Assembly (NCBI GenBank): GCA_025765595.1
Contig: JAIVFH010000045.1
Coordinates: forward strand, 124,001-188,000
Length of the DNA stretch: 64,000 nucleotides
From: Obelidium mucronatum
Taxonomy: Eukaryota; Chytridiomycota; Chytridiomycetes; Chytridiales; Chytriomycetaceae
Direction: 5' to 3'
In this document: piece after piece, positions 1 to 64,000 of the stretch
How positions within the stretch are numbered: position 1 is the stretch's first letter
Layout: every line of letters starts with the position of its first letter
The notes under the pieces: model-generated
What the model was told of the DNA's origin: nothing
The model's database searches: none
Seen by the model: the letters and a program-made list of their open reading frames with translations, nothing else
Position numbers and translations under genes: made by a program

Positions 1-684
1 TTCTGTCATGGTTTCTTGCACAACTACTTCTTGAGTGTATCCCTGTGCGCAATCAATTGAAGATGAGAGATGAATACAATGAGAAGGATGGTATGAATGG
101 AGTGATCGATTAACCGCCTTCGGCGGTTGAAACATGCGATGAGAAGTATGGTATGAATGAGCTCTGAAAAGAATACGATTAACCGCCTTCGGCGGTATAA
201 GATTCCGCAAGGGCGGAAATGTCCGAACAACAGCAAACCAAACCTTGTAATCAATACCACCCAAAACGGAAGAATGATATTTAGAATGCAACAAATCATC
301 TTCTTTTGCAACATTGGCATAACGCATTCCACATTCTTTGCAGACTGTAAAACCAGCATTCTTTTGACCCAAATCAAGAACAGTTTGAACGAGAGCGGTG
401 GTAGTTGTTGTTGTTGCAGATAATAATGATGACGATGATGATGATGATGATGATAAAGAAGAAGAAGAAGCAGAAGTAGATTTGCAGCTGGAAGACATGG
501 CTGGTAGAGGAGAAGTCCGGACAAGTTTAACAGATGAAGGAGTTGTCGATGATGCAATAGTACAGCTGGAACTGGAGACAGACGACCGTGCAAAGAAAGC
601 AGTAATCTGCGTTGGAGTTGAGGCTGCGGCTGTTGTTGAGCGTCGCTTAGTCGACGGCGTTGCCAACTGTGAAGACCTCTTCAT
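1..684 (-). CDS. ECO1: Eco1/ESCO-type cohesin acetyltransferase, N-terminal part (runs off the window edge)
   Basis: Reading back from an ATG at 684-682 (starting MKRSSQLATPSTKRRS), the frame holds a Ser/Thr-rich N-terminus and then a C2H2 zinc finger: VCKECGMRYANVAKEDDLLH followed by SKYH, the pattern of the zinc finger that precedes the acetyltransferase domain in Eco1/ESCO proteins. A TPTQITAFFARS stretch ahead of it resembles a PCNA-interacting (PIP) box, though Gln is not in the standard first position. The family acetylates cohesin Smc3 to establish sister-chromatid cohesion in S phase. After GGIDYK (exon end at 244) an intron, about 243-43, carries two GC palindromes. The next exon (42-1) continues KGYTQEVVVQ, matching the GW-x-x-E-x-VV segment after the ESCO finger. 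The acetyltransferase domain lies beyond the left edge. The finger is well supported; the PIP box is inference. Confidence 0.8.
   Translation of the reverse strand, partial: MKRSSQLATPSTKRRSTTAAASTPTQITAFFARSSVSSSSCTIASSTTPSSVKLVRTSPLPAMSSSCKSTSASSSSLSSSSSSSSSLLSATTTTTTALVQTVLDLGQKNAGFTVCKECGMRYANVAKEDDLLHSKYHSSVLGGIDYKVWFAVVRTFPPLRNLIPPKAVNRILFRAHSYHTSHRMFQPPKAVNRSLHSYHPSHCIHLSSSIDCAQGYTQEVVVQETMTE
112..196. repeat. Two GC palindrome elements in the Eco1 intron
   Basis: Two copies of AACCGCCTTCGGCGGT (112-127 and 181-196). Each is a 6-bp stem (ACCGCC/GGCGGT) around a TTC loop. They belong to the dispersed palindrome family seen throughout the window and lie wholly inside the inferred intron. 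Confidence 0.9.
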
Positions 685-842
685 GACAGATGTAAATAAA
701 TAAAGTCAACCAAATAAATAAAAAGACGTTAAATACTGTTACTATTTTATTATTTCCTTCCAATAATGCAACATTTTGACTTTGGCGCATCAGCTCTTTT
801 CCTTAAAGACTTCCGTCTTGAGGGCGTGCAGTTGACCTGCGA

Positions 843-1250
843 TTAGTAATCAGCAATTAGTAATGCGCCAGCACACACACACACACAGCGCGCACCCAGC
901 TGCTGGTCGCTCATCTCGTCCAGCGCGCGCGCGTCCAGCGGCTTGCCGAACTGCGGGCGCGGCGCCGTCCACGCGGCGGCGTCGGCGACCTGCGCGCGCA
1001 TCGTGGCGAGGTACGCCGTCCACTCGCCGACGAACGCCGCCAGCCACTGCGCAGTCGAACCCTGCGCCGCCGCAGTCGAACCCTGCGCCCCCGCCAGCGC
1101 CGCCGCCGCCGCCGCGTCGCGCAGCACCGCGCGGTGCCGCGCCCACTCGTCGCGCACGTATTTGTTGCCGAGGAACCGCATCGCCGGCGGCAGGTGCTTG
1201 TGCACCCGCCGGATGTCGCGGTAGAGCTGGAGGTGCTGGCGGAGGTACAT
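843..1250 (-). CDS. SDHAF3: Succinate dehydrogenase assembly factor 3 (Acn9/Sdh7, LYR-motif protein)
   Basis: Single-exon 135-residue protein. Residues 8-40 (LQLYRDIRRVHKHLPPAMRF, then LGNKYVRDEWARHR) carry the LYR tripeptide and the LP...LG-x-x-YV-x-x-E block typical of SDHAF3. A later FVGEWTAYLATM segment and a GKPLD segment also fit. The family works in the mitochondrial matrix, where it protects the iron-sulfur subunit of succinate dehydrogenase during complex II assembly. Two APC-like repeats, roughly AGAQGSTAAAQGST, lie in the middle. The gene is very GC-rich and rich in Ala/Arg codons, unlike the neighbouring nicastrin gene. The extreme C-terminus (RCVCVCAG) is encoded by a CA microsatellite and may be aberrant. 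It is divergent from nicastrin with only 56 bp between start codons. Confidence 0.85.
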   Translation of the reverse strand: MYLRQHLQLYRDIRRVHKHLPPAMRFLGNKYVRDEWARHRAVLRDAAAAAALAGAQGSTAAAQGSTAQWLAAFVGEWTAYLATMRAQVADAAAWTAPRPQFGKPLDARALDEMSDQQLGARCVCVCAGALLIADY

Positions 1251-1306
1251 TCTGTGTGAAAATATTAAAAATAAATAATTAAATAAATAAATAAATAAAT
1301 AAGAAG
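1251..1306. promoter_or_regulatory. 56-bp bidirectional promoter between SDHAF3 and nicastrin
   Basis: The start codons of SDHAF3 (minus, 1250) and nicastrin (plus, 1307) are separated by an AT-rich spacer containing an (AAAT)n-type tract. No other space is available for either core promoter. Promoter function is inferred from position only. Confidence 0.5.
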
Positions 1307-1729
1307 ATGGTCCACTTCCATCTCCTGATTGCCGCCCTGATATGTCTCAGCCTCGCTGTAGCTCAAAACACTTATATCGAAGGAGGAATCTACCAGCAGA
1401 TCGAGGCCTTTGGCGCCCTGCGCATGCTGAATGCAACGGGAGTGTCTGGACCTGCAAGTAAACAACAACCTTTACCGCACCACAAACTATCGACATTATC
1501 ATCGTTCATCATCATCATCATCGTCATCGTCATCAACCATCCCATTCATTTGATTCTATTTCTCCCCCCTTTTAGGTCCAACTACTTCAGGGGTTGTCTA
1601 TCAAATACTCAATAACGATGATCTAGCTGCTTTCTTGGCTTTCAGTCCTGCTCTAGTAAAGTTTGCTGTTGTCCTTCCATTTGCTCTATTCACTCCGTAA
1701 ATATTTCCTCTTTTTATTTTTTCAATGTG

Positions 1730-1791
<62 letters not shown>

Positions 1792-4415
1792 TCTGATGGT
1801 TTCACAAAAAAAAACAGTGTCGTGCTGGATTCTTTACGAAATTCAAACAAATTGGCTGGTGTTATTGTCATTCAAAACTATGATCCTCTGTTTCCCATTC
1901 CTTCTCAGTATTCTCCTGATGATGCTTTTCCAAACTTTCAATTTTCTCTTTATGCAAATTCTACGAGAGGTTTTCATGCTTGGAATCCTGTTGTATGTGT
2001 GATTGATTATCGCTTTTTATTATCGCTGAAGGCGAAGGTCTGCCGCCGAAGGCGGAATCTTACCGCCGAAGGCGGTATTTTGTCTTTCCGCCGTAGGCGG
2101 TGCTCTACCGCCGAAGGCGGAATCTTAGCGCCGAAGGCGGAATCTTACCGCCGAAGGCGGTATTTTGTCTTTTTGCCGTAGGCCGCCGAAGGCGAAATCT
2201 GACCGCCGTAGGCGGTGTTGTTCTTGTTTGGTCTGTGAAATGGCGGTGTATTCATTTCCTTCATCATTCCTGGATTGATCCGTAAATCAACTCACCAACC
2301 ATCGATATACAGGGAAACGGGATGCTACACAAGTCATTTGATTTCCCAATCTTTGTCATGCCCGTGAATCCAAACGATTTATCATGGCAGCAGTCTGTTG
2401 GTACTTTACTGGAGGTAATTCTTTATTTCCATCCAAAAAGAATCACAGTAGACTTATTTGGGCCAAATCAAACAAATTTGTAGACTGCAAAGTACAACTT
2501 GGATCGCGGATATCAAACGTATCCATTGTATTCTATTGAATTCAACGAATTCATGTATGGATCGATTGATGCTGCCACATGTCTTCGACGAGGTATACAG
2601 ATTTTCCAATCCAAGAACCATCTCCAATGCCATAATTTTTGTATCATCAGGATGGTGCAGCCCTGTTGGAGCGTCATCAGTCTGGGGAACTTTTTCATAC
2701 AACATTTCTCGAAAAGACACTGCTCGCAAAATTATCGTAGTATCCGCTCAATCGGACTCAAACGGTTTCTTTCAGGACTTTGTGACATCTGCCGCTACAA
2801 CTGCATCCGGCTACGTGACATTATTAGCAGTCGCCAATGCTTTATCCCAGGTATACTGTCCTTAACCTCTTAATTCCTTTTGTTGCATTTTGAAAATTCA
2901 TCTTTTCTTTCAAAAAAAAAAAAAGAATCAAGCCGCCGTTTCCAGTCTTCCAAACGATATCCTGTTTACGCTATTCTCTACAGAATCATTCGGTTTCGCT
3001 GGATCCCAAAGATTCATTCAAGATATATCCGCACCCTTCACTTGCATCACGCCTCCCGTAAACTCAAATTCATCCACCAGTTCCTGTGCCTACGTCGGGC
3101 CCTATTGCGCGAACCCATGTCAAGTCACATCTGGATTCACAAACGTTGACTTTAACCGTATCAGTGCTGTTGTTGAGTTGAATCAAGTCAGTGGCGCTGG
3201 GTTGGATGGTTTGACGGGTAGTGGTGGGGATGCACAGATTTATTTGCATGTGGACGATGCCGCGGATGCAGAGACGCAGGAGTTGGTCAAGTTGTTTAGT
3301 ACGGCTAGTGCTGTGACTGCCAGTGGGAGAGTTGTGCGTGCTGGAGCGACTTCAGCAGCAGTCAATGTTAAATTCGGGGCGGCTTTTACTGGGACTGGAA
3401 ATGATGGGAATTTGGGGTTGCCTCCTTCGTCTGCAATGTCGTTTTTGGCGAAACGAAAGATTCCCGCTGTAGTGTTGGGAGACTACCAAACAAAGTATTC
3501 AAACAAGTTGAGTTGTGGGGGATTTATTTTATTGTGTGGTGTGTTCTAACCCTCATTTTATTTTTTTGTTTGCCATGAAGATTCTACAACTCAATTTATG
3601 ATGATGCCTCGCGCATATCGTCGGCAAACATTGCCCTCATGTGTGGAGTTGCTACACAGACGGCACGCTCGGTTTTCCAATTGGCGGGAGGCGCTGCTGC
3701 AGAAGCGGCCAACTTTTCAGCAAATTGCACGTTGGTGGCTGAATTGTTTGACTGCTTCACTGCGAATGCTACGTGTGCCTTGTTTCACTCCATCTATCCT
3801 GGTAAGCTCTTTCCTTCATTGAGTTTCTGTGTATTTTTCTGACTCACACTCTAAAAAAAAAATTACAACCAGGCCAAAAGGTTCCATTTTCAGGAAACTA
3901 CCCTGGCTCCTTCCAACAACAGGCCTTCACTTCAGTCCCACCATACATGATGTACAGTCTCCTCGCCAACTACACAGCGTCAAAGCGAACGCCCAATGCT
4001 TGCGACAGTATATCCCAACCAAGTTGTGGAAGCGACCCAAACGCTATTTGTGTGGTGAATACATGTGTCTTGTCCCAAACGAATCCGCATTTCGCGTATG
4101 GAACTGGTCTCGAAATGGACTACGCTACAGGGTTTTATAAAGTTGTGGATCCCAAGAAGGGGACATGGGTCCAAAGCAAGTTGAGTGACAGTTCTATATA
4201 TTAATTTCGTTTGAACCATAATGATTTCGGTTTTTTGCTAATTCCGACTCGAAAATTTTTGCAGAGCCAATGGAGATAATATCCGGATCAGAACTTTCCT
4301 TTCATCTTCACCGCAATACCAAGGAATGCAAATTGGTGTTGGTTTGGCGTTGACGCTTGTAGTCACAGGAGTGACGTACTATATTCAAAGATATGTAGAT
4401 GCTAGGTTTAAATAG
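1307..4415 (+). CDS. NCSTN: Nicastrin, gamma-secretase substrate-receptor subunit
   Basis: Multi-exon gene. It starts with a signal peptide (MVHFHLLIAALICLSLAVAQ), followed by the nicastrin lectin-like lobe and peptidase-like lobe. Recognisable blocks are CSPVGASSVWGTF and KIIVVSAQSDSNGFFQD (2670-2780), TESFGFAGSQRF (2985-3015, aligning with ETFDYIGSSR; the Glu is kept but DYIGS reads GFAGS), and NLGLPPSSAMSFLAKRKIP with a following VVLGDYQTKYSNK (3410-3510). A Cys-rich stretch (SQPSCGSDPNAICVVNTCVL) and a C-terminal membrane helix (VGLALTLVVTGVTYYIQRY) end the protein. Nicastrin is the type I membrane subunit that gates substrates for presenilin. Introns include 1451-1575, one with a (GT)n run, one with GC palindromes, and several of about 50-100 nt. 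A presenilin gene lies 29 kb away. Family assignment is strong; exact splice sites are approximate. Confidence 0.88.
1733..1788. repeat. (GT)n microsatellite in a nicastrin intron
   Basis: A near-perfect run of about 27 GT units sits between the exon ending FALFTP (donor GTAAAT near 1698) and the exon starting VVLDSLRNS. It serves as part of a short intron. Confidence 0.9.
2025..2215. repeat. Cluster of GC palindromes in a nicastrin intron
   Basis: About eight tandemly spaced CCGCCGAAGGCGG-type elements, with GAA or GTA loops and a few shortened copies, separated by TATTTTGTCTTT- and AATCTTA-like spacers. They fall between the exon ending HAWNPV and the exon starting GNGMLHKSF. Confidence 0.9.
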
Positions 4416-4595
4416 TCGGGGGCTGTTTTTTTCTTCTGTTCCTTCTGTGTTTCTTTGTCTTTCTTTTTTTGCTCATCATATAAATAAACTCCACAACTTT
4501 TATTTTTTGGGAAGAGTTTGTTTTTTTTTCTTGCAAGACTACTGTAATAATAATTCTGGCTTTTCATGCATTCCTCTTGTGGTTCTTTCTCCGCT

Positions 4596-5157
4596 ATTAA
4601 TGATTCAATCCAAAGTCGCGGGAAATCCGGGCTCCCATCAACTGTTGATGAAAGGAATCCAGACCAACAAAAAAAAAAAAAAACACATCAGAAGATGCGT
4701 TCGAAAGTTAAAAATAATAAAAATAAGACGGGGGGGTTTTGAACCTCTGTAAACTTTGAGGATTGCCCATAAAACTTGTTTGGCATTTCGTGTACGGTGG
4801 GAGCGTATTGTCCATATCCATGGGATGTAGTCATGTACATTGGGTTCTGTTTCTTGGGCTCGTATTGCCAGGCACCTAATTTTTTTTTTTTTTTTTGTTC
4901 AAGTCAGTGACGTAGTATTCTTGCCAGCCTTTCTTTATGCCGGTGGTTACTCAAATACGAAACACCCCACACACACACCCAGACATACCTGGACACTCGA
5001 ATCGGCGTGGCAGTTTTGTTTCGCAGGCATAATAATCTGAAGTGCGCGTTCCTTGTTCATAGCCAGTCACAGTTGGCTTTGGAGGCAGCTCTTTCTTGAC
5101 TGGCTTTTGATGGAACTGATGCTCCAAAGGCATCTTGAATAGCTTTGGTTGTTCCAT
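4596..5157 (-). CDS. PIERCE-type ciliary microtubule inner protein
   Basis: Exon 1 (5157-4989) encodes MEQPKLFKMPLEHQF and ends TSDYYACETKLPRRFECP. It splices (CCAG|GTATGT; acceptor TTAG before 4876) to GAWQYEPKKQNPMYMTTSHG followed by YGQYAPTVHEMPNKFYGQSS-KF. The pairing of SDYY...LP-x-RF with NPMY-x-T-x-x-x-YG-x-x-x-PTVHEMP-x-x-FY is the signature of the PIERCE1/PIERCE2 (C9orf116/C15orf65) family. These proteins pierce the wall of ciliary doublet microtubules and bridge outer-arm dynein docking components to the inside. A third exon ending in ARISRDFGLNH and a stop at 4596 is likely but its acceptor is uncertain. The gene is evidence for a flagellated zoospore. It is divergent from PSMD5 with 141 bp between starts. 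Confidence 0.8.
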
Positions 5158-5298
5158 GTGTGTGTGTGTGTGTGTGTTTTTTTTTTAAAATGCAATCTTG
5201 AAAGAATGGGGAAATCTGATCAGAGTTATTATTATTTATTTTATTTTCAACGATCGAAGATAAATATTTTTTTTAATTTCAAAACATCGGAAATCAAA

Positions 5299-5861
5299 AT
5301 GACTGTACAAGAGACAAGCTTAGAGTCTTCGCTGACTGGACTTTGGACTGACTTAACTCATCTATCCAATGCATCATCGACGCCATCTGATTCTGCGCAG
5401 GTGGTTTTCCTTGAGGGGTTTTCGTTTGGTGTGGTTTTTACTAACTCCACAGCCCAAAAAAATAGGCTATGGTGCGATATCTGTCGGACAAGCAATTGAG
5501 CGTCACAGACTTTATTGGAGTTATTGTTTCGGCGCCCAGCGAGGAAGCCGTAGACGTGGCTTGCAAGTGCGTTGTGATTGTGTGTCGAGTTTTGGGTCTA
5601 CAGAACATGCATGAGGTGAGAACTATTCATTGCTAGGACTTTTTTTTGGCTAATTATTTGCTGTGTTTTTTTCTCTCTACTGCTTCCTTTCGTTAGAGTG
5701 GGTTGATTGCAGATGGCCTGACGCATCCAGAACCACGCGTTCAAAATCTTGTCCTTGAACTCCTGTTGGATGCGTCCACGCCGAAAGAGGTAGAGCAAAG
5801 AAAACAAAATGCAACATGCATTCAGTTATGAATTCTGAAAGGTTAATTGGGAACTAAATTG

Positions 5862-5901
<40 letters not shown>

Positions 5902-6331
5902 GATTTCAAGCTACGCCTCCACCACCTACCCCAGATTATCGAAACCCTTGCAACCCCATCCACGATAGTCTCCAAACACGCCACCACACTTCTCCTCCAA
6001 ATCGCTACATCCACTGCCACAGTACCAGCATCTTCAAACCAACAAGGAACCCCCTTCTTCACACCAGAAACAGTCTCCCAATTCACATACTTTCTCCAAC
6101 AAAACGCAACTCAATCAGATCAAACAATCTCGCTCCGCGTTTCAGATCTCCTCATCAAAATCGCGAGCCAAAGCCCGATTCTGTTTGAAGCAACCGAAGC
6201 TACAGGGTTATTGGATACATTGATCAAGGAACCACTCAACTCAAAAGATATAATGACGAAACTGAATACAATCGAAATCTTGTCTGGGCTATTATTCCCG
6301 CCTGCACCACCACCCGCGAATGTTGTGGTGT

Positions 6332-6368
<37 letters not shown>

Positions 6369-7312
6369 AGGAGTTGGAGATGATGATGACAACAACATTG
6401 CCGGATTCCAATTCCTCGAAAAGAGTGGCGTTTTTTCATGTATCAAGGCATTCATGGCACCCAAACAAAAGTCTCTTGATATCGAAGCGCGGTTGCTCCA
6501 AGTCTCGGCCATTGGATTCTACGCGCGGCTGTCAGTTTCCATGGCTGATTCGTTGGTTGTCTTGGAAGACGCATATGGATACTGTGAAACGATATCCAAG
6601 ATCCTTGTGACTGATTGGAGAGGTGACGACGACGACGATGACCGAGTCGTTTCGGCGGAAGTGAAGGAAGCGTGTCTGTTGGCTATAGGAAACGTGGCGA
6701 GTTCTGCAAGGAATGGGTTGGTTTCGTTGTTGGAGACGCGGTTCCCGGATGTGTTGCAAGTGTTGGGGGAGATGGTTGTTGGGTCCCATCAGGGACGGCT
6801 CAAGGTTGTGGCGACGCAGAGTTTGAGTTGTGTTTTCGATAACGATGTAGGTGATGGTGATGAGCAAGTGTCGGCGATTTGTGGTCGGTTGTTTGATCAA
6901 GTTGGGGGATACAGTGGGATTCTGAATATGATGAAATCGTATGATGAAGAGTTGCGGGTTGCTGGGTATGCCTGTTTGAAGGGGGTTTGCAAATATTCTT
7001 GGGGATTGACTGGGTTGAGAGAGGCGGGTCAATTCATCAATTTTGTGCTGGATCGTGCTACAGAGACGTCTCAGTTGGGAATGGTAAACAGAGACTTAAG
7101 TTTTATTATGTCTAGTTCTGGACCACTCACGTTCTCTCGCAATTCTTTTTTTTTTTTAGAAATGGAGGTTTTCTGTGGCAGAATCAATTGCTCGTGATTC
7201 AAAGGCAAGGCAACTGCTTCCTCCAGTTGTTTTCGAAAGATTCTTGAAATTTGCAAAGGAAGGGCCTTTCTATGTGGAAGCACAGCCCCAAGTTGCCATG
7301 AGCTCAATGTAG
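5299..7312 (+). CDS. PSMD5: 26S proteasome assembly chaperone PSMD5 / S5b
   Basis: Exons: 5299 onward (MTVQETSLESSLTGLW), AMVRYLSDKQLSVTDFIG, SGLIADGLTHPEPRVQNLVL, a long exon from about 5906 (LHHLPQIIETLATPSTIV) to 7083, and a last exon ending EGPFYVEAQPQVAMSSM. The armadillo/HEAT-type repeat layout and the C-terminal FLKFAKEGPFYV block match PSMD5, which caps the Rpt1-Rpt2 module during assembly of the 19S base. An alanine run and an acidic DDDDNN stretch are inserted near residue 230 relative to typical members, encoded by (GCA)n and (GAT)n repeats. An exceptionally long T tract (about 5863-5900) is the polypyrimidine tract of one acceptor. Introns are otherwise short. Confidence 0.82.
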
Positions 7313-7707
7313 TTGTGATGTGGATGCATTTCGTGCGTTTGTTTGTTGTGTGTAAATTTTTTGGGATCAAAAAAAAAAGGAGAAAAATTTTCTTCAAAAA
7401 AACATTGTAGAAGGTTTACATTGACTAGTTGATTTTTGTCCTTTTCTTGCCTCTGGCGGTGTAAGTAGGTTGAAAGAGCTGCCGCGATGATCCAATTTTT
7501 TTTGGTTAGTTGCTGAAACAGAAGCCATCATTTGGCGCAGACAGAGGATGTGATGTTTCTCAGAACAATCAATCCACTGTAAGCTTAATTCCGTATAGTT
7601 AAATCACGTTCATACGTTATCCCAGTACTGTACCCCAGTTTTTATTAATGTCAAGGCAAAAAAAGAAAAATCAAACACAAAAATAATTTTTTTTTTTTTG
7701 GAAGTAA
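7313..7707. other. Intergenic gap between convergent PSMD5 and ENP1
   Basis: No supported gene. The stretch is AT-rich with A and T runs and holds the two 3' ends. Confidence 0.6.
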
Positions 7708-9641
7708 TCAAGCTTCCATCATATCCAAATCAATCAGCTCTCCTCTGCACTTTGAGTTGACAATCTCTCTTCGAATCTCTGGGGTAATCAACGGATGCGA
7801 TCGATACTTTATAAGATCCAAAAGCGCCTCCTTCTGCTCAGGCACAAGCTCCCCTTTATACCTCTGCGCAAAGACAAGCAAACTCTGATGCCACAGCACC
7901 GGCAACGCTTCCAACCGCGACTCCTCTGTCGCCGAGTGTTCCGAGATTTTGAAGCGCAAGAAATGGAAGACGAGCGAGTCCAAGACCTTGTACGGCAAGG
8001 CGTACTTTTTGTCCAACAAGATCCGGATAAAGAGACTGTTTGGTCCACTGTAGTGCATTTCTGCGATTTTCAAGAGGGCTGCTGCAGAGTCGAGGATGGG
8101 GATGGATACTTTTGTGATGACTGAGCCAATGATGGCGGCTTCACGGAGTGTGCATGAGCCGGACTGTTTTTTTTTTTGTTGTTTTTTTTTAGGTGGTAAT
8201 AGTGTGTGTGTGAGTGAGTGAGTGAGAGTGTGTGTGTGTGTGTGTATGTGTGTGTGTGATTGTATGGAAAAAAAGACATTCACTGTCTTTGGTGGAATAA
8301 AGAAATCTTAAATTCACCGCCTTCGGCGGTATGAGTCCGCAGTATGAAAAAAAGGAAAAGAAATTCACCGCCTTCGGCGGTTTGTGAAGGCGGTTTGTCT
8401 CACCGCCTTTGGCGATATGATTCGGCAGTATGAAAAAAAGAAAAGAGATTCACCGCCTTCGGCGGTTTGCATCACCGCCTTCGGCGGTTTGTCTCACCGC
8501 CTTCGGCGGTATGAAAGAAAAGAAATTCACCGCCTTCGGCGGCATCTCATACCTCACACAAAGGAAGCAACAAACCCTTAAAAAAAGCAGCAGGCTTATA
8601 CAACGACTTCTTCAAAGCCAAGTAATGATGATAATTCAACTTTTTCGTTTCCGCAATATCATCCCTCACACGATCCAACAAAAACAGATTAAAAAAGCGT
8701 TGCGCCATTCTCGCTTGCAAGTTTGAAACAAAGATACGCGTTGCTTGGTAAGTAGCATGCGGGGTCCAACCGGACGGATTGGTCAGGTACAAGACTTGTT
8801 CCCAGTTGGGAAGACTGGGGATGATTTTGAAGGCTTTGGGCAGTTTTCCGGACCGGTAGCGGGACATGATGACGCCGACTTTTGAGTAGACTTCAATGAT
8901 TTTGGGGTCCAGGTTGGAGGAGTCCTTGTATTGGTTGTCGAGGAGTTCCTTTTCTTTGGCGGGATCTAATGGTTCGGTGGTGGTGGTGGGGGCGTTGGCT
9001 GCTTCACTGAGCTTTTCCATAATCAAATCGGCCAGGTTGAGTTGTTTTCGGGGTTCCTTGGCCATAAACTTTTCAATGAGTTGGGCATCTGCTTCGTCAA
9101 TGTCCAGATTGGCTTCGTATTCGCCGTCCAAGTCGAAATCGGGGTCATTTTGATCAAGAGCTTCATCATCGTCTTCATTGTCGGAATCAGCAGAATGTCC
9201 TTTTGGCTTTGTTTGGAATTTGAACTGAGCTTTCGCGACGGCACTGGTGGATTTTTTAGTCTTTTTTGAAGCAGCAGCAGCAGCCGCTGATGATGATGTT
9301 AATGATGATGTTTGTGGAGATTCAGATTCGTTGGATTCTTCGAGTTGTTGCAACTTTGCCAGATTCATAATCTTTTGCGACGTCTTGACATCGACCATCC
9401 GGTGTGAGTCTTCATCGACATCGATATCGTCATTGTCGTTGTTTGAAGATGATATAGTTGCGGTAGTTGGAGCAGTTGGCTTAGCCGCCCCGGCCTTCTT
9501 TCCCTTCTTTGGACCTGCGGCATCGACGCCCACGGCGGCCGCCAGCGAGTGGGTGAAGGGCGAGTCGTTGATGATGTCGACATGCAGCGGGTTGTGGCGC
9601 GGCGCAGCCTTTGTCTTTGAGGTCTTTGACGCCTTGCCCAT
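7708..9641 (-). CDS. ENP1: Bystin / Enp1, 40S ribosome biogenesis factor
   Basis: Two exons, 9641-8553 and 8163-7708. The first encodes [20 protein letters not shown], an acidic low-complexity N-terminal region and then the conserved core [43 protein letters not shown] and [17 protein letters not shown]. The second starts [20 protein letters not shown]; the spliced [12 protein letters not shown] junction matches the bystin core. Enp1 binds the 20S pre-rRNA side of the 40S head and is needed for cytoplasmic and nuclear steps of small-subunit maturation. The intron (8552-8164) contains a block of GC palindromes, a GT/GA microsatellite and poly-T. The first roughly 160 coding bases are GC-rich. 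Divergent from mL46 with 99 bp between starts. Confidence 0.92.
8314..8562. repeat. GC palindrome cluster in the ENP1 intron
   Basis: At least seven CACCGCCTTCGGCGGT-type elements, one with a TTT loop (CCGCCTTTGGCGA), separated by AAAAGAAAAGAAATT-like spacers. The last copy almost abuts the 5' splice site at 8552. Confidence 0.9.
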
Positions 9642-9740
9642 TTGATGTCAGTAAGAAAAAAAAAAGAAAGAAAGAAAACAAAAAACAAAAAAACAAAAAA
9701 AAATAAAAACAAAAAAACAAAAAAAAAAAAAAGAAAGAAA
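9642..9740. promoter_or_regulatory. Bidirectional promoter between ENP1 and mL46
   Basis: A 99-bp purine-rich (A/G on plus) spacer separates the two divergent start codons. Both genes serve ribosome production, one cytosolic and one mitochondrial, so co-expression is plausible. This is inferred from position. Confidence 0.5.
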
Positions 9741-10798
9741 ATGAAGGTGGCCGTGCTCCTCGCGCGCAACCCGGTGACGCTGCGGCGGCTGACGCCGTTC
9801 GAGACGGCGTACCTGCAGCACCGCGATGCGCTCGCGCTCGGCAGCGCCAAGGGGTTCGCGCACGAACACTTCTTCAAGCGCGGCTCGCTGCTGCAGACCA
9901 AGTGGCTTGCGCTGCACGCGCGCCTGCCGCACTCGACGCCCGCGAAGCCGGCGCTCGCCGCATCCGCCGCCGCTGCCGCCGCCGAGGACGAGTTTGCCGC
10001 GGCGCTCGCCGAGATTGCCGCTGCCCAGCCGCTGCTCGCCGCGCGCGACACCGACGTCACGTCGCTCGACCGGCGGCTGCCCGACCCGCTGTTTCTCGTC
10101 GTCAAGAGCGCCGCCACGGGCGTCTGGGAACTGCCGGCCGCCGCGCGCCAGGGCAAGGACCTGCTGCACGAGGTGCGTGTGTCATGCACGAACGACGATA
10201 TTGGACAACGAATGATTGATGATTGACGCTTGATGATTGATGATTGATGTTGCATGAACAATGGATCGATGGAACGATGGATCGATGGATACAAATACTG
10301 CCATCCTGCACAATACTGCTCTCTTGGATCGTCAAACTTGTAGTCGTCTTACTTGGTTATTTTCATGTCTTTTATAGGCGGCAAAACGAAGTATTGAGGA
10401 AACTTGTGGGACAAAAATGGAAACCTGGATGGTGGGAAAGATTCCTGTCGGTCACATAGTAAAGTCGGATAAAGATAAAGTAAGTATATTCTTTTATTTA
10501 TTCGTTTATTCATTCATTCATTCATTCATCCATTACGCCGAAGGCGTGTCTTTTTTTTTTTTTTTTTTTTTTCTTTTTTTTTTTGTATATGTGATTATTT
10601 TTGATGTCATTATTTTTGATGTGATTTGTTTCGACTTCTTCTTACCATCCATTTCGAATCACTAGACATTCATTATGAAACACTTGATTCTATCAGGTCA
10701 AGTGGTCCTGAATCCTAAACTAGTATCGGATCATGCATGGCTGACTAAATCTGAAATGGCCGAAAGGTTGGATAAAGAGTACTTTGAATCTATTCAAG

Positions 10799-10809
<11 letters not shown>
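9741..10809 (+). CDS. MRPL46: Mitochondrial large ribosomal subunit protein mL46
   Basis: Exon 1 (from 9741) encodes MKVAVLLARNPVTLRRLTPF, FKRGSLLQTKWL, the Nudix-like strand DPLFLVVKSA-TGVWELP and GKDLLHE. Exon 2 (from about 10379) continues AAKRSIEETCGTKMETWMVG and KIPVGHI. Exon 3 (from about 10665) encodes TFIMKHLILSGQVVLNPKLV and ends EYFESIQDIL. The split Nudix-like fold with this order is that of mL46 (MRPL46, yeast Mrpl17). Exon 1 is extremely GC-rich and almost entirely G/C at third positions, while exons 2 and 3 are AT-biased, a sharp change inside one gene. Intron 2 holds an ACGCCGAAGGCGT palindrome and a long T tract. A downstream pair of similar palindromes lies at 10913-10948. 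Confidence 0.82.
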
Positions 10810-10831
<22 letters not shown>

Positions 10832-10949
10832 GCGGGGGGTTTTTGAATTGGATTGATGAAAATTGAATGAAAAAAGAAATTTATTAAAATAAATATATTG
10901 CACTGGGGATATCTACGCCGAAGGCGCATTATCTACGCCGAAGGCGTAT
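10535..10949. repeat. TACGCC-GAA-GGCGTA palindromes in and after mL46
   Basis: Three copies of a stem variant with T/A in place of the inner C/G: one in mL46 intron 2 (about 10536-10548) and two just past the gene (about 10914-10927 and 10932-10950). Both arms carry the change, so pairing is kept. Confidence 0.85.
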
Positions 10950-11088
10950 TTGTTTGGTCTTTCTGAATACATATTCAAAAAAAAATAAAAATGATTGGTC
11001 ATTGACTCAAAACAATGCCAAACAAAAGGGAGAAACACAAAGAAGAAAAAAAAAACTAGCCCCCCAAAAAAAACAAACAACACTAGAA

Positions 11089-11306
11089 ATGAACATTCTT
11101 TTCGCCTTGTCTTGTGCCTTTCTTGCTGCCATGGTCAGTTGGTTTTTTTTTTCTTTGTAGTTTTCCTCTTTGATCAACACATGAACCCCTCCCGGGAATA
11201 ATAGACTGTCTCGGCAGCAACACCACGAGTCCCACCAATCGACTATAGCGCACCAAAGCCAGGCCAAGCCCCAGAACCAGACGCAAAATTCGTTCCCATC
11301 GCATAA
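11089..11306 (+). CDS. Small secreted proline-rich peptide (48 residues, two exons)
   Basis: Exon 1 (11089-11133) encodes MNILFALSCAFLAAM. Exon 2 (11205-11306) encodes TVSAATPRVPPIDYSAPKPG, QAPEPDAKFVPIA and a stop. The exons total 147 nt and join in frame at ATG|GTCAGT...AATAG|ACT. The product is a classic signal peptide with a likely cut after VSA, then a roughly 30-residue Pro-rich mature peptide with no cysteines. The gene is too short and too split for ordinary ORF calls. I do not recognise a family. The purine-rich leader just upstream (11036-11088) resembles the leaders of other genes here. Coding status is inferred from the in-frame splice and the signal peptide. Confidence 0.55.
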
Positions 11307-11438
11307 ATTTATCTAAACTCGCTTGTTTTTGATACCAAAAACCACACACACATTTCTTTTTTTTTATTTATTTAATACTTCAATCCTCGAAGAAAATGAA
11401 ATAAATAAATAAAAATGTGTTTATGCCAAAAAACAACC

Positions 11439-12431
11439 TTATTGTTTGGGTCCCAAGTTTGCTTTAAAGAAGGAATTGACTTCAGCAATGGCTTCATTTG
11501 CACGTTGTGCACGAAGTGGATCACCGAAATCACTACGCGAGGCACAGAAACCGTGTGGAACTAAAAAAAAAAAACACAAAATTGCGGTTAGTAGCCCCTC
11601 CCTCTCCTTCACAGAATATTTCGGCGTTTCTTTTTTTTTTATAAAGTACCATCATCAAAACGACGCATTTTCGATGCCGGATTCTTTTCAGAAACCACTT
11701 TAAAAATCGCATCAAACGTCTCAGCAGAATCATCTTGAGCCGGAAGAATCAAAAGCGGTCCCGCGACTTTGGCAGCATCCTCCAGTGAAAAGCCACCTGG
11801 ATGAATAATGGCACCAGCCTGATACGAAACATCTTGCGAAAGCAACGCAACCATCACTCCGCCCCAACAGAACCCAATCAACCCAAAGTACTGAGATCCT
11901 TCGGAAATCAAGTGTTGCTGGGTTGCCTTCATGTCGCGTTCAACGGATGGGAACGACGCATTCTTTTGAATGTGGGCCATGACTTCTCCGAATCCGTTCG
12001 TGGGTGGCCAAACGCTTGCTGGCCATGGATCGCCTGGCAGTGGTGGTGGTGGTGGTTTTTGGTTCAGTGTGTGTGTGTGGCTACTTGTCAAAATGCGATT
12101 TGAAATGAATACCTTTACACAAGTCAGGCATGGCAACACGGAACCCCTGACTGGCCAGCAAGTCGGCAACCTGTCGAGTGTTGACCATGTCGCCGAAAAT
12201 GTCGTAGTTGATGATGATGGCGTTCTTGGCGCCCTTTTCTCCCACAATGTACACCTTCAAGTCTCCCACCTGTTTTTTTTTCCCCGTTTGTTTCGGGGTT
12301 GTAGATTAGAATACGGAATCGAATTCATGGGAGAGAGGTATCGTAACTGTAATCACTTCACCCTTGGAGGTGTAGTTGCTGGTGACGGGCGCAAGGGAGC
12401 AGCAGGATGGTGCAGTTGAGACAGTCGTCAT
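11439..12431 (-). CDS. Dienelactone hydrolase family protein
   Basis: Exon 1 (from 12431) encodes MTTVSTAPSCCSLAPVTSNY followed by TSKGE. Exon 2 reads VGDLKVYIVGEKGAKNAIII, NYDIFGDMVNTRQVADLLAS and MPDLCKG. Exon 3 includes GDPWPASVWPP and the nucleophile elbow GFCWGG (Cys nucleophile), then LLILPAQDD (acid). The last exon starts VPHGFCASRSDF (catalytic His) and ends FFKANLGPKQ. The alpha/beta hydrolase order and Cys-Asp-His triad fit the DLH family of cytosolic hydrolases of cyclic esters and related carbonyl compounds; the natural substrate is not evident. Splice sites are approximate. The exon 1 donor (GAA|GTGATT) is weak. Confidence 0.85.
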
Positions 12432-13400
12432 TATTGTTGTTTTTGATACCAAAAAATAGTGGATCGCGAGATGCCCGAAACGTCAAACGTCTATAAATTG
12501 ATTTTTATACTTGCATTTTTACTTCTTTGGTTTGAGGTTTCAAATGATTTGAAAAATGATTTGAAATCCCAAAATTTGGCTGACGTTGTTATTGTTGGAT
12601 CTCATGTCCTTTTATTTTTCGGATATTCTCAAGTCAACTCAGTATCACATTTCCTTTTTTGTAATTCCCTTAATCTTCCCAAAACGCTGTTATCAATTTG
12701 TTTTTAGTTGCTTCTTCTTCACTAATAAATGGCTGCTCATCCATTCATTGTGTTGCTCAGATTCATCTTTACTGTTCAGAATCAACCAACAAAGACAAAT
12801 ACCGAAACAGTAGCCCCATCGCCAAAAAGAACAAAAATTGACAACCAAAACCACCAGATCCCCCAAAAACACAAGAAGAGAAAATCTCGCGAAGAAACAC
12901 CCAGTGATCACGAACAAACCACTCAACCACGGAAGAGGGGAACGTGCTTGACAATATTGGATTACAACAGCCCTTGATGGGTCTCCAAGAAGGGGGGCCC
13001 AACGGTGGTACCTAGAATTTGCAAAAGAGCAAAGACTAGTACTGGTGGTCGGTGGCTATTACGGGAAGCCATAGGTGGAACAGCGATAGCGGAATTAAAC
13101 GACAACGACAAGGGCTTCATTCATGTTGTTAAAAATAAAGTTACTATTTTCCAGTAAAAAGAATCAACCAACAATTCTAGCCACAATGCCGTCAACCAAT
13201 TGATCAACATCTACTTCAGTTTCGTGCAAAGCTTTGATTGTCTTTTTATCTTCATCAAACTTCACACGTTGAATTGACTTTCTCTTTTTCTTTCTTATTG
13301 GTTCCACTTCTGATCTCTTTCTCACTAGTGATAGAAGGTGGCGCACTATAAATGTGCATACAGATTGTTTATTGCTTGAATGTTCTTCTTCAAACCAGCA
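12432..13400. other. Gene-poor stretch, nothing firmly coding
   Basis: Contains short open frames only. One on plus (12729-12977) is Lys/Gln/Pro-rich and low complexity. One on minus (13409-13164) ends in KALHETEVDVDQLVDGIVAR and has a basic KKKRKS stretch. It could be a relic last exon, but no upstream exons were found. No RNA gene was recognised. Confidence 0.4.
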
Positions 13401-13429
13401 ACTTAGCAATTGCTAATGCACCACAATGT

Positions 13430-14450
13430 CATATGCTCTATGGATCTTCAGTTTGTTTCAAATTATAGACCCAGTAGATCTAAATTCCCAAGTTTTCCAA
13501 GATATATTCAAGGAATACCAGGTAGTAGAGTTCAATTCTCCCCTTGCCTCAGATGTGGGGTCCCCGGGGATTCCCGGGGGACTCCCCTGGTTGTCTCCAC
13601 GGAGTCCCCAAATGGAGATGCAAGGGTTACACAAGTGGTTGTAACGAAAGGCGTGGCACCAAACTTTAATGGATTTCAAAGGATATACGATTGCAAACTC
13701 CACAAGGATCACACAGGAATGTTAAGGATGGTCAATCCCTTCTGACTTGGCATTGTGGTAGCAATTGCTCTCCCTGTAATGCCTTTACTGCCATCACAAT
13801 CAACAATTTTGTGTACCAGACTGAGGCTACAAGTTCCAGCCCTGTCCCTGTGAAGGCCCTTAATTGAACCCATCAGTATAAGCAAAACAAGTGAGTCGGG
13901 ATTGGACGACAATAGTTGAAAATAACGGCTGTTAAGAGGAAAAACGTTGTTGCTGTCATCACAGATACATGTGCAGTGACGCAAAACGTTTGTTCTGCTT
14001 ATATACTCCACTGGTTGCAGTCCACATATTCTCCAATTGGCTGTCACCAATATCTGCACCATTCCCTTGTTTCACATGTACTGCCTTCAACCTTAGTTGC
14101 AATCAAGTTTATCACAAATCACGGTGCAGTACTCTACAAGCTCAACCGTCTGCGACAGAATGATGGAATTAAGCAGGGTCTTACTCTTCCTGTTATCACA
14201 CGGTGGTTTACTCAATTGTTGTTGTTAGATGATGGTCTTGAAAGAGTGAAAAGGTTTACAGAATTTGGGGCAATCATTGGTGATTTTAAGTGCATGTTTA
14301 GTGGGACTTCCATTCCATTTTGGGAAGGTTTGGAGTTGTTGACAACAGTGTTGAAGGATATAACAGCAAAGATTGGTGTGCTGGAATCAAATACGACAGA
14401 TCCTTTTTATCTTTTGCTCATGAGCCACTTGCTGCGCTTTTGCTGATGCA
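13430..14450 (+). mobile_element. Decayed hAT-type (DUF659/hAT) transposase remnant
   Basis: The plus strand around 13916-14446 encodes KRKNVVAVITDTCAVTQNV, resembling the DUF659 x-NVV-x-V-x-TD-x-x motif. It is followed by AIKFITNHGAVLYKLNRLRQ and LTLPVITRWFTQLLLLDDGL. The latter has the L-x-x-P-x-x-TRW-x-x-x-x-x-ML-x-x-L pattern of hAT transposases. Frames before 13916 and after 14446 are broken. No intact terminal inverted repeats or target duplications were seen. A separate minus-strand coding-like relic (14988-14716: GVYCAWCDKQHHQWADGTPF and onward, Cys/His pattern; further relic at 15000-15130) lies beside it and may be part of the same dead element or another one. Confidence 0.5.
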
Positions 14451-15425
14451 ATTGCTGTTGGAAACCTCCACGCTGTTGAAATCCACAACGCTGCTGAAAA
14501 CTGCCTCGTTGACCACCACAGCTTTTTTGGATACCACTACAGCAAATTCCATGGAGATTCCCTCTAAATGGAGCTCAACGTCCTCTTTAGTTTCTACCGC
14601 TTTAGTCCCCATGCCCACCGCAGTTTCCATTGAAACCACCATGTCAACACCAGCCCCACCACAACCAACTCTAAAGCCACTGCGTGCAACACAGCCACCT
14701 ACAACACAATCACTATCTGCAACTCTCATGTCTATATATGGGCTTGGTGCGGAGACAGTGGTGAGTCTCCCAGTGTTGTTGCTGCATTTCTCCCTTGTAG
14801 AGCTCACACGTTTGCTCATTCTGAAGATACTTACACTCAAATGGAGTACCATCAGCCCATTGGTGATGCTGTTTATCACACCAAGCGCAATACACCCCGC
14901 TGTCAGCTTCCACGCTATCACCAGCATACAACTGATTCACCAATTTTAATTCAGGCATCAACAGTTTTTCCTTGTATTCCAGTAACATTTTACTGATGCT
15001 TCCACATTGTAGTGCTGATTGGTAAGTTCCAACACGTTTGCAACACTATTAATACACCTTTCCAATGTCTTGATTAATTCATTGAGATCCAATTCAGCTG
15101 ATTTCTGGGAGTTGGCTGGCGCACATTCATTGCTTTGGTATCTTCTTTTGCCAGGTCAGGCTCCTTGATCTTGAATTACTTCACACTGCTCATTTTTTTT
15201 CACTATTTGATTTTGCTTTTGTTTTTGCTGTAGGTTTTTGGATCCAACTCCTTAAGATCCTTGTTTGTTTTTGTAGTGTAGTTGTGGATTCACCAAAAAT
15301 TTCAGTTTACTAATACATATATTCTTTTTATTGCATAAAGAAAAACAAGACGAGGTGAATTTTTTTTTTTTTTTGTTGGTTTTTGGCCAAAGGGAGAAGA
15401 AAAAAAAAAAAAAAAAAAACAAGAG

Positions 15426-17566
15426 CTAAGGTCGCCAAGTTATCACTGCAATTGCTCTCTTGGCAACATCACGAATTTGTGGGTTTTTGGCGTGAATAGA
15501 GAATCCTTCCAACTTTTTTTTTTTTTTTTTCAAAATAATGTGATAAGTAAAAAAAAAAAAAAAAAAAAAATTGTCACCTTCTTCACACATGAGTGGAGTT
15601 CAAAACGGCCACGATAATCTTCAGCCACATTTGTAATCACCTGGTGTTTGATTTGTAAATAAAAGTTGATAAAAAAAAACCCCCCTGAATAGGGCAAAAA
15701 TTTTCACCTTGATTACATTAAGAACAACCGACTCATTCAAGTCATCCAACAGCTCCATCAAAGTTTGAACAGCATTTTCTCGTACAAACAGTTTCTTGGC
15801 CTCGCAATCAATAGTGATACTCATCAAAGCACCAGCAGCTGCCGCTCGCACAGGGCTTTTCATGTCACTCAACATGTGGATCAGGATCCCAATTGTTTCT
15901 CCTTGACATGCAATTGTTTTGCAAACCTTGTAGAAACTTTAAAAAAAAGTTTTTTTTTTTAAACAAAACCAAAAAAAAAAAAAAGAAAAGAAAAACGTTG
16001 GAAATTACCTGAGCATCATGATACACTTTGCAGCAGCGACTCTCGTTTCCGCGACAACTTCCTTTTTTAAAATTCTCGTGAACGCGCCCATGGCATCGCA
16101 CTTGATTGGAACTTCTGGCATGTACTGAGCCCCGCCCATACGGATACATTGGTACAGGGTATTCAAAATCATGATTTGGATATCCATTCGCTCTTCAGGA
16201 AGGCGTTTGACTAGTTGCGGGACAAGTGAGAATTGTAGGAGATTGAGAACGCCTGGTGGTGTGTGTGTTTTTTTGTTGATGGGGAAAGAAAAAAAGGTTG
16301 GGAACAAAGAGACTAGAAAGAGACAACGACGACGACAACTTGCCTGCTTCTTGGCATGTGACTTTTTCGAATACTTTGTGAACGTTGCTGCGGACAAGGT
16401 CACAGCTGTCTTGGAACTGTTGCGTTTTTTGGAGAATGTTTTAATGGTATTGTTTTTCTTTCCTTAGTGTGTTTGTGTGTGTGTGAAAATATCGAGAAGG
16501 CGGTAAAAGAGCACACTGTCTATGGCGATAGGCGAATATAAAATGATACAACGCCAACGGTGGTGGGTATCTGCCTTCTATGGATAATACACCGCCTGCG
16601 ACAGTAAGGCGTCGCCTTGCCTTCGGCAATATGAATTCTGCCTTCGGCGGTATGGTAGAGAATATAAAAAAAGAATATATTGCCAAGGTGGTGGGGAATC
16701 GCCTTCGGCGATAGAAAAGAAAAATCGCCTTCAGTCGTAAGCGGTGGTCACGCCTGCGGCGGTGAAATAAAGAAAGAACAAAAGAAGAGATAAATACACC
16801 GCCTACGGTGGTAGGATTCCGCCTGCGGCGGAAAGAAGGAAAATATGGTAGATGGTGGTAGAGAATCGCCTTCGGCGATTAAGTCCCGCCTACGGCGTTC
16901 GAACAAAAAAACAAAACAAAAAAGAGCAATACCAAAGGAGAAAGAAAAAATAAGGCATCGTGATGAACAAGAACGGTTCGACCGACGGCATGGCCTAAAA
17001 CCATATAAAAAAAATTAGTGTGAGTACACAGCACATTGACTTCAATTCTAAACAACAGACATGAAATAACGGCCAGGCACTCAGTAGCCTTCTGCTTGAT
17101 TGTCAAATCATTGGATTTAATCAAGTCGAGACAAAGTTTTACGATATCTGCAGAATATCAAAAATAAAATAAAATAAATATAAAAATAATATAAAAATAC
17201 AACAACAAAAAAAAAGTTACCCTTTTTCAAAGCTTGAGTGATATTTAGTGGATTATGAAGCAGCTCTGCGAGAAAAACAAGCGACTTTTGCTGTTTGATC
17301 AAATCTCCTTCAGGAATTTCAGTCACCTAAAGCGAGATTATTAGCGGGATAACTCTCTCACTATTTCACTGTTTTTGTCTCTTTTTCCTTACCAGTTTTG
17401 GAATAGCGCGTCGTCCGTAAGCGAGTTGCATCTTTGTGGGATCGACATTGGCCGGCAAGGTATACACGAGCAGCTTGCTCGCTTCCAGCGGCGTCAAGTC
17501 CGAGCGGTTCAGCTCCTGGGCAGTCCATTTCTTTGAGAGTGGCGTTTCTGGGGTTGCGGAGGCCAT
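15426..17566 (-). CDS. RSPH14: Radial spoke head protein 14 homolog (armadillo-repeat axonemal protein)
   Basis: Exon 1 (17566-17392) encodes MASATPETPLSKKWTAQELN and then PANVDPTKMQLAYGRRAIPK, matching the RSPH14 N-terminus (DIDPT-K-x-x-x-AYG-x-RAL-K). Later exons give TEIPEGDLIKQQKSLVFLAE, IVKLCLDLIKSNDLTIKQKA, CHAVGRTVLVHHDAL, CDLVRSNVHKVFEKVTCQEA, VLNLLQFSLVPQLVKRLPEE, an exon with KCDAMGAFTRILKKEVVAET, and a last exon ending DVAKRAIAVITWRP. The ARM repeats and HAVGR motif fit RSPH14/RTDR1, a radial-spoke component of motile cilia. One intron (16343-16253) uses a GC donor (CAG|GCAAGT) with a normal AG acceptor; any GT alternative breaks the frame. Another intron carries a palindrome block. 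The gene supports a motile zoospore. Confidence 0.82.
16497..16900. repeat. Degenerate GC palindrome block in an RSPH14 intron
   Basis: About ten elements with diverse stems and loops (for example TCGCCTTCGGCGA, CCGCCTGCGGCGG, ACCGCCTACGGTGGT), several imperfect. This is the most diverged cluster in the window, consistent with an older insertion. Confidence 0.8.
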
Positions 17567-17637
17567 TCTTGTGTGGGGGAGAGTGTAAGAACAGAAAACA
17601 AAGAAAAATTTCAACTCCGAAAACAACACCTGGAGAA
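17567..17637. promoter_or_regulatory. 71-bp bidirectional promoter, RSPH14 and the large gene at 17638
   Basis: The divergent start codons at 17566 and 17638 leave only this spacer, which reads GTGTGGGGGAGAGTG then purine-rich sequence. Because RSPH14 is axonemal, the partner may be co-regulated with flagellar genes. This is inference only. Confidence 0.45.
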
Positions 17638-20600
17638 ATGGACGACGGCAGCACGGACGCGCCGCTGTGGCTGCACAACGCCAAGAACGCGCTGGCGGCG
17701 TCGGCGGCAGTGCGCGTGCTGCGGCTGCGCATCGCGCACGAGCTGCGCACGCGGCTGCACGCGGCGCAGCGGCTGGACGCGCACGCGCTGGCGCTGCTGC
17801 CACGGCGCGACCGCGACGCGCTGTTCAAAGCCGCCGCCGACGCCGTGCTCGCCGACGCCGCCTTTGCGTGCGTCGACGCGCCGCCGGACGCCGCGCGCTG
17901 TCTGTGGCTGGACATTCGCGCCGTTTGTTTTTGTGTTTTTTGTTTTTTGTTGTGTCTGTGTCTGACCGGTCGGCCAGGAGGCGGAGGCCGCCGTCGACGA
18001 GCAGCTGGGCATTGCCATCGCCTCGGCTTTGCTCAAGAACCGCGAAGGCTCAGGCTCAGGCGCAGACACGCTCGAGGCAAAGGTGGAAGGAAGAATCTCT
18101 CTCTCTTAAACTTTCTTCCCATTTCTTACACGCTGCTGTTAGATGAAACTGGCAAAGAAGGAATCGGAATCCGGAATCATGCACTTGCTGGGGAAATATC
18201 CAGACAACAGAATAGCCTTACGCGGATGCATCAATGTCGCTTTATCACGCGATTTGAGGAAGATGGCTTGGCTTGCTTGTTTATCCGATAACGACACTGC
18301 CAAAGGTTTTTAATATTCTTGCCTTTTTATTATGATTTTTAAATTCCCCCCTTTTCGAACAGACTTTTTCAACTACATCAACACAAAGCGGATACAGAAA
18401 AATACTGCTATATATGGAACAACTCTTTTTCACATGTAATGAGGCGGTGTGTTGTTACCGCCGAAGGCAGTGTATTCTCCTTCTTTTATGTTTCAGCCAA
18501 AGACAGTGTTACCGCCGAAGGCGGTGTGTTATCCTTCTTTTTTTATATATTACCGCCAAAGTATTCCATGTTCCAAAATCTCTCTTCTTTTTATGCTCAT
18601 ACTCTTTAAAAAAAAAACACCCACCAGCTGTCAATCGTTTCTAGGAACTTTCCCCATGCTATACCAACTCGCAAGTCAATACCGCGTCATCAAAAGAATG
18701 GAACAATCCCTAGGCTATCTAATCAGTCAAAACTCTATCCCCCATCTACGATCACTAGATCTAGCAATCGAAGCCCTTCCAGAAGATGAACTAACCCAAC
18801 GAAACAACCCAACACGAGCACACCCTGAACTCGCTCAATTCCAGTTACTCAACGAGGAAGGGAACTTGCGGCGTCGACAAATGATGCTCATGGTTCCCTT
18901 CTTGAAGGCTATTGAATTGGATGACGTTGATGTTTCACATTCGAATGCATTGGGGAAACGAAAAACTAAATATCATGATGAGGATGGAGAGTTTAATCGA
19001 GTTGTGGTTGCTCGAGCTGCGGAAGGCGATTCGTCGTCGAAAGACTGGCTCAATGTTTTCTATGCAAATGAGGATGGAAGTCGGCGAAAGAAACATGGAT
19101 ATAGTTTGGATTGGGATGAATCGAGAACTGCACGGATAACAGAAGTCTTTTCTCGGTTCTGGTCCATTATTCCATTCAATTGGAGAGAAGAAGGGGATTT
19201 AATGGTTGAAACGATTGCTGCAGATGTCGAAACCTATTTGCACAAGGAAGATCCAGATTTGTATACATTTTTGGCGAAATTGCTAGGAAAAGGTGAGCGA
19301 GCGTCTTGAGTTTAATTGAAACCTCATCCACGAAAAAAAATATTTTTTCAACCAGGGGCGATTGGTCACGATTTCTCTGGTTTCCGCAAATACATACGGC
19401 ACATGATTGGTGATGTTTTTGTTGGGAAATGCAACTTGAGTGTTTTGTGCTACATATTCGATCAGCTTGTGATTGCCTCATTTGAGGCAACAGGAGATGA
19501 AAAGTTTCCATCAATGGACACTCTATGCGCATGGATCTGTGGGTCAATGATTATTCAAATGAAAGATAAAATCATGAACTGTACTTCGGTGAGCAGATTT
19601 TTTTTTTTTCATCTTTGCATTGAAAAAAAAAAAAACAATCATAAAGGTTGAAGATTTGTACCCAGTTTCAGCCATCCATCAATCCGCAATGACCGTCAGC
19701 ATCCTCTCAACAACAATGGAAGTACACTTCCTAAGCAAATTCAGAGCCAGTCTAGCCGACACGTACCCCGTGCCCTCCCCATTTATTGATTTACCAAACC
19801 ACGTGTTTGGATACAATGCAACAGCGCCTTCACTCTGGCCCGTCGAAAAAAAGAATTCAGAATTGTATGAAAAGATGGTCTTGTATTTGACAAATTGCCG
19901 GCGAATCGAGGAAGGCAAAAAGAAACTCGGGAGTAGACAAGACAACACGTCGCCATTGAGTGAACAGGATCTCGTGTTTGCAGAGTCTGAGGAATATGTG
20001 TTGTTGAAGGAGTTTTATATTGAAAAGAGGAGGAAGGAGAGGAGGTTGAAGGAGTTGATGCGAAGTACTTTTTTTTTTTATTTATACTTTTTTTCTTTAT
20101 TGCTTCTTTTTTTGTTAACTAACCATTTCTCTCAAGAATGGAGATCATTCTCAAAAAGTCTAGCACTCTGGGCCGTCTATGTAAAACGAGTGAAAAAGAA
20201 AGTCGCCATTCGAGCACAAAAAAGTCTGGAAAAGGACAGAATCGAACGTGAAAGATTAAGACAACTCCAATGTAAGCGATCGCAATTTCAAGAGCCGAGA
20301 AAAAAAAAACAAAACTGGGGAGGGGGGGGCGACGGCCGTTCTCACTAAAACCAATTCTTTTCCTTCTCTTTCCTTAAGTGGAAGAGGAATACAGACGAAA
20401 ACAAGCCGAACAAGATGAAATGGGATCCTCATTCCTACATCGCCTCATCAACAAGGACGAAGACGACGGTCCGTATGGAGTATGGGGAGACGACAATGGT
20501 CTCTTGAATGACGACGACGACCTCCATATGCATTCTACGGATTCATTTGGACTTGGAAACGATCCACTGTTTGCTGAAGAGTTGCGGAGGCAGGAAGCGC

Positions 20601-21733
20601 TGAAAGCTGCTGAAGCGGCTGCTGCGGCTGAAGCTGAACGGAGAAGGCAATTGGCGCGGAATGCGTCTCAGGTACCGAAACCTGGGATCGTCAAGAATAC
20701 TCTTGTTGTTCGTGTTGCATCGTAAGAAGAAAGACTTTTTTTTTTGGTCACTTGATTCGCTTATATCATGTTTATTTTTTTTTTTTTTTTGGCTTTCCAG
20801 GTACATTGGAGAAGAGCAAATCAACTTGACAGCGTTAGGACAGATAATAGATGCCATTTTCAAAAAAGTCCAATACAGTGAGTTCACTCCCACACGAACT
20901 CACATCACTCACCGACTCACTCACTGACTCACTCATTCATTCACTCACTTACTCACACACCCTTTTTCTATTGTAATAGTTTTACAAGGATCATTCACCA
21001 TGAACATGACGATGGTGAATTTGGTGACTCATGCTCTCAGCTTCGAGTCACGTCTTGAGAAAGATTTGGTATCCGTACTCAAAAAGGGATTTCCAAAAGG
21101 AGGGTTCTACACAACCTTGAGTTCTCTACCTGAAAAACAGAGAATCAAGGTTCTGGATTCTATCGAACGCATGCGAATGAAACGATTGGAGGCGAGTTTG
21201 GCAAGTAGTGGGCAATCAAAAGCGGATGAAAGTCAGTTGATGGCGGCAGAAGAAGATCGTTCTGTGGATGGAAGTGTAAGGTATGGAAAAAAAAGAGGAG
21301 GTGGATTGGCGATGGACGTTATCCTATATAACGCTTCTTTTTTTTTCCGGTTTTGATCAGAGATGTTGCTATAGATGTGATTGCTGGGAAACTTTACAAC
21401 CGGAAGATAAAGGACATGAAGAGGTTTCCCGGAATTTTCTCCAGTATTGTCGAAGGATTGAAAACAGGTAATAATCGTGAAATTCAGAAACATTTTTTTT
21501 CTAAATGACCCTTTCAAGTTATTGATGGGGATAAGGATGTGCGAGAAGCAAATTGGCTTGCCTCACTTTCTCGGGAAAATGAGTTTCACAGAGCAGAGCG
21601 AGCGGCGTGGAAATCGATATTTGGCGATTCTCCCGAGTATACGGAAGCTCGAGTCAAGAATTTGGTGCAGGGTGCCGCTGCGTCTGATAAGAGGGACTCA
21701 TTTATGAGGGAAGTGGAGCGTTTTCTGAAATAA
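17638..21733 (+). CDS. Large uncharacterised protein (about 1000 residues), weak TBC-like resemblance
   Basis: Around a dozen exons join in frame, from MDDGSTDAPLWLHNAKNALA (17638) to RDSFMREVERFLK (stop 21733). Segments in order: an Ala/Arg-rich, very GC-rich start; LLGKYPDNRIALRGCINVAL; LFHICQSFLGTFPMLYQLAS (joined across an intron at about 18435-18628); a central all-helical region with FWSIIPFNWREEGDLMVETI, DPDLYTFLAKLLGK and DFSGFRKYIRHMIGDVF; and a highly charged coiled-coil-like part (KRRKERRLKELM, LEKDRIERERLRQLQ). An acidic DDDDD stretch, an Ala/Glu helix and ADESQLMAAEEDRSVDG follow. Spacing of YLHKEDPDLYTFL and following helices recalls TBC domains, but no catalytic I-x-x-D-x-x-R was seen. 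Divergence from RSPH14 hints at, but does not show, a ciliary role. Function unknown. Confidence 0.65.
18448..18560. repeat. GC palindromes in an intron of the large gene
   Basis: Three to four TTACCGCCGAAGGCGGTGT-like copies, some shortened, with TTCTTTTATG-type spacers between the FHI and CQSF exons. Confidence 0.8.
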
Positions 21734-22144
21734 ACAAGCGGCCTTGTTACAACCCCGCTCAACTGAACAAGTTTAAAATGCTATTGCGTTGAGTGCTTTT
21801 CCTTCCAAGTGTCTCTGAAGCTAAAGACGTTGGTGCCGCTTCGATGTTTTGAACCAGTCTCGTGCCATCTCCTTATTAATCTCCCAACTGTTTTTTTCAA
21901 AATTCTATTGAAGACACTGAGTAGTGTTCCGTTTGAGTACTTGGCCGTCGACACGCAGATACAGGTATGAGCTGGCAAGAAATCAGGAACCTCCAGCACG
22001 ATTACAAGGTGGTGGTGGTGTGTGACTTTTTTGCCATTGTTTTAACTTGTTCATTTGAGGATTTAATCAAAGTTCAGACACCCAAACAACTTCCTTAAAA
22101 TCGACAAGAATTAGGAGCAGATCCAAGAAAGACCCTCAGAAAAA
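21734..22144. other. Intergenic, no gene recognised
   Basis: Contains the 3' end of the upstream gene and the promoter of the first CAP gene. A minus open frame (21999-21781) has no recognisable domain and is not called. Confidence 0.5.
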
Positions 22145-23044
22145 ATGCGTGCGTCTTTCATCCTGAGCCTCGCGCTTGCTGCCACTGCCATTGCTTCGCA
22201 GGTGCCTTCTGGCAAGAAGAAGTGTGCGCCAAAGTACGCTCCGGTCGCTCCGGCTCCAACTGCCGCCCCAACCGCCGCTCCAACTGCAGCTCCAACTACC
22301 GTTGAACCAGAGCCTGTGCCAACCACCACCGCTGCCGCTACTACTACTGCAGCGCCAGCACCTCCGGGTCCTCCAGCTCCTCCAGGAGGTCCAGGAGGAG
22401 CCCCACCAGCTCCTCCAGGAGGTCCAGGAGGAGCCCCACCAGCTCCTCCCGGCCCTGCACCAGAGCCCCAGCCAGAGGTCCCACAGCCGGAAGAACCGGC
22501 ACCGGCTCCAGCCCCACAGCCGGAAGAACCGGCACCGGCTCCAGCACCACAGCCGGAAGTACCTTCAGCCCCAGAGCCGGTTCCGGCCCCGGCTCCACAG
22601 CCAGACGCCACTCAGCTCACTGCCAAGGACAAGCAGGACTTGCTTGATCTCCACAACAACTACCGTGCTGCGAATGGAGTTTCGCAAACCGTCAAGTACA
22701 ACGACAGAATTGCCCAACAGGCTGCCGTCCGTGCAGAGAAGCTTGCTGCCATCGGGTGCGATCTTGTGCACGGTGATACCGAAGGTGTTGGCCAAAACTT
22801 GTCCATGCAAATGGCTACTTACCCTGTGGATGTTGAAATGGCCGCTCTTGTCAGCGGATGGTCTGATGAGAGTTTATCCGAAGGATACAACCACGCAACT
22901 CAAATGGCTTGGGCCACGACCACTGACATTGGTTGTGCTAAGCGTTTGAGCACTAGAAGCGGTGTTTACCGATACTGTGAGGTTTTGGTTTGCGATTATT
23001 ATCCTGCCGGTAACTGGGTAGGCCGTTCGTGGAAGACTGGTTGA
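22145..23044 (+). CDS. Secreted CAP/SCP-domain protein with Pro-rich linker (CAP 1)
   Basis: Single-exon 299-residue protein. It has a signal peptide (MRASFILSLALAATAIASQ), a Thr/Pro/Ala linker with near-perfect 36-bp tandem repeats (PPAPPGGPGGA; PQPEEPAPAPA), and a C-terminal CAP domain. Domain motifs are LLDLHNNYRAANG (CAP motif 1 region), GCDLVHGDTEGVGQNLSMQM, GYNHATQMAW (GHYTQ-V-W equivalent; His changed to Asn at the first place) and CEVLVCDYYPAGNWVG. CAP proteins are secreted; fungal Pry members bind sterols and fatty acids, which is the most likely activity here. First of four tandem CAP genes. It has no LysM. A polyadenylation-like AATAAA is at about 23123. Confidence 0.9.
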   Translation: MRASFILSLALAATAIASQVPSGKKKCAPKYAPVAPAPTAAPTAAPTAAPTTVEPEPVPTTTAAATTTAAPAPPGPPAPPGGPGGAPPAPPGGPGGAPPAPPGPAPEPQPEVPQPEEPAPAPAPQPEEPAPAPAPQPEVPSAPEPVPAPAPQPDATQLTAKDKQDLLDLHNNYRAANGVSQTVKYNDRIAQQAAVRAEKLAAIGCDLVHGDTEGVGQNLSMQMATYPVDVEMAALVSGWSDESLSEGYNHATQMAWATTTDIGCAKRLSTRSGVYRYCEVLVCDYYPAGNWVGRSWKTG

Positions 23045-23292
23045 TAGAGTGGTTGCTTTGTCGTCGTTTTTCCTTTTATCCCTTTCTATAAGTTAGAGTT
23101 TGGCCGGGCCAAATCCCTTTACAATAAACAGATTTCTTGTGTCTTTATTACTATTGTCTTTATGAAATTATTATCTCAATTTTCCCCCAATTTTCCCCTG
23201 CATGAAATTGGTGAATGTTCATCAGAACCGAGAAATTTAATACCGCAAGTTGAAATGAAAGTGTAAATTGCAAGTAGTAAAATCACTTTTGA

Positions 23293-24679
23293 ATGCTGAC
23301 GTCCAGTATACTGATTCTTCTGGCTGGCGCAGCTCATGGTGTCGTTGTTTCAAATGAAGCAACGTCGTCTGGTGGACACTTTGTTCCATCATTGGACTCA
23401 AAATCTGCTCAAAATGCCGCCGATTGCTCACAGGCAGCTTTCGCAGTGAAGGGGGATACATGTGTATCTTTCACTCTTGCACATAATATATCAATCAAGA
23501 ACTTGAATGCGTTGAATGGTGCTGGCACCTGCCAACGGTTGATTCCTGGTCAGTTGTATTGTCTCTCAAAGCCTGCCGTGGAAGGAACCATCCCAAAGAA
23601 TGAAAACCCTACATCAGAAACTGAAGCAGACAGTACATCCCCAATTGAACTGATTTCATCCACTCGAATTGCCAACACCACCACAAGTGCTGTCAGCACA
23701 ACACCTGCCACAACCAAAACGACAACTACATCAACAAGAGACACATCTACAACCCGTACAACGACGACGTCGACAGAAACTACAATAGTCTCCACTGAAG
23801 ACTTTGCTCGTGCGCAATTAATTCCAGACGCGACATCTATCAGTTCTTTACCAGAACCCTTGCCCGAGGCTAATGAGGCACAACTTGTACCATCTCCAAT
23901 TGTTGAAGCACAACCACCAGCGCCTGCTCCGGAGGAAGTACCTCAGTCTCCTGCACCACTAGCCCCACCACCACCAATTAATTCCAGACGCGACATCTAT
24001 CAGTTCTTTACCAGAACCCTTGCCCGAGGCTAATGAGGCACAACTTGTACCATCTCCAATTGTTGAAGCACAACCACCAGCGCCTGCTCCGGAGGAAGTA
24101 CCTCAGTCTCCTGCACCACTAGCCCCACCACCACCACCACCACCACCACCGCCTCCTCCGGCAACCCCTCCACCACCTCCGCCATCCCCACCATCTCCAC
24201 CAATTACTCCACCGCTCCCTCCACCAGCTACCTCGAATCAAGCTGATTCCTCCAATCTCACACCATCCGATCAAGCCGCAATGCTTCAGGCTCACAACAG
24301 CTTTCGTGCCCAACACGGAATCGCACCACTCACTTACAGCACAACAATCGGCCAACAAGCATCTGCTTGGGCTTCCAACCTTGCTTCGCGCGGATGCTCA
24401 CTCCAACACGGAGATCACGATGGCTTGGGACAGAATCTTTACATGATTGGCGGATCATACCACGTAGTCCAGCCAATGCAAGACATGTTCAGCGCGTGGT
24501 CATCGGAGTCTGTGAGTGGGAATGAGTACAATCACGCTACGCAGGCGCTCTGGTTCAATACAAAGTCGGTGGGTTGTGCGATTCAATGGGGAAATGGTGG
24601 GAACTGTGAGGTTCTTGTTTGCAATTATTCGCCTCCAGGGAATATGATGGGTCTTCGATTTGATGGGTCCAAGATTTGA
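23293..24679 (+). CDS. Secreted LysM plus CAP protein, frame broken by a 160-bp direct duplication (CAP 2)
   Basis: The 5' frame (23293-24033) encodes a signal peptide (MLTSSILILLAGAAHG), a LysM domain (GDTCVSFTLAHNISIKNLNA, then LIPGQLYCL) and a Thr-rich linker. The 3' frame holds a Pro-run linker and the CAP domain (MLQAHNSFRAQHG, GLGQNLYMIGG, EYNHATQALWF, CEVLVCNYSPPGNMMGL) to 24679. Between them a block of about 160 bp is present twice, 23821-23980 and 23981-24140, identical apart from its right edge. As 160 is not a multiple of three, the second copy is out of frame. An intron of 169 nt (23938-24106) from GAA|GTACCT in copy 1 to CCTCAG|TCT in copy 2 would restore the frame exactly. LysM binds chitin/peptidoglycan-type glycans. 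Broken, mis-assembled or spliced cannot be decided here. Confidence 0.75.
23815..24134 (+). repeat. 160-bp perfect tandem direct duplication
   Basis: Unit CAATTAATTCCAGACGCG... occurs from 23815 and again from 23975 with no mismatch until the first copy ends in CCACCACCAATTAA and the second runs into (CCA)n. The lack of divergence indicates a recent event or an assembly error. Confidence 0.95.
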
Positions 24680-24936
24680 TTTTATTCCTTTTTTTTCTTT
24701 TCTTGCAACCCTTTTGCTTTTTTTCTTTTTCTTTTCTCGTCATTCGCTTTCGCATCCTTAGCATTTAAAAAAAGAATCCACTGTTTTCACTTTTGTTTTA
24801 TCCACTCGTTTTTTTGTTTCGTGTTTCGTGTTCTTGGAAGAAGGGGTGGCTCTGAAAGTGAAACACATCACTTCCCCCCCCCTGACCATGTTTCAAAAAA
24901 CCTTTTCAGCTTTCAAATTATATTAGGACAATTTAG

Positions 24937-26049
24937 ATGATTATTGGCCTTCTGATCACGCTCGGAGCGTACCATGTGCACTGCCTTGCTGTCAAGGGAA
25001 TCCATATCGGCGGTCATTTTCTTCCCTTGTTGGACAACCAATCAGCACAGAATGCTGCCGACTGTTCAAAAGCCGCCTTTGTAGAACAGAGTGATACTTG
25101 CTATTCATTCACTTCTAGAAACTCTGTAACAATCAACGACTTTAATGATTTGAATGGTGCGGGGGCTTGTTGGAGACTTGTTCCGGGACGGCTCTATTGC
25201 CTTTCAAAAGTGCCAACAGTTGATACCAATACAACCACTACGGAATTTGACGGTTCTCCGATCCCTGAAACCGTAGTCGTTATGGAAACAGAGAAAGCAA
25301 CATCTCTTGAAACTGAGCCAACTTTTGCAACAACTTCAACAACGGCTTCAACGGGTTTAACGAATACTGCTGCGACAACGACAACTACTTCCAGGACTTT
25401 TGAAGTTACGAATGCTATTTCAAATGGATCGCCAGCAGCTCCTCCAATTGATTCGAAACCAATCTCGCCTGACTCGGACTCTCAACGGAATCAGCCGGAA
25501 AGTGCTCAAGACTTTTTGCAAGCTCCAACAGTTGAATTTTCTTCACCGGCGCCGGCGCCGGCGCCAGTCCCAGAAGTAGTAGTAGTACCTGAAGTTGAAC
25601 GTATTTCGGATGTCACAGATGGCTCAAATTTAAGCCTGTCGGATCAAGCTGAAATGCTTTCAGCGCATAATAATTTCCGTGCGCAGTATGGAATCGGCCC
25701 GTTGCAGTACGACGCGAGTATCGCAGCACATGCAGCGGGATGGGCTTCGACTCTTGCGGCTCAGGGATGCGCGCTTGTGCACGGCGGCCATGAAGGGTTT
25801 GGGCAGAATCTGTACATGCAAAGCTCTTCTGGTCAGGCTTCTGCGTCAATGCAGGACATGTTTGGGGGTTGGTCTGTAGAACCAGTGGATGAAGGATACA
25901 ACCATGCAACGCAAGCGCTCTGGTATAGTACGCAGTTTGTTGGATGTGCAGTTCAATGGGGAAATGGTGGGAGGTGTCAAGTGTTGGTTTGCGATTACTT
26001 TCCACCTGGGAATATGATGGGTTTGTCGTTTTTCGGAACTCCTGCTTAA
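24937..26049 (+). CDS. Secreted LysM plus CAP protein (CAP 3)
   Basis: Intact single-exon 370-residue paralog of the preceding gene. It has a signal peptide (MIIGLLITLGAYHVHCLA), a segment HIGGHFLPLLDNQSAQNAAD, a LysM domain (SDTCYSFTSRNSVTINDFND ... LVPGRLYCL), a Thr/Ser linker, a short (PA)n run, and a CAP domain (MLSAHNNFRAQYG, GFGQNLYMQSS, GYNHATQALWY, CQVLVCDYFPPGNMMGL). It shows the full-length layout that CAP 2 would have without its duplication. The combination suggests a secreted protein that binds a cell-wall glycan and carries a CAP domain. The wall target could be the cell's own or a host's. Confidence 0.92.
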   Translation: MIIGLLITLGAYHVHCLAVKGIHIGGHFLPLLDNQSAQNAADCSKAAFVEQSDTCYSFTSRNSVTINDFNDLNGAGACWRLVPGRLYCLSKVPTVDTNTTTTEFDGSPIPETVVVMETEKATSLETEPTFATTSTTASTGLTNTAATTTTTSRTFEVTNAISNGSPAAPPIDSKPISPDSDSQRNQPESAQDFLQAPTVEFSSPAPAPAPVPEVVVVPEVERISDVTDGSNLSLSDQAEMLSAHNNFRAQYGIGPLQYDASIAAHAAGWASTLAAQGCALVHGGHEGFGQNLYMQSSSGQASASMQDMFGGWSVEPVDEGYNHATQALWYSTQFVGCAVQWGNGGRCQVLVCDYFPPGNMMGLSFFGTPA

Positions 26050-26439
26050 TGGGCACCGGGTTAACAACTTGAACGGATGTTATTTTCTATCTTCTATGAG
26101 TTCAATAAATATTGACTCTCTTCGGAGACGAAATAACTTAAATAAGTATCTTGGCATCTTTTATTGTTTTGCCCTCCTGGTTTCCCCCCCGCTTACAAGT
26201 TGTTTAAATCAAAGAGAGCGAATTAAAGTGATGAGATTTCAAAATTCAATTGGAAAAAAATAGAGGAGGGCCTTCCAAGACTTGTTTTTGGATGGAATGA
26301 GATTTTTGTCCGAATGAACAGAATTTTTCCAGTGGTCCGAAACTATTTCATTTCATTTGGGACTTGTTTTAGGGGGGTTGATGGAACCAAATTTTCGACT
26401 TGTAAAGAAACACAGCTAAAGTTAGATTTCGTAGAGAAG

Positions 26440-27690
26440 ATGATGCTGTTGAAGACGATTGTGTCCATCCTTATCCTGGCGCATTCTGCACAGTCCCAGT
26501 ACAATGCTCCAACCAAATTGAAGTGCCGACCAAAGAAGTCTTCTACTACAACTGTTACTTGTACGGTATCAACACCTCCACCAGCTGCCACTCAACCAGC
26601 GGTATCAACACCTCCACCGGCTGCCACTCAACCAGTGAAGGTTACCACTACTCAGGCAGTCGTGCTGGCAGCCACATCAACTACAACCGTTAGAACGCAG
26701 TGCACCTCAACAGAAACCTCGGCTGCAGCAGCTACTTGCACAACAACTCCGCCCGCGATCATCTACGGCAAATATGATCCAGCCGCCGCGCCCGTGCCCA
26801 TGCAGCCAGCGCAGCCGGAGCAGCCGCTGGCCGAGCCGCTGCCAACGCCCGCGCCAGAGCCGCAGCCAAACGTCGAGCTGCCGGCGCCCGAGCCGCAGCC
26901 CGAAGTTCCACAGCCGCAGCCCGAGCCACAGCCACAGCCACAGCCAGCGCCGCAGCCAGATCCGGCGCCAGCCCCGCCGCTGCAGCCCGAACCAGTGCCT
27001 GAGCCACTCCAACCAGCTCCCCAGCCCTCTCCTCCACCACCACCACCCGTCACTCCGCCTCCTCCACCTCCTCCATCAAACGGAATCCCAGACTGCAACG
27101 CCATCGCCAGCATTACCCAAAACTTCAAAGCCACCGGCGATATGGCTGCCGATGCAGTCAACCTCTCCAACCAAGTCCGGCAGTATGTGGGACGGGTTAT
27201 TGGAGTCACGATGCCACCTGTGGAATGGAGCAGTGCGATCGCCCAAGGTGCCGCCATCCACGCTCAAACCTCAGTCAACAACAGATGCAACCTGAAGCAC
27301 AATGTCTCTCCAACTGCCTTTTTCCCTAAAAGCGTTGGCCAGAACTTGTACATGCAGATGGGAATTGCCACTGGAGACGATGCGAATGTGATTCTTGCTA
27401 TTTCTGCTTTTGTGAGTCCAAGTGAATGCAATGCTTGTAAGTTGGCGTTTTTTTTTAACAAAAAATGGATTTTTTATATTGAACTGTTGAGTTTAGATAA
27501 CACTAGACAACGCGGTGTTGATACTTTCGAGGAATGGGGTCACTACACTCAAGTTCTTTGGCCATCATCGACTCAATTGGGATGTGCTGTTGTTCGTTGT
27601 GCTAGTGGTGGTTTCGTTACAGCTTGTGATTACTTTTCTCCTGGAAACATTGGAAACAGCGATACGATCAAGATTGGAAATGGATACTGA
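26440..27690 (+). CDS. Secreted CAP-domain protein with long Pro/Gln linker (CAP 4)
   Basis: The start at 26440 (MMLLKTIVSILILAHSAQSQ) was chosen because it gives a signal peptide; the longer in-frame start at 26314 does not. A Thr/Pro linker with a duplicated STPPPAATQPA unit, a long Pro/Gln/Glu stretch (PEPQPEVPQPQPEPQPQPQP) and poly-Pro precede a diverged CAP domain: VNLSNQVRQYVG, CNLKHNVSPTAF, VGQNLYMQMG, WGHYTQVLW and CDYFSPGNIGNS. A 60-nt intron (27437-27496, GTAAGT...TTTAG) has no stop and is a multiple of three, so it could be retained. Splicing gives NAYNTRQRGVDTFEEWGHYT, which fits the family better. No LysM. The Pro/Gln linker is GC-rich, unlike the flanks. Confidence 0.88.
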   Translation: MMLLKTIVSILILAHSAQSQYNAPTKLKCRPKKSSTTTVTCTVSTPPPAATQPAVSTPPPAATQPVKVTTTQAVVLAATSTTTVRTQCTSTETSAAAATCTTTPPAIIYGKYDPAAAPVPMQPAQPEQPLAEPLPTPAPEPQPNVELPAPEPQPEVPQPQPEPQPQPQPAPQPDPAPAPPLQPEPVPEPLQPAPQPSPPPPPPVTPPPPPPPSNGIPDCNAIASITQNFKATGDMAADAVNLSNQVRQYVGRVIGVTMPPVEWSSAIAQGAAIHAQTSVNNRCNLKHNVSPTAFFPKSVGQNLYMQMGIATGDDANVILAISAFVSPSECNACKLAFFFNKKWIFYIELLSLDNTRQRGVDTFEEWGHYTQVLWPSSTQLGCAVVRCASGGFVTACDYFSPGNIGNSDTIKIGNGY

Positions 27691-27844
27691 TCGATACCAT
27701 TCGTTGTTCTTCATTCACTCTTTATGTTCTTTTCTTTATTCAGTACTCTCTGCATTTTTCCCAACTGTCACCCACAATGCAACAAAGTGTAAACAAAAAA
27801 AAAAAAATTACCCAAATAACTCCGCCTTCACACCAATTTTTGTT

Positions 27845-29490
27845 TTATCCCCATACATCTCTCAAAACATTATTAGTCTCCATCAACTCTTGCTCATCGA
27901 CTACTTTGGGTTCTTCCATTTCAGCAGCAGGCGGAGGAACAACTCTTCCCAGATTTGGCATCACAACCATTGGCACTTGCATTTTCAATATCTGTTCTGC
28001 AGGAACAAGACCGATTCCAGGCAAATCCACCATTGGAATTTGAATATCGGGGTTCTCTGGCGATCGGACCATCACAACTGCAAGTGTCGGTGGCGTTGGG
28101 ATATTGGGTGGTGCAGAAATTCCAGGAGCGTTTGTAGGGGCAACTACAGGCGGGATCATTGGGAAAGGTGATGGCATCATTGCTGGATTAAACAATGGCG
28201 CAGGTTGTTGTGCTGGAGATTGTTTTTTGGGTGGTTCCACTGCCCGAACGACAATGGTCAAGCCAACACCTTTACAAGTAGCACACACTTGGCAGTAGAA
28301 GCATCGAAGATGAGATGGTGCATCGTGAGGACGAAGAAGGTCGTCTTCTGCAGATGGATGAATAAATCCCGCCAAATTACAATCGGTACATGGAACTCTG
28401 TCTTCGTCTACTTTTCCTTTGCCGCTACATGCTGAAAGTGTGGGGTTTAATTCACGAAATTTGCTCCCAAGATATAGGATACCTTTGCAGTTGGTGCACG
28501 TCTTACACCGAACGTTTGGATTCTTGTCATGTCGATCGGTAGATTCATGTTTCCATCCCTTGGCTAACAAGATAGTGAGAAAGGACTGAAGGGTGACCGC
28601 AAAAACAAACTAAAAAACCATACCTAAACAACGCGGGCAATCAATCGTGTTCTTCATAATCTCACTAAACGCCGCATCAGTTGACGCGGAAACGAGTGTC
28701 TGAGCGGCCGTTTGATGCCTCGCTTGCAAATTCTTTCGGTTCTGCTGATAGTGTGCAGAATTACTTGAAAACAAGGAGTCAAAGAAGGGACTGCTGCCGA
28801 CAAGAGTAGATTTGGTCCGAGCTGGGAGCAGACCTTGATCGTCCAACTTGACAAGGGGACCATTGACAACCTGATCTGAAACACCATCAGGTGGTTGGCC
28901 AGATCCCACCTTGGGAAGACTTTTGGCCAAATGTCTGGGAATTCCCTGTACGCAATCTGCGAATATAACCGTCACTTTCGGAAGTAGAAACCACCAAACG
29001 GATTTGGGTTTTTTCACCTTTGCATTCAACACAGTCAATGCACGCAACAAGATCATTCTGGGGATGTTTCTGAGGGGCGCTTGACGGATGAAGAAACCCA
29101 CGGGCTGAAGGGAAAGCAAGAAGACTAGGGTTAGACCGTGTGCTCATCCGCCAAAAACACTGGACTGAAACCCACCCTTGCATGTTCGACAGGCGCTTTT
29201 TCCAACCACGATCCCACTGCCCGAGCAAACTAATGGATAGACACAGCGGTTAGCGATCGCTTCTGTGATGTTCAACAGCGACAAAAGAAAGAGCATTTAC
29301 TGTTGCAATCGTTGCACTTCTTGCACCGTGTCTTGCGGTCTGGCTTGTCATGCTTCTCCTGGATATCGTGGACATAGCCGTATCCTACGAAGGAAAGGAT
29401 CAAAAACGGCACACAGTACTGTTGGGAAGCCAGTGTACCATCGCACTTTGGGCACGCAGACCGGGCGTTCATGTTCGCCAGGGCATTCAT
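27845..29490 (-). CDS. Cysteine-rich repeat protein (DnaJ-zinc-finger-like CxxCxGxG modules), function unknown
   Basis: Several exons from MNALANMNARSACPKCDG (29490) to MEEPKVVDEQELMETNNVLR-DVWG (stop 27845). There are about four related modules with the layout C-x2-C-x-G, an aromatic/V/L-H, then H-D/H-P, R-C/A-C and C-x2-C: CPKCDG-YGYVHDIQEKHDKPDRKT; GFLHPSSAPQKHPQND...CIDCVEC; CPRCLG...GWKHESTDRHDKNPNVRC; CTDCNLAGFIHPSAEDDLL...RCFYCQVCATCKGVG. The C-terminal third is Pro-rich without cysteines and looks disordered. The C-x2-C-x-G-x-G repeats resemble the DnaJ zinc-binding region, but no J domain is present. Exon boundaries often fall right after CxxCxG. No signal peptide was seen. Confidence 0.65.
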
Positions 29491-29576
29491 CGTTTGTTAA
29501 CGCTTAATTTGGAAATATGTATTTATTTATTTATTTATTTATTTTGGGGGAATCAAGCACACGAATTTTTTTTTTT

Positions 29577-30020
29577 TTAATGCAGAAGGACGATTGTTGT
29601 AATGGTGAGAGCCAGGCTGCCAAGTTGTGGGGCTGCTGCACTGTTCCACCACGCGTTTGGGGGAGACCGAGTTCCTCCAGGCGAAGAGCTGCCTCCTCCA
29701 TACGGGTAATTATTAGAGCCGGCTCCACCATTTGAAGCACCATTGTTGTTGTTGTTGTTATTATTGTTATTGTTGTTGCACGAGTTTGGGCACCCTGGGT
29801 TTCCTGCCGTATTGGTTGGGTATACTGGAGCCGGAGGAACTGGCGGTACAACACTTGATACATAAATTGGAGGTGGGGGAGACGGAGGTGCTGGATTAAC
29901 TGGATAATTCGGATTCCATTGAGGATCGGTTGTAGTGATGACTACTGGCAGTTGTGCATAATCTTGACCAAACACCGCAGAGGTCAGAAACGCGAGTGAA
30001 ACGACGACGAAAGAGAACAT
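29577..30020 (-). CDS. Small secreted, probably GPI-anchored, Pro/Asn-rich protein
   Basis: Single-exon 147-residue protein. The start at 30020 gives a signal peptide (MFSFVVVSLAFLTSAVFGQ); the upstream in-frame Met codons are not preceded by one. The mature part has a Pro-rich stretch (PVNPAPPSPPPPIYVSSVVP), a CPNSC pair, a run of 12 Asn encoded by (AAC/AAT)n, a Gly/Ser segment and a hydrophobic C-terminus (LGSLALTITTIVLLH) preceded by small residues, as in GPI-attachment signals. Probably a cell-wall or surface protein. No named family recognised. Confidence 0.7.
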   Translation of the reverse strand: MFSFVVVSLAFLTSAVFGQDYAQLPVVITTTDPQWNPNYPVNPAPPSPPPPIYVSSVVPPVPPAPVYPTNTAGNPGCPNSCNNNNNNNNNNNNGASNGGAGSNNYPYGGGSSSPGGTRSPPNAWWNSAAAPQLGSLALTITTIVLLH

Positions 30021-30199
30021 TTTCGATGGATGTTTCTTTTTTTTGTCTTTCAATGATATACTGCTATATACTATTTGCAAAAAGGTGGATTTTTTTTGTG
30101 GCCTTATCTGTTTTTTATTCCCACACTTGTGACCAGGGGGGTCACCGTGAGAAAACGTCACAAGATATTCCTGAAGATATACATCAATGGCATCATAGA

Positions 30200-31412
30200 C
30201 TATGTGGAATCGAGATCTTGGAAAATTATATGATGGGACGCAAATTGTGCCCTTGTTCTTCGCGATGGAATAAATTGAAGGAAACCCAGAATCAAGTCCA
30301 AGTATTCAATCGACACTCCTTGCTCCTTCAAGAAGCTTCTCAAATCTGTGTTTGAAATCTTGCAGTACGACACCAGAAAGTCCTAAAAACCGTATATTTA
30401 ATATCAGAAAGACCAAAAAAAAAAAAGGGAATAATAATATAACCCAGTCACACTGCGAAAGCAGCAGCTTGAAACCTTCGAGAATAAGTCTGCTTTGATC
30501 GTTTTCTGATTCTCCTTGAAACAGAGCCTTCCCTGTAACGATTTCAGCAAAGATGCAACCAACAGCCCACAAATCAATCGCGTCCGTGTATGACCGTTCT
30601 GCAAACAAAACTTCTGGAGCCTTGTACCATAATGTTGAAACACCGAGTGTTAATTCACGAGGCTGTGTTTCCAGCAAGTTTCTGGAAGTATGGCTCACAC
30701 TTGGTGCAGATACTGTTTGAGGAAGCTGCCAGGGCTGCTTGAATGGAAAAGAATCATCAAACGGACTTGTCGAAATTTCATCACAGTAACTGGGCACTGT
30801 CTGGGTTGAGGTAATTGCCCGTGGCGCCTTTTCGAACTCTTGGTATCTTGCATGACGGGCGGAGCCAAAGTCGCAAATCTACACAGTATTACATTGAGAT
30901 TCTTTAGTTAAAAGAATATCACAAGATCATAATATCTCAACTTTTACGCTCAAATTCCTATCTAAAAGTATATTCGCCGGCTTTAAATCGCGGTGCATGT
31001 ATCTCTTGTCATGAATATGCGCGACACCCAAAAGGATTTGCAGCATGATTCGCTTCATGTCAGAGTCAAGAAGCCGAGTACCCGAATCCAAGAGACATTT
31101 CAAGTCTGATTCCAACAACTCCATTTCAATCCGAATGCCGCCGCTACCATCACAAGAAGATTCTTCTTTGGAGTCCAAGATTCTAATAACGTTCGGATGG
31201 TTCATTGATTTTAGAGCTTCTATTTCTCGGAGTGCATTGGCTCTTTCTTTCGGGTATTCCAGGCTGGTTTTCTTTATAATCTTCAAAGCGACACGTTTTT
31301 TGGTGGCGTTTGAACATGCAGAGAACACTGTGCCAAACGTTCCGGAACCGATTAATTCAAGAGACTCGTAGCTACGGCCACTGATGGGTGCATTTGTAGC
31401 TGGTGGATTCAT
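30200..31412 (-). CDS. CDK-like (CMGC) protein kinase with an activation-segment insertion
   Basis: Exon 1 (31412-about 30941) encodes [20 protein letters not shown], the glycine loop [17 protein letters not shown] (ATP-binding Lys), the C-helix [20 protein letters not shown] and the catalytic loop [11 protein letters not shown]. Exon 2 starts [12 protein letters not shown], has about 55 unusual residues ([20 protein letters not shown] and flanks) before [14 protein letters not shown], and continues [29 protein letters not shown]. The last exon (from about 30382) reads [20 protein letters not shown] and ends [27 protein letters not shown]. All catalytic residues are present. The activation segment is much longer than usual for CDKs. 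Closest named kinase not determined. Confidence 0.85.
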
Positions 31413-31604
31413 GCGTTTTTCTGTTCTATTTTTGTTTAACTGACGACAAGTTTAAATCTCAATATTACACCAAGCAGTTTGAAATTATACACAATTATAT
31501 TAATTAATTTTCACAATAAAAACAATAAGTAAAAAAACTCCATACAATACTACACAAGAAAATAGGGAACTAAAGAGAAAAAAAATAAAAAGAATATTCT
31601 TTTT

Positions 31605-32769
31605 TCAAAGGTTACGATGTCTGCGAAGCGCCTTTCTTTGACGTGCAGCCTTCTTTGCTTGACGGTTTCTGCGCATACGCTGAGAACGTTCCGATTTCGG
31701 GTACGGACCGTTCTGGTGACGCGAAGTTCCCCATCCTGGATTAGCTGCTGCCCAAATATCAAAGACTGCTTTTCTAGCGTTTTCTTTTTCAACATTGTCT
31801 AAAAAGGGGGGAGGAGTGATTATTCAGTATCGATAATTAGAAGAAGAAAAAAACAAGCAAAAGTAGATTCCAAACTCACACAAGAGGACAAACTTCTTCT
31901 TTTGCTGAGCCTTCTTTCGAATCACCATTGGCTTCTTGGTCTTTCCATAGTCAAAGAGATGGTTGACAAAGTAGCAGATTTCGTTTCTTTCCTGTGTAGT
32001 CAACTTTTGCTGCTTCCTCGTGATTTTGATTTGTGGGGTTCCGTCAAAGAGGTGTGTGACAAAGTTGCTGATTTCCAATCTCTCTTGGTGAGTCAATGGT
32101 TTCTTGTTTCCACGGCGGCGATTCTGAGCTGGAGCAGTAGCAGGGCTGTTGGTTTTCTGAATGGGTTTGGCTTTGACGGATGATGGTCCATCGAATAAGT
32201 GAGCAACAAAGTAATTGATTTCAGCTTTCTCTTGAGCTGAAAGCGGTTTCTTGACTCTGTTTCTTTTCTTGGTTGGGGCGAGCGCGGCCTTGTTATAATT
32301 GCTGGCAGATCTGGATTTCGGCGACGGCCCATCAAACAAGTGAGCAACAAAGTAGTTGATTTCAGCGCGTTCCTGAGCAGAAAGTGGTTTCTTGACTCTG
32401 TTTCTCTTGTTGTTGCCGCCTTTTTGCTGTTGTTGTAATTGTTGAGTTTTGGCTTTTGCCGGAAGGGGTGGTCTGGATTTGGGTGCAGCAGCCATCTTGG
32501 TGGGACTTGGAGGAGCGCCAAACAAGTAGTTCATGTACCACATGTCGTCATCATCGGTGTTGAGCTTTTTTCGTTTGAGAGAGAGAGAGAGAGACAGAGA
32601 GAGTTAACAATCCCAAGGTCAAAGACACGGTCAAATAAATAAACACAACAAGCTAACCTCATGCGTAGAAACATCGTCATTGCACCAATCAGGCTGCTTA
32701 TGATTAACAATTTTTTGTGGAACAGCACTGTTTGATCTCGAAGTATGAGCGGATCCATTCTTTTGCTGC

Positions 32770-32801
<32 letters not shown>

Positions 32802-33180
32802 TTGTGGTCCAAACGTGTTTTGAAGGTTGATTTTACCAGCCGCCAAAGGCTTAGCAACATGGGGCACAGGAGGAGTTCTTCCAGCTGTACTAAAAGAATT
32901 CTCTTTTCCCTTGCTGTTGAATTGCAAATCTGCTGATGGATTCAAAGATCTTGCATTGTTGTTCTGTGTGGGGGGGCGGGGTATTCCAAAAACGTTTAGA
33001 AATGAGGAAAAAAATGGATCCAAGAAACTGTACTTTTGCTGCCACAGGTGCAATCGGAGACTGTTGATTGGCTTTCTGCGAAGGAGTAGCAGGCTTTGGT
33101 TGAGCCTTGATTGGAGCGTTTGCCTGTTGTTGCTGTTGTTGTTGGGTTCTGGCACCCGGAAGGACTGTGACGCGAGTCAT
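31605..33180 (-). CDS. Protein with four tandem copies of an unrecognised ~25-residue motif
   Basis: Exons: MTRVTVLPGARTQ with poly-Gln and Pro-rich sequence (from 33180); an exon with NNARSLNPSADLQFNSKGKE, a long Gln run and NHKQPDWCNDDVSTHE; an exon with WYMNYLFGAPPSPTKM; and a basic last exon (YNVEKENARKAVFDIW ... KKAARQRKALRRHRNL, stop 31605). The third exon carries four repeats of the type SAQERAEINYFVAHLFDG, preceded by KK-PL or QK-LT: NKRNRVKKPLSAQERAEIN..., KKRNRVKKPLSAQEKAEIN..., GNKKPLTHQERLEISNFVTH..., and QQKLTTQERNEICYFVNHLFDY. A MWYMNYLFG segment upstream may be a fifth, degenerate copy. Basic and low-complexity linkers suggest a nuclear or RNA-associated protein. I recognise no domain; function unknown. 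Confidence 0.65.
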
Positions 33181-33647
33181 TTGGTTTTTTTTTGTTTTTG
33201 TTTTTTAAATGAGAGAGGAAAAGAGGAGGGGCGTGGTTTATTCTTTTTATATCCTTGAGGGGAGGTAAAAAAAATCGAGGCACTTTTTTTTTTTTTTTTT
33301 TTGGTGTTCCTTGAAACTATTTTTGGAGCACATTTGAAAAGATTTTTCAAGAAGTTGGGGCGCTTTGATTTCAAGAGATTTCAAGCCTGCATTCCTTTAT
33401 TGGAATTCCGAGTTTTTTTTTTGAAACAAAGTCTAATATATTCACCCAAATCAAAAACAAAGTACATACACACACTTCAAAAGAAAGTAAAGAAGGGAAG
33501 AAAAAGCGGGAGAGAGAGAGAGAGAGAGGAGACAGAAACAGAGACAGACAGATAAAAGAGAGGAAAAGAGAGACCGAAAAAAAGGAAACCGCCCCAAATC
33601 CAAATCCAAAAAAAAAACAAAAACCCCTCAAAAAAAAAAAAAACAAC
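33181..33647. other. Intergenic low-complexity stretch
   Basis: Contains a 22-nt T run, a GAGAGA tract (about 33512-33545) and A runs. No supported gene or RNA. Confidence 0.5.
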
Positions 33648-36105
33648 TTAAACATAAATCATCCCACTACCTCCAACCTGTCCAACAACCAACCAACTCT
33701 CCGCATCTTGCTGATACAACGGGAACCCAGGAAGCGTACTCAAGTTATTCACAAACGGCACCAAACACAATCCAGTCGTAAAGTAAAACAAGAGACCAAA
33801 CGCAATTGAAAAGGGAAGCGCGGGAAGTGCTTTTTGCCAAATCACGAGTAAAAAGATTGTAAAGTTGAGACCTGTGAGTAAACCGATTGTCACGGCAGTG
33901 GTAGGAACCCAATCAGACAGAGCTAAGATTATAAAAAAGAAGAAAAGGGTTACAGACAGAAACCACGAAAAAAAACAGAGACAAAATTACCTGCACGAGA
34001 TGCCAGAACACTGTAAAACACGAAATCTCCAAGTCCCAACTTCATTCCTCCATCATCTTGCTCATCGTCTTCATCGTCATCTTGAATGTCTACTTGTCTT
34101 TGTTGTTGTCGACGGGGGGGCCCTGCCTCCTCATCATTCACAGCTGATGTTGGAGATGAAGGTCCAGAATTGTTGTCGACTTGATTGGTATTGCTCTTTT
34201 TCTTGTGAATGACTTTCATTTCCGTTTCTTCGCTTTCTGGCTCGCTTCTCTTGTTATTGTTGTTGTTGGTGCGGGTGGTATCAGGAGTGGCCATCATTGT
34301 TGTGGGTCCGGCTTAAAAAAATTTTTTTTTAGCGTTTCATTATAAATGCTGAATTAAGAAATAATATTATTTACCAGTGTATAATAAAGCAGGTATCTCT
34401 CGATTCTGATTCTTGGATGTCTCAATCAAAAGACGCAGCGGGCCGTACGGGCAAAGCACCGCAATTAAATCTGTGTGTTTTTTTTTTAAATTTTTGTGTT
34501 AGAAAGGATTAAACGAGAAGAATTACAAGAACGTTAAAGCCCTTACCCCAAACCGCTAGAAGCGCAAGCAAGATCCAACTTGTAATTGGTGGAATCGATG
34601 GATTGGTGAGCATATACGCCTAATTATTCATTTGATGTTTTTTTTGATTAGTTGAAGAAAGATGACGACACTCCGCAGAAAAGAAAGAAAAAAAAAAGAA
34701 CAAACAAAAACAGAAACACACACACACTCACTCACCATCATACTACTCATCAAAACAAGATAAACCTGCTGCAACCACAACGGCCCCTTCCAAAACACAG
34801 CGATAATCCCGACAGCAGAAAAGTTCCAGAGAAAGAAAAAGAAGGAAATGTAGTCAAAGGGGACATTGTAGAGCCACAGGAGCATTGAACTAATGTAGTA
34901 TCCAAAGAGACCGAGAACACCGAGAATAATGAATCCAAAGATGCCATAGAGAATCTGTTTTTTGAGGGTGTGTGTTTAGAGGTGCGTGTGTGGGGGTGTG
35001 ATTATGTATGTATGTGGTATGATTATGTATGTATGTGGTTATGAGTGGCAATGGTTGACGGTATGAGTGGGCATGAGTATTCACTTTGACCGACAGAACG
35101 GTGTGACACAAATTCATTGGCATGATGGAGAAAAAAAAAGAATTCATCGCCTTCGGCGATATTTTGATACAAAAGAATTCATATCGCCAAAGGCGATATA
35201 CTATGGCGGTGTGATACAAAAGAATTCATCGCCTTCGGCGATATAAAACGGTATAAAGAGTCATCGCCTTCGGCGATATACTGGGCGATATACTACTACG
35301 ACAGTTATGATACAAAAGAATTCATATCGCCTTCGGCGATATACATCGCCTTTGGCGATATATAACATCGCCTTTGGCGATATGCACATCGCCTTTGGCA
35401 ATAAAGAGTACACAAACTAACCTTCATACAATTATAATAAAACAAAACAAAAATCAACAAGGTAGCCCCCACAACGGACCCCAAAGTCTTGAGAGCCATC
35501 AACAAATCCTGATGCTGTTGTTCGGCCGACTCATTATTCGGATTAGCCACAGTACCCGAGATGGAAGAGTTCACATTCCCACCACCAAAGTTGAGAGCAT
35601 AGATATCGGGTGGTTGCAAGACATGAGCGCCGGACCAGTATTGGGCGGGAGGGTTGAGTAGTTTGACCCACATGATTGCGAAAAAGATGCATGCAAGGAC
35701 GGGTTTGAGGATCTTGTAGATTTGGGAGAGGTAGTATTTGAGGTCGTCGATGGTGTCCATGTTGAGAGCGAATGGCCTCTTTCTTTTCTTGGTGGAGTTG
35801 GTTGAGTGTTGTCTGTTGATGATTGGAGATGCGGAGCCAGTTGAGGCGGCTGATGAGGCCGGTCTAGAATCCTGATGATATTGTTGTTGTTGATGGTGTT
35901 GTTGTTGTTGTTGCTTGGAATGCATTTGATTGTCCTTCTCTGATGATGAATGTTGTTGTTGTTGTGTATGAGATAGCCTGTGGATTGGCCAGTGATCCCT
36001 CTGGCACGCCTCTGAGCAGTACTTTGCGGCATTGACATCCTCGGCGCCGCCTGGACACAGACTGCAAACAAACTGGGCGCTGTTTGCACACTGCGAGCAC
36101 TTCAT
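33648..36105 (-). CDS. PSEN: Presenilin, gamma-secretase catalytic subunit, with N-terminal MYND zinc finger
   Basis: Exon 1 (36105-about 35423) starts with a MYND-type finger ([15 protein letters not shown]...[15 protein letters not shown]), then Gln/His-rich linker, then the first membrane helix ([18 protein letters not shown]) and [17 protein letters not shown]. After a 470-nt intron with palindromes come [40 protein letters not shown], and [20 protein letters not shown], where WDLIAVL holds the first catalytic Asp (YD in animals). Later exons give [20 protein letters not shown], a long acidic loop, the second Asp in GLGDFVFYS, and the PAL motif [17 protein letters not shown]. All hallmark motifs are intact, so it should be an active intramembrane aspartyl protease working with nicastrin, Aph-1 and Pen-2. 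The protein ends [10 protein letters not shown], longer than animal presenilins. The MYND finger is in the same exon and frame as the first helix. Confidence 0.9.
35140..35404. repeat. ATCGCC-TTC-GGCGAT palindromes in the presenilin intron
   Basis: About eight copies of a stem variant where the outer C-G pairs are A-T and T-A (CATCGCCTTCGGCGATAT), some with TTT or AAA loops, spaced by AAAGAATTC-type sequence. Both arms are changed together. This locus uses almost only this variant. Confidence 0.9.
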
Positions 36106-36218
36106 TGGGTGGGTGGATGGACGATCGATTTAATTTTTTTAATTTCAACCTTTTTTTTTTTATTTTTTATATAAATGGTTGATAATTTTTTCTGTTTTTT
36201 TGTTTCAGCCTGTCTTGA
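36106..36218. promoter_or_regulatory. 113-bp bidirectional promoter, presenilin and PPR-like gene
   Basis: AT-rich spacer with T runs between the start codons at 36105 (minus) and 36219 (plus). Function inferred from position. Confidence 0.45.
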
Positions 36219-39200
36219 ATGAGCAAGCAGCAGTGGGCGGCTGTGGCCAGCGAGTTTCGCAGACACGCACTGAAGGGCAACTGGAGCGCCGTGGCAGAAG
36301 CGGCGCAGCAGTGGCGGTAATATTTTATTTTTTATTTTTTATTTTTATTTTATTTTATTTTTATTTATTTTTATTTATTTTTATTTATTTTTATTTTTTA
36401 TTTATTTTTATTTTATTTTTCAAGACTGCCGCCGACGGGCGACGGAAGGACGGCGCACGTGTTTGCGCTGCGTGCGGCGGTGCAGCGGCTCGACGGGGCG
36501 ACGGCAACGCGGCTGTTTGGCGCCGTCGGCGGACACGCGGCGACGCGCGACGCGCTGAAGACGGCGCGGCTGTGGCTGGCGGCGGCGGGCGACGGCGTGG
36601 CGCTGCCGCACAAGCTGCTGCTGGACGGCGTCGTGCGGCTTGTGACTTCTTCTTCTTCTGAGTCATCTTCGACTTCTTCTGTGACTTCATCGACTTCTTC
36701 ATCGTCTTCAACCAAGTCGCTCGCCGTCTTCGTGTCCGCCTTCGTGCAGTGTCTGCTGCGCAAAAGCAGTCCGGGCGTCGAAACGTATCCGTGGCTCGAC
36801 GACTGCGACCAGAAAGACTTGGACGCGGACGACGCGCGCCTGGCGCAGTGTCTGAACGCTGTAAACACCCTCCACATGGACCGCAACGCGCGGCTGGATC
36901 AAACCCCGCTGTCGTCCCAGGCCTGCATCTCTCTGCTGCTGTCCATGCACGCGTTCATTTTCAAATTCAATCTCATCAACTCAAACCCGGATCTGTACAA
37001 GTTCTACACGCATTCCTTTTGCAAGCTCAGTCACACGTACACACGCTCCCTCCCAGCCTTCTTTTTCGAGCTGTGCTTTCAACACACAAATCCTTCAACC
37101 ATCGAAGTAAACAATTTCCTCTTTTCCATTCTGGCTTCTCAAAAATCTTTGAAATCAAGAGACGTTGTCATTACACAATCCGCCATTGACTCTCTCATTT
37201 CAGATGCATGCACGCATTCATCATTGCTTTCAAAAGAATCTCTCGTGACTTTGGTTGACCTATTCATCTCGATTCTTCGCCGTCCTCACCGCCACCAGTT
37301 TTCCTCTTCTTCTTCTACTTCTTCTTTGTCCTCCTCCTCTTCAGCCTTTTCATCAATGCAAGACAAATACAGACCTCGAAGCATAATAGATATACCCACT
37401 GCCCCCAGTTACTCTGCAACCTTGACTTTTTTGCAATTTCTAGCTCAGTACCCAATCTCACCACCAGATCTCACTTTACTCGACTTGAAGAACCTTCTTC
37501 GTCGATGCGAAGAAAGCCTCAAGACAAACAACAAGCAGAAAACTCTTCATAACCTACCACTGTTTTGGAAACCGCATTACTTGCTTGCTTTACGCCATTT
37601 ACAAGCCAGAGAGTATTCTCATGTCTTGGATCGGTGTGCCAGAGCAAAGTTTTTGCTTGAAAAATATGACTTGTCTGAATTTGTGCATATGGTCAATGTT
37701 GGTAACGGCGGTGATTCCAAAAAAAACGATACTGGACCATCAAACACAGTCAAGGACAGCGATGCCATGATTGTCAAGGATTTGGGAAGGATTGTGACTG
37801 TAGAAGTGGTTGCGCTTGTTGGATTGAATCGAATGGGTCATGTTCCAAACTCGATTCGCGACGCCGTGTTGCGCGGGGTAGTGTTTCCTAAACAGCTGGA
37901 TGGGAGTATCAAAGCTTCATTGCCGCCCTCGTTATCCGTGTCGTCGTTATCATCATCATCATCATCTTCGACGACGACAACAGCAACAACAAGGTCATCG
38001 TTTTCAAACTCACTGTTGTCATCCCCATCATCAACGCCATTATCATCATCATCCGTCTTTGATACCGCCGAACTAGAACTCAACGACAAGGACTTGATGT
38101 GGCGGATTTTGGAACAATCCATTGGATGGACGCGGTTGAAAATGTTGAAGGATTGTTTGGAGAGGATCCAAAGCGGCAAAGCTGAAGTGAGTCCGCGAGT
38201 TGAATCGATTGTAAGGAATCAAGTACTTTTATTGGAGGAGGAACCGAGTGTGTTTCTGGATCAGAGGCAAGGAGATCATCATCATCAGCAAGAGCAGCAA
38301 CAACAAAAACAACAAGAGCAACAACAACAGCAAAAACACGAGGCTCTTGATGTTGTTGGCTATGGAATCATGATCAAAAAGGCACTTGATGCAAATGATT
38401 TGCAACGAGCAAACCAATTGTATCAGTTTATGCTTGCAGCGGGGATTACACCGACAAGACCGATTCTACACACCTTTTTACAGTACTACTTGTCACCGTC
38501 ATCATCGTCATCATCTTCATCTGCGAATGAAATGGCCGCCAACGTTTCATTTATCCAATCCGAAATGATGAATTACGATATCCAGCCAACCAGTGTCACA
38601 TACACGATCCTGGCAGCCGGCTACGCCAAACAAGGGAACTGGAGCCACACAGAACAAGTCTACGATGCGTACCTTGAATCGTACAAGGCAGGCGGCACCG
38701 GCAGCACCCGAAGAGACCCCATTTTCTTCAACTCCCTGTTTCGGATTGCAAATGACCAAGGAAGACCCGAGATTATCAAATCATGGATCCAGAAAATGAA
38801 TCGGGATTTCGGGATCCGGGAGTCCTTGTTGACGTTTTCGTATTTGGTACGAGCGTTGGTGAAGGATTATCGGGGCCGGTATCCGGATGTGGGGATGGTG
38901 AGAGAGGCTGAGTTTGTGTTGTTTTCGGTGGAGGAGTTGGGGGAGGGGCAGCTTGGGTCGGAGAATGCTGGTATTCCATGTAAATGTGTTTTTTTTTAAA
39001 TTTTTTTTTTTTAAATCTTTGTTGAGGTTTAACTCCTCTCCTTCTTTTCTTGTACACGAACTTTTTTTTTTTTTATTAGACATTCAAATCATGAAGGCGT
39101 ATGCAAAGTTGAATTCAGCTGTCGACGTGGTTCAAGTATTTTCAAGATTTTTATCTCGAGTTGCGAATCGGTATTCTCCGGTTTCCCGCGAACAGCAACA

Positions 39201-40770
39201 ACAACAACAACAACAACATCCATCACTATCATCCATGCACCTGACCTACATTGAATGCTTAATCTCATGCAACCAATGGAAAGAAGCCAAAAAGCACATC
39301 CACGACCGTGAGACCAGGCTTCAGAAACGGGATTACAATACCGCGTTGTGTGCACTGTTGAAGACGGCGCCGTCCTTGTCTGCCTTGTCGTCGTCTTCGT
39401 CGTCGTCGTCGTTACGCAGTGAAGATGAGGGAGATCCGTTTGTGCGAGGGATCAATGATTGTCGACAGATTGTCATGAGGGATCCGGGTGCGGTTATGCC
39501 GAGAGTTTTTGCGAGTTTTTTGGTTTCCTTGATTAAATGGGGTGGTGACGTTGGTGCTGGTGCTGGTGGTGGGTGGACAAGTGAAATGGAAGCTGTTGAG
39601 TTGTGGGATAAGTGGAGGCAGAGGGTTGATGAGGAAGTTGCGGCGGGTGGGTTTGGAAGAGAAAAAGGAGGAGGAAGAGGAGGTGGAGGAGCGGCAGCAG
39701 CAGCAATAGTTCCTTTTATACCGCATTCACTTTTCGCTGAGATGATTGCAGCGTGTCCGTCTGGAACGTCTGCGCAGAGCTGGTTTGACCGGTTCGTGAG
39801 TTTCGATGAATCCGTGTCACGGAATTGGGTTCTATGGAGCGCGCTGGTGTCGAGGGTTTCGAGTGATGAGAGTGTGAGTGTGGATTCGGTGGTTCAGATT
39901 GTGGAGAGGGTTGAGAAGGAGATGATGGGTCCCAGCGCGGGTTCCAGTCGTACAGGGGGGGACTTGGGGACGCATTTCAAAACGGGAGATGTTGGTGGTG
40001 GTGAGATGCAATCGGTGTTGGGAGTATTGTATGTGAATCTTGTTGCCAAAGTGGCGCGGATGGGGGATTACAAGGCGGCGGAAGGTTATATTTCAAGGTA
40101 TCAGGATGCGTTGAAGCGGCTTATGGAAAGCGCTGCTGCTGCGGGTCTTCGTGGTTCTTTTGCTGCCGTCGTGTCAAACAACTCGCTCGAATTGTCGGTG
40201 AATGAAAAGTTTGAAAGTTCACGAATGATGGCGTATTCGTTTGCGGGGCTGTTTGATAAAGTGGATGAGTTGTGGAGTGGGATTGTGAACCGTCAACATG
40301 CTATTTCTGAGGCCTGTGTCTGTGTGTACCTGGATAGTTTGGGGTACCGAAAGGATGCCAATGCGGTGGAGAAGCTCTGGGATCAAATTGTCTCGTGGCA
40401 AACAAACCAGGGCGTGGAGGATAAAAATAGCGGTGGCGGCAGGGGGAATTTTATGGTGACTGAAAACCATTGCAATTCGTATCTTGAGGCCTTGTTGCGG
40501 TGTGGGAATGTGGAGAAGGCGATTTGGTTTGCAAAGCAGATTGGGCAGCGGCCAAAGGGTACTGTCGTTGGAGCTAATGGTAGTAGTGATGATGGTGGAA
40601 GCGGAATGGAGTATTTAAGAGGTCTGTTGCCCACACAAAAGATGTTGGATACTGTTTTGGGGGGCTTGGAGGCTGGAGGTTGGGTTCATGAGAAAAATCA
40701 GTTTTTGGAATGGAGTGTGATATTTTGGCCTTCTCATTTGGGTGCAAGTTCCAAAAAAAAAACAAAATAA
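36219..40770 (+). CDS. Large PPR-like helical-repeat protein
   Basis: Exon 1 (36219-about 36315) encodes MSKQQWAAVASEFRRHALKG. After a 110-nt intron built of (ATTTT)n the frame stays open to about 38985 and again from about 39080 to 40770. Typical helical pairs: VVGYGIMIKKALDANDLQRA, NQLYQFMLAAGITPTRPILH, PTSVTYTILAAGYAKQGNWS, IFFNSLFRIANDQGRPEII and IQIMKAYAKLNSAVDVVQVF. The 35-residue periodicity with alternating x-x-TY/x-x-LI motifs fits pentatricopeptide repeats, so a mitochondrial RNA-binding role is likely. Ser-rich stretches encoded by (TCT/TCA)n interrupt it. The first 400 coding bases are strongly GC-rich and Ala/Arg-rich. The C-terminus past 40700 (GASSKKKTK) may be intron read-through. 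Confidence 0.7.
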
Positions 40771-40843
40771 TTAAATAAATTTAATAATTTGAAGCATAAA
40801 GCAAAAGAACTGATAGCGAAAGAACTGATGGGTGCTTTTTTTT

Positions 40844-42410
40844 TTAGTCCTTGACATCTTTGACAAAGTAGAAGGCGATTGCTATGATCACGTATGATGT
40901 CAAGAGCATCCAACCTTCCAACCAATGCGTCCGCCCGTCCTAAGAAAGAAGAATTTAAGAGGTTTTAAATGAAGATTAAGCATCAAAATCCACGATTCAC
41001 GTACCGAAATAAGAGTGGACACTACAAATATACTGACAAATAAAACTGCGGTCTCGAAGATTTCAAAATCCAAAGTTAACGGCTCTCCAATCATCCATCC
41101 AATCAACACCAAAAGAGGCGCGACAAAGAGGGCGATTTGCATACTGGAACCCACAGCGACTGAGATGCACAAATCCATCTTGTTTCTCATTGCCGAGCTG
41201 ACAGCTGTGACATGTTCCGCAGCATTTCCAACAATCGGTAAGATAATGATTCCAATAAATGTTTGGGACAGATGCGCTTGCTCTGATAAGCCTTCCAAAG
41301 AACCCACCAAGAGTTCAGCCAAGATTCCAATAATGACGGTAGCAGAAACAAGACCAAACGTGGCCACCCAAGCCAGAGTTTCAGGAATCTCTTCCTCTTC
41401 TTCTTCTTCCTCCAATTGCTCTTGTTGGAGAATTTCTGTTGAAGATAATCCGTTCTTGAAGTCTTTTGGTGTGACAACAAGACCATTTGGGTTTGTGACT
41501 AAGGTGAATAGCAGGTATCCTCCATACGTAATCAAAAGCATCACTGCAGTTCCACGACTGATTTGCAATAGTCCTGCAGTGTCAATAGCAGGAGCAGAGC
41601 CTTGATGTTGGAAGGCCGCGGGGATCATGAACCCCAAAAAGACGACCGCCAAGAGCCCGGTGTTGACATTTGCCTTGTCAATGTTAAATTTTTGGTATTG
41701 ATCCAACGTCAGGGTAGGTGTGATTCCCGTTCCAGAAGCCCAGAATCCACCGCAAAAAAAACAGAGGCCAAGAACGAGGAGGAGGTTGGAGAGCATTGAT
41801 CCCACGATGGAAGCTTGAACAACGCGGAGGAGGCCTTCGCGGAGCGCGAGGATTGCAATAATTAGTTCGACGGCGTTTCCAAATGTTCTGTTTTTTTTTT
41901 TTTTGTTTTTTTTTTTTCGTTTAGAAGGATAGTGAACGTGTTTTTTTGCTCTTTTACTCAACGCATTCAGGAGACCTCCGACAGTTTGTCCGACGCGCAT
42001 TGACAGCTGGTCCGTTGTGAAATCAAGCATTTTGGCCAATGGAATGATGGCGCAAAAGTTTAGGACGAACGTCGGGATGTCGCCTGATAAAAAGAAAAGG
42101 ATTTGTCAGCATATCCTTTACGAAATGAATGAGAAGGCAGTAGACACTGACCCCACTTGAGGGCAGCAGACAAGATACCCAAAGGGGCAAAGATGCAGGC
42201 TGCAATGTTAAAGTACAAGTTTCTCGACCACAGCGCGTAGAAGCTGGTCAAGACAGTCACTTCAGACGGATGCAGTTCTCCAGTATGTGTGGGTAAGGAT
42301 GAGCCCGCTGGATGTGACTGGTTGACAGGAACCACAGGAAGGACTTCTGTGTCTTTTGCAACAAGGAACTCCGTGCTGTCGACAGGATTCAGGCGATCTT
42401 CTCCTCCCAT
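40844..42410 (-). CDS. Vacuolar Ca2+/H+ exchanger, CAX/Vcx1 family (copy A)
   Basis: Five or so exons. The N-terminus is MGGEDRLNPVDSTEFLVAK; helices follow, including FNIAACIFAPLGILSAAL. The two conserved alpha-repeat signatures are present: TFGNAVELIIAILALREGLL (GNAVE) and LPIVGNAAEHVTAVSSAMRN (GNAAEH). The acidic helical break between the halves (EQLEEEEEEEEIPETL) is typical. The last exon encodes DGRTHWLEGWMLLTSYVIIA and ends FYFVKDVKD. The family moves cytosolic Ca2+ into the vacuole in exchange for protons. It is tandem with a second, closely similar gene (42630-44234) on the same strand. A 40-nt T-rich run in one intron is near 41888-41920. Confidence 0.93.
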
Positions 42411-42629
42411 TTTTTTTCTGGGTTTAAAAGTGGATTGGATGAATGGATTATAGTATGGATAACTTTGTGGGCTCTTTTTGCGTTAGTGGCGATAAATTGT
42501 ATTGCATGTTGCACGCGCCATAAAAGGTTCGAATCCGCCTGAGGTTGATGTATTTCTTATCTAAACTTCAGTTTATTTCAACAAAAAGGACTAAAAAACG
42601 GAGAAAAGAGTACACAGAAATGATTCAAA

Positions 42630-44234
42630 TTAAGCTTCTGGGCCATCCTTGACAAAGTAGAAGGCAACAGCGATAATCACATATGAGGACAAAAGCATCC
42701 ACCCTTCAAGCCAGTGCGTGCGACCATCCTACAATTGCGAGTAAGTATCAAATCAACCCCCCCAAAAAATATAACCAACCGAGATCAATGAAGAGACTAC
42801 GAAAATGGTAACAAACAACACAGCAGTTTCAAACATTTGAAAGTCCAAAGTCAATGGCTTCCCCAAAATCCATCCGAGGATGACCAGGAATGGTGTGACC
42901 AAAAGAGCAATTTGCATACTCGATCCAACAGCAACAGCAATAGCCAAGTCCATCTTGTTTCTCATAGCTGAACTAACAGCCGTAACGTGCTCAGCAGCGT
43001 TACCGACAATTGGCAAAATGATCACACCAATGAAAGTGTGGGAGAGATGTGCTTGCTCAGACAATCCTTCCAATGAACTAACCAAAAATTCGGCACAAAC
43101 TGACAAAAAGCAGGTCAGTAAAGAGACCATTGATAGATACTCAAGACTAATTCACCTCCAATAACCACAGTAGCACCAACCAACCCAAGAATGGCAACAG
43201 AAGTCAGAGTCTCTGGAACTTCTTCTTCCTCTTCATCGTCTTCGTGTTGTTCTTGCTCCATTTTTTCTTTAGAAGTAATACCCGCCTTTGCTTCCTTTGG
43301 AGTCACGATCAAACCATTTGGATTTGTCTTCATCGTGAAAAACAAGAAAGCAATGTATGTGATAAGCAAGACCAAAGCCGTTCCACGACTAATGTGGAGA
43401 GTGTCTTCGGTAGAGATTTCACCGCCAGCAATGTGGAAAGCGGCTGGGATAATAAATCCCAACACAACCAAAGACAAAAGACCAGTGTTGACATTGGCTT
43501 TGTCGGTATCAAATCTTTGATATTGGTCAAGGGTGAAAGTTGGCTTGGCGCCTGCACTGTTTGCCCAGAATCCACCACAGAAGAAACACAATCCGAGAAT
43601 CAGCAACAAGTTGGAAATGATGGAACCAATAAGAGAACCCTGAAGAACACGCAAGTAATTCTTCTGAAGAGCCATAATGCAGACAATCAATTCAACAGCA
43701 TTTCCGAAAGTTCTGTTATCGTTGTTTAAGATATATCTTTTAGAGAGTCCGTTTTTTTTTAATTAATTAGGGAAAGTGGAACCTACGCATTTAACAGCCC
43801 ACCCATAGTTTCACCCACTCGCATGGAGACTTGATCCGTTGAATAGTCTAGTACTTTTGCCAATGGAATGATGGCACAGAAGTTGAGGACGAAAGTGGGG
43901 ATGTCGCCTAGAGATAACAAGAGAGCCAAATTGGTTGTTTCGAAGATCAGTACCCAATCAAAATCAAAACTTATTGGGTAGCAAAAAGACCCATACCCCA
44001 ATGGAGGAGCTCAGAAATGACACCAAGAGGGACAAAGATGCATGCAGCAATGTTGAAGTAGAAGATTGAGGTCCAGAGGGCCCACAGACTGCTTTTGAAA
44101 GTAACTTCCTTGCGCACATGTTTCTCAACCTTGTGCTCTGGATCACCATCAGTCAGTACGCAAGATTAAGCGGAAGGAGGGACGGCGCACTTACCGACAG
44201 CAATGGTTGGCAGCGGTGTTGCTTCTTCAGGCAT
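42630..44234 (-). CDS. Vacuolar Ca2+/H+ exchanger, CAX/Vcx1 family (copy B)
   Basis: Tandem paralog of the neighbouring gene. The first exon (44234-44195) encodes MPEEATPLPTIAV and splices at GTAAGT to EHKVEKHVRKEVTFKSSLWA. It keeps GNAVELIVCIMALQKNYLRV and LPIVGNAAEHVTAVSSAMRN, and ends GWMLLSSYVIIAVAFYFVKD with GPEA. Introns split both genes at matching places (for example after GGLLNA and before DGRTHWLEG), so the duplication postdates the introns. The acidic stretch is HEDDEEEEEVPETL. Sequence differences are spread through the gene. The N-terminus is the most diverged part, a region that in yeast and plant exchangers often controls activity. Confidence 0.92.
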
Positions 44235-44586
44235 TGTGAATTGGTTTGATGTAAATTGGAAAAATCCTGGAAAAATCCTTTTTTTCCTTGGATCGATTTG
44301 CACCCTGGACTGGAGGCGGATGGGTTGTACCTGTAGCGGCCAGCGGCATACTGGACCACACCTCGCAACGGTTGCAATACCGGTTTCAACTCGCCTGGTT
44401 GGATTCGCCATTGCCTTTTACTGTTAATTTCAAAAAGAAAGACTGGAAAAAAAAGCGACTTCGAGAGCTGCAATAATCAGTGTTATTAAAAACCATTAGA
44501 ACATTATTGCCTATTGTTCTGAAGGTTCTGATGGTTGAAGGACATTTCTCTTTTTTTCCAGATAAATCAAACAGGGTAATAATAAA
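44235..44586. other. Intergenic region between CAX B and Nma111-like gene
   Basis: 352 bp between divergent starts. Short open frames on both strands lack recognisable features. A likely promoter region for both genes. Confidence 0.5.
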
Positions 44587-47500
44587 ATGTCTCCTTCCAC
44601 ACGGTCAAAGCGGAAACGCTCGGAGCCGGCGTCCAACGGCTCCCAGCCAAAGGCGGGAAAGCGGGCAGCGCCTGCTGAAACCGAAGAGAATGACTTGGAT
44701 GTCCACGAAGGATCCGAAGATTTAATGCAGGTTGACAGCACCGCAGTGGTGCCAAAGACAGAGTGGCAGTCTATGATTGAAAAGGCCATCAAGAGCATTG
44801 TTTCCATCCGGTTCTCACAGGTTGGCTGGTTGTGATTGCTGCATCTTGGAGTGTTGACTCTTCAAAAAAAAAAAAAAAGGTTGCTGCTTTCGACACCGAA
44901 CACGCTGATACTTCCGAAGCTTCTGGTTTTGTTGTCGACAAACAGCGCGGGCTTATTTTAACAAACCGCCACGTTGCATGCGCGGGTCCCTTTGTGGGAG
45001 AGGCGATTTTCCACGACCATGAAGAAGTGGACGTGTTTCCAATCTACAGAGACCCTATTCACGACTTTGGAATACTGAAGTTTGACCCAAAGAAGATCAA
45101 ATACATGGAGGTGGAAGAAATTAAGCTCGCGCCTGAGCTGGCAAAGGTTGGCTTGGATATTCGCGTAGTTGGGTAACGAGAACTTCTCAGTTGTACCAGA
45201 GGCCTTTTAACCGAAAATAACCTGATCATTTTGTGTGTGTGTGTGTTAAAACAGTAATGATGCTGGTGAAAAGTTGTCTATTCTCGCGGGCCAGATTTCT
45301 CGATTGGATCGAAATGCACCAGATTACGGAGAGCTCAGTTATAATGACTTCAATACATTCTACTTACAAGCCGCGAGTAGCACGTCGGGTGGAAGTAGTG
45401 GAAGTCCGGTGTTGGAAGTGGGTGGTTGCGCAGTCGCACTGCAAGCGGGAGGGCACACTCGTGCTGCCACGGATTTCTTTTTCCCTCTCGACAGGGTCAA
45501 GAGATGTCTCGAATTGATACAAAAAAGCGAAACTGTAACTCGTGGATCAATCATGACTCAATTCTTGTATGTGGGTTACCTTCCTTCTGATTTAATACTG
45601 ATTGAAATTTCTTCATTGTTTTCAGTTTTCGTCCATTTGATGAATGTCGGCGGTTGGGTCTTCAAGAAGACACCGAGGCAATGATTCGTGCAGCGAATCC
45701 AAAAGAAATCGGAATGCTCGTTTGTGAGGTCGTTGTTCCAAAAGGTCCAGCCTCTGGCCTTTTGGAAGAAGGAGATATCTTAATAAGCGTGGACGGCGTC
45801 ATTATTACCAAGTTTGTACCTTTGGAAGAGAAACTGGATAACAGGTATTTCCTTTCAAAGTTTTTTTGTTTACAATATTTTGACTGTTGGCGTTTTCCTG
45901 CAGTGTGGGTAAAGATCTCGTTCTCAAGATTGAGCGCGGCGGAGAACCAATGGAACTTTCAATCAAGGCAATTGATTTGCATTCAATGTATGCTCTTTTT
46001 TTTGTCGAAGTGATTTTCTTATTTTAATGTCAATTTCTCAAATGTAGCACACCGGATCGGTACATTGAAGTCGGTGGAGCCAAAGTCAACGAGCTTTCAT
46101 ATCAACTCGCTCGCCAGTTTTGTGTCCCTCTGGAAGGCGTGTATGTGAGCGAACCTGCTGGAATGTTCAAGTTTGACAATGCAACCGATCGAGGGTGGAT
46201 TCTGGCAAGTGTTGATGCAAAACCTACGCTCAACTTGGATGCATTTATTGAAGCCGTCAAGAGTGTTCCTGACCGGTCAAGAATCCCTGTCACGTATTAC
46301 AGCATTGCCGATGTCCATACTGTCAATTTGGTGATTGTGAGCATGGAAAGGCACTGGACGGGATTCCGAATGGCTATTAGAAATGGTAGCTGATTTTTTT
46401 TGTCTTTCGTCGTTTTTGGAGAGTGTTTTTAATTCATTGTATTTCAGACACAACTGGCCTGTGGGATTTCACAAACCTTGGCGACCCTATTCCTCCCCAA
46501 CCAATCGTTCCATCCACGGCGACATTTGCAGAACTAGATGATAGTTTGGGAGCTGCGAAAGAATTGTTCAAGTGCATGGTCAAGATTAGTTTCTATATGC
46601 CTGTTCGTGTTGACGGATATCCAAAGTCTCGGGTATTGCTTTTTTTTTTGCCAAGGATGTATGTGTGTAACTGATTCAGAAAATCACAGAAACAAGGAGC
46701 CGGTTTGATTGTGGATGCGGAAAGAGGAATCATTGTTGTTGGACGGAATATTGTTCCATTCTCAATGGGAGATGTACACATCACCTTTGCAGACACCATC
46801 ATTATTCCTGGAAAAGTATTGTTTTTACACCCGACTCATAACATCACGTTCCTGTCGTATGACCCGAAATCGATTGCGGATACTCCTGTCAAGAGCGCAA
46901 TTGCCAGTGATGTGGAGTTGGTTCAGGGTCACAAGGTGTCTTTTGTTGCCTTCAATCACAACTTCCGACCTGTTTGTGTGGAAACAACCATTACAGACAT
47001 TACCTCTGTGATGATTCCTCAAAATTCTACTCCCCGATTCAGGGCAATTAATTTTGGTGAGTTGTTCTCCTTATTCATTGATTTTGTTTTGCTCATTTTT
47101 GTTTTCTGTTGCAAGATGCACTCACACTCGACACGCCTCTCGCTCAGCAATGCTCTTCGGGAATTCTCGCAGACGCGAATGGTCGTGTTCAAGGTCTATG
47201 GCTTTCATTTCTTGGTGAAAGAAACCAAAATGGGGGAGACGTTGAATATCACATGGGAGCCTCTTTTCGAATTGTGAAGCCGATTCTCCAAGAGCTTCAA
47301 AAGACACATGCCACGAATTTCCTTCCTGCGCTCCGCCTTCGTGGGCTTACTGTCGAATTGACTCCTGTTCAAATGTCACAGGCACGGCATATGGGAGTTT
47401 CTGACGACTGGATCAAAAAAGTGGAAGAAGAGAACCCGCACAGACGGCAATTGTTTTTGGTGCGACGGGTGGAAGCCGGACGGGAAACGTCCAAGTTTCT

Positions 47501-48103
47501 GAAGGAGCTGGATTTGATCTTGTCGATTAATGGAAAGACAATCACGAGGATCCATGAAGTGGAAGTTGGGTTGGAGTGGCCAGAGAGTGTGGAAGTTGTT
47601 TTGTTGAGAGGGAAAGTGGAGATGACTGTTCGAGTTCCGACAGAGTATTTGGATGGGGAGGGGACTTCGCGGGTTGTTATTTGGGCGGGTGCTATTTTCC
47701 AGGTACGGTCCTTTTGTTTTTTATATATATTTGCTGACTTTTTTAGAATCTGTAGGAACCACATCGTGCTGTTTTGCATCAATCCAATACTCTCCCGTCC
47801 CGAGTTTATGTATCAGGCAGAAGCAAAGGGTCGCCCTCGTTCATGTACGGATTGGGTCAGACCCAATGGGTTACCCACATCAACAATACTCCGACGCCTG
47901 ACTTGGAAGCGTTTTTGGCAGCCGTATCTGAATTGGAGGACAACGTGTATGTTCGCGTCAAGACAATTAGTTTCGACAATGTGCCCTGCGTGTTGAGTAT
48001 CAAAAACAATCTTCATTACTTTCCGACATGTGAACTTCATCGGAGCTCTGAAGGAACCTTGTGTGGGTGGAGTTATAATTTGATTGAAAGAAAGCAAGCT
48101 TGA
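44587..48103 (+). CDS. NMA111: HtrA-like nuclear serine protease, Nma111 family
   Basis: Many short exons. The N-terminus carries a basic, nuclear-localisation-like stretch ([19 protein letters not shown]). The protease domain has [20 protein letters not shown] (His), [13 protein letters not shown] (Asp) and [20 protein letters not shown] (Ser in GSSGSPV). PDZ-like regions follow ([20 protein letters not shown], then LISVDG). A second, degenerate protease-PDZ half follows ([40 protein letters not shown]), the duplicated layout special to Nma111. In yeast the protein is nuclear and pro-apoptotic, degrading Bir1. Splice sites approximate; several introns contain long T tracts near the acceptor. 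Confidence 0.85.
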
Positions 48104-48862
48104 AAGCGAAAGGGGAGGGGGGGAATTTGAAAGCGAAAGGGGGAGGGGGAAAGAGTGTGATTGTGTGTGTGGGGTGGGGTTGATGATGGGTTGGAGGAGA
48201 TTCTACTCCGTGTTCTTGTGTTGTTTTTTTTTCTGTTCCAAAGGGTGTTTTGCTTTGTTGGTTTGTTTTAAAATATTAATTTAGCGTTGAAAGATGAAAA
48301 TTGTTGTTACGCGCCATAATTATGAAGAAATCCGCCATGATTGTCAAAACTTGACACTCGTGAATGGTTGTTCCACGACGGGGCTCGAGAAGAAGATTTG
48401 GAGGGGGGTAGCCAAGTAGATTCTGTTATGTCAGGAACTGACCGCCTTGGCATTGTGGTTCGTACATTCGATTCCCATGTTTCTCTAAACAAATGTGTGG
48501 GAGTTGCGAAGACCCAAAGATTAAAAACAAAAAATACAATATTTGTATTATAAATGCCAACATTATCTATGGTGTGATTATTTTGCTAATTTTTAATTGC
48601 ATTTTAGATTTCGGTTTTTTTTTATTTTGCGGGAAAGTTTCTGGTTTTTGTAAATCATAAGTAAATCATATGGGTTTGTTGATCAATATAGCACAATTGT
48701 AATATAAATGACCCCGGTTATTATAATTTTCCTTTTTTTCATTCTATGGAATCCAATGCGACAAGTGTGATGTGACTTTGTGCATGTGTGTGTGAAACCA
48801 AGCCACCAAAAAAAAACATGAAAAATAAATAAATAAATAAAAAAAGTTGTGAGAAAAAAAAA
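48104..48862. other. Intergenic gap without recognised gene
   Basis: A GAAAGCGAAAGGGGGAGGG direct duplication lies at about 48107-48150. A short stretch at 48415-48475 has tRNA A-box-like and T-loop-like words but no foldable tRNA. The rest is AT-rich. Confidence 0.45.
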
Positions 48863-50372
48863 ATGGGAATCATGTCGAAGCATCACCAGGCCATCCAACT
48901 TACCAACTGCCTCCGAGTTGGTAGCAGCCCCAAGCAAGACTTGGGCGATCTCTACAAACAGGTAAGTTGCGGTGAAGGGCGGAGGAGGTTTTTTCCCCCT
49001 TAGTTTTTAAAACAAAAGACCCTTCGATGGCACCCCTCCCTCAAGGCCAAACAGATGCCCGGGTTCGTTCGCATCAACTTCTCAGCGACTGAAAAGAGTT
49101 CCTCCACAATCCACTTCCGATCTGTCCATGATGCCGCGTTGGCGCTTGTGATGCAATGCCAGGACATTGACGACATTGGGTTTTCCACGGCTCCCACGGT
49201 CAGTGATAAGAACCCACCGCTTGACCAGAGCGCCAAGCCATCGCAAGTTCTGTATGTTCGTATCATGAAGGGAATGCAGCCGGAGAGTTTGAAAAAGATT
49301 GTTGAGTTGTTGGAAGGCTTTGAGTCCTTTTTTGTAAGAGTAGTGTTTTGTTTACTTTGACCCCTTCAGGAAAAAATTTCCCACAACACCCAAGCATTTG
49401 AAAACTTTCTTTATTTTTTGGTTTCCTGCGTTGGGTCAACTAACTCAAATGCTTTTCTTTTAGCATACCAAAACGTTTGGCAAGATCTATTTTACTTCAA
49501 ATGCGCTTGCTGCAAAGGCTGCTGAGCGTTTGTGGACTGAGACCAATATTTACTCTTACTTTCATCATCATAAGCCTGATGTGGACAGTAGCGCGGATTC
49601 ATCTACTGCTGGTGGTAGTGGTTGTGGTGGTGGCCGCGATGGGGGTAGTGGGGATGGCAAGGTTGAGGAAGGGAAAACAGTTCATATTCAGAGTTTGGAT
49701 CGCGACTTTGACGGCTTGTATCGTCTCTTTTTGGAATTGGCTGGTGCTTCGAGAATTGGTGAGTTTCTCTGCTTTTGAATTACCTTTTTTTTTTTTTTTT
49801 TTTTTTTTTTTCCTTTTAATTAACATATTGGTTGAAACTATTTTATATGTAGGTTATCATAAGGGATACATTTTCATTTGCTTCGATAAGCATTCTCAGG
49901 CAAAGTCTGCAGTTGTCCGCATCAACAATTGTACAAAAATGAAGGCTCGCATCGTCGAATTCGAATACTCGCCGCATTTTACTCCGGGTTCTATTGGAAC
50001 ACCAGTCAAGACTGTACGCATGAACTTTATCACCTCAACGTTTGTTATTTTTGTTGATTGAATTTTCTTACGTAATCAGCATTTTTTTTTTTTTGCTTAC
50101 GTACATGTATTTACATTCCAACAGACCAACCGAGTCTGAGATTCGCAATGTGTTCATGACGCGTCCTGGATTCTTGAAGTTGTCTTATACTTCCAAAAAG
50201 TGTTGGGCAACGTTTTCTACGGTAGAGGCAGCAACTGATTGTGTGGAACATTTCAACACTCATGTAATTCTTTTTTTTTTTTTTTTTTTTGTTATTTTTT
50301 TACTGAAAGCATAATTATTAAAACTATTATTAGACCAACATCAAGGTTGTCTTTTGCGACAAGACAAAGTAA
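48863..50372 (+). CDS. RRM-type RNA-binding protein, several divergent RRMs
   Basis: Seven or so exons joined in frame from [19 protein letters not shown] (48863) to [11 protein letters not shown] (stop 50370-50372). RRM-like beta strands occur at [58 protein letters not shown] and [20 protein letters not shown], with the last giving a VVFCDKTK beta-4-like end. Gly/Ser-rich linker ([20 protein letters not shown]) sits between domains. The RNP motifs are degenerate, so RNA binding is probable but not certain. One intron has a 35-nt T run. No named ortholog recognised. Confidence 0.65.
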
Positions 50373-50567
50373 AATGTCGTTGTACATTACTTCTTTTTTT
50401 TATTCATCACCATCATCGAGCCCCCAATCATTTGTCACATAACTCTCTGCAAAAAAACCCATATCCTTATTCCTTCCTGTATTATATATTATATTTATTT
50501 GCTGATGCTGCAGTACTGACTGAAAGAAAGAAATCTGAAAAAAAAAAAACAATAAAAGAGAAATTTG

Positions 50568-52423
50568 ATGCCAAGCAGCACTCAAACTGGGCCGCCGCAC
50601 CCGCGACCTCTGCTGAGGCGGCTCGACAGTGCCCCGCTTGCGCGCACGGGCGCCACGACCTATCGGTTCCACGCGGACTCGAGCGCGCAGGCGCACTGGC
50701 AGTCTGCGGACACACTCGCGGTGTTGGGGTCCGCGGGCACGACGGGCGAGTCCTTGCCGGCCAAGGCCAAGGCCAAGTCGCGCAAGCAGCGCCGCTGGGA
50801 GGCGGCGGCGCGCGCGCTGACCTGCTGCTGCTGCTGGTTTCGGCATTGCGATGCGGATGCGCAGCTTGCGTGGCGCGAGAAGGTATCTGTCTTGTCTGTC
50901 CATCAAAACAAACAATCAACAAAAAACAAACAAACAAAAAAAAACAAAAACACAAAAAAACACAAAAGACGGCGCTGTGCCTCCTCTTTGCGCTGGGCAT
51001 GCTGCTTGTCCCTTGCGCGACGCTTGCGCTGCCGCTGCTCGCGTGCGGGCAACCACAGGGACAACCCCGGCGAAACGCGCTCGCGCACTCGCACTTTGAC
51101 GCCGTGCGCGTGTTTGGCTTCGCGTACGCGCTGGCGCCGCTGCAGCAGCGGCTGCGTGCCGTCGGCGTCGCGCTGACCGCCGACTGGCTCGGCACTGACA
51201 TCACGCCGCTGTTCCGCGCGCCGCCCGCCGCCGACGCGTGTTTGCGCTTTGATTCGGTCGTAGAAAACTTGGAAAACTTGGAAAACTGCGTGCTGCCAAA
51301 CACGCGCTTCCCCGCTTCGCCGCCGCTGCGCCCGCTGCCCGGCCGCCCGTGTCCGCGCTTCGACGCGATCGCGTCGCTCGCGCCAGAGGCCGTGTGCGTG
51401 TTTTCGTGGGCCGATCTGGCAAAGTCCACGGCGCCCCCACACGCTCTGCTCCTCTACAACAACGCCGTCTTGAATCTGTCCGCTGCTCTCTCAGAATCCC
51501 CGCCGCCGCCAGTCTTTCAGCAGAATCCTGAAATCATGAAACTTGCCGTTTCATTGCTGGGAACAGATGCAACCCTGGCCTTCAGGACTTCAGAAACGGC
51601 TCTCCAAGTAATGCGATGCTTGCAGCAAAAGTACACTGTTGGGTACTTGGACCTGGAACCTGTTGGATGCGCTGTTACCCATGCTATTCAGATTTTCTGT
51701 TTGATGATTATCACTGTTATTATCCTAGTCAAAGTCTTGATGGCCATGTTTTTCAATCTAACGCAATACGGAATCTGGACTAGACAAAAAAGAAATGGAA
51801 GAAGGAGGAGGAGGAGGAGGAGGGAGAGAAGAAGAAAAAGCAATGATAATGAAGACAATGACAATGAAGACAAGGATAATGATGACAAGGATGATAATGA
51901 CATTGAAGATGACGATGGACGTCCACATGTGATATTGTTTGTCACTTGCTATTCGGAGGGACTGGAAAGCATCAAAAATACTCTCGACTCTCTAGCATCG
52001 ACTGAATACCCCGAATCCAGGAAACTTCTCTTTGTTGTTGCAGACGGTCTCGTTACTGGCTCAGGAAACGAATCGTCCACTCCAGATTTGATTTTGAGTC
52101 TCATGACTTTAACTCGGCAAAAAAATCCAATTCCACAAAGTTACTTGGCGATTGCAGAAGGAACCAAGCAGCACAATATGGCAAAAGTCTATGCTGGCGT
52201 CTACATTAACAGCATGAATATTGCCGTTCCCATGATTACCGTCGTGAAATGCGGTACCCCAAGAGAAGAAGCCAATGAAAAAAAGCCAGGAAACCGGGGG
52301 AAACGAGACTCTCAACTCATTCTCATGAACTTTTTATCCCGCGTCATGTTTAACGACCGCATGACTGCCCTCGACTTTGAAATCTGCAAACAAATCAGCG
52401 CCGTTAGCAACAACGACAACAAG

Positions 52424-52469
<46 letters not shown>

Positions 52470-54740
52470 TCAACAGTGTTTCACCATCCGCATACGAACT
52501 TGTCCTCATGGTCGACGCCGACACCATGGTAGAACCCAAATCCCTCAACCACATGATCTCCGTCATGGAACGCGACGAAAAAGTCATGGGTCTCTGCGGC
52601 GAAACGCTGATTGCAAACAAATTCCAATCTTGGGTCACTGCGATCCAAGTGTTTGAGTACTTTTTGTCACACCACTTGGGGAAAAGTTTTGAATCCAGTT
52701 TCGGCGGCGTCACGTGTCTGCCAGGTTGTTTCTCCATGTATCGCATCAAGTTACCCAAAGGCCCGTGTGGGGCGTGGACTGTCCCTGTCTTGGCGAATCC
52801 AGACATTGTTGAAGAGTACTCAGAGAACCTTGTGGACACGCTGCACAAGAAGAATCTATTGCTGCTTGGAGAAGACCGGTTCCTAACAACGTTGATGTTG
52901 CGCACGTTTCCAAAGAGGAAGCTTGTCTATGTACCGCAAGCGAAATGTAGAACGATTGTTCCGGATAGGTTTTCAGTTCTGTTGTCGCAGCGGAGGCGGT
53001 GGATCAACTCTACGATCCATAATTTGATGGAGTTGGTACAGATGAGGGATTTGTGTGGCGTTTTTTGTTTTAGTATGCGGTTTGTTGTTTTGGTTCGTTA
53101 TTGATTTTTTTTTTTTTTTTTTTGTTAATTTTTTTTTCTTCTTCTTTTTCCTTATTAATTGGTTGGCTGACAACCGCAAAATATCTTCTTTTAATACATG
53201 AATCAAATTAGCTCGATCTAATCGGAACAATCGTGATCCCAATCACCCTCATCCTCCTCCTCGCGCAAATCGCGCTCGGTCTAATCCTACCCCCCTTCAA
53301 CATGCTACCAATCTACATGATGAGTGTAACGTTATTCCTTCCTGGGACTTTGATTGCCATCACGGCGCTTCAGCCTGTATATATTTTCTGGATGCTTATT
53401 TATTTCTTTGCGCTTCCAGTGTGGACGATTGTGTTGCCTGTTTGGGCGTTTTGGCATATGGATGATTTTAGTTGGGGGGAGACGAGGAGGGTTGAGGAGG
53501 ATGGGGGGGAGAGTGGTGGTGTTGTTGTTGGTGGTGGTGGTTCAATGAGATCTTTGGGAGGAGATGGGGTTTTGATTGGAGATTCGAGTGATATGACCTT
53601 GTTGGGGGGGTATGATGAACAGCAGCAGTATCAGCAGTATCAGCAGTATCAGCAGTATCAGAAAGATGGGACTGTGATTTTGAAAAAGTGAGTGAGATCA
53701 AATCAAATCTTTTTTTTTTTTTTTTTTTTTTTTTTTCTTTTTCTTTTTCTTTTTCGTTTTCGTTTTTTTTTTTTTGTTATATTCATCTTTTTTTTTATTT
53801 TTTAATTTATTTGAATAGGTTTAATGACTGGGAGGCGGAGCGAATTGGACATTTACAAACATCAGCGAGTTTAGACGAAATTCAGTCTTTGACAATTGCA
53901 TCTGCGAGTACAGTTGGACGTGAAAGCAGTAGTACTAGCAGTAGCACTGGTGGTAGCAGTAGTAGTAGTACCAGTGCTGGTGTTGGTACCTACTTGTATG
54001 CGCCACCGGGAGCGATTCCACGACATGATGTCCAAAAAAAGTGTACCCATAATAGTGGCGGTGGAGAAAGTCTTCTTGGAGCCCCGTCAGCGGCGTCGGC
54101 GGCGTCGTCGTCGTCGTCGTCGTTGGTGGCAGCTACAAAAACTTTTGGAGGACAAGTAGTCAATAATTGGAAGGGGAATCAACAGCAAGTCCAACAACAA
54201 CGGCAGCAGCAGCAGCAGCAGCAATGCGTACTACCGCTTTGTTCCTCGTCGCCGGTAGAATCATTATCCTTACTGCGCAGCAGCAGGGAACCTGATGACA
54301 GGAGGAAGGTGGGGGAACTTGAAGGGATCGTGGTTGCGGAGACTGATTTGACGGACATTGGGATGAGGAGGGGGTTGATGGAAAGGAGTAGTGGTGCCAC
54401 TGCTGGTGGGCCGCAACTTCAGCAGCAGCAGCAGCAGCAGCAGGAGCAGAATGAAAAAAAGTCGTCAGTGACGATGGGTACACTACCGAACCATGAACTG
54501 GATTATGACGGTTGTAGCGGCGGGCGAAAGTTTGTGGGATCAACAATTGCTGAAGCTGATGAGCGAGGCAAGGTACCGGTCCGGGTATATAGGAAAGGAT
54601 TGACGGAAAACACACTTGTTGATGGTAGTAGTAGTAATGGCGACGTTGAAGGAATCGCTCATCATGGAACGACAGAGTTGATGATGGGGACAGCAAGTCG
54701 ACGAGTTGTGTTTGGGCCAAGACCGATAAACTTGAAGTAA
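50568..54740 (+). CDS. Chitin synthase (processive GT2, Chs3/class IV-like)
   Basis: Four exons from [20 protein letters not shown] (50568) to GPRPINLK (54740). In order: a GC-rich N-terminal cytosolic region ending in a CCCC cluster near [12 protein letters not shown]; a helix [20 protein letters not shown]; an extracytoplasmic region; a second helix ([20 protein letters not shown]); then the GT2 core with [13 protein letters not shown] (DAD), a [15 protein letters not shown] block, [11 protein letters not shown] (EDR) and QRRRWINST (QRRRW). Three C-terminal helices ([19 protein letters not shown] and on) form the translocation channel. These motifs mark chitin synthesis at the plasma membrane and fit division II enzymes. 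A 15-Asn run interrupts the catalytic domain before the DAD strand, and a 350-residue Ser/Gln/Gly-rich tail follows the last helix. Confidence 0.92.
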
Positions 54741-54930
54741 AATAAATAACAAAAAAAGAAAAAAAAAAGACGGTGAAGCATTAATTTATACTGACTGAAA
54801 GAATAACGAAAAGGAATGCGATATTGTTTCTACTTGTTGTGGAGTTGTTGAAGGAAAGAAAGGCAGTGGTACAGATTATATTATGCGGTAATGTCCCGCC
54901 GATAGCAGTTAGCTCCCTATAGAAAGGAAA

Positions 54931-55410
54931 GAGGTAGTAATTCAACCGCCGAAGGCGGTAAAGACAGTGGTACAGATGATACCGCGTTTGGCGGTTATAT
55001 CCCGAAACACCCAAAAGAAAAGGAATGAGGTAGTAATTCAACCGCCTTCGGCGGTAAAGACAGTGGTACAGATGATACCGCGTTTGGCAGTAATATCCCG
55101 AAACACCCAAAAGAAAAGGAATGAGGTAGTAATTCAACCGCCTTCGGCGGTAAAGACAGTGGTACAGATGATACCGCGTTTGGCGGTAATATCCCGAAAC
55201 ACCCAAAAGAAAAGGAATGAGGTAGTAATTCTACCGCCTTCGGCGGTAAAGACAGTGGTACAGATGATACCGCGTTTGGCGGTAATATCCCGAAACACCC
55301 AAAAGAAAAGGAAAGAGGTAGTAATTCAACCGCCTTCGGCGGTAAAGACAGTGGTACAGATGATACCGCGTTTGGCGGTAATATCCCGAAACACCCAAAA
55401 GAAAAGGAAT
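54931..55410. repeat. Five-copy 96-bp minisatellite carrying GC palindromes
   Basis: The word GAGGTAGTAATTC recurs at 54931, 55027, 55123, 55219 and 55315, exactly 96 bp apart. Each unit holds an ACCGCCTTCGGCGGT palindrome and a diverged ACCGCGTTTGGCGGT partner 25 bp on. Copies differ at only a few positions (for example CAACCGCC against CTACCGCC at the fourth). Confidence 0.95.
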
Positions 55411-55671
55411 GGGTTCGGCGGTAGAAAACCGACTACGTCGGAAGAAAACCGCCTTCGGCGGTAGAAAACCGACTACGTCGGAAGAAAACCGCCTTCGGCG
55501 GAAGAACACCGCCTTCGGCGGTAAAGAACCGACTACGTCGGTGGATAACCGCCTTCGGCGGTAGAAAACCGACTACGTCGGAAGAAAACCGCCTTCGGCG
55601 GAAGAACACCGCCTTCGGCGGTAAAGAACCGACTACGTCGGTAGTGATAACCGCCTTTGGCGGTAAAAGAA
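55411..55671. repeat. Alternating CCGCCTTCGGCGG and CCGACTACGTCGG palindromes
   Basis: Tightly packed elements every 13-25 bp, alternating between the standard stem and a second stem (CCGAC-TAC-GTCGG), each kept palindromic. The whole stretch is repeated as an approximately 130-bp unit (GTAGAAAACCGACTACGTCG at about 55421, 55460 and 55560). Confidence 0.92.
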
Positions 55672-55767
55672 AAAAAAGAAATCAGAGATTATTCCAGAGA
55701 TTATTCCAATCCAATTTTAATAATTGAAAAAAAAAAAAAATAAAAAAAAAATAAAAAAAAAAAAAAT

Positions 55768-57249
55768 CTATATCCTCCGGCCAATTGGTTCATTCATGAA
55801 ATCCGTAAACATTTCATCCGGAATATCAATATACTCGTCGTGAATGGCAGGAGGAGGAGGAGGAGGAAGAGGAGGAGGGGCAATTTGAACAACAGGATTC
55901 ATCAACTCAGGGTCATTTGCAGGATCATACTCGTTTGGATTAATAGTCCCATAAAACAATTTCCCAAAACAAGGAGTGCCGGTAGTATTAAAATGGGCGT
56001 ATGGATTGGACCGATTCAGCTTTTGACCGCAAAGAAAACAGAAATGCACATCACAGACTTTACAAGTCATGTGACAACAACCTTCGGATCGTTCAACTCT
56101 GCAAGTACAATTTGGACAAGCCTGAGAATTCTTGTTCATCCAAGCGGAATTAAGTTTCTCTTCTTCAATTTCGCGCACGACACGTTCGAGGACTTTTTTG
56201 CCGTATTTTAGTTCTAGGAGTTTGCGGTGGGCGGGAGAGGAGGCGGCAGACGAGTATTCGGTTGCGATTGTTTCGAGGTGGCGGATTTGGCAGTAGGAAG
56301 CGTAGCCGTGCCAAGTTCTGTTGCAAAAGAAGCAGAATGCGTAACCGCATTTGCTGCAGACGCATAGTTTTTCTTCTTCGGGGTCCTTGAGGGTTGGAGC
56401 ATTGCAGTTTTTACGCGGACAGTAAGTGAGGTTTGGCTGTTGCAGCAGCCTGTGTGTTTCGAGTTGATTCGTGTAGCGGACAACCAAGTCCGCCGAGGCT
56501 TGCGAGGGCGGCAGAATCAGGGCGACAGTCTCTGGCGACAGCGGGGCCGCGTCCTTGTCCTTCTTGCAGAGCGGGTTTGGACACGTGACCTGCACGACGT
56601 TAGCCTCGGCAATGTGGAGCGACAGGTACGCCGTCAGACACGCGCGGCAGTACTCGTGGCGGCACGCGTCGAAGCGGAAGCAGCGCGCGCCGAGGCTCGC
56701 GGCGAGGCAGATGCCGCACGCGACCGTCTCGTTGGCAAACAGCTGCGCGCGGCGCCGCGCGTCGGCGGCGGCAAAGACGCCTGCGGCGGCGGCGAGCGTG
56801 TTTTCTGTATCACAGTTTTCTTCACAGTTCAAGCCGAGAAACGCCGCCGCATCGACTTGCACAAACTGCGCCAGCGCAAACAGCACCGCGTCGCCGCGCA
56901 GCTCGTCGCTCAGCTCGCGCAGCCGCCGCACGAGCCGCCGCTGCGCGTCGAGCGCCAGCCACGCCGACTCGGCGACCACAGAAATCTGCGGGCCCGCGTG
57001 CGCCGGGTACTGCCCAGGCAGCGCAAACCGCAGCTGCAGCGGCGGCAGGTGCGCGACGCTGATTGGTCCGATGCGCAGGGGTGCGTCAAGCTGCAGCCGC
57101 AGCGTCAAGCACCCCACGGGGTCGCTGTCGCCTTCCAGGTCGCCGACTCCGGTGCACGAAAAGTCTTCGGGCCCAAAGATGCTCATCAGTGCTTCCAGCT
57201 CATCCTTCTGCTCCCTGCGATTGCTTGATATAGATGCTGATGATGTCAT
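55768..57249 (-). CDS. RBR E3 ubiquitin ligase, RNF14-like
   Basis: Single-exon 493-residue protein. Residues 10-150 form an RWD domain (EQKDELEALMSIFGPEDFSC; HLPPLQLRFALPGQYPA). RING1 is CGICLAASLGARCFRFDACR-HEYCRACL, with an IBR domain including YCPRKNCNAPTLKDPE and CSKCGYAFCFFCNRTWHG. RING2 reads ACPNCTCRVERSEGCCHMTC; the second Cys after EG is the expected catalytic thioester residue. The RWD-RING1-IBR-RING2 order is that of RNF14 (ARA54), which ubiquitinates stalled translation factors and related substrates. The 5' 600 bp are strongly GC-rich with Ala/Arg-rich codons while the 3' part is not. It starts close (76 bp) to the divergent gene at 57325. Confidence 0.9.
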   Translation of the reverse strand: MTSSASISSNRREQKDELEALMSIFGPEDFSCTGVGDLEGDSDPVGCLTLRLQLDAPLRIGPISVAHLPPLQLRFALPGQYPAHAGPQISVVAESAWLALDAQRRLVRRLRELSDELRGDAVLFALAQFVQVDAAAFLGLNCEENCDTENTLAAAAGVFAAADARRRAQLFANETVACGICLAASLGARCFRFDACRHEYCRACLTAYLSLHIAEANVVQVTCPNPLCKKDKDAAPLSPETVALILPPSQASADLVVRYTNQLETHRLLQQPNLTYCPRKNCNAPTLKDPEEEKLCVCSKCGYAFCFFCNRTWHGYASYCQIRHLETIATEYSSAASSPAHRKLLELKYGKKVLERVVREIEEEKLNSAWMNKNSQACPNCTCRVERSEGCCHMTCKVCDVHFCFLCGQKLNRSNPYAHFNTTGTPCFGKLFYGTINPNEYDPANDPELMNPVVQIAPPPLPPPPPPAIHDEYIDIPDEMFTDFMNEPIGRRI

Positions 57250-57324
57250 TTTTGTGGTTATCTTTTTTTTGAATCTGAAACAGAAGCATTTGTAATAATA
57301 AATAAATTATAATAAATATTTTAA

Positions 57325-59104
57325 ATGGGTTAAGTCACTTAATCACTTCCTTCTTTTTTGCTTGCTTGCTTGTTTGTGCTGCATTCAGTCACTCACTCAC
57401 TCACTCTTTTCTTCTTTATTTTCTTTATTTAGACTCTGAAGGCATTCGTAATAGAAGGCAGCAAAAAACTACTCCTGCTGTTCAAGATGATGATGATGAT
57501 CATTCTTCTTCTTCTTCTTCTTTTACTCCAAAAACTACGAAAATATCATCGAATGATGGTAATGATTTGGTCAATTCATTTTCTTTGTCAAGGCTTTTGA
57601 TGCCTCTTGCTTTGATGATCTTTATGGCCTGTGCTGTTGTTGGTGTATGTGTTTTTTTTTTTTTTTTCATTTACCGCCGAAGGCGGTGTTTTACCGCCGA
57701 AGGCGGTGTTTCTTTTTACTCTTTTTCTTCTTCCACCGCCGTAGGCGGTATATTCTTTTTTTTCTTCTCCTTCTTCCATCGCCGAAGGCTGTATTCCACC
57801 GCCGAAGGCGGTATATTATTTTTCTTCTTCTTCTTCTTCTTCTTCCACCGCCGAAGGCGGTATTCCACCGCCAAAGGCGGTATTCCACCGCCGAAGGCGG
57901 TATGTTCTTTTTCCTCTTCTTCTTCTTCCACCGCCAAAGGCGGTATATTCTTTTTTTTCTTCTTCCACCGCCGTAGGCGGTATATTCTTTTTCTTCTTCT
58001 TCTTCTTCCACCGCCAAAGGCGGTATATTTTTTCTTCTTCTTCTTTCACCGTCGAAGGCGGTATTCCACCGCCGAAGGCGGTAAATTCTTTTTTTCTTCT
58101 TCTTTCCACCGCCGAAGGCAATGTATTCTTTTTTTTCTTCTTCTTCTTCCATCGCCGAAGGCTGTATTCCACCGCCGAAGGCGGTAAATTCTTTTTTTCT
58201 TCTTCTTTCCACCGCCGAAGGCGGTGTATTCTTTTTTCATCGCCGAAGGCTGTATTCCACCGCCGAAGGCGGTATATTATTTTTTTCTTCTTCTTGTTCT
58301 TCTTTCACCTCCGAAGGCGGTATTCCACCGCCGAAGGCGGTATTCCACCGCCGAAGGCGGTATATTCCTTTTTTGTTCTTCTTCTTCTTCTTCTTCTTCT
58401 TTCACCGCCGAAGGCGGTGTTTTACCGCCGAAGGCGGTATATTCTTTTTCTTCTTCTTCTTCTTCCACCGCCGAAGGCGGTATATTCCTTTTACTCTTTT
58501 TCTTCTTCCACCGCCGTAGGCGGTATATTCTTTTTTTTTCTTCTTCTTCTTCTTCTTCTTCTTCTTCCACCGCCGAAGGCGGTATATTATTTTTCTTCTT
58601 CTTCTTCCGCCTACGGCGTCCACCGCCGAAGGCGGTATATATATATTTTCCATCTCCTTCTTCCACCACCAAAGCCGGTATATTCTTTTTTTCTTCTTCT
58701 TCTTCTTCCACCGCAAACGGCGGTATTCCACCGCCGAAGGCGGTATATTCTTTTTTTTCTTCTTCTTCTTCCATCGCTGAAGGTTGTATTCCACCGCCGA
58801 AGGCGGTATATTCTTTTTTTTTTCTTCTTCTTCTTTCACCGCCAAAGGTGGTATATTCTTTTTTATCTTTTTCTTCCACCGCCGAAGACGGTATAGATAT
58901 GTTTTTTCGTCTTCTTTGTCCATCTTTTCCTTCTACCAAAAACAAAAAACCACTTTTTCCTCTCACATATCTTATTCTTTCTTCTAGATTGCGCTCCTTC
59001 AAAAAGACATTTCAAATGGAATCAATGATTTTGTAAAGATGGTTCAAGAAAGGCAGAGTGCTGGACGGCCATTGAATATTGTTGAACGCGAGATTCGGCT
59101 TTGA
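57325..59104 (+). CDS. Small single-pass membrane protein with three alternative last exons
   Basis: Proposed 110-residue product. The first exon would be only ATGG (57325-57328, donor GTTAAG), joining to 57433-57644 (DSEGIRNRRQQKTTPAVQDD, poly-Asp, Ser run, then LLMPLALMIFMACAVVG). It then joins, across a 1.3-kb intron ending CTAG, to 58988-59104 (IALLQKDISNGINDFVKMVQ, ERQSAGRPLNIVEREIRL). All junctions are in phase. A hydrophobic segment across the splice (MPLALMIFMACAVVGIALL) is a membrane helix; the acidic Ser-rich part would be on one side, the basic tail on the other. The micro-exon start is a weak point. Family unknown. Two more copies of the last exon follow at 59211-59327 and 59476-59592. 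Confidence 0.55.
57670..58893. repeat. Palindrome and TTC-repeat array filling one intron
   Basis: About 35 ACCGCCGAAGGCGGTATATTC-type elements separated by T(4-9)CTTCTTCTTCTTCTT runs of variable length. Loops are GAA, GTA, AAA or AAG; a few stems are degenerate (CCGCAAACGGCGG). The array shows higher-order duplication: the words CATCGCCGAAGGCTGTATTC recur at about 57778, 58150 and 58238. Confidence 0.95.
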
Positions 59105-59210
59105 AGAGGAAAGAACGCAGTATAAAGATTTATAAAAGATCAATGTATTCTCTTTTTCAACCAAAAACAAAAAGCCACTTTTCCCTCCCACATCTTACTC
59201 TTTCTTTTAG

Positions 59211-59327
59211 ATTGCACTCCTTCAAAAAGACATTTCAAATGGAATCAATGATTTTGTAAAGATGGTTCAAGAAAGGCAGAATGCTGGACGGCCGTTGAAT
59301 ATTATCGAACGCGAGATTCGGCTTTGA
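59211..59327 (+). CDS. Second copy of the terminal exon of the small membrane protein gene
   Basis: Preceded by TTTCTTTTAG. It encodes the same 38 residues as 58988-59104 with S to N and V to I changes (ERQNAGRPLNIIEREIRL) and two silent changes. It would splice in frame to the 57433-57644 exon. The downstream AAGATTTATAAAAGAT is also copied, so each copy brings its own 3' end. Confidence 0.6.
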   Translation: MALLQKDISNGINDFVKMVQERQNAGRPLNIIEREIRL

Positions 59328-59475
59328 AGAGGAAACAGCACAGTATAAAGATTTATAAAAGATGCTTCCTTCTTTCATTCTTTTTCCCTTCTTCACTGTG
59401 TTTGCAATGTAATTCTCTTTCTCAACCAAAATCAAAAAACCACCTTTTCCTCTCACATCTTGCTCTTTCTTCTAG

Positions 59476-59592
59476 ATTGCACTCCTTCAAAAAGACATTT
59501 CAAATGGAATCAATGATTTTGTAAAGATGGTTCAAGAAAGGCAGAATGCTGGACGGCCATTGAATATTGTTGAACGCGAGATTCGGCTTTGA
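59476..59592 (+). CDS. Third copy of the terminal exon
   Basis: Preceded by TTTCTTCTAG. It encodes IALLQKDISNGINDFVKMVQ and ERQNAGRPLNIVEREIRL. It differs from copy 1 by only one residue. The three copies lie 223 and 265 bp apart and share acceptor, coding part and post-stop sequence. Confidence 0.6.
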   Translation: MALLQKDISNGINDFVKMVQERQNAGRPLNIVEREIRL

Positions 59593-59861
59593 AGAAGAAA
59601 CAACACAGTATAAAGATTTATAAAACATATCATTAAACATTATATTTTTATCCACATTTTATTTTTCATGAATGGGTGCTTTTCAAAAGTATCAAACAAA
59701 ATTAAATTTGCTTTTAAACTCCGACAAACAATCGACAAGGTATACATACACACACAGACGCACACCTTCAGATCCCTGATCCTTAAACACACGGTTATTC
59801 ACGCTTCTCTATTTCTCCTTTTTTGTTCATGTATCGTCGAAACCAGGGACACCACAAAACC

Positions 59862-60813
59862 ATGGACGCTGGAAAACTCTTTATTGATCGCTTCGACTCT
59901 GTGCTAGAAGCAAGCGCAACTTATGTTAAACCATATCTACCAATGCTCGCGCGCTTCTTACTATGTGCTACATTCCTCGAAGACTCTGTTCGGATCATGT
60001 ATGTAAAAACATCCTGATGTCTCCAATGTTGTTCCACTCTCTCAAAGAAATACGCGTTTCTGTTATATCTCCTACTCTCCTCCTCTTTGTTCTGATCCAT
60101 GAATTTATAATTTAGAACGCGATGGGACGATCAGCAATATCATCTTGAGCACGATCGTAGTATGTATTCTCCGTTTTTTTTTGTTATCACCTCCCATCAA
60201 AACAAACACAGACGAACTAACACCCATCCATCCATCAATTCAAAAAATAAAACACTTAATGACCAAAAAAAAAGGATTCTCCTATTACGGCACAATCTCC
60301 TTCCTCGTTCTCAACGTGATCATCATGCTCATCTGCTCCAGCCTCGCAATCTTCAAAAAACACACGGAAGTCGCCGTAACAGGCCTCTTTGGTATCGTCG
60401 CCTCCCAATGCTACGGATACGGTCTCTTCTTCAACCGGTCGTGGATGCTCCGGTCAATCTCAGTCTCGGGTGGGCTCTTGATGCTCCTCGCAGATTCTCT
60501 CAGCGCCTCAAAGAAACGCGAGCTCTTTGCGCCGTTGCTGTTGGCGTCTGTCACGGATCCGTCAAACACGCAAAAGAAATCAAATTATCTGCATTTGTTT
60601 GGGCGGTCCTTGTTGGTTGCGCTTTTCTTGGGGTTTATGGTTGCGGGAGAGATGTCGGTGGCGCGGTTGTTTGTGGCTGCGGTTAGTTTTGTTGGTTGTG
60701 TGATGGTTGTTGTTGGGTTCAAAGCAAAGTGGAGTGCGTGGATTCTGTTGACGTTCTTGTGTGTTAGTAATGTCTTGTTGAATAATTGGTGGTCTTTGCA
60801 TCAGTTGAGTTTG

Positions 60814-60845
<32 letters not shown>

Positions 60846-61008
60846 ACTGAAGCCTTTGCATTCCTTTTTTATTCACAGCGAAGACCCAAAAAGAGACTTC
60901 CAAAAGTTTGACTTTTTCCAGACTCTTAGTGTAATGGGAGGCTTCCTGTTGCTCGTCAACTCTGGACCAGGAGGGTTATCAATGGATGAAAAGAAGAAGG
61001 ATTTTTAA
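59862..61008 (+). CDS. SURF4: SURF4 / Erv29 ER cargo receptor
   Basis: Exon 1 (59862-about 59999) encodes MDAGKLFIDRFDSVLEASAT and LPMLARFLLCATFLEDSVRI, the typical SURF4 N-terminus (ARFLLCSTFLED-x-IR). The next exon gives TRWDDQQYHLEHDR, then a long exon with SYYGTISFLVLNVIIMLICS, and a last exon with EDPKRDFQKFDFFQTLSVMG and GPGGLSMDEKKKDF (stop 61006-61008). Six to seven membrane helices. The C-terminal KKKDF fits a dilysine ER-retrieval signal (KKxx). The protein cycles between ER and Golgi, loading soluble cargo into COPII vesicles. One acceptor (about 60273, AAAAAG|GATTC) lacks a pyrimidine tract; the last intron carries a 27-T run. Confidence 0.9.
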
Positions 61009-61126
61009 AAGATTATAATGAGAAAATTAAATAGATATTTGGACTATAAAATTATTGTAGATCAGTAATTCAAGAATCGAGGTTTACAACGAAGCATGTT
61101 GCGGAATGAAGCTCTGTTTATTCTGT

Positions 61127-62402
61127 TCATTCATTCGGACCTGCCTCTTCTTCGCCGTCGCTGTCAACTCCACCTGATCCCATTAAATCTTCAATGGTCA
61201 CACCCATACGCGCTAAATACATCAACAGTAAATCTCTCGGAATCACAACCGACCCATCCACATCGACATCCTCGTCCTCCTCTTCTTCCTCCTCCTCCTC
61301 ATCCTCCTCCTCCTCTTCAGCCCCACCAACACCACCACTCGCGCTATTTTTCGAATCCAACCAACTCTCCACACGCGTCGGCAACAGAATCTTGATATCA
61401 TGATCAATACCTGACACCGCCACCATCGAATCAAACTTTTTCGGATTCACCGGACACACACAATTGACAACCCTTTTATCCGATTTGATTCGATTAATCA
61501 CTTTCCCTGTCGCCTTGTCCCAGACAACCAAAGTACCATCATCCGACCCAGACATGATGACTTCAGATTTGGCGCCGTAGAAATAGGCTTCCTTGATCAT
61601 GGTTTGTCGGTTCCGGTGTCCTTGGAAACTGTGGATAATGTCGGTTTGGCCAGAGTCTTCTGCGGGTTGTGGTAATGCTGGTGGTGTCATACGGTCAAAG
61701 TCGGGTGATTCCAACTCGTTTTCGGAGCCGAATTCTTTTTCACTCATTTTAATATCATCATGATTGCTTGCGGTATTGATGGAGGTTGAGAAGGCGGTTG
61801 TCTTGAAGTCTTCGGCGCCGTTGCATGGTCTCACGAGATACACCTTTTCGTCAGAATAACTAACAAGGAGATCCATTGTGCTTCCTGAGGGGTCGAATTT
61901 GCAGCTTGTAATCTTGTGTGGGTCAAAACGGTGCTGGCTGCTGTTGTTGTCGCCGCCAGTGCCACTGCTGGAGGTTGTAACAAAGTTTGGTGGAACTACG
62001 GCATAGATTTCACCCCTTGTTGCATCTGTAACGGCTTTTGTTGAGCTGGAGGTCCAATAATCGGGTGTTCCGGGTGGTTTGACGATACGGCGGTCGTACA
62101 CACGAACCAGATCGTCACTGCATCCCAGAGCCAAGTATTGAGTGTGAATCGGGTGGATCGAAATTGCAGCGACACCGTGACCCGTTGGTTCGGAAAAGAA
62201 GCGACCGAGTCTGCGGTTTGTAGGACGAGTGGCGGAGGAGGCTGAAGTGACGCGGCTCGTTTTGGGAATCCCACGGGGAGGATCCAAGCGGGCTGCTGGA
62301 TGTTTTGAAACTGATCGGTTGATATCAATGAGACAAAACTTGTTGCAGTTGTCGGAGCAGGGACAAGAAGTCGCGATTCGGGTATCATACTAAATTATGT
62401 GA

Positions 62403-62446
<44 letters not shown>

Positions 62447-63324
62447 ATCGTCTTACTTGGTTTACAGTTCCATCATCGCTGCACGAAAAGAAAACGTGTG
62501 GATTTTCTGGATCAGGGAAGACTTCGTAAGTCATTTCGCTGTGGCACATGAAGAGGCCATTCACAACTGGTTTGGAATCAGCCACCTCGAGATATCGCAC
62601 ACGCTGTTTTTTTTTTAAAAAGAGTGGAACCAAAGGGGATATTGTTTGTTTAGATTTAGCGATGCTTTTGTGACTGAGACACACCCCATTTGCAGCACAA
62701 GAGACAATCTTGGAATCATTCGAAGCAAACAAGAATTTTGCTGAAAATATGTTTGAGGTATGACCACTTTCGAAAGATTCCAGCAGAGGTTCGGGTGAAT
62801 AAGGATTCCACAGTTTGATTGTGCAATCGTCTGTATTTTTTTTTTCAAAGGTCAAGAAGTGGGTTGAGACTCCCTTTTTATCAATCACAACCACACCAGA
62901 CATAATTACCAGAGCCAGAAACAAGAAGGGATCCCTGCGAATTCCACGCTAGAGTGTTGACACAGCCGCGATGGCCTTTGAGCGTTGGCTTCTGAACAGC
63001 CAGGCGCCCCTATCACCGCAGGCAAGTGTGAATAAGGAATCAGGAGCTTGAATGCAATACTGACTGCAAGCTGTGTGTAAGATACTGGCGGCGTCTGTGT
63101 GTGTGTTCGCCCTCTTGTGGAGAATGTGTTTCGGTGGCCCATTCTTTGTTGTTCTGCAGATTTTATTTTGGAGGATTCAAAAAGCGCAACCACTCCAACG
63201 CAATCACCTCCCCTACGACCCACGGGTTAATGAGCTGCAAATTTCGCCTGTGGAAAACTCGACAGTTCAGAAAGTTGAATTCACAGCCAGACCATCTCGT
63301 CCGCTGATGTTTTGCGCGCAGCAT
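61127..63324 (-). CDS. WD40 protein, DCAF/WDTC1-like
   Basis: From a proposed first exon (63324-63220, MLRAKHQRTRWSGCEFNFLN, uncertain), through RLAVQKPTLKGHRGCVNTLA (GH-x-GCVN-x-L-x-W), SGSDDCTIKLWNPYSPEPLL, GHTSNIFSAKFLFASNDSKI, PHVFFSCSDDGTVNQYDTRI, to a long last exon with VAAISIHPIHTQYLALGCSD, IMSGSDDGTLVVWDKATGKV and an acidic run near the C-terminus (stop at 61127). The GHRGCVN, GHTSNIFSVKF-like and YDTR/YDRR blocks match the WDTC1/DCAF6/DCAF8 group, substrate receptors of CUL4-DDB1 ubiquitin ligases (WDxR-type motif in NQYDTRI). The Glu run (EEEEDEEEEEEEEDED) and Asp-Glu tail are encoded by CCT/TCC repeats. Confidence 0.78.
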
Positions 63325-63359
63325 TCTCTCTTAGACTCCCATGCTACCTTGTGAAGCAG

Positions 63360-63847
63360 TGGGAATACAGACGAATGACACTGGGAAATGCCTTTCAAAA
63401 GAATAAAAATGACTGCAATTGAATTAGAATCAGATTACATTGTACTCTTTTCAAGTTGAGAGATGAGAGGAATGTTTCCTGATAGTTTGGCCAGAGCGAG
63501 AGTGGGGCCGCGTCTCCCGTGTTTCGAGTCTCGAAAGATTTAAGATCAATATTATTACAACCTGTTTGCATTTCCAACGAGACTCCATGCTCGTAACTGG
63601 GAAACTTCGTGACAGACACCCATCGCGTCTGATGAATTCTCAATCAATTTGCATTGAAGCATGAGTCACATACTTATTCAGCTTGTTATTTGAAGACCCA
63701 ATAATGAAGGAACGAAGGAGTCTCAATGAATCCCGAAATCGAAAATTTCCTGGAAAATTTTATTACTTTTTCATTTCCCATTTACTTTAAAATGGACGTC
63801 TATTCTCTCGCATCAGATACAAATCAATAGTTTAACACTTAAAGCAT
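63360..63847. other. Intergenic, nothing recognised
   Basis: No open frame with recognisable features on either strand; AT-rich toward the promoter of the last gene. Confidence 0.5.
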
Positions 63848-64000
63848 ATGCATCTTATTCTGTCCTTGGTATCTTTCGTTGCAGTTGCAACTACTGCCTT
63901 TCCAAACGGTGCACCACGTTGCAAAATTACTGAAGCCGTCATCACGGCGGGCCACAAGACCCCACAATCAGCTAATCTCGGGTTCTCGATGCAGTTGCCA
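63848..64000 (+). CDS. Start of a secreted protein (cut by the right edge)
   Basis: ATG at 63848 gives a signal peptide (MHLILSLVSFVAVATTAFPN) with a likely cut near TTA or AFP, then GAPRCKITEAVITAGHKTPQ and on to the window end. FPNGAPRC with a following GH recalls the start of Reeler-type domains (P-x-GAP-x-x-C), but the visible 51 residues are too few to be sure. Distinct from the CAP genes. Confidence 0.6.
   Translation, partial: MHLILSLVSFVAVATTAFPNGAPRCKITEAVITAGHKTPQSANLGFSMQLP

Follow-up and report, generated by a model that had tools for sequence, protein, structure and literature searches.

A dispersed family of short GC-rich hairpins in introns and intergenic DNA of the chytrid Obelidium mucronatum

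Hairpin clusters in the window

We will start with a stretch of 64,000 nucleotides of nuclear DNA from Obelidium mucronatum, a chytrid of the order Chytridiales. This whole stretch is called the window. It contains clusters of a 15-nt hairpin element, NNCGCC-loop-GGCGNN, which is scattered across the 48.3 Mb assembly. The clusters are the following:

113..196, - strand: 2 elements with the GNA loop on the - strand, in a predicted intron of a - strand gene at the window edge
2042..2216, + strand: 8 elements (6 GAA, 2 GTA), sense, in an intron of the + strand nicastrin gene; a Pfam Ncstrn_small match spans the junction
8316..8543, - strand: 7 elements, sense, in an intron of the - strand bystin gene; a Pfam Bystin match (199-505) spans the junction at 363
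10534..10548, + strand: 1 element with an ACGCC stem, assigned by eye to an intron of a + strand MRPL46-like gene and by the gene model to intergenic DNA
10914..10948, + strand: 2 elements with an ACGCC stem, 3' of the + strand MRPL46-like gene
16637..16899, - strand: 7 elements (TTC, TGC and TAC on the + strand), sense, in a predicted intron of a - strand ARM/HEAT gene
18457..18525, + strand: 2 elements, sense, in a predicted intron of a + strand gene
35146..35402, - strand: 8 elements whose pair 5 is T-A, 7 sense and 1 antisense, within an intron of the - strand presenilin gene
54945..55664, - strand: 12 elements, of which 11 are on the - strand and 1 on the + strand, in the DNA that separates a + strand gene from a - strand gene, their 3' ends facing each other
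57673..58852, + strand: 27 elements, 26 of them on the + strand and 1 on the - strand, whose spacers are T/C-rich; assigned by eye to an intron of a + strand gene and left as intergenic by the gene model

The earlier note on this DNA spoke of at least ten clusters and listed nine, all of which are present. The cluster at 54945..55664 also holds tandem units of 96 nt and 40 nt and CCGAC-TAC-GTCGG stems. The host gene of the cluster at 57673..58852 has, by eye, exons near 57432-57647 and 58989-59105. There is no Rfam match at the gathering score in the window; the antisense strand of one array has a sub-threshold match to Gut-1 (30.7 bits against 50, E 0.0011).

Copy number, loop and stem

The core CGCC-N3-GGCG has 5782 copies in the genome, compared with 1050 for a control with the reversed pattern. 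ACCGCC-N3-GGCGGT has 2343 copies against 7 and ACCGCCGAAGGCGGT has 1212 against none. In the window the core is found 74 times (mean of 50 dinucleotide shuffles 0.5, maximum 2), all stems of at least 5 bp with a three-base loop 143 times (78.7, maximum 97) and those whose inner five pairs include four or more G/C 74 times (6.06, maximum 13); these margins overstate the significance, because the copies of an array are related. The shuffles and the reversed controls rule out chance palindromes. It is also ruled out that any GC hairpin suffices, since the excess is confined to the CGCC core with loops of 3 nt. The same core recurs throughout the genome amid unrelated spacers. The earlier note described a dispersed nuclear family and called for a count of its palindromes in the whole genome; the family is real, its numbers being far above the reversed controls in the genome and far above the shuffles in the window. 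The note also considered it uncharacterised, and we found no description of such hairpins in the open-licence literature searched. A two-copy pattern of the element has no match in IMG/VR or in GTDB contigs, and on this search a viral or bacterial source is ruled out. No contig bearing COX1 was found in the assembly.

The loop follows a strict rule. It is GNA in 2139 of the 2343 copies of ACCGCC-N3-GGCGGT (91%) and AAA or ATA in 7% of them. GAA and GTA, the forms which had been noticed at the beginning, are indeed present, but the list was incomplete: GCA, GGA, AAA and ATA occur too. In the window and the first twenty of 40 loci chosen because they contain elements (L001-L040), loops of three bases number 405, while those of two, four and five bases number 3, 11 and 14; only one of the 11 four-base loops is GAAA. 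A C-GNA-G loop on GC pairs is the published rule for extraordinarily stable DNA mini-hairpins, a rule which permits GNNA loops as well (PMC4686876). The proposal that the chytrid loop equals this mini-hairpin is supported in sequence by the GNA copies, which stand on a CGCC/GGCG core and thus have at least two GC pairs below the loop. The energy tables used score every triloop equally and are therefore uninformative on the choice of loop.

The stem had been described as 5–6 bp; on average behaviour it has six pairs. Pair 5 is Watson-Crick in 87.3% of cases (52.8% shuffled) and pair 6 in 71.2% (45.0% shuffled), whereas the rate at pairs 7-8 is below the shuffled one, so that pairing ends after six pairs. 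The two outer pairs co-vary, changing jointly to any Watson-Crick pair: the fully changed form of the stem is found 138 times and the half-changed forms 59 and 22 times. At least two types of pair 5 are present in 20 of 41 loci. On the GNA strand, G.T exceeds A.C at the outer pairs; at the inner pairs 3-4 there is no excess (8 vs 9). The intron of the bystin gene folds better than 100 out of 100 shuffles (z -8.36), with a predicted fold which pairs adjacent units with one another.

Copies are either single or arrayed, and the length of an array varies from 1 to dozens. Arrays are head-to-tail runs of a short unit, as in minisatellites, with 204 intervals in a spacing peak at 19-22 nt and 169 in another at 34-44 nt. 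Tandem duplications adjoin the clusters in three loci. In L001 hairpins are flanked by two copies of a 206-bp block (93% identical), an arrangement which fits insertion or loss alike.

Location and orientation

A home-made gene model was applied to the window and L001-L040. Its first version penalised elements in exons; its successor is neutral but was initialised from the paths of the first. Of 600 oriented elements, this second version assigns 480 to the 93.1 kb of predicted introns, 109 to the 40.0 kb between genes and 11 to the 195.0 kb of predicted exons. The window has 78 elements; two lie within predicted exons, and each of these has an imperfect outer pair. The comparison of introns with exons, which the earlier note had called for, thus upholds a near-exclusion from exons. 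Coding repeats are ruled out by the same count. Within introns the units begin at least 7 nt inside the intron and stop at least 30 nt before the 3' splice site. Most introns bear no element.

In 45 of 48 predicted introns the GNA loop stands on the sense strand; 442 of the 480 elements there are sense and 38 antisense, some of the latter within mixed arrays. The discovery set has 26 of 29 introns in sense and the later sets 9 of 9 and 10 of 10; these 19 come from loci fetched after the rule had been noticed. Where a Pfam match spans the junction, all eight introns are sense (137 of 141 elements), and so are all seven introns with a single copy. The three antisense introns (two in L001, one in L018) were judged intergenic by eye after they were known as exceptions, and it is the raw figure of 45 of 48 which should be used. 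Between genes, copies occur in both orientations, and arrays there are also uniform. No rule is apparent between genes of the same strand: L010 and L011 are sense, L001 (4455-4872) and L015 antisense.

The stem is palindromic, so that only the loop and the spacer tell the orientations apart, yet in introns orientation follows the gene. We infer that something reads the sense strand, either as RNA or as displaced DNA. A splice-site cause is set aside on similar reasoning: the stem is identical both ways, leaving only loop and spacer different. The spacer rather than the loop may be the oriented feature, as the sequence flanking the stem on the GNA strand is T-rich, also in the intergenic cluster of L001. 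The earlier note contained neither the agreement of intron hairpins with their host gene, which is new here, nor the co-variation of the outer pairs, the stop at six pairs and the position limits within introns.

Possible origin and related systems

We tentatively favour, with a little less than even confidence, a family of minimal, selfish-like hairpin elements of the nucleus, which is kept in introns only where the GNA hairpin lies on the sense strand. The unit would measure 15 nt, with C-GNA-G closing a stem of 6 bp, NNCGCC/GGCGNN. Arrays would lengthen in place by tandem addition of units of about 19-22 or 34-44 nt, and a copy would be propagated or tolerated only when its single strand folds, as the loop rule, the compensated outer pairs and the stop at six pairs suggest. 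The orientation in introns suggests that a copy there would persist only with the GNA hairpin on the sense strand, which is that of the nascent RNA and of the displaced non-template DNA; both share the same letters and the sequence fits either level. Two observations count against this reading: the 38 antisense elements in introns, and the missing excess of G.T over A.C at the inner pairs. Antisense copies may be purged because an advancing Pol II would meet an ultra-stable GNA mini-hairpin on the template strand, or alternatively because a C-UNC-G hairpin would end up in the pre-mRNA. New clusters would probably be seeded by moving single units and not by independent origin. A stronger version is rather unlikely: a mobile hairpin, spreading through the transcribed strand (RNA or R-loop-displaced non-template DNA) with the GNA triloop as recognition signal, which would land or survive in introns in sense only. 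If so, it would to our knowledge be without precedent in eukaryotic nuclei.

An RNA-level element is possible, though on balance doubtful. A protein would bind the C-GNA-G hairpin in pre-mRNA and affect splicing, retention or decay, while arrays may raise avidity or compact long introns. The sense orientation, the strict loop, the compensated six-pair stem and the fold of the bystin intron, even if it joins neighbouring units, agree with it, and proteins which bind triloop hairpins have been described (Roquin). However, elements are found in a minority of introns only, intergenic copies have both orientations, array length is very variable and the host genes have no function in common that is apparent on inspection, without statistics.

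We consider unlikely a transcription-coupled expansion of DNA, in which the mini-hairpin on R-loop-displaced non-template DNA drives local duplication and the opposite orientation stays static. The coincidence with the DNA mini-hairpin rule, the tandem arrays and the adjoining duplications point to it, but single copies in introns should then be mixed, whereas all seven are sense, and intergenic arrays are just as uniform in orientation. Ordinary minisatellites with an incidental palindrome, locally homogenised and tolerated outside exons, would explain the spacing peaks; they are improbable in view of the constant core in unrelated spacers, the compensated and locally diverse stems, the single copies and an intron orientation which tracks the gene. 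A binding site in double-stranded DNA, for example for a transcription factor, would account for dyad symmetry around a conserved GC core, but is very improbable with a loop triplet which is asymmetrically constrained and tracks transcription in introns, and with outer pairs which switch jointly to any Watson-Crick pair.

Tiny palindromes with many intergenic copies are found as GC clusters in yeast mitochondria and as REP sequences in bacteria. The REP/RAYT system has a partner Y1 transposase, and mitochondrial hairpin elements are recognised by a presence or absence varying between strains, that is, by mobility. GC clusters are organellar and REP sequences bacterial, whereas the chytrid element occupies nuclear introns and obeys an orientation rule there. 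The earlier note had compared it with GC clusters and double-hairpin elements: the likeness stands for dispersed, GC-rich, non-coding hairpins, but not for a mitochondrial location, as the chytrid copies sit in introns of nuclear genes. The family resembles these elements, and the comparison goes no further than a likeness. Allomyces mitochondrial double-hairpin elements and Fusarium mitochondrial palindromic repeats (PMC7218506) are described as likewise short, GC-rich, dispersed and non-coding, and the rearranged DNA next to three chytrid loci is a further likeness; the chytrid element differs in being nuclear, with one hairpin per unit, a 3-nt GNA loop and a sense orientation in spliceosomal introns. 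Fungal introner-like elements are also described as structured sequences multiplied in sense in fungal introns, but there the repeat is an entire intron, splice sites included, whereas here a 15-nt unit is found inside introns and between genes. The d(C-GNA-G) mini-hairpins share the loop, the C-G closure and the GC pairs, but they are presented as a chemical motif used in aptamers and not as a genomic family (PMC4686876), and the GNNA loops permitted by their rule are nearly absent in the chytrid. The CDE hairpins of Roquin likewise have a short stem and a 3-nt loop read in RNA; unlike the chytrid hairpins in introns and intergenic DNA, they are described in animal 3' UTRs.

Three loop bases and a spacer are all that distinguishes the strands of this palindromic element, and in introns both follow transcription. 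The sense orientation of the intron copies suggests that retention or spread acts on the folded single strand as such. These are natural arrays of hairpins obeying a rule that chemistry has established for DNA mini-hairpins, and an element of 15 nt makes it testable whether single-strand structure on the transcribed strand decides the survival or spread of a repeat in a nuclear genome.

Copy number and loop of the hairpin family

The window (G000:C45:124001-188000) comes from an assembly that comprises 694 contigs and 48,324,481 bases. Its genes encode nicastrin, bystin, chitin synthase and presenilin domains, and an RNF14-like protein has 52-55% identity to proteins of Podochytrium, Siphonaria and Rhizoclosmatium; it is therefore nuclear chytrid DNA of the order Chytridiales. 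All nine clusters of short GC palindromes listed in an earlier note are present. Their number exceeds chance: CGCC-N3-GGCG occurs 74 times in the window against a shuffle mean of 0.5. The nicastrin gene (1350-4300, +) and the presenilin gene (33648-36105, -) are about 30 kb apart; they code for two gamma-secretase subunits and each has a hairpin array in an intron.

In the whole assembly we have found 5782 sites CGCC-N3-GGCG (reversed control 1050), 2343 sites ACCGCC-N3-GGCGGT (control 7) and 1212 copies of ACCGCCGAAGGCGGT (control 0). The loop length is nearly fixed: in the window and loci L001-L020, CGCC and GGCG are separated by three bases in 405 cases, by two in 3, by four in 11 and by five in 14. 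Among the 2343 sites the loop is GAA in 1212, GTA in 644 and GCA or GGA in 283 (GGA in 31 of the first 100 such matches listed); AAA and ATA add 164 (7%) and all remaining loops 40. The resemblance to stable DNA mini-hairpins proposed earlier is upheld by these loops, since 2139 of the 2343 (91%) are GNA. The original paper on the mini-hairpin rule reportedly dates from 1997. According to passages of PMC4686876, C-GNA-G on GC pairs gives extraordinarily stable DNA mini-hairpins and GNNA loops are likewise permitted; here GNNA is nearly missing (one of 11 four-base loops in the window and L001-L020). Energy tables give every triloop tested an equal value, in RNA and DNA alike, and thus speak neither for nor against the loop rule. 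GTA, a transversion from GAA, is commoner than the transition GGA, so simple mutational decay from a single ancestor would not explain the loop spectrum.

Pairing in the stem

The element is a 15-nt hairpin, NNCGCC-loop-GGCGNN, with pairs counted outward from the loop. Its stem was studied in 568 copies (472 distinct 31-mers) from the window and L001-L040, 40 further loci picked for holding elements; pairs 1-4 had to read CGCC/GGCG and the loop had to be one of the family. Pair 5 is Watson-Crick in 87.3% of the copies (shuffled mean 52.8%) and pair 6 in 71.2% (shuffled 45.0%), margins which overstate significance because copies within arrays are related. The types found are C-G, T-A and A-T at pair 5, and A-T, T-A, C-G and G-C at pair 6. 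Further out pairing falls below the shuffled level: 18.9% vs 30.8% at pair 7, 14.8% vs 26.4% at pair 8. Pair 5 occurs in two or more compensated types in 20 of the 41 sources (40 loci and window), which rules out one palindrome merely copied.

The fully changed form ATCGCCGAAGGCGAT is found 138 times in the assembly, more often than either half-changed form: ATCGCCGAAGGCGGT, with G.T on the GNA strand, 59 times, and ACCGCCGAAGGCGAT, with A.C, 22 times (reversed control 1). G.T exceeds A.C on the GNA strand at pairs 5 (26:8), 6 (24:6) and 7 (136:49), an excess which is only suggestive because inner pairs 3-4 lack it (8 vs 9, window and L001-L020).

Position and orientation relative to genes

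Genes were predicted on both strands with a home-made finder (three-periodic coding model, splice-site matrices), trained on the window and L001-L020 and then run on L021-L040; in its final form element bases are scored neutrally. Predicted introns, which contain errors such as skipped exons, hold 480 of 600 oriented elements in 93.1 kb; another 109 are intergenic (40.0 kb), and predicted exons (195.0 kb) contain 11. Equal density in predicted exons is thus refuted, and the earlier statement that no element lies in a supported exon holds as near-exclusion, not as total absence. Of the 47 element-bearing predicted introns visible at both ends, 34 have their first element at most 56 nt from the 5' splice site (minimum 7); the distance from the last element to the 3' site is always at least 30 nt. 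The 47 introns have a median length of 557 nt, against 93 nt for 271 introns without elements. The elements therefore appear to occupy the stretch of a short intron in which insertion should be tolerated.

As the stem is palindromic, only loop and spacer define orientation; we call sense a GNA-type loop on the sense strand of the gene. In the discovery set (window and L001-L020) the loop is mainly sense in 26 of 29 element-bearing predicted introns. Loci fetched after this rule was seen gave 9 of 9 introns (124 of 127 elements) in a first batch and 10 of 10 (42 of 43) in a second. Over all predicted introns 45 of 48 are sense (binomial two-sided 1.3e-10), as are 442 of 480 elements. The three antisense exceptions, placed by eye after being seen as exceptions, are all judged intergenic:

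L001 4455-4872: between a + gene ending at ~4328 and a + gene starting at ~4986
L001 6056-6151: 3' of the + gene that starts at ~4986
L018 7177-7285: between a + ORF starting at ~7594 and the second of two - strand G-alpha genes, starting at ~7025

In L018 (4145-9818) the two G-alpha subunit genes stand in tandem on the - strand, separated by a small + ORF and a hairpin cluster.

Eight introns are independently secured, each by one Pfam match across the splice junction: bystin, nicastrin small lobe, PH (L009), ClpS (L006), semialdehyde dehydrogenase (L019), Nic96 (L017), GH35 (L004) and GH9 (L012). All eight are sense (137 of 141 elements). Three more sense introns are in genes whose Pfam matches flank the intron or come in two stretches:

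Presenilin intron: 7 of 8 elements sense
PP1 intron (L002): 15 of 16 elements sense
G-alpha intron (L018): 29 of 32 elements sense

Where a predicted intron has just one copy, that copy is sense in 7 of 7 cases, the one in L008 within a doubtful 2.2-kb prediction. Intergenic clusters between same-strand neighbours follow no visible rule: those in L010 and L011 are sense, L001 4455-4872 and the one in L015 antisense.

Arrays, related systems and interpretation

Successive copies are most commonly spaced by 19-22 nt (204 intervals) or 34-44 nt (169). There are very long arrays with a GCA loop (C22:331107-333957, period ~78 nt) and with an ATA loop (C56:159841-164203, steps of 228 and 289 nt). 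Arrays clearly grow by duplication of units. In L035 (1663-2070) a 44-nt unit, containing a GCCGCC-GTA-GGCGGC hairpin and the spacer ATCATCATC, reaches the edge of a predicted exon. At 55429-55642 of the window, stems CCGCC-TTC-GGCGG alternate, within a 40-nt unit, with those of a second type, CCGAC-TAC-GTCGG, whose loop on the opposite strand is GTA, likewise GNA. In three of the loci examined, L001, L015 and the window (~58.9-59.6 kb), tandem duplications adjoin a cluster. In the window these tandem copies (58931-59628, 84.8-93.8% identity) cover a last exon and the terminal part of its intron, directly beside a 1.2-kb hairpin array.

The family resembles bacterial REP palindromes. It also resembles the mitochondrial double-hairpin elements and palindromic repeats described in passages of PMC7218506. 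On this evidence it nonetheless belongs to none of these kinds: its copies are nuclear, each unit has a single hairpin, and in introns their orientation follows transcription. An introner-like element was rejected, since the hairpin is not a whole intron. In a search mostly of literature outside subscription, the 13-base core string matched only a paper on Mycobacterium tuberculosis.

This nuclear hairpin family avoids exons, follows the GNA loop rule, has compensated outer pairs and a limit of six pairs, and is biased to the sense strand of introns. The constraint, we infer, acts on a single transcribed strand, the sense one. There the letters of RNA and displaced DNA are identical, so the data fit either as the constrained level; the loop rule leans towards DNA, and a bias restricted to introns leans towards a process linked to transcription. 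For the bystin intron as RNA, the predicted fold is better than those of all 100 shuffles (z -8.36), but it also pairs neighbouring units with each other. A function through RNA and protein is somewhat unlikely. Expansion of DNA coupled to transcription is a weaker candidate, and plain minisatellites are improbable. A binding site in duplex DNA is very hard to believe in. Our tentative preference is for a selfish-like element, which may persist in introns solely as a hairpin of the sense strand.
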